DNA from: Candidatus Parcubacteria bacterium
Lineage (GTDB): Bacteria; Patescibacteriota; Minisyncoccia; Phycocordibacterales; Phycocordibacteraceae
Reading direction: 5' to 3'
DNA: 18,147 nt
Assembly: GCA_027459545.1 (NCBI GenBank)
Contig: DAIDID010000001.1
Coordinates: 1-18,147 of the forward strand
Shown: piece after piece, positions 1 to 18,147 of the stretch
How the letters are laid out: the number at the start of each line of letters is the position of its first letter
How positions within the stretch are numbered: position 1 is the stretch's first letter
Position numbers and translations under genes: made by a program
Notes under the pieces: generated by a model
Seen by the model: only the letters and a program-made list of their open reading frames with translations
Told to the model about the DNA's origin: nothing
The model's database searches: none

Positions 1-1163
1 TGCACATTACCTGCTTGGCTTGGATCAACAACGAGCGTAGCTAGTCGGTTGGTTAGGTCAATGCGCCATATTTTATCTGTAAAAGACACAGCTCCTTGAT
101 ACCAGTCATCAGGGAGATTGCCTGTCATTGAAGTTGGAATTGCACAGTAGAGAGCTGTGCTATCGCTAGTCCAAACGCATTTTTCCGCGAGCGTAGCGAG
201 CGGAAGCGGAATAACAGTTCCTCGACTGAGGTTAATCGTAGCCATATGAAATGTTTTTCCATCAGTATAACTAAAGAGAACTTCATTTCCCGAAGGGCTC
301 GGAAGAGCAGTAAGTCCTTTGTAGGGTCCAATTATTGGTGTAAATGCACCTCTTGAAATTGAAAAGGCGTACCCATCTAGCTCTGAAGACGCTTTGGTTA
401 CGGCAATAAGCCCCGCACCAGCTACATGAACCACTAGCGACGTAAGAGGTGAGGTAAAGAGCGTGTGCACATTTGTGCCATCAGCATTTGCTGCTGCGCC
501 TATTGAGCTTTCAGTACCACTCGTAAGTACAAAAACAGTAGTTGACCCTAAAACAGTGGCTTGGTCTAAATCCTGCTGAAGAAAATAGCCACCATTACCA
601 GTATAAGGAAGAGCGTAGGTATTTATGTGTGAAGTTCCATCAGTCGACTGTGTTAAAAATTGTACGAAAGCCATTGAGCCATCGGGAAGCCACGAAGCTT
701 CTTGAATTCCAGGAAGGGTTTTGTCAGACACACGACTTAATTTTCTAGATAGTGCAAGATAGGAGTATATATTTCCACTTTCTCTATCAATATACCTAAC
801 CTCAACATCACCAGGAGAGTAGGTTGTAACAGAAGTGCTTGTTGCAGAATTGAGACTAGAGGAAGTCGCTGATGTGCTAGAAACCGAGTATACGGGAGCT
901 ATATCAAGCTCAACCTCTCCAGCAGAAACAGGACTAGAGGTGATTTGAATTAAGTTTGGGGCAACTACTTTGCCGGCACTGGCTGCGCCAGTGCCGACCT
1001 CAACAGTATTTTGAGAAGCTACCGTTCCTGCTCCAGTATCTCCAAAATTATTTCCGTTACTTACAGTAAGTTTTGCCGAAGGTTTAAAAAGAAAATACAG
1101 ACCCACCACAAGAGCGAGTATCAACAAAACCATTCCAATAACAATCAATTGACTTCGTTTCAT
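1..1163 (-). CDS. Membrane-anchored beta-propeller-like surface protein (3' end off window)
   Basis: The frame is open from an ATG at 1163 to the left edge (387 codons, no stop), so the C-terminus is missing. Residues 1-6 are basic (MKRSQL), followed by one hydrophobic segment at about 7-26, which suggests a type II anchor with the rest outside the cell. A Ser/Thr/Ala-rich linker (about 35-110) leads into a beta-rich region with repeated blade-like phrases such as WLPDGSMAFVQF, SPSGNEVLFSYTDGK and CVWTSDSTALYCAIP, which resemble the PD40/TolB-type propeller signature. The start lies 3 bp after the stop of the pilin-like gene, so it is the most distal visible gene of the secretion cluster and probably co-transcribed. 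The propeller call rests on motif appearance only; the anchor and export are better supported. A function as adhesin or appendage-associated sensor is inference. Confidence 0.72.
   Translation of the reverse strand, partial: MKRSQLIVIGMVLLILALVVGLYFLFKPSAKLTVSNGNNFGDTGAGTVASQNTVEVGTGAASAGKVVAPNLIQITSSPVSAGEVELDIAPVYSVSSTSATSSSLNSATSTSVTTYSPGDVEVRYIDRESGNIYSYLALSRKLSRVSDKTLPGIQEASWLPDGSMAFVQFLTQSTDGTSHINTYALPYTGNGGYFLQQDLDQATVLGSTTVFVLTSGTESSIGAAANADGTNVHTLFTSPLTSLVVHVAGAGLIAVTKASSELDGYAFSISRGAFTPIIGPYKGLTALPSPSGNEVLFSYTDGKTFHMATINLSRGTVIPLPLATLAEKCVWTSDSTALYCAIPTSMTGNLPDDWYQGAVSFTDKIWRIDLTNRLATLVVDPSQAGNV
974..996. repeat. Perfect mini-palindrome in the beta-propeller-like gene
   Basis: Arms cggcactggc / gccagtgccg (10 bp) around loop tgc. 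It encodes GTGAASAG in the Ser/Ala linker after the membrane anchor. GC-rich compared with neighbours. Confidence 0.85.
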
Positions 1164-1166
1164 ATA

Positions 1167-2456
1167 TTATGGGCCAGTGCTTACGCTCGCAGAGCAGGTT
1201 TTACTTGGGCATGCTGCACAAGAAGAAGCAGTCGTGTTATCAAGAGCACAATACACAGTGCCGTTTTCACCAGTAGCAGTGCACATATGGCTTGGACAGT
1301 CACTACACTGATCAGCAACGGTGCCATCTAGAGTACAAGAAACAACAGTTGGGCTTGCTGAGGGATTGTATGTGCAGGTGCCACCCCCTTCAGGTTGACA
1401 GATATAGTCAAGACCATTTTGATTTTGGCAATTAGTATCAGTAGTGCAATCACCACCTGGTTGAACAGTTCCATCAGCAGTATTAGGTGTCGCAGCATCA
1501 GCGGAAGAAGCAGCCGGAGAGTCAGAAGAGGTGCTCAGGGCGGAAAAATCAGAACCAATATTTAAATTTAATATCCTTTTGTCGATAATGCTAAATACAA
1601 GCACTGGCGAAAGCACGAGCACAAGTCCAAGAATTGCCGTAGAAATAAGTTCGCGGGCTTGTTTTACTTCAGTTACGCTATCGCCGCCCATATATATGAT
1701 ACCTGCCCGCATTATCTGAATAACAGCAAGCACTGCAGCAAGACCAACGCAGTATTTATAAATGGCATTTAAAAATGTTCCTAAATCAGGTGCTGTGGTT
1801 AGATTTTTTAATACAGGGAGGTTGGTTAGTGCAACAAAACCACCATTTGCAGGTGCCGCTGAAGAAGGTGTTCCGGCAGCAGGATTTGTGACACAGATAC
1901 CGCTACTATTACAAGTATCTCCACTAGCCATGCAGGCTTGATCATTGCTTCCACACCACCCACCAGTAGCTACGCTTCCGCTTTTAGGAGTCGGATTACA
2001 AATTCCGTTATTGTCACACTCGAGCCCACTCGCACAAGTTAGTTCTGGGCCACCTGCATTTTTTGGTGCGCATGATCCACCTTTTGCAACCACAGAAGCT
2101 GTTTGAGCCGCATCCTTTGTTATTTGTTGAGACGTTACTGCATTCATTTGAAACGTAGAGGAGCCTTTTACCGGTATTTTTAATGCATTGTTCGCAGCCT
2201 GCTCAATAGTTTGGGCATTTGGTTGAGTTGTATTCCCTGGAGTAGATGCCTCACTAGATGCCTGTTGGAGCATACTTAAAAGCATATTTCTAGTATTGTT
2301 GTTTGGATTTGCAATATAATTTTTTGTTACCACCTGCAAAGCAGATAAGGTTCCAGCTGTTTGAGCAGAGGCAACGTTAATCCCAAGAGGACTTAATGTT
2401 ATCCCAAAGAGTAGTGCCACCAAAAATAGTTTAGTTTTAATCATATTACTAATCAT
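1167..2456 (-). CDS. VirB2/TrbC-like type IV secretion pilin with two Cys-rich domains
   Basis: This 429-residue protein starts with a signal peptide (about 1-31, ending VASAQ). Residues 228-255 and 268-291 form two hydrophobic helices separated by a short polar turn (GGDSVTEVKQAREL). This is the VirB2/TrbC (T4SS pilin) core arrangement, and the helix-turn-helix is the family-defining part. Unusually, the core is flanked by cysteine-rich modules: eight Cys between residues 129 and 188 and twelve between 337 and 421. The C-terminal one ends in two tandem copies of C-x9-C-x2-C-P-S-x2-C starting at residues 374 and 403. Ordinary VirB2 pilins are about 100-120 residues, so this one is about four times longer. 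The ATG overlaps the TGA of the preceding gene (ATGA at 2453-2456), implying translational coupling. No Shine-Dalgarno is visible. Pilin role is strong inference; the Cys-rich parts have no assigned function. Confidence 0.8.
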   Translation of the reverse strand: MISNMIKTKLFLVALLFGITLSPLGINVASAQTAGTLSALQVVTKNYIANPNNNTRNMLLSMLQQASSEASTPGNTTQPNAQTIEQAANNALKIPVKGSSTFQMNAVTSQQITKDAAQTASVVAKGGSCAPKNAGGPELTCASGLECDNNGICNPTPKSGSVATGGWCGSNDQACMASGDTCNSSGICVTNPAAGTPSSAAPANGGFVALTNLPVLKNLTTAPDLGTFLNAIYKYCVGLAAVLAVIQIMRAGIIYMGGDSVTEVKQARELISTAILGLVLVLSPVLVFSIIDKRILNLNIGSDFSALSTSSDSPAASSADAATPNTADGTVQPGGDCTTDTNCQNQNGLDYICQPEGGGTCTYNPSASPTVVSCTLDGTVADQCSDCPSHMCTATGENGTVYCALDNTTASSCAACPSKTCSASVSTGP

Positions 2457-3505
2457 AATCCAAACAGACCGGTAGAGTTACTGTTTCCGAATTGTACAGA
2501 AAGAGTGCTGTTTGCGGTTTCATTGCTTGAAGAATTGTTTGCAGAAAAGTTTAATTGTGCTGTACCAACTCCCGTACCCGTATCTCGCACAGTCAAAGAA
2601 TTTGTGGAGCCACTATCTGTGCCGTTCATAGTCCAGTTTAGAGCAGGCGTACTTGAAAAATAATAAGGCACACCTAAGAATGTGTCCTCAGAATCAGGCA
2701 TCGTATACGAAGAACCTAGAGCGTTGTCATAAATAGGTCCCAATAAAGGGTCTTCTTTATAAATACGAGTTATTGGGCTGATGGGCGTAATGGTTGTATT
2801 TCCTTCTGCCATTAAGCTCCCGTCTTGGCTGGTCACTGTGACTGATACATCAGCATCTCGATACATTTGTGGAGCAATGGCATCGAGCACAGAAGCCCCG
2901 ATTCCGGAGTCTGCAGTAAGTTCTTGATCCCCCAAGCTCCAAGTATATATAAGCGAAGAAGGATCAATTTGATTTCCTGAGGAATCACGTAAATCAGGAA
3001 TTGCTATAACTCGCACATGCCCTTCTGATGGCACAAGAGACGCCCCATCATAAAAAGGATGTGTGCTTGAAACAGGCTCGACCACGAGCGCAACGTTTTC
3101 TGGAATAATTAAGAGGGATTGACTATAGGACTGCCCACCAGAAACAGCAGTAACAACAATGTTATTTTTGCTACCTGGACCTCCGAGAGTTATTGCAATG
3201 CCCGCTCCCCCGCTACCACTATAGTATTGTTCACCATTAACTTTTACGCTTATCGTTGCACCAGAAATATCAAATGCAGAACTCGAAGGCGTGATGGTTA
3301 CTGTGGAATATGGAGTGGGATACTGCGGTGATTGATCTAGCGTAAGGGACTGGGTAGCTGCACCACTACCACTGCCAACTGCAGAATTTGTTTGTGCATG
3401 TGTGGGGAGGATTATAAGTGCGTATGAAAAAATCAAAATCACACTATTTATAATCACCAGCGTGAAAATAAAGCCAGAAGCTATCTCAGAAAATTTCTGC
3501 AACAT
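2453..3505 (-). CDS. Anchored Ig-like extracellular protein of the T4SS cluster
   Basis: This 350-residue protein has an N-terminal hydrophobic segment (about 10-36, followed by HAQ, compatible with a signal peptide or anchor). The remaining ~310 residues are beta-rich, Ser/Thr/Asn-rich and contain no cysteine or predicted helix bundle. Phrases such as STVTITPSSSAFDISGATISV and RVIAIPDLRDSSG with a TWSLG motif resemble Ig-like/PKD-type beta-sandwich repeats; two or three domains are plausible. It ends in an Asn/Ser-rich tail. It lies between a small membrane protein and the Cys-rich pilin, to which it is coupled by a 4-nt ATGA overlap. A -10-like TATACT sits 6 nt before the ATG. The product is most likely on the outer face of the cell as part of, or bound to, the secretion appendage. 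No enzymatic motif was recognised. Confidence 0.75.
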   Translation of the reverse strand: MLQKFSEIASGFIFTLVIINSVILIFSYALIILPTHAQTNSAVGSGSGAATQSLTLDQSPQYPTPYSTVTITPSSSAFDISGATISVKVNGEQYYSGSGGAGIAITLGGPGSKNNIVVTAVSGGQSYSQSLLIIPENVALVVEPVSSTHPFYDGASLVPSEGHVRVIAIPDLRDSSGNQIDPSSLIYTWSLGDQELTADSGIGASVLDAIAPQMYRDADVSVTVTSQDGSLMAEGNTTITPISPITRIYKEDPLLGPIYDNALGSSYTMPDSEDTFLGVPYYFSSTPALNWTMNGTDSGSTNSLTVRDTGTGVGTAQLNFSANNSSSNETANSTLSVQFGNSNSTGLFGL

Positions 3506-3511
3506 GCGTTT

Positions 3512-3517
3512 AGTATA
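3512..3517 (-). promoter_or_regulatory. -10 box (TATACT) 6 nt before ATG of the Ig-like gene
   Basis: On the minus strand TATACT ends 6 nt before the ATG at 3505, inside the 57-bp gap after the stop at 3563. The usual distance from -10 box to transcript start would put the first base at the A of the ATG, so the mRNA would be leaderless. No good -35 hexamer lies 16-18 nt upstream; the region there is A-rich. The support is the sequence match plus recurrence of the same geometry at other genes in this window. Confidence 0.5.
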
Positions 3518-3562
3518 GCGCGCGGCGGTGTTACTTTTTTACTATTTCAAAAATACTGGGTA

Positions 3563-4099
3563 TTATGCGGCCTGAGAAAGTCGAGCGTTGTCGTTTGCGA
3601 CTGACGCAAGTGATGCAGCCATTGCTTTCTCTCTCTGGGTACGAGCTCGCGCCTCGGCTTCAGCCGCTCGCGCCTCTCGTTCTTTTCGGTCCTTCTCTGC
3701 TTTTAGTTGCGCTTTATATTTTTTAACAGCTTCTTTGTACTCCCACTTATCAGCAAGTCGCGATCGGACGATGATAGTAATTACTTCGCCAGTCGTAAAA
3801 GGAAAATCATCAAGCAACGGCACAAAATCAATCGCTCCCAGCGCCATTGTAAGCAAGGCATTTACACTAGAGCTTTTTCCTTTGTAGGCTCCTGCTATGT
3901 AAAGACCGAGTGTAATGCTTATAAATTCAAGAAATGAAATAATCCACGATCCAATAAACCCAATAGGTGCACCAACAAAGGGAATAGCGTCTACAAAAAG
4001 GAGAAATATTTTTAAAGCATCAAAAACAACTGCAAGTCCTATAAATACTCCTGCGGGAAGATTTCCAACAGTGGTCTTTTTAACAGGAGCTGAGATCAT
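3563..4099 (-). CDS. Small polytopic membrane protein with charged coiled-coil tail
   Basis: This 178-residue protein has about three hydrophobic stretches between residues 14 and 112 (roughly 16-37, 41-72 and 78-95). They are followed by a highly charged helical tail (about 115-165) rich in Lys, Glu, Arg and Ala with EAR/ARA repeats, and then a short polar end. There is no signal peptide. The tail is expected in the cytoplasm and could bind the VirB4 ATPase encoded just upstream. It is not a family I can name; its position between VirB4 and the surface proteins argues for an inner-membrane component or scaffold of the secretion machine. The ATG at 4099 is chosen because it is the first in frame and lies 6 nt after a TAGAAT box. 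The DNA of the tail has a short direct repeat (gctcgcgcctc twice at 3645-3680), which reflects the EAR/ARA repetition. Confidence 0.75.
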   Translation of the reverse strand: MISAPVKKTTVGNLPAGVFIGLAVVFDALKIFLLFVDAIPFVGAPIGFIGSWIISFLEFISITLGLYIAGAYKGKSSSVNALLTMALGAIDFVPLLDDFPFTTGEVITIIVRSRLADKWEYKEAVKKYKAQLKAEKDRKEREARAAEAEARARTQREKAMAASLASVANDNARLSQAA

Positions 4100-4105
4100 T
4101 ATTTC

Positions 4106-4111
4106 ATTCTA
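4106..4111 (-). promoter_or_regulatory. -10 box (TAGAAT) 6 nt before ATG of the small membrane protein
   Basis: TAGAAT on the minus strand ends 6 nt before the ATG at 4099, within the 48-bp gap after virB4. The bases directly before it are GGTG, but not in exact extended -10 register. It has the same spacing as the boxes before the Ig-like, PrgI and helicase genes, hence a likely internal promoter giving a leaderless transcript. No clear -35. Confidence 0.42.
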
Positions 4112-4115
4112 CACC

Positions 4116-4139
4116 GAAGCGTGCCGAGGTCTCGGCTTC
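4116..4139. repeat. Quasi-palindrome in the virB4 downstream gap
   Basis: The core is gccgag-gt-ctcggc (4123-4136). The outer bases gaag (4116-4119) and cttc (4136-4139) also pair if a 4-nt bulge is allowed. No T-run follows on either strand, so it does not look like an intrinsic terminator. It may affect mRNA stability between virB4 and the next gene. Confidence 0.4.
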
Positions 4140-4147
4140 TGATTTTA

Positions 4148-5986
4148 CTATGCTGGTTGACTACCTTCACTCGCTTCGTGTCTTTGTTTTTCCTGTTTTA
4201 TTGCTAAAAGCTGAGAAGGATCCGATGTGATAATTTGATCCTCCGTATACGAGGCAACTATTTTTATAGCAACATGCTTAAGTCCAGCGAAGAAAAGTCC
4301 CTCACCAACACCAGACTCAAGAAGGAGATATTTTTCTTCATCAGTTAAATTAAACGTGTCTTTAAGTACATCTATGGTGGTCGGGGACTGCTTCAGAAGG
4401 AGCTGGATGGAGGAGTTTGTGAGAATTGGCTTTCCATAGGGAGAACGAAGGAAGTCTTCTACGTCTTGAGTAATAGTTGAAAGGCCCAAGTAATACTTTC
4501 GGCCACGCTTTGCAAGGCTATATAGAAACGAGGCAGTATCTTCTGACTTCATCATCCACCACGCTTCATCTATGATAAGTAGGCGTTTTTTGAGTTCATG
4601 TCGAACGGCATTCCATATAAAATGTGTCACGATATACATTGCAACGGGTTTGAGCTCGTCCTCCATATCGCGTACAGAAAAAACCACAAACTGCTTATTT
4701 ATGTCGATATTTGTTGGTTGATTTAAAAATCCTGCCCACGTTCCATGAGTAAATTTTGAGAGACGTTGCACAATAGACTCACTTCCCTCCATCCCCGAGA
4801 GCACACTTTCAAAATCACCAAGCAGAGGTGGTTCTGAACCAGTAAAGTCAGCATCGCCGGTAATGTCTTTAAGCGCATAAGTTTCAGAAATTGCACGATC
4901 AACTATTGCATCTTCTTCTGGTGTAAGACCACCCAGCATAATTCTGAACAAACCGACGAGATTAATGATATTTGAGCGAAGTATATCCGCAGGCTCCTCA
5001 TCTTCTTTAACAGGAGGTAGATCAAAGGGATTTATATGATTTTCAGAAGAAAGAGAGATATTGAACAGGCGACCTCCGGTCGCCTGCGCGAGGTATTCAT
5101 ACTCCCGTTCAGGATCGATTACAATTACATCAGTATCAAACATCAGAGAACGCAATATTTCGAGCTTCACTGCATACGACTTTCCGCTACCAGACTTAGC
5201 AAAAGTTACGGAGTTGTAGTTTTCAAGTGAAAAACGATCAAAAAGTATGAGTGAGGAATTATGGCGATTTATACCATACAGAATTCCTCTATCGCTCGTA
5301 AGATCAAACGAAACAAATGGAAATATTGAAGAAAGTGGCGAAGAAGTGAGTTTCGTATTTACGCTCAGTTCGTCATTTGCAAGAGGTAGAGTTGATCGAA
5401 ATCCTTGCTCTTGCTGAAAAAGAGCGGGCTTTGTGTAAATGAGTTTAGAATCAAGTATGCCACGCACATCACCTTCAATTTTATTAAGCTCCTCCATAGA
5501 AGAAGCATAAAGGGTGATGTAAAGACCAACTTCATACAAGTGCTCTTGTGCCTGCTGGAGCTGGTCGCGGAGGTTCTCAATATCTTGATATGCGGTATCT
5601 AAAAGCGGATCACGCACCAATCCCTTCTCTTCCCTTTCAGAGATTTGGCTTTGTACTTCTGCTACTTTTTTCTGAAAGTCTCGAAGAGCCTGTCCTGTAT
5701 TGATAGGGTGAATAAATATTCCTACGTCAAAGACTTTATCTAGATTTATAATCGGCTCAAACCAGCTATCTGCGAGAAATCGTGGATATGAAATAGTATA
5801 GAAAGAGCGAGAAAATTTTTCACCAATTTCGATCTCCTTTGATCCAATTTTCAAACCCGCAGGGGCAATAGTATCTGCGAGGTCGAGTGTTCCTTGTGCG
5901 TAGATGTCATTTGGGAGTACCGCTGCAATTTCAGGAGCAGCGCCCTTCTTTTTGTTATTTGAATTAAAAAAATCAAGTAGTGCCAT
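4148..5986 (-). CDS. virB4: VirB4/TraC-family T4SS ATPase
   Basis: This 612-residue protein carries the VirB4/TraC ATPase core. The Walker A is AKSGSGKS at 263-270, directly followed by the helix YAVKLEILRS, and the Walker B is RLLIIDEAWW at 468-477. There is an RGRKYYLG segment (494-501) and STITQDVEDF (503-512), matching the conserved C-terminal motifs of the family, and DPEREY at 291-296 is the usual post-beta2 motif. Residues 50-200 hold the N-terminal region with a long coiled coil (about 100-150). It is shorter than typical VirB4 (about 800 residues) because part of the N-terminal module is encoded separately just upstream (5990-6619, 3-bp gap). It is expected to form hexamers at the inner membrane and power pilus assembly or substrate transfer. 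No Shine-Dalgarno is seen, so translation is probably coupled. The palindrome at 5066-5086 encodes the conserved QATGGRL stretch. Confidence 0.95.
   Translation of the reverse strand: MALLDFFNSNNKKKGAAPEIAAVLPNDIYAQGTLDLADTIAPAGLKIGSKEIEIGEKFSRSFYTISYPRFLADSWFEPIINLDKVFDVGIFIHPINTGQALRDFQKKVAEVQSQISEREEKGLVRDPLLDTAYQDIENLRDQLQQAQEHLYEVGLYITLYASSMEELNKIEGDVRGILDSKLIYTKPALFQQEQGFRSTLPLANDELSVNTKLTSSPLSSIFPFVSFDLTSDRGILYGINRHNSSLILFDRFSLENYNSVTFAKSGSGKSYAVKLEILRSLMFDTDVIVIDPEREYEYLAQATGGRLFNISLSSENHINPFDLPPVKEDEEPADILRSNIINLVGLFRIMLGGLTPEEDAIVDRAISETYALKDITGDADFTGSEPPLLGDFESVLSGMEGSESIVQRLSKFTHGTWAGFLNQPTNIDINKQFVVFSVRDMEDELKPVAMYIVTHFIWNAVRHELKKRLLIIDEAWWMMKSEDTASFLYSLAKRGRKYYLGLSTITQDVEDFLRSPYGKPILTNSSIQLLLKQSPTTIDVLKDTFNLTDEEKYLLLESGVGEGLFFAGLKHVAIKIVASYTEDQIITSDPSQLLAIKQEKQRHEASEGSQPA
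5066..5086. repeat. Perfect mini-palindrome inside virB4
   Basis: Arms caggcgacc / ggtcgcctg (9 bp) around a 3-nt loop tcc. It lies over codons for the conserved QATGGRL region of the ATPase, so it arose by codon choice or local rewriting and not by insertion of foreign sequence. Confidence 0.8.
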
Positions 5987-5989
5987 GAG

Positions 5990-6619
5990 CTAGGTGTTAG
6001 TAAGGCGAATAGGGTTTTCCATGTCGCCTAAATTAAATGATCGATACAGAAGCTCTATTATTTCTTCAGTACCAAGTGGAATTGCTCGAAGTCCTGAAGA
6101 TGAAAGTCCAGCTGCGACTAAAGACATTCGTTGCTCAAGCTGTATGCGTTCCTTTTCAAAATCGTCTGTTTCCTCAGAGCCCGCTTCTTTTTTGTTGCCG
6201 AAACCAAATGTCTTTGCGACTTCAGCTCCCCCACTTTGCGCGTATGGCACAATTACATAAAACATCTTTGTCATAATATCCGCACCTTCAATGAAATTCT
6301 GAATAAACGCAATATATTCGCGGAGCTGAAGGCGCATGAGTTCGGTGCTTTGGATGTCCATTCGTTGTTGGAGTAGCTCGAGGTACGGACGAATGTCCAT
6401 CTTCCGCGAGTGCACGACAATTTGCACAGAAAAGTCGAGCGTATTTAAAAATGATTGGAAGCCCCCGATAATTCCTCTTTGCTCATCCTCAGATTTAAGT
6501 GAAAAATTAATCGAAGATACCATAAGTATTCCTCGGTAGCCGCCATCCTTAAGCAAAACAACGCCATTTCTGACTTCTTTTACGGGAACGAAGGATTGTG
6601 AGGCTTTTGATGCGGGCAT
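5990..6619 (-). CDS. TraC-like N-terminal-domain protein (separate VirB4 N-module)
   Basis: This 209-residue soluble protein resembles the N-terminal domain of TraC/VirB4 proteins: VRNGVVLLKDGGYRGILMV (17-35), then INFSLKSEDEQRGIIGGF and LNTLDFSVQIVVHSRKMD. This succession of a small beta-sheet and helices precedes the ATPase domain in full-length relatives. It has no Walker motifs and no membrane segment. The stop is 3 bp before the VirB4 ATG and the start 8 bp after the PrgI stop, in the order PrgI - TraC N-module - VirB4. The likely job is to dock the ATPase onto the PrgI/VirB6 membrane complex (inference). A Gly/Glu-rich flexible stretch sits at about 130-155. No Shine-Dalgarno is visible before the ATG at 6619. 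This is either an ancestral fission or a lineage-specific architecture, not a frameshift: the flanking codons give clean termini. Confidence 0.8.
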   Translation of the reverse strand: MPASKASQSFVPVKEVRNGVVLLKDGGYRGILMVSSINFSLKSEDEQRGIIGGFQSFLNTLDFSVQIVVHSRKMDIRPYLELLQQRMDIQSTELMRLQLREYIAFIQNFIEGADIMTKMFYVIVPYAQSGGAEVAKTFGFGNKKEAGSEETDDFEKERIQLEQRMSLVAAGLSSSGLRAIPLGTEEIIELLYRSFNLGDMENPIRLTNT

Positions 6620-6627
6620 AGGTGCGA

Positions 6628-7035
6628 TTATTGCTGGTTTTCAGCTGAAAGGTCTTTTATGTCGAGTGACCACGCGAGGTCTCTGAGTTTGCTTTGAGAA
6701 AGGCCAAGTTTTTCGCGTGCAACAGGAGGAGGAGCGACAGGAGCTGCTTTTTCTACAGGAGCGTCCTTTTTCCAAAGATATAGTCTTCCACCGATGTAGT
6801 AGTTAAAACCTGCTTCGAGCATTTCTATGAATGATTTGCTATTTACTTTGTAAAAAGCGAGCGCAAGTGCAAAAGCCGCAACGGGTATTGCAAGTATGAA
6901 TCCTATACCATGCAAGTAGAGTACAAGAATTACACAGAGCCCTGCTCCACCAGCAATAAAGATAAATTGTTTGAGCGTGAGAGGTCCGAAAATTTTATCT
7001 TCCACTTCAATGAACTGAGGTACTTGGTATTCCAT
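6628..7035 (-). CDS. PrgI-family (VirB3-like) membrane protein
   Basis: This 135-residue protein begins MEYQVPQFIEVEDKIFGPLT, the typical PrgI start (a short beta segment, then FGPLTLKQF leading into the membrane). Two hydrophobic helices follow at about 23-41 and 43-62, then an amphipathic stretch (FIEMLEAGFNYYIGGRLYLW) and a Pro/Ala-rich plus charged tail. PrgI proteins replace VirB3 in Gram-positive and CPR systems and sit next to the VirB4/TraC ATPase, as here. I chose the ATG at 7035 over the adjacent in-frame GTG at 7038, because ATG lies 7 nt after an extended -10 box. Expected location: inner membrane, contacting VirB6 and VirB4. Confidence 0.88.
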   Translation of the reverse strand: MEYQVPQFIEVEDKIFGPLTLKQFIFIAGGAGLCVILVLYLHGIGFILAIPVAAFALALAFYKVNSKSFIEMLEAGFNYYIGGRLYLWKKDAPVEKAAPVAPPPVAREKLGLSQSKLRDLAWSLDIKDLSAENQQ

Positions 7036-7042
7036 CACTACT

Positions 7043-7051
7043 AGTATACCA
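7043..7051 (-). promoter_or_regulatory. Extended -10 (TGGTATACT) 7 nt before the PrgI ATG
   Basis: On the minus strand TGG-TATACT matches the TGn-TATAAT extended -10 pattern, which can work without a -35 box. It ends 7 nt before the ATG at 7035, in the 43-bp gap after the Pro-rich gene. The predicted first transcribed base is the start codon, with no room for a ribosome-binding site. Confidence 0.55.
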
Positions 7052-7078
7052 GCTTCTTACGACCACCAAAGAAAAGTA

Positions 7079-7882
7079 TTATTCTGGTGGTTCGCGATAG
7101 GGATCGATACCATAATTTTTAAGAACGGCGTGAAGTGCTTCGCGATTATTGCTTTGGGGAGGAGAAGGTGGAGGAGTGCTAATTATTGGAGTTGGAGTGG
7201 TTTGAGGTTTTTCTTGAGGAAGCGAATACTTTTCAGGGTTATGCTCTTGTGCCGCTTTCATTTCAATCATATCCTCTTGCATTGTACGTGCGTGAGGTTC
7301 TGAAAACGTAGGCTCTACTTCTTGAGGTGCTGGTTCGATGTGTGTAGGAATTTCTTTGGCGGGAGAAACTTGAGTACGAGCGGAAGGCTGCGGTGGCGTA
7401 TTTATTGGTTCAGGAGTGGTCTCGTGCTCCTCAACGAAAGCGGGATTTGGTGGAACAAAGGCCTGAGGCACAGGCTGCGCAGGAAGCGGAGTAGTTTGTG
7501 AAATTTTGCTCGACTCATCCTCAACAGTATCTTCTTCGTCAATTTCATCACCTTCCTCATCTTCAGGCTCTGGCGTCTGATTTTTAATTTTTTCACGAAG
7601 AGGCATAAATACCTTTTCATTCAATTCCTGCACTATTGTGCCGATACTTTCTTCAGGTACTCCTACAGACTTTAGCTCACCAACAAATTGTGTTGGATTA
7701 ATAATTCCAAGAAGCATGTTTGTAGTTTCTCGGTATAGTGCACCGATGGTATCCACGTGAAGCTGGTGTTCTTTTCCTACTTGCTCGGTTATTGTAGTGA
7801 GTTCATCGTCAGCAATGTACTCCCGTAACACAAACGGCAATTTGCTGTATGCAGACCTGAATTGTTCGGATGTTAGTATCAT
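7079..7882 (-). CDS. Pro/Glu-rich cytoplasmic protein of the T4SS cluster
   Basis: From the ATG at 7882 (MILTSEQFRSAYSKLPF) this is 267 residues. Residues 1-100 form a compact all-helical domain (LREYIADDELTTITEQVGK..., ending KVFMPLREKIKN). Then comes an acidic patch (EPEDEEGDEIDEEDTVEDE) and about 120 residues of low-complexity Pro/Thr/Gln/Glu sequence, and finally a short distinct C-terminal motif (ALHAVLKNYGIDPYREPPE). There is no signal peptide or membrane segment, so it is probably cytoplasmic. An in-frame TTG at 7927 would add 15 residues but would overlap the VirB6 stop; the ATG at 7882, 7 bp after that stop, is preferred. AAGGAG lies about 15 nt upstream, too far for a strong ribosome-binding site. 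I do not recognise a named family. The layout (folded head, disordered linker, C-terminal peptide) suggests a tether or adaptor between the VirB6 tail and the PrgI/VirB4 complex. Confidence 0.75.
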   Translation of the reverse strand: MILTSEQFRSAYSKLPFVLREYIADDELTTITEQVGKEHQLHVDTIGALYRETTNMLLGIINPTQFVGELKSVGVPEESIGTIVQELNEKVFMPLREKIKNQTPEPEDEEGDEIDEEDTVEDESSKISQTTPLPAQPVPQAFVPPNPAFVEEHETTPEPINTPPQPSARTQVSPAKEIPTHIEPAPQEVEPTFSEPHARTMQEDMIEMKAAQEHNPEKYSLPQEKPQTTPTPIISTPPPSPPQSNNREALHAVLKNYGIDPYREPPE

Positions 7883-7889
7883 AATTACT

Positions 7890-10523
7890 TTATGTTGCTC
7901 CTTGATAATTTCTTGCAGCATCTGCAATCAAGTCATGTGCGCTTTCTTGCTGTGTTTGATTAAAGGAGCCTCCTTGATAAAAACTTGCTGCTTCGTTGGG
8001 TGCAGTATTAGTAGTTCGATTGTTTGGTTGTTCTGTTACAGGTTGACGTGTTGGTGTTGGGCTCGGAGTAGGAGCAGCCTCAGAAAGCGTACCATTCCAA
8101 AAAGTCTGGGCATTTCTATTAGTTCTAAGATGTCGGTCCATTTCAGCGAAGTTGTCAATAATCTTACGGTGTTCTGCGGTAGTAATATCAGGATTAGTGG
8201 CCAAGTAAGCTTGGTGGGAGTCTCGAATTTCTTGGAGCACAGATCTTTTCTGAGCATCATCAATAGTATCTTCCTTGGCCATAACAGTCTTAAGTTTGCC
8301 CGTACTCCAACCAGAACCAGTATCGCTTAAAACAGTTGCGTGATCAGCTCGAGCGATATTTTCATTAGAAAGCTCAGCAAATTCTTTACCACTCATATTC
8401 TGAACCAGCCGGGTCGCCCTTTCTTTTTCAGCAGGACTTAGATTTTGATTTGCATATAATGTCTTTAGTTTTCCTGCTCTAGTAGATCCTCGGAGTGCAG
8501 TTTTCTGACTTGGACTTAAGCTGTTCTTTTTAAGAAGATCATTCATTACAGTCGCCTTTATTCCAGTGGCCCCGTAGCCTTTCGCACTCGTATTCTCTAC
8601 ATTCAAAGCTTGATTAAATAATCCTGCTTTATTCGCAGCAACAAGTTCCCATTCTTCAGAGGTATAGTTTTCAGTGTCTTTATTGATTCTTGTATAATCA
8701 GCATTTTCAGGAGTGTCATACCGTCCATCTATTAGTTCTTGTCGTGCCTGGGCATGAGCAATGTCTTTATGGCTAATCATAGATTTAAACTTATCTGTAC
8801 TAATACCTTTTGCAGCCTTCTTTCTATCACCAGCATTCATATCATTAAGAATCTTTGCCGCATCATCAGCCGACATCTCTTGAAATGCTCGCTGCATTTT
8901 ATTTTGAGCATCATCAAATCCAGGATCATCCTCTCGTGCAGCAAGTCCGTTTTTAATATCTGTCTTCTGGTGGTCTAAGTGAGCTGCGTGGTTAGTTGTA
9001 TTTGATCGCTCTTTAATTTCTTTCTGACGATCTGCATATGATTTTGCTCCTCCAAAACTAGCCGCTGCCGCAGCCCCTATTCCACCAGAAACAGCAGCGC
9101 CAAGACTATTATCAGCTAATCTAACAAGGCCGCCTGTTACGCCAGGAAGATTTCTCCATTTACCCATTGTAGTATTGAATTTATTTTGAACCCCAACCAT
9201 TCCTTTGCCGACAGTGTTTCTGTATGCGACTCCTGCTCCATACGCCCCGAGTCGAGCTGGCGCAGTGACGGTTTTTGTAACAGCACTTCTAGCAGCTCCA
9301 GATACAGCTGTTGCGCCTACAGCCCCGAGTTGCTTGGCTGTCATAAGAGAAGCAATCATAAAACCAATTACGAGTGCGAAGAGGAGAAGTATTGATGTAA
9401 GAGAGACACTGTTTGTTGAAAGTGCACCTATAAGAGTTTGTCCGGTAGCTCCTCCTCCAAGAGAGGTTTCTAACGACTTTAATATTTTAAGACTTACTAA
9501 AACAAGCAAAATATATACTGGAGCAAAGAAGGATTCTCCTAAGAGTAGTCGTCGCCAGGTACTCGCAAGTGACTGTAGCGGGGGAACTACCATAGCAACT
9601 AAGGCAATCGGCGAAGTCACCATTATAAAGACCAAAATAACACCTCTAATAAGAAGCAATCCAGCAGCAGTCAAAAGAACAACCATGGTTATGGATACGA
9701 AAATAGTCAGCATTATGTATATGATCAATTTATGAGTGGGCTCTGTTCCCATATCAGCTGGAATAGTTGCTTTTCCTCCATTTCCTGAGGTAAACATGTT
9801 ACTGAGCCCTCCTGCCTGGAGAATCTGACCCGCAATTCCATTATTTACGAAATCTTTACCAGAAGAACTGCAACCAGATCCGTTGTTGCCGCAGCCAGCG
9901 CTTGATTGGTTGTACAGCGCAGCACTAAGAACATTTGACACATCAATAACAGCCTCGGTTATGAAAAGGCTAAAGTTCAGTAGAACTGCAACAATGAGCA
10001 ATTGCGAAATAGCCTTTCGAGTACCTAAACTATCAAGATTTAGGATCATCATTATTCCTAAGAATATAAAAGAGAAAAGTAAAACAATGTTTCCAATGTC
10101 ACGAAGAATTCCCCACCCAGTAAGAACTCCGGTCGAATTTCCAAAATAAGAGCCAAATTCAAAAACTGTATATTGAATAACCCAGTTAAATAGAATTCCA
10201 ACAATACTTAGTAAGAAGCCGGTAAAACTAAACATTGCAAACGCAATGAAAGCGAGCGCTTCAGAAACACACCCAAACCAACCGCTTTTACTAAAGACAC
10301 TACAAGAAGAGTCACTTATTGGAGGAAGTTGCTGTGCTCCAGACTTTGTATTTGAAGCAGGTTGGGCCACTGCTCCACTGTTAGGAGCAGCTGTGGCTGA
10401 AGGGTTTGCAGGAGGGGTGGTGGCAGCATGTACAAAAATAATCGGAGTAAGGGCAAAAATACTAAGTAAGAAAAAGAAGATTAGCGTACTTAAATTTAAT
10501 TTTTTTGTGAGGAAATTCATCAT
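7890..10523 (-). CDS. VirB6/TrbL-like polytopic T4SS protein with long cytoplasmic tail
   Basis: This 877-residue protein has a signal peptide at 1-33 (ending FVHA), then a Pro/Ala/Ser linker. Hydrophobic segments lie at about 88-115, 143-163, 171-195, 266-293, 294-313, 331-348 and 375-395. This polytopic core with the paired central helices (LIIYIMLTIFVSITM, then GVILVFIMVTSPIALVAMVVPPL, with TWRRLLLGESFFAPVY next) is the TrbL/VirB6 type. Cys pairs (74, 85, 211, 218) lie in the predicted outside loops. Residues 400-877 are soluble: a Gly/Ala-rich stretch, then helical repeats (such as MSADDAAKILNDM and MSGKEFAELSNENI) and a Pro/Thr/Asn-rich end. VirB6 proteins form the inner-membrane channel; the tail is probably cytoplasmic and may recruit substrate or the VirB4 complex. 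The start codon follows the TrbJ-like stop by 3 bp, consistent with coupling. Confidence 0.88.
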   Translation of the reverse strand: MMNFLTKKLNLSTLIFFFLLSIFALTPIIFVHAATTPPANPSATAAPNSGAVAQPASNTKSGAQQLPPISDSSCSVFSKSGWFGCVSEALAFIAFAMFSFTGFLLSIVGILFNWVIQYTVFEFGSYFGNSTGVLTGWGILRDIGNIVLLFSFIFLGIMMILNLDSLGTRKAISQLLIVAVLLNFSLFITEAVIDVSNVLSAALYNQSSAGCGNNGSGCSSSGKDFVNNGIAGQILQAGGLSNMFTSGNGGKATIPADMGTEPTHKLIIYIMLTIFVSITMVVLLTAAGLLLIRGVILVFIMVTSPIALVAMVVPPLQSLASTWRRLLLGESFFAPVYILLVLVSLKILKSLETSLGGGATGQTLIGALSTNSVSLTSILLLFALVIGFMIASLMTAKQLGAVGATAVSGAARSAVTKTVTAPARLGAYGAGVAYRNTVGKGMVGVQNKFNTTMGKWRNLPGVTGGLVRLADNSLGAAVSGGIGAAAAASFGGAKSYADRQKEIKERSNTTNHAAHLDHQKTDIKNGLAAREDDPGFDDAQNKMQRAFQEMSADDAAKILNDMNAGDRKKAAKGISTDKFKSMISHKDIAHAQARQELIDGRYDTPENADYTRINKDTENYTSEEWELVAANKAGLFNQALNVENTSAKGYGATGIKATVMNDLLKKNSLSPSQKTALRGSTRAGKLKTLYANQNLSPAEKERATRLVQNMSGKEFAELSNENIARADHATVLSDTGSGWSTGKLKTVMAKEDTIDDAQKRSVLQEIRDSHQAYLATNPDITTAEHRKIIDNFAEMDRHLRTNRNAQTFWNGTLSEAAPTPSPTPTRQPVTEQPNNRTTNTAPNEAASFYQGGSFNQTQQESAHDLIADAARNYQGAT

Positions 10524-10526
10524 ATG

Positions 10527-12092
10527 CTAGGTTGTGGATGGTGCACAGCTTGAACCCGTTTTGGCAATCTGCATCATCTGCGTATACAAAGAAGAGGGAG
10601 TATTTGCACCAGTATCGATGCTTTCGCTTTGAGCATAAGAGATGTCGCTCGCAGTAGGTAGAACGGCTAGTTCTGTCGTATACGCCGTAGAAACATTCGA
10701 AAGAGCTGTAGTTGGATCTGTTGAGCTGCTCGCAGTTGTGAGTTGCTGTTGTATACCCTGGAGAGAGGTTATTCCGCTACTTGCTTGCTGAAGCTCAGTT
10801 GCAGCTTGCTGAAGAACGGGTTGGACGGTGTTTGTAATTGTACTTTGTGCACTCGGAGAATTAGAACACGCACTAAGTGCAGTATTTGCGGCGAGTGCAG
10901 CGTTGTTTATTTTTGTCCAATTCGCTTGGAATTCTTGAAGAGAGGTAATTTGCTGTGAGATAGTTGAAGAAAAGCTCGCGGAAAGCTGTGCATTTACTGC
11001 GCTCGTACTTGTGTCAGTTTGATTAAAGTACGAAGCGGTGGTTGTGGTGGTAGCAGACGTTCCATTTCCTGGAGTAGTTCTAGTGCTAGGTTGAGAAATT
11101 CCAGCAAGACCTCCAGCAGTAAATACCTGATTTACTAATTGACTTAAAAGTGAACCGATTATTTCGTCAAAGGTGTGCGCATTTACTAGAGTATCAACTC
11201 CCGAACCAAGTGCTTTATCAAGAGAAGCTTTTATAACTGTCCCAGGAGTTTTTATAGGGCTAGATTGGCAGGTACTATTTCCAGAAAGAGACGTCAGTAT
11301 CGTTTTAATAGACCCTGTTGACTTACTTGAAGATGCTGTTTGACCCGTTGTTCCGCCCGTAGTGGAGGTATTGCAGGTACCCCGAGAAGCGAGAAATCCT
11401 TGTCCGTAATTAAGCTCCTGCTTTTGAACATTTTGAGCATTAGCAACAATAGAATTGAGTCCTTCAGATGCGAGCTCGGCAGCGCCGTAGGGGTTATTTG
11501 CGGGATTCGAAAAGGCAGAGGCTAGAGCCATAAAGCCTCCCTGACTAAAATTTCCTGAAAGAAACCCCCTATCGTTTGATGCAATTTGATTAAGCGTATA
11601 GGGATTTGAATTAAAAAACCCCATAGCGCCTGTAGATCTCAGGTAATTATTTCCGATAGCCGAAGCGATTACCGTCTGAAAGGGTGAGCTTATTGCGCTA
11701 TTACTAGAAAGCTGGGCGAGGAAATTGTTTGCAGCAGTGTCTCCAACTTGCTGCATAAGCACGTTTAAGTTTGTTACAAACCCTGGAGCACCGTTTGGAC
11801 CTCTATTTACAGAATTAATAGTGCTGCTCACTACTGATTGCAGGGTTTCCTTTGCAAGCATCCAAGCTATAGGATTTAGTAATGACATTTGTACCTGACT
11901 CAAGTTAGTTGAAATTGCAGTAGAGCCTACTCCAATAGCAGAAAGTGTATTTTCAATATAATTTAGTGGATCATGAACTACTAATTGAGCACGGGCTTTT
12001 TGGGGAAACACTACAGAAGATGTTAAAAGCAATATGCCAATAAAAAGCGAAATGATTTTAGATACGAAGTGTGATTTTGAGTCTTTTGCCAT
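10527..12092 (-). CDS. TrbJ/VirB5-like secreted T4SS protein
   Basis: From the ATG at 12092 this is 521 residues. A signal peptide spans 1-35 (basic start, FIGILLLTSSVVF core, cleavage-type ARA before QLVV). The mature N-terminus VVHDPLNYIENTLSA matches the TrbJ/VirB5 beginning, in which a D-P-x-N motif precedes a long helix. The rest is helical and Ser/Thr/Ala/Gln-rich with six Cys, among them pairs near GTCNTS and STCQSS, and a Thr/Ser-rich central linker (ATTTTTASYFNQTDT). VirB5/TrbJ proteins sit at the pilus tip or in the periplasm, where they bind pilin and mediate adhesion. At about 520 residues this is twice the usual length. An in-frame GTG at 12113 would overlap the preceding stop by 20 bp; the ATG, 1 bp after that stop, is preferred. 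No Shine-Dalgarno. Confidence 0.78.
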   Translation of the reverse strand: MAKDSKSHFVSKIISLFIGILLLTSSVVFPQKARAQLVVHDPLNYIENTLSAIGVGSTAISTNLSQVQMSLLNPIAWMLAKETLQSVVSSTINSVNRGPNGAPGFVTNLNVLMQQVGDTAANNFLAQLSSNSAISSPFQTVIASAIGNNYLRSTGAMGFFNSNPYTLNQIASNDRGFLSGNFSQGGFMALASAFSNPANNPYGAAELASEGLNSIVANAQNVQKQELNYGQGFLASRGTCNTSTTGGTTGQTASSSKSTGSIKTILTSLSGNSTCQSSPIKTPGTVIKASLDKALGSGVDTLVNAHTFDEIIGSLLSQLVNQVFTAGGLAGISQPSTRTTPGNGTSATTTTTASYFNQTDTSTSAVNAQLSASFSSTISQQITSLQEFQANWTKINNAALAANTALSACSNSPSAQSTITNTVQPVLQQAATELQQASSGITSLQGIQQQLTTASSSTDPTTALSNVSTAYTTELAVLPTASDISYAQSESIDTGANTPSSLYTQMMQIAKTGSSCAPSTT

Positions 12093-12093
12093 A

Positions 12094-13128
12094 CTAGTTT
12101 GTCTTGCTAACACCTGAGCTCGAGGAAGCTAGCTTATAGAAGTAGTAGCCTGGATCATTTTCTGAAATAGTTACACCTTCAGCGGAAAGAACTGCGCCCA
12201 TGTCTGAAAGACCTTTTGCAAGCGCGGCTGCGTCTATTTGGTATTGAGCAAGACCTAGATATGCACGAAGAGGATCGGTATTCATCACGCTCAAATCAGT
12301 AATGTCTTCTCCAAGTCGAGACGTGGCGTTAGCTATTTCAAGATGGGCATTTTGTGCTTCGGTAGGAACCTGAAGCTTCATGAGGGCAGGGCCCATCTCT
12401 GTATACGCTTCGGCTATTTCAGTAACATGATGGAGAGCACTAGAGTCATTTTTTTGAACCGCATCTGAAAAATAATCAATCTCACTTTCCGTTCCAGTGT
12501 CCGAAGGGCTTGTTTTAGCAAATACCGCTTCAGCGTCTGCGGCGTATTGCTTCATTGCGCTCGGTCCAGTACCGCTTACGGTTACTTCACTAAGTGTGTA
12601 TTTAGATTGGTGCTCTTGCTGCTGCGCAAATGTCTGCATGGCGTTTTGCGCAAGAGTCATCACTTCGCTATCAGAGGGAGTTGTGCCGTTTTGTACATCA
12701 GCCGCGCTTTGTTGAAGGTATTGTGTGAGAAGTGTTTGTGAAAATTGCTCAGTGAGAGACCCAGGAGCTGCCTGTATTCCTTCGGGTGAATTTTCAAGAG
12801 TTGAGTTTTCCGCAGTGCTTGTGGCGCTTTGAACAAGGAATTTTGGTTTTACAAGACCTTCCGCTATGGCCTGTGCATTTGTAATGGTCGGACTGAAAGA
12901 ATGGATGTTGTTTGGATCGAGCCCATAAAGCTCAGCTTCCCAGTCGGGAAGACCATCATGCTCACGCGAAGCAAGTGCTTGGAGAAGGGCTTGAGTGGAT
13001 GCAGCATTTACAACGCTTGGGTCAAGAAATGACAATTCCCCATTTGAAATTATGATTGAACCGCCAATAAGTACGCTCGCTATGACAAGCGCACCGATAA
13101 TGCCGGTTTTTCGAGAAATTGATGCCAT
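12094..13128 (-). CDS. N-anchored protein with calcium-loop-like motif, T4SS-associated
   Basis: From the ATG at 13128 this is 344 residues. MASISRKTG is followed by one hydrophobic segment (about 9-29), with the remainder extracytoplasmic. Residues 57-74 read HDGLPDWEAELYGLDPNN, which fits the D-x-D-G-LPDWxE...DPNN loop of thrombospondin-type-3/EF-hand-like calcium motifs; the usual first Asp is replaced. The rest (about 80-344) is helical with Gln/Ala/Ser-rich segments. I do not recognise a named family. The stop (12094) lies 1 bp before the TrbJ-like ATG, so the two are coupled and probably work together outside the membrane. The chosen ATG lies in the 3' arm of a perfect hairpin (13126-13151). 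A TTG at 13164 would add 12 residues and run through the hairpin, which is less likely. Confidence 0.75.
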   Translation of the reverse strand: MASISRKTGIIGALVIASVLIGGSIIISNGELSFLDPSVVNAASTQALLQALASREHDGLPDWEAELYGLDPNNIHSFSPTITNAQAIAEGLVKPKFLVQSATSTAENSTLENSPEGIQAAPGSLTEQFSQTLLTQYLQQSAADVQNGTTPSDSEVMTLAQNAMQTFAQQQEHQSKYTLSEVTVSGTGPSAMKQYAADAEAVFAKTSPSDTGTESEIDYFSDAVQKNDSSALHHVTEIAEAYTEMGPALMKLQVPTEAQNAHLEIANATSRLGEDITDLSVMNTDPLRAYLGLAQYQIDAAALAKGLSDMGAVLSAEGVTISENDPGYYFYKLASSSSGVSKTN

Positions 13129-13151
13129 GCTACTACAGAAATAGTAGCATG
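13126..13151 (-). repeat. Perfect hairpin spanning a start codon
   Basis: Arms catgctacta / tagtagcatg (10 bp) with a 6-nt loop. On the minus-strand mRNA the 3' arm contains the ATG of the anchored protein gene (13126-13128). There is no T-run after it, so it is not a standard terminator. It could mask the start codon until upstream translation melts it. Confidence 0.7.
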
Positions 13152-13171
13152 AAAGCGTATACAATTTTCAT
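13133..13171 (-). CDS. Possible 12-residue leader peptide before the T4SS genes
   Basis: An ATG at 13171, 6 bp after the rsmA stop, opens a short frame MKIVYAFMLLFL ending with TAG at 13133-13135. The stop lies inside the 5-prime side of the arm that carries the next ATG, so ribosomes finishing the peptide would be on the hairpin 13126-13151. No Shine-Dalgarno. This is a suggestion from geometry only; it could be chance. Confidence 0.25.
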   Translation of the reverse strand: MKIVYAFMLLFL

Positions 13172-13177
13172 AAATAG

Positions 13178-13957
13178 CTAGGTTCTGTGTATTGTTTTTG
13201 CAAGAATGAGCCATTGTGGAAGCGAAACATCTTCAGCTCGAATTGTTTGGGGAAGTGACGCCTTTTCAAATGCCTCAAGAACACTTTCGTGTGAAAAAAT
13301 TTCCTCAAGATTTTTTGCGAGCTGCTTTCTTTTGTGCGCAAATCCCGCATGTAAAACTTCAAAAAAGTGATATTCTGCAAGGTTTGACGGGAATTGCAAA
13401 GCAATTCCCGTAATTGAAAGAACGGCTGAATCAATACTTGGTGCGGGAAAGAAAGCACCTTTTGGCACAGTAAAGCAATACTTCGGAGTGCCAAATGCTT
13501 TAACTGAAAGCGAGAGCAGACTTTCTTTTTTACTACGAGCAATTCGTACAGCAACTTCTTTTTGAACTAAAAATGTAATTGATGTGGGCTTATGTGTAGT
13601 AGTAAGGAATGTCCGTATGAGTTCACCTGTAATGTAGTAAGGAATATTTGAAACGATCACATATTGCCCTTTTATTGATTCTGGATCAAAAGAGCGTATA
13701 TCACTTGAAATTAAAATGAATTTATTTTCCGAAATCTCTTTTGCAAATGTTTCTTCGAGTTTCGGTATAAGGTCGTGATCTGTCTCAACGGCGATCACTT
13801 TTTTCGCGCGCGCTAAAAGCGCGCGCGTTAGCATTCCTTTTCCGGGACCAATTTCTAGTACAACATCAGATGAAGTAACTTCCGCAGCCGCAACAATTCG
13901 TTCGGCTGTTTGCTTGTGCATTAGAAAATTTTGGCCGAGAGATTTCTTTACAGGCAT
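13178..13957 (-). CDS. rsmA: 16S rRNA (adenine1518/1519-N6)-dimethyltransferase RsmA (KsgA)
   Basis: This 259-residue protein is close to the family's usual length. It dimethylates two adjacent adenines in the 3' hairpin of 16S rRNA using S-adenosylmethionine, a late step of small-subunit maturation in the cytoplasm. Motifs in order: KKSLGQNFL at 4-12, SAM-binding EIGPGKG at 35-41, acidic E58, SSDIRSF with D86, the catalytic NIPYYIT at 104-110 (usual form NLPYYI), and FFPAPSIDS at 169-177. The ATG at 13957 is 2 bp after the helicase stop, so the two are one operon. Two perfect mini-palindromes (13387-13411 and 13805-13827) lie inside the gene; the protein motifs are not disturbed. Confidence 0.95.
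   Translation of the reverse strand: MPVKKSLGQNFLMHKQTAERIVAAAEVTSSDVVLEIGPGKGMLTRALLARAKKVIAVETDHDLIPKLEETFAKEISENKFILISSDIRSFDPESIKGQYVIVSNIPYYITGELIRTFLTTTHKPTSITFLVQKEVAVRIARSKKESLLSLSVKAFGTPKYCFTVPKGAFFPAPSIDSAVLSITGIALQFPSNLAEYHFFEVLHAGFAHKRKQLAKNLEEIFSHESVLEAFEKASLPQTIRAEDVSLPQWLILAKTIHRT
13387..13411. repeat. Perfect mini-palindrome inside rsmA (C-terminal part)
   Basis: Arms acgggaattgc / gcaattcccgt (11 bp) around loop aaa. It encodes the stretch TGIALQFP just after the FFPAPSIDSAV motif, a region of low conservation in the family. Confidence 0.85.
13805..13827. repeat. Perfect mini-palindrome inside rsmA (near SAM motif)
   Basis: Arms cgcgcgcgct / agcgcgcgcg (10 bp) around loop aaa. 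It encodes TRALLARAK directly after the SAM-binding loop. It is far more GC-rich than the surrounding gene. Confidence 0.85.
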
Positions 13958-13959
13958 AT

Positions 13960-15876
13960 TTACAGTTCAATTATATCCTCATACTCTCGCTCACTATTTT
14001 CTTGATAGTCAGTAAGGGAAGGATCAATATCTCGAAGAAATTGAGACGGCTCTGAAATAAAATCGCTTCCATAAATTCTCCGAATTCTAGCAAAGGTTAA
14101 GTATAAGCGCCTTTTCGCACGAGTTATTGCTACATAAAAAAGCCTACGCTCCTCCTCTTCGTCTCGCTTCTCATCGCTTTCTCGCGCTTCGTGCGGAAAG
14201 AGTCCTTCTTCAAGTCCTGTTACGAATACAGTATCAAACTCAAGGCCTTTTGCTGCATGCACGGTCATAAGTGTGACACCGCCTGAGTTTTGTTTTCGAT
14301 CAAGTTCGTCTTGGTCAGAAGCAAGAGCTGCATCGGTAAGGAAAAGCGAAATACCTTCTTTGCCAGGAAGAGAATCATATCGAGAAGCAAGTGTCGCTAG
14401 CTCTTTTATGTTTTCAAGTCGCTCTTGATCATCCTCACTACCTTTTTCAAGCAGTGCTTGTATGCCGCTTTTTTCAATGACCATTCGTACAAAAACCGAC
14501 GGAAGCTCACCTTCTGACGCTTGGGAAAGTGAATTAATTATTGCTTCAAATGTAGCAACTTTCGCTTTTTCGCTGGGTTTGAATGCCTCTTGCTTTCCTG
14601 CGATTATTTTCCCCAGAGTCACTTTTCCAATGCCTCGGGGTGGAGTTTGCACGGCGCGTGCACGGTCACTCTCCCGTGATGGCTCAAGTGCGAGGCGTAC
14701 CCATGCGAGCACATCTTTCACTTCCTTTCGATCAAAAAATCTCGTACCTAAAAGTTTGTAAGGTATTCCTTCTGCAAGAAACGCTTCTTCAAGCGCGCGT
14801 GATTGAAAATTTGTGCGGAAAAGCACAGCGATTTCTTGAGGAGCAGTTCCTGCGCGTATGCTGTTGCGCGCTTCGCGCGCAACATACCGTGCCTCTCTTT
14901 CTGCAGAGTCTTCCGGATGAATTACAATTCTCTCTCCTGCTGCGTTGTCAGTGATTGATCGTTTTTCTTTTCGATTTCTATTTAACGAAATTACTTGATT
15001 CGCAGCATCAACGATATTTTTTGTTGATCGATAGTTATGCTCAAGAATAATAGTTTTTGCATTCGGATAAGTTTTTTCAAACTCAAGAAGATTTTCTATT
15101 GTTGCGTTTCTCCATGAATATACACATTGATCAATATCCCCAACCACAAACACGTTTTGAGTTGGTGACAAAAGCAAGTCAATAAAGCGCGCCTGCAGTG
15201 CATTCGTATCCTGATATTCGTCCACGTGTATGTGTGAAAAACGATTCTGAACAATTCTTCGTACGTCGGCGTTAGTTTGGAGCAGTTTCACTGGAAGCAC
15301 AATGAGATCATCAAAATCCAGAGCCTTCTCCTTTTTTAAAGCTTCTTCATACCTTTTCCATACATCTGCAGCTATTCTATTTCGGAAACTCTCCCGACTG
15401 CTTTTTTGAGAAAATTCTTGCTGAGATATTCCTTCGCTTTTAGACTTACTTATACGAGAAAGCACAAAGCGGGGCGCAATCTCTTTAGGGTCAACGTCGA
15501 GCGCCTTTAGACCTTCTTTTATTACTCGTTCTGAATCATCTCTATCAAAAATGGTAAAAAAACGAGGGATGCCGAGTGGCTGTCCGTACTGTTGAAGTAT
15601 TTCTCTTCCAAGTCCATGAAAAGTCGCAACAAACGGAAGTGGCCCATTTGCTTCGAGTCTTGTGGCGAGCCGCTCTTTCATCTCACGAGCGGCTTTATTG
15701 GTAAAAGTAACTGCCAGAATTGATTCTGGAGCGACGCCTTGTCGTATAAGATGATAAATACGCGTTGTGAGAACTCGCGTTTTACCAGAGCCAGCACCAG
15801 CGAGTACAGAAATCGGTCCTTCTGTCGCAAGTACGGCTTCTATTTGGCGATCATTTAAACCCTCAAGGTACTGCAT
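13960..15876 (-). CDS. uvrD: UvrD/PcrA-type superfamily 1 DNA helicase
   Basis: From the ATG at 15876 this is 638 residues: an ATP-driven 3'-5' DNA helicase of repair and replication. Visible motifs: Q-motif LNDRQIEAV, Walker A AGAGSGKT (26-33), Ia VTFTNKAAREMKERL, motif II VDEYQDTN (218-225), motif III VVGDIDQCVYSWRNA (the usual D-D-D-Q-S-I-Y-x-W-R is changed at three positions but keeps Gln, Tyr and Trp-Arg), motif IV LEHNYRS, motif V TLMTVHAAKGLEFDTVF with GLEEGLFP, and motif VI EERRLFYVAITRAKRRLYL. The 2B domain is present. The protein is about 80 residues shorter than E. coli UvrD because the C-terminal Tudor-like extension is missing. A GTG at 15885 is in frame but lies inside the -10 region; the ATG 7 nt after TATAGT is preferred. 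It is the first gene of the minus-strand block. Confidence 0.94.
   Translation of the reverse strand: MQYLEGLNDRQIEAVLATEGPISVLAGAGSGKTRVLTTRIYHLIRQGVAPESILAVTFTNKAAREMKERLATRLEANGPLPFVATFHGLGREILQQYGQPLGIPRFFTIFDRDDSERVIKEGLKALDVDPKEIAPRFVLSRISKSKSEGISQQEFSQKSSRESFRNRIAADVWKRYEEALKKEKALDFDDLIVLPVKLLQTNADVRRIVQNRFSHIHVDEYQDTNALQARFIDLLLSPTQNVFVVGDIDQCVYSWRNATIENLLEFEKTYPNAKTIILEHNYRSTKNIVDAANQVISLNRNRKEKRSITDNAAGERIVIHPEDSAEREARYVAREARNSIRAGTAPQEIAVLFRTNFQSRALEEAFLAEGIPYKLLGTRFFDRKEVKDVLAWVRLALEPSRESDRARAVQTPPRGIGKVTLGKIIAGKQEAFKPSEKAKVATFEAIINSLSQASEGELPSVFVRMVIEKSGIQALLEKGSEDDQERLENIKELATLASRYDSLPGKEGISLFLTDAALASDQDELDRKQNSGGVTLMTVHAAKGLEFDTVFVTGLEEGLFPHEARESDEKRDEEEERRLFYVAITRAKRRLYLTFARIRRIYGSDFISEPSQFLRDIDPSLTDYQENSEREYEDIIEL
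14862..14884. repeat. Perfect mini-palindrome inside the helicase gene
   Basis: Arms tgttgcgcgc / gcgcgcaaca (10 bp) around loop ttc. It encodes VAREARNS in the 2A region, between motif IV and the FRTNFQSRALE motif. Confidence 0.85.
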
Positions 15877-15883
15877 TCTTCTC

Positions 15884-15892
15884 ACTATAGCA
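15884..15892 (-). promoter_or_regulatory. Extended -10 (TGCTATAGT) 7 nt before the helicase ATG
   Basis: On the minus strand TGC-TATAGT fits the TGn-TATAAT extended -10 form and ends 7 nt before the ATG at 15876. No -35 match is found at 16-18 nt. This would make a leaderless transcript for helicase, rsmA and perhaps the whole minus-strand block. Confidence 0.58.
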
Positions 15893-16008
15893 GAGTGATG
15901 CTGTCTACGCTTTATATCCGAAAATTCTAATAAATACCTAGAGTGTAAACCTTGTCAGTGTATAAAAATGGGGTGAAAAATGTTTTCAACAGGTGTGTTG
16001 TAATACCG

Positions 16009-16036
16009 TTGACCGCTTTTGTAAGGAGGCTATACT
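16009..16036 (+). promoter_or_regulatory. Sigma70-type promoter for the LysM-M23 gene
   Basis: TTGACC (16009-16014) and TATACT (16031-16036) are separated by 16 nt, the best full -35/-10 pair in the window. Transcription should start near 16043, about 215 nt before the ATG at 16260. An in-frame TTG lies exactly 7 nt after the -10 box (16044), the same geometry as the leaderless starts on the other strand. Confidence 0.7.
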
Positions 16037-16043
16037 GGCTAAG

Positions 16044-16112
16044 TTGCTCGATACTGCTGACCTCAAGAAATGGCTTATATATGCCGTTTTTGTATATATA
16101 CTGAATCTCTGA
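16044..16112 (+). CDS. Possible leaderless 22-residue ORF upstream of the M23 gene
   Basis: TTG at 16044 opens LDTADLKKWLIYAVFVYIL and ends with TGA at 16110-16112. It is in the same frame as the downstream M23 gene and separated from it only by that stop. It may be a regulatory upstream ORF, part of an interrupted N-terminus, or chance. Evidence is limited to position relative to the promoter and a hydrophobic segment. Confidence 0.2.
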   Translation: MLDTADLKKWLIYAVFVYILNL

Positions 16113-16259
16113 TATCCCCTAATTACAGCTATTTTACCTTACAAAAAACCATCCCTTGCCTCTTTACAAAAAGCTAATGGCAAGTATGCATACAGCTCCC
16201 GAAGTGTCTTAGGAGTAATTCTTTGCGCGACTGCATCAGCGGCGTTACTTTTTGCAGGA

Positions 16260-17396
16260 ATGCTGTTTTCAGAACCACGAAGCGCAAGCGCTTCGTGGCC
16301 GTTTACCAGCATAAACGCTGCTGGTACAAACTTCCCTCTTTTGCACGATCCAAGCATTCAGCTTTTGCAGGCACCTGAGAGCACTATCGTGGGAGATACT
16401 ATTGATGCAACTTCTCTCACTACTTCAGACGGCACAGCACTACTTCCAATCGTAAATCCAAATGCAGTCATTTCTTCAACAACAGACACATCATCCAGTA
16501 GCGGAGATACAGTAACTACACCTTCAAATGGCGCTATTTCGGAATATACCGTAAAGGCAGGAGACAATCTTTCAAGTATCGCTCAAAGCTTCGGAGTTAG
16601 TGTCAACACAATTCTTTGGGCAAATAACATCACTGATCCAAGCACAATAAAAGAAGGAACTACCTTGGTTATTTTGCCAGTTTCAGGCATAGAGCATACA
16701 GTCCGCCAAGGAGAAACTCTTTCATCAATTGCAGAAAAATATGGAGGAAATGCAAGCGACATCGCGCAATTCAATGGTATTAGTTCAGACAACGCCCTTG
16801 TAGCTGGGTCCACCATAATTATTCCTGGAGGCGAGCTTGGATCAAGTGGATCCTCAAATACTTCTCATGCTAGTAAAGCTGAAACAACTAAAAAAACAGA
16901 TAGCTCTACGCCTTCAGTGGTGCATACCACAAGTAGTGCGGGCAATCCTGAGTGTGATAATACAAGCGGAAATCCATGCCACGGAATATACGACAAAGCA
17001 CTTCGCGGGTTCTTTGCAAACCCTATTCCAGGAGGAGCTCTTGTGTCACAAGGTCTTCATGGCTTTGACGCCGTAGATCTTGCAGCATCAGAAGGTACGC
17101 CAATTAGAGCAGCAGCGGCTGGCACAGTCATACTCTCTCGAATGGGTGGTTGGAATGGTGGATATGGTAGCTATGTAATTCTCGACAATGGATCTGGAGT
17201 TGAAACTCTCTATGCTCACATGGTAGAAACAAAAGCAATAGTCGGAGATAGTGTATCCGCTGGAGAGATTATCGGATATGTGGGTAGGACGGGAGATGCA
17301 ACTGGAGATCATCTTCACTTTGAAGTGCGAGGAGCACAAAATCCGTTCGCGTTTTGTGCAGAAGGAGTAAATAGCAACACCTGCTTCAAGTCCTGA
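16260..17396 (+). CDS. LysM-LysM-M23 peptidoglycan endopeptidase
   Basis: The minimal protein from ATG 16260 has 378 residues: a Ser/Thr-rich linker (about 40-92), LysM 1 (SEYTVKAGDNLSSIAQSFGV..., about 94-139), LysM 2 (EHTVRQGETLSSIAEKYGG..., about 145-189), a Ser/Thr/Lys linker, then an M23/LytM domain (about 250-365). Metal-site candidates are H267 (LHGFDAVDLA, with D273), H320 (LYAHM) and the HLH pair H351/H353 (GDHLHFEVR). The domain should cut peptide cross-links in peptidoglycan while LysM modules hold it to glycan. Four Cys (232, 240, 366, 375) could form disulfides outside. The ATG start leaves no signal peptide, but the same frame upstream (16200-16259) encodes RSVLGVILCATASAALLFAG, a clear membrane segment, so the true N-terminus is probably further upstream. 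A palindrome at 16275-16298 encodes PRSASASW just after the anchor. Confidence 0.9.
   Translation: MLFSEPRSASASWPFTSINAAGTNFPLLHDPSIQLLQAPESTIVGDTIDATSLTTSDGTALLPIVNPNAVISSTTDTSSSSGDTVTTPSNGAISEYTVKAGDNLSSIAQSFGVSVNTILWANNITDPSTIKEGTTLVILPVSGIEHTVRQGETLSSIAEKYGGNASDIAQFNGISSDNALVAGSTIIIPGGELGSSGSSNTSHASKAETTKKTDSSTPSVVHTTSSAGNPECDNTSGNPCHGIYDKALRGFFANPIPGGALVSQGLHGFDAVDLAASEGTPIRAAAAGTVILSRMGGWNGGYGSYVILDNGSGVETLYAHMVETKAIVGDSVSAGEIIGYVGRTGDATGDHLHFEVRGAQNPFAFCAEGVNSNTCFKS
16275..16298. repeat. Perfect mini-palindrome at the 5' end of the M23 gene
   Basis: Arms ccacgaagcg / cgcttcgtgg (10 bp) around caag, in which c and g can pair as well. It encodes PRSASASW between the membrane segment and the exported part of the protein, where sequence is poorly constrained. 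Confidence 0.85.
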
Positions 17397-17402
17397 TGTA
17401 AG

Positions 17403-18147
17403 CTAAGTAATGAACTTTTTAATTACCTCTAAATAAGGCTCTATTCCAGCAAGACGAAATATAGCCACTTCTTCAAAGCCAGTAGAGTTTAAAAATGTCA
17501 GGTCTCTTTCCATTTCATTTGGACTCATCCTTTTTTCGTTTCCAAATATTCCGATATTTGTTGTGCCAATAGCTGCATATACGGCATTTTTTAAACCAGC
17601 TTCTTTAGTGAGTGCAGATTTCATGTATTTCATTGCTTTTTCGTAGGAGACGACTCCATTTTCTCCAATAATAGAGCTGTAATACATGATAAGCCGAGTA
17701 TGTTTCGTTTTTTTATTTCTAAATGAAACTCCAGCAAGTCGTGTAAGAAATCCTGCCCAGCCTATTGCATACCAGTATTCTGCAGTTACAAATGAAACAT
17801 TTTCTTTTTTAAGCGAGAGTAGGTTGCGGATGCGTTTTTTATTTGAGAAGAAATATCGTGCATTTTTTCTAAAAAGCTCTGATTTTAAAACAGGAAGTTC
17901 GAGATCAAGCAAAACACGTATAGGCTTACCGGTATAGTTGCTGAGTTGTTTTTGCAATTCAGCAAGCTCGTTCGGGTTACAAAAAGGCGAAATCCAATAA
18001 GAATTTGGAAGAATAGGCCAGTACGCAGCCTCGAGTAGCGGATTTATCCTAAAAAGAACTTCACGTCGCTCGATAAACTCTTCAATTGAATGTGCTGCAA
18101 TAAAAATAGTGGACGGCCATGTTATATATTTTGCACTAGCCAGGTCC
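17403..18147 (-). CDS. Unknown protein, possibly TIM-barrel-like (5' end off window)
   Basis: The frame is open from the right edge (first full codon at 18146) to a TAG at 17403: 247 visible residues, N-terminus missing. A TTG at 17957 is internal and not the start, because the frame upstream reads as good coding sequence (for example REVLFRINPLLEAAYWPILP and YWISPFCNPNELAELQ). The alternation of short hydrophobic strands (IRVLLDLELPVL, VSFVTAEYWYAI, HTRLIMYYSS, VYAAIGTTNIGIFG, EEVAIFRLAGIE) with helices suggests a beta/alpha barrel. The DLELP strand end recalls acidic catalytic positions of sugar-active enzymes. I do not recognise the family and no active site can be proved. No signal peptide can be judged. 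It is convergent with the M23 gene, and the stops are 6 bp apart. Confidence 0.65.
   Translation of the reverse strand, partial: DLASAKYITWPSTIFIAAHSIEEFIERREVLFRINPLLEAAYWPILPNSYWISPFCNPNELAELQKQLSNYTGKPIRVLLDLELPVLKSELFRKNARYFFSNKKRIRNLLSLKKENVSFVTAEYWYAIGWAGFLTRLAGVSFRNKKTKHTRLIMYYSSIIGENGVVSYEKAMKYMKSALTKEAGLKNAVYAAIGTTNIGIFGNEKRMSPNEMERDLTFLNSTGFEEVAIFRLAGIEPYLEVIKKFIT

Follow-up and report, generated by a model that had tools for sequence, protein, structure and literature searches.

Perfect short hairpins with three-nucleotide loops abound in the genes of a Kaiserbacteria-like Patescibacterium

An excess of inverted repeats in bacterial genes is known and, in the accessible part of the source, is ascribed to sequence-directed mutagenesis or to selection on mRNA (PMC4060949). 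Quasipalindrome template switching is treated by Ripley (1982) and by Ladoukakis and Eyre-Walker (2008), as cited in the available sections of PMC7202029 and PMC4060949. For the coding palindromes of nematomorph mitochondria the authors suggest conversion, and the accessible portion of that paper already argues from binary identity to such a mechanism (PMC6649704). According to the available extract of a survey of 118,019 genomes, the commonest spacer in bacteria is 4 (PMC13155455), whereas it is 3 in the hairpins reported here. Finally, the accessible text of PMC4686876 presents mini-hairpin DNAs with a GNA or GNNA loop on two G-C pairs as extraordinarily stable.

The stretch of DNA analysed here (the window, 18,147 nucleotides) is contig 1 of an assembly of 480 kb in 71 contigs (79% complete), and the host genome is that of a Kaiserbacteria-like Patescibacterium. 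Among the products encoded in the window are a KsgA-type methyltransferase, a UvrD-type helicase and a LysM-M23 peptidase, alongside a type IV secretion cluster of the Patescibacteria type (pilin, PrgI, VirB4-like ATPase); no Rfam family was found in the window at gathering score. The six perfect inverted repeats with 9-11 bp arms that the initial annotation had placed inside genes were all confirmed, exact in their coordinates, and its loop sizes hold as well (3 nt in five hairpins, 2 nt in the sixth). Hairpin 974-996 (10-bp stem; loop TGC on the plus strand, GCA on the coding strand; ORF 3-1163, minus strand), hairpin 5066-5086 (9-bp stem, 3-nt loop, GGA on the coding strand), which codes for QATGGRL in the VirB4-like ATPase ORF 4148-5986 (minus strand), and hairpin 14862-14884 (10-bp stem, 3-nt loop, GAA on the coding strand; UvrD-type helicase gene 13960-15885, minus strand) are of the C-GNA-G class. 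The KsgA-type gene 13178-13957 (minus strand) carries hairpins 13387-13411 (11-bp stem, in a variable stretch) and 13805-13827 (10-bp stem, coding for TRALLARA), each with a 3-nt coding-strand loop TTT; both are absent from the two relatives compared below, G106 and G100, and a near-identical 8-bp form of the latter occurs in L169. Hairpin 16275-16298 (11-bp stem, loop AA) makes up codons 6-13 of the LysM-M23 peptidase ORF 16260-17396 (plus strand), so a later true start of this ORF is possible; one relative aligns in this region in each of two comparisons. Hairpins 14862-14884 and 16275-16298 lie outside the coverage of the G106/G100 comparison. A seventh hairpin, absent from the earlier list, was found at 13126-13151 (10-bp stem, 6-nt loop) at the start of ORF 12094-13164 (minus strand). 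Against 40 synonymous-codon shuffles of the 15 ORFs of the window, hairpins with loop 3 and arms of at least 9 bp numbered 5 (shuffle mean 0.05, maximum 1) and those with loops 2-6 numbered 7 (mean 0.45, maximum 2), so that the excess over chance is real and had been understated. At 189-201 the window also contains the motif GAGCGTAGCGAGC, present in 1 copy in 256 kb, which has GC-GTA-GC, another GNA mini-hairpin tip, at its core.

The excess extends beyond the window. In 20 of the 71 contigs (256 of 480 kb), 58 hairpins with loop 3 and arms of at least 9 bp were counted, compared with 1.0 expected from order-2 Markov sequence, and 46 of these 58 lie wholly within mechanically called ORFs (a whole-contig search in which inner pairs were treated differently). 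Within 267 such ORFs (236 kb) there were 48 coding hairpins of this kind vs 1.5 in synonymous shuffles, a genome-scale count far above the codon-shuffled level at which the claim of over-representation would have failed; 174 kb of E. coli coding sequence, used as a control, contained none. Coding hairpins thus far exceed chance, and there are dozens of them in this genome. They occur in unrelated genes. Intrinsic terminators were rejected as their source, given the 46 of 58 in ORFs and the lack of a general T tract in the flanks; some of the intergenic hairpins may be terminators. In G019 (L069, L090-L109), 48 of 96 loop-3 hairpins with arms of 9-14 bp are intergenic, many with T-rich flanks, and short-loop stems of 10-12 bp seem to serve as terminators in this genome.

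The density differs between genomes. Per 100 kb, coding hairpins number 20.3 in the host genome, 13.5 in G010, 10.4 in G106, 10.1 in G019, 9.4 in other members of the genus, 5.3 in G006, 4.7 in other families of the order, 2.2 in G100 and 0 in E. coli; the values for G106 and G100 are not random samples because their loci were picked by similarity to hairpin-bearing contigs of the host, and a few of the hairpins counted as coding, mainly in G019, may be terminators in spurious ORFs. Stretches consisting mostly of N were excluded (six in the sampled sequences; 5 of 21 for G006). The loci of the best 80 VirB4 relatives in GTDB r220 (73-88% identity, with names such as Kaiserbacteria, Paceibacterota and Parcubacteria) have 2.7 coding hairpins per 100 kb (34 vs 8.8 expected).

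Stem length, loop sequence and perfection each follow a rule. Loop-3 arms of 8, 9, 10, 11, 12, 13, 14 and at least 15 bp (coding and intergenic together) number 12, 7, 21, 9, 3, 7, 5 and 6, with a peak at exactly 10; the peak of G010 is at 9. Stems on GNA/TNC loops that are closed by C-G and have G-C as their second pair number 167, 39, 9, 6, 0, 2, 7, 3, 16, 4, 0, 1 and 4 for the lengths 2 to at least 14, that is, a chance-like tail up to 5 bp is followed by a separate hump at 8-11 bp (7-10 bp in G010). Arm length is correlated with GC at -0.36, AT-rich stems tending to be longer, and the constant quantity may therefore be stability. In the coding sequence of the host, stems of at least 9 bp stand on 24 of 237 GNA/TNC tips vs 8 of 948 other loops (p = 1e-11), and the effect is similarly significant in G106, G010, G006 and other contigs of the genus (p = 0.02 in other families); it is not significant in G019 (p = 0.15). 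GNNA/TNNC tetraloop tips show the same trend (5 of 193 with stems vs 6 of 1001 others, p = 0.02; in G010, 7 of 385 vs 1 of 1605). None of the 1631 GNA/TNC tips in the r220 VirB4 loci bears a long stem, compared with 5 of 284 where contigs of the genus were taken at random, which may reflect a depletion in secretion loci or in these genomes. Loop energies could not distinguish DNA from RNA (63 of 64 triloops share one energy in the RNA set, and all are equal in the DNA set loaded).

Among 10 pairs around a 3-nt loop in coding sequence of the host, perfect stems number 43 vs 0.9 expected, stems with one interior mismatch 19 vs 8.6, and stems with two mismatches 77 vs 71.6; the corresponding figures for G010 are 21 vs 0.1, 12 vs 8.4 and 81 vs 70.4. 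Perfection is thus near-binary, the one- and two-mismatch classes being almost empty above chance, and decay by point mutation alone should be expected to fill exactly these classes.

The closest relatives by VirB4 among 92 genomes of the genus (the host included) are G106 and G100, with 90% protein identity and a base identity to the host in the VirB4 region of about 74% and 72%, respectively. Among the 75 coding hairpins of the host with loops 2-4, the 44 that lie on seven contigs were compared with these relatives, and 37 were covered by at least one. Arms with at least 90% of their bases kept were found at 7 of 32 hairpins in G106, compared with 0.66 in random in-frame flank windows (7 was never reached in 5000 draws), and at 2 of 36 in G100, compared with 0.65 (p = 0.14). 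At least 80% of pairs were kept in 8 of 32 hairpins in G106 and 3 of 36 in G100; counting those below this value as absent, 24 of 32 are missing in G106 and 33 of 36 in G100. Arms were conserved around changed loops in the VirB4 hairpin 5066-5086 (GGA to GGG in G106), L003 11477 and L006 749; among 109 sequences of relatives (some genomes being represented twice), the VirB4 hairpin is complete only in G106. With silent divergence at saturation, the retention of 7 of 32 hairpins calls for selection or for conversion at a very high frequency.

The initial annotation had raised the question whether both arms change together in relatives. One clear covarying case vs G106 was found, L009 9632, in which paired bases at the base of the stem differ between the host and G106 (where the stem is 17 bp); over all 32 sites compared with G106, however, only 11 of the 55 pairs changed on both sides still pair, which is about chance. 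In the 8 hairpins retained in G106, both of the 2 doubly changed pairs are re-paired, thin evidence of covariation because this set was chosen for pairing. An identical 22-nt palindrome with a 2-nt loop occurs in G106 (L263 116-137) and G100 (L262 439-460); it is not among the listed hairpins of the host and represents another conserved hairpin that is absent or changed there.

Single hairpins bear signs of how they arose. At 974-996 the 5' arm and loop are identical in G100 and the 3' arm has diverged by a cluster of bases, a difference that can be aligned as a compensated +1/-1 indel with substitutions and would be explained by copying of the 5' arm. At L006 2493 the 3' arm codes for a stretch, FTLIEL, common to the host and G100, and the 5' arm is a 22-base inverted copy of the 3' arm, the 8 codons of which are missing in G100 (the relative covering this site). 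L013 168, in a gene with the GQDPYHG motif of uracil-DNA glycosylases, has 8 extra codons missing in both relatives compared, and L016 885 is a similar case of inverted copy or indel. Compensated indels or inverted-copy insertions are confined to these single cases (974, L006 2493, L013 168 and L016 885). As a general effect, asymmetry between the arms was a trend against flank windows (p = 0.09 and 0.07, values preferred to the p = 0.04 and 0.018 of a simple shuffle), and in hairpins absent from both relatives host-specific amino-acid and base changes were not significantly raised (p = 0.14 and 0.09).

We consider it somewhat probable that most of the hairpins arose by DNA template switching (quasipalindrome correction or sequence-directed mutagenesis), a process that would be unusually active in this lineage. 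Where a strand with a tip resembling GC-GNA-GC is single at the replication fork, it would snap into a very stable DNA mini-hairpin, whereupon the polymerase, as the footprint in single genes suggests, might copy the nascent strand's own arm for several further bases and return, so that a perfect stem about 10 bp long is left behind; at sites with no earlier near-palindrome, an inverted copy would be inserted in frame. Later mismatches could be converted away by the same route, and old hairpins would freeze because the partner arm codes for protein and the spreading of changes would usually be harmful. As the best reading, template switching accounts for why the stems are perfect, why the loops follow a rule, why inverted copies are inserted and why hairpin density varies from species to species. 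The perfecting of imperfect hairpins by this process, as the initial annotation had suggested, thus fits best with the near-binary perfection, the GNA loops, the rewriting at 974 and the inverted copies, although the asymmetry of the arms remained a trend. The stem length of about 10 bp is unexplained by a simple copy model, and the upkeep of some hairpins may be due either to conversion under coding constraint or to selection on structure. Other points against template switching are that the r220 VirB4 loci, which belong to the same group and, as far as tested, share its lack of nucleases, show no GNA effect, that G019 has no clear one either, and that host-specific change inside the hairpins was not significantly raised.

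Nucleases of the SbcD, XseA and ExoI type act on hairpins or hold down quasipalindrome mutation. In a survey of the 92 genomes of the genus, several of which are incomplete assemblies (the host included), SbcD (TIGR00619) scored over the cut-off in none, XseA (TIGR00237) in 3, among them G100, and the ExoI C-terminal domain in none, its positive control ringing only in E. coli. The lack of SbcD and near-lack of XseA may permit template switching; it is at most permissive because it is genus-wide, and it cannot by itself explain many hairpins in some species and few in others, the absence of repair genes not tracking hairpin density. A search of the text of PMC7202029 for these nucleases turned up no mention.

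An alternative that we regard as possible, if on the unlikely side, is that selection maintains the hairpins as functional structures, a GNA-capped stem of about 10 bp and of any sequence being read in single-stranded DNA or in mRNA (with roles in stability, pausing or protein binding); their raw material may still come from template switching. The best reasons for it are the sharp length (the discrete hump at 8-11 bp), the conservation of 7 of 32 hairpins in G106 with changing loops, and a lean of GNA loops to the coding strand, on which stems stand on 17 of 109 GNA tips vs 7 of 128 TNC tips (p = 0.016; 19:7 when set against all C-G-closed loops, p = 0.05). A mild tendency of hairpins to lie early in the gene, with 21 of 46 in its first 30% (p = 0.02), points in the same direction. 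The strand bias is, however, absent in G010, and G-T pairs are not tolerated on the coding strand as expected for an mRNA structure: among single interior mismatches there was 1 G-T (1.9 expected) and 6 A-C (1.1 expected) in the host, and 2 G-T (1.5 expected) and 0 A-C (1.2 expected) in G010, all of them small numbers. Most hairpins are evidently not needed, since 24 of 32 are absent in G106 and 33 of 36 in G100; they lie in genes unrelated to each other, and by eye they share no common flank or stem word. Selection for mRNA hairpins, the second process envisaged in the initial annotation, is therefore weakened by the lack of a G-T excess and keeps in its favour the conservation beyond the flanks and the coding-strand lean.

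More doubtful, in our estimation, is the proposal of a discrete, sequence-independent element, defined purely by its structure (a GNA mini-hairpin on top of a perfect stem of about 10 bp), situated inside genes as well as elsewhere, conserved in part from one species to another, and produced or recognised by machinery that gauges about one turn of the helix in hairpin DNA. In this genome GNA-capped hairpins of about 10 bp occur about once per 7 kb, or once per 4.4 kb when every 3-nt loop is counted.

The insertion of a mobile palindromic element, similar to REP or to the Rickettsia palindromic elements, is very improbable. Gaps inside the hairpin at 3 of 31 three-way sites, and the extra in-frame codons at L013 168 and L006 2493, would favour it, but at the other 28 sites the hairpin replaces homologous codons without a gap, so that the earlier argument against insertion holds for most sites. 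The stems of the loop-3 list are also unrelated by eye, as previously noted, except for one identical pair in a single contig (L019 7082 and 7553); this lack of a common sequence largely refutes a mobile element and led us to reject a dispersed repeat family of REP type. An assembly or library artefact, for which the fragmentation of the assembly (71 contigs, 79% complete) might speak, or a side effect of codon usage or base composition, is scarcely credible and both were discarded, since the same hairpins, some with changed loops, are found in a separate genome and synonymous shuffles that keep the protein and the codon set fail to yield them.

One further observation concerns a tRNA-like gene on contig 14 of the host (L015 2359-2642), which is interrupted by about 208 bp; the two segments adjoin in 76-nt stretches of G106 and G100, to which they are 100% identical, and the counterpart in G100 is a tRNA-Thr (GGT). 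ARAGORN makes no call in the host, and no Rfam family was found there at gathering score. The interrupting sequence looks like an intron, with a 15-bp palindrome of its own (2478-2509).

Should template switching be the correct reading, this lineage would be a natural record of the process, in which nucleation follows a clear rule (the GNA mini-hairpin), one length is preferred, and the origin, perfection and survival of inverted repeats in genes would be directly testable; it would also be a warning that stems in coding sequence may be perfect and conserved without any RNA function. Among the matches listed, judged by titles and the beginnings of abstracts, we found no paper on inverted repeats or palindromes in Patescibacteria or Parcubacteria (subscription journals and preprints being outside the coverage), none in the broader literature on such palindromes that named these bacteria, and none that linked GNA mini-hairpins to genome-wide palindromes.

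Compared with the known systems, the hairpins share with sequence-directed mutagenesis, as presented in the accessible part of PMC4060949, an excess of perfect, close inverted repeats in bacterial coding sequence that is ascribed to template switching; the excess reported there is small, with arms of 6-9 bp, whereas in the present genome arm length peaks at 10 bp and the excess is about 30-fold and depends on the identity of the loop. In the creation and perfection of stems in one step, coding DNA included, the present case resembles, as far as the available sections of these papers extend, the template switching by which RNA hairpins are created and maintained (PMC8794818) and by which repeat arms become uniform in yeast genes (PMC8604942); those systems differ in that the genes concerned are those of rRNA and other RNAs, and those of yeast. 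None of the three conserved hairpins compared here in which the loop had changed showed the spacer inversion that the accessible text reports for yeast. The d(GCGNAGC) mini-hairpins, with a GNA loop over at least two G-C pairs, have the same tip as the hairpins described above and are known, in the available extract of PMC4686876, as parts of oligonucleotides or aptamers. The palindromes of nematomorph mitochondria, according to the accessible portion of PMC6649704, likewise have perfect arms within genes, no excess of imperfect ones, and gain and loss between species; perfection, location in genes, binary identity and gain and loss were all found here, and the differences are those of length and organism, the nematomorph palindromes being mitochondrial and up to 284 bp long, those of the present genome bacterial, about 10 bp long and subject to a loop rule.
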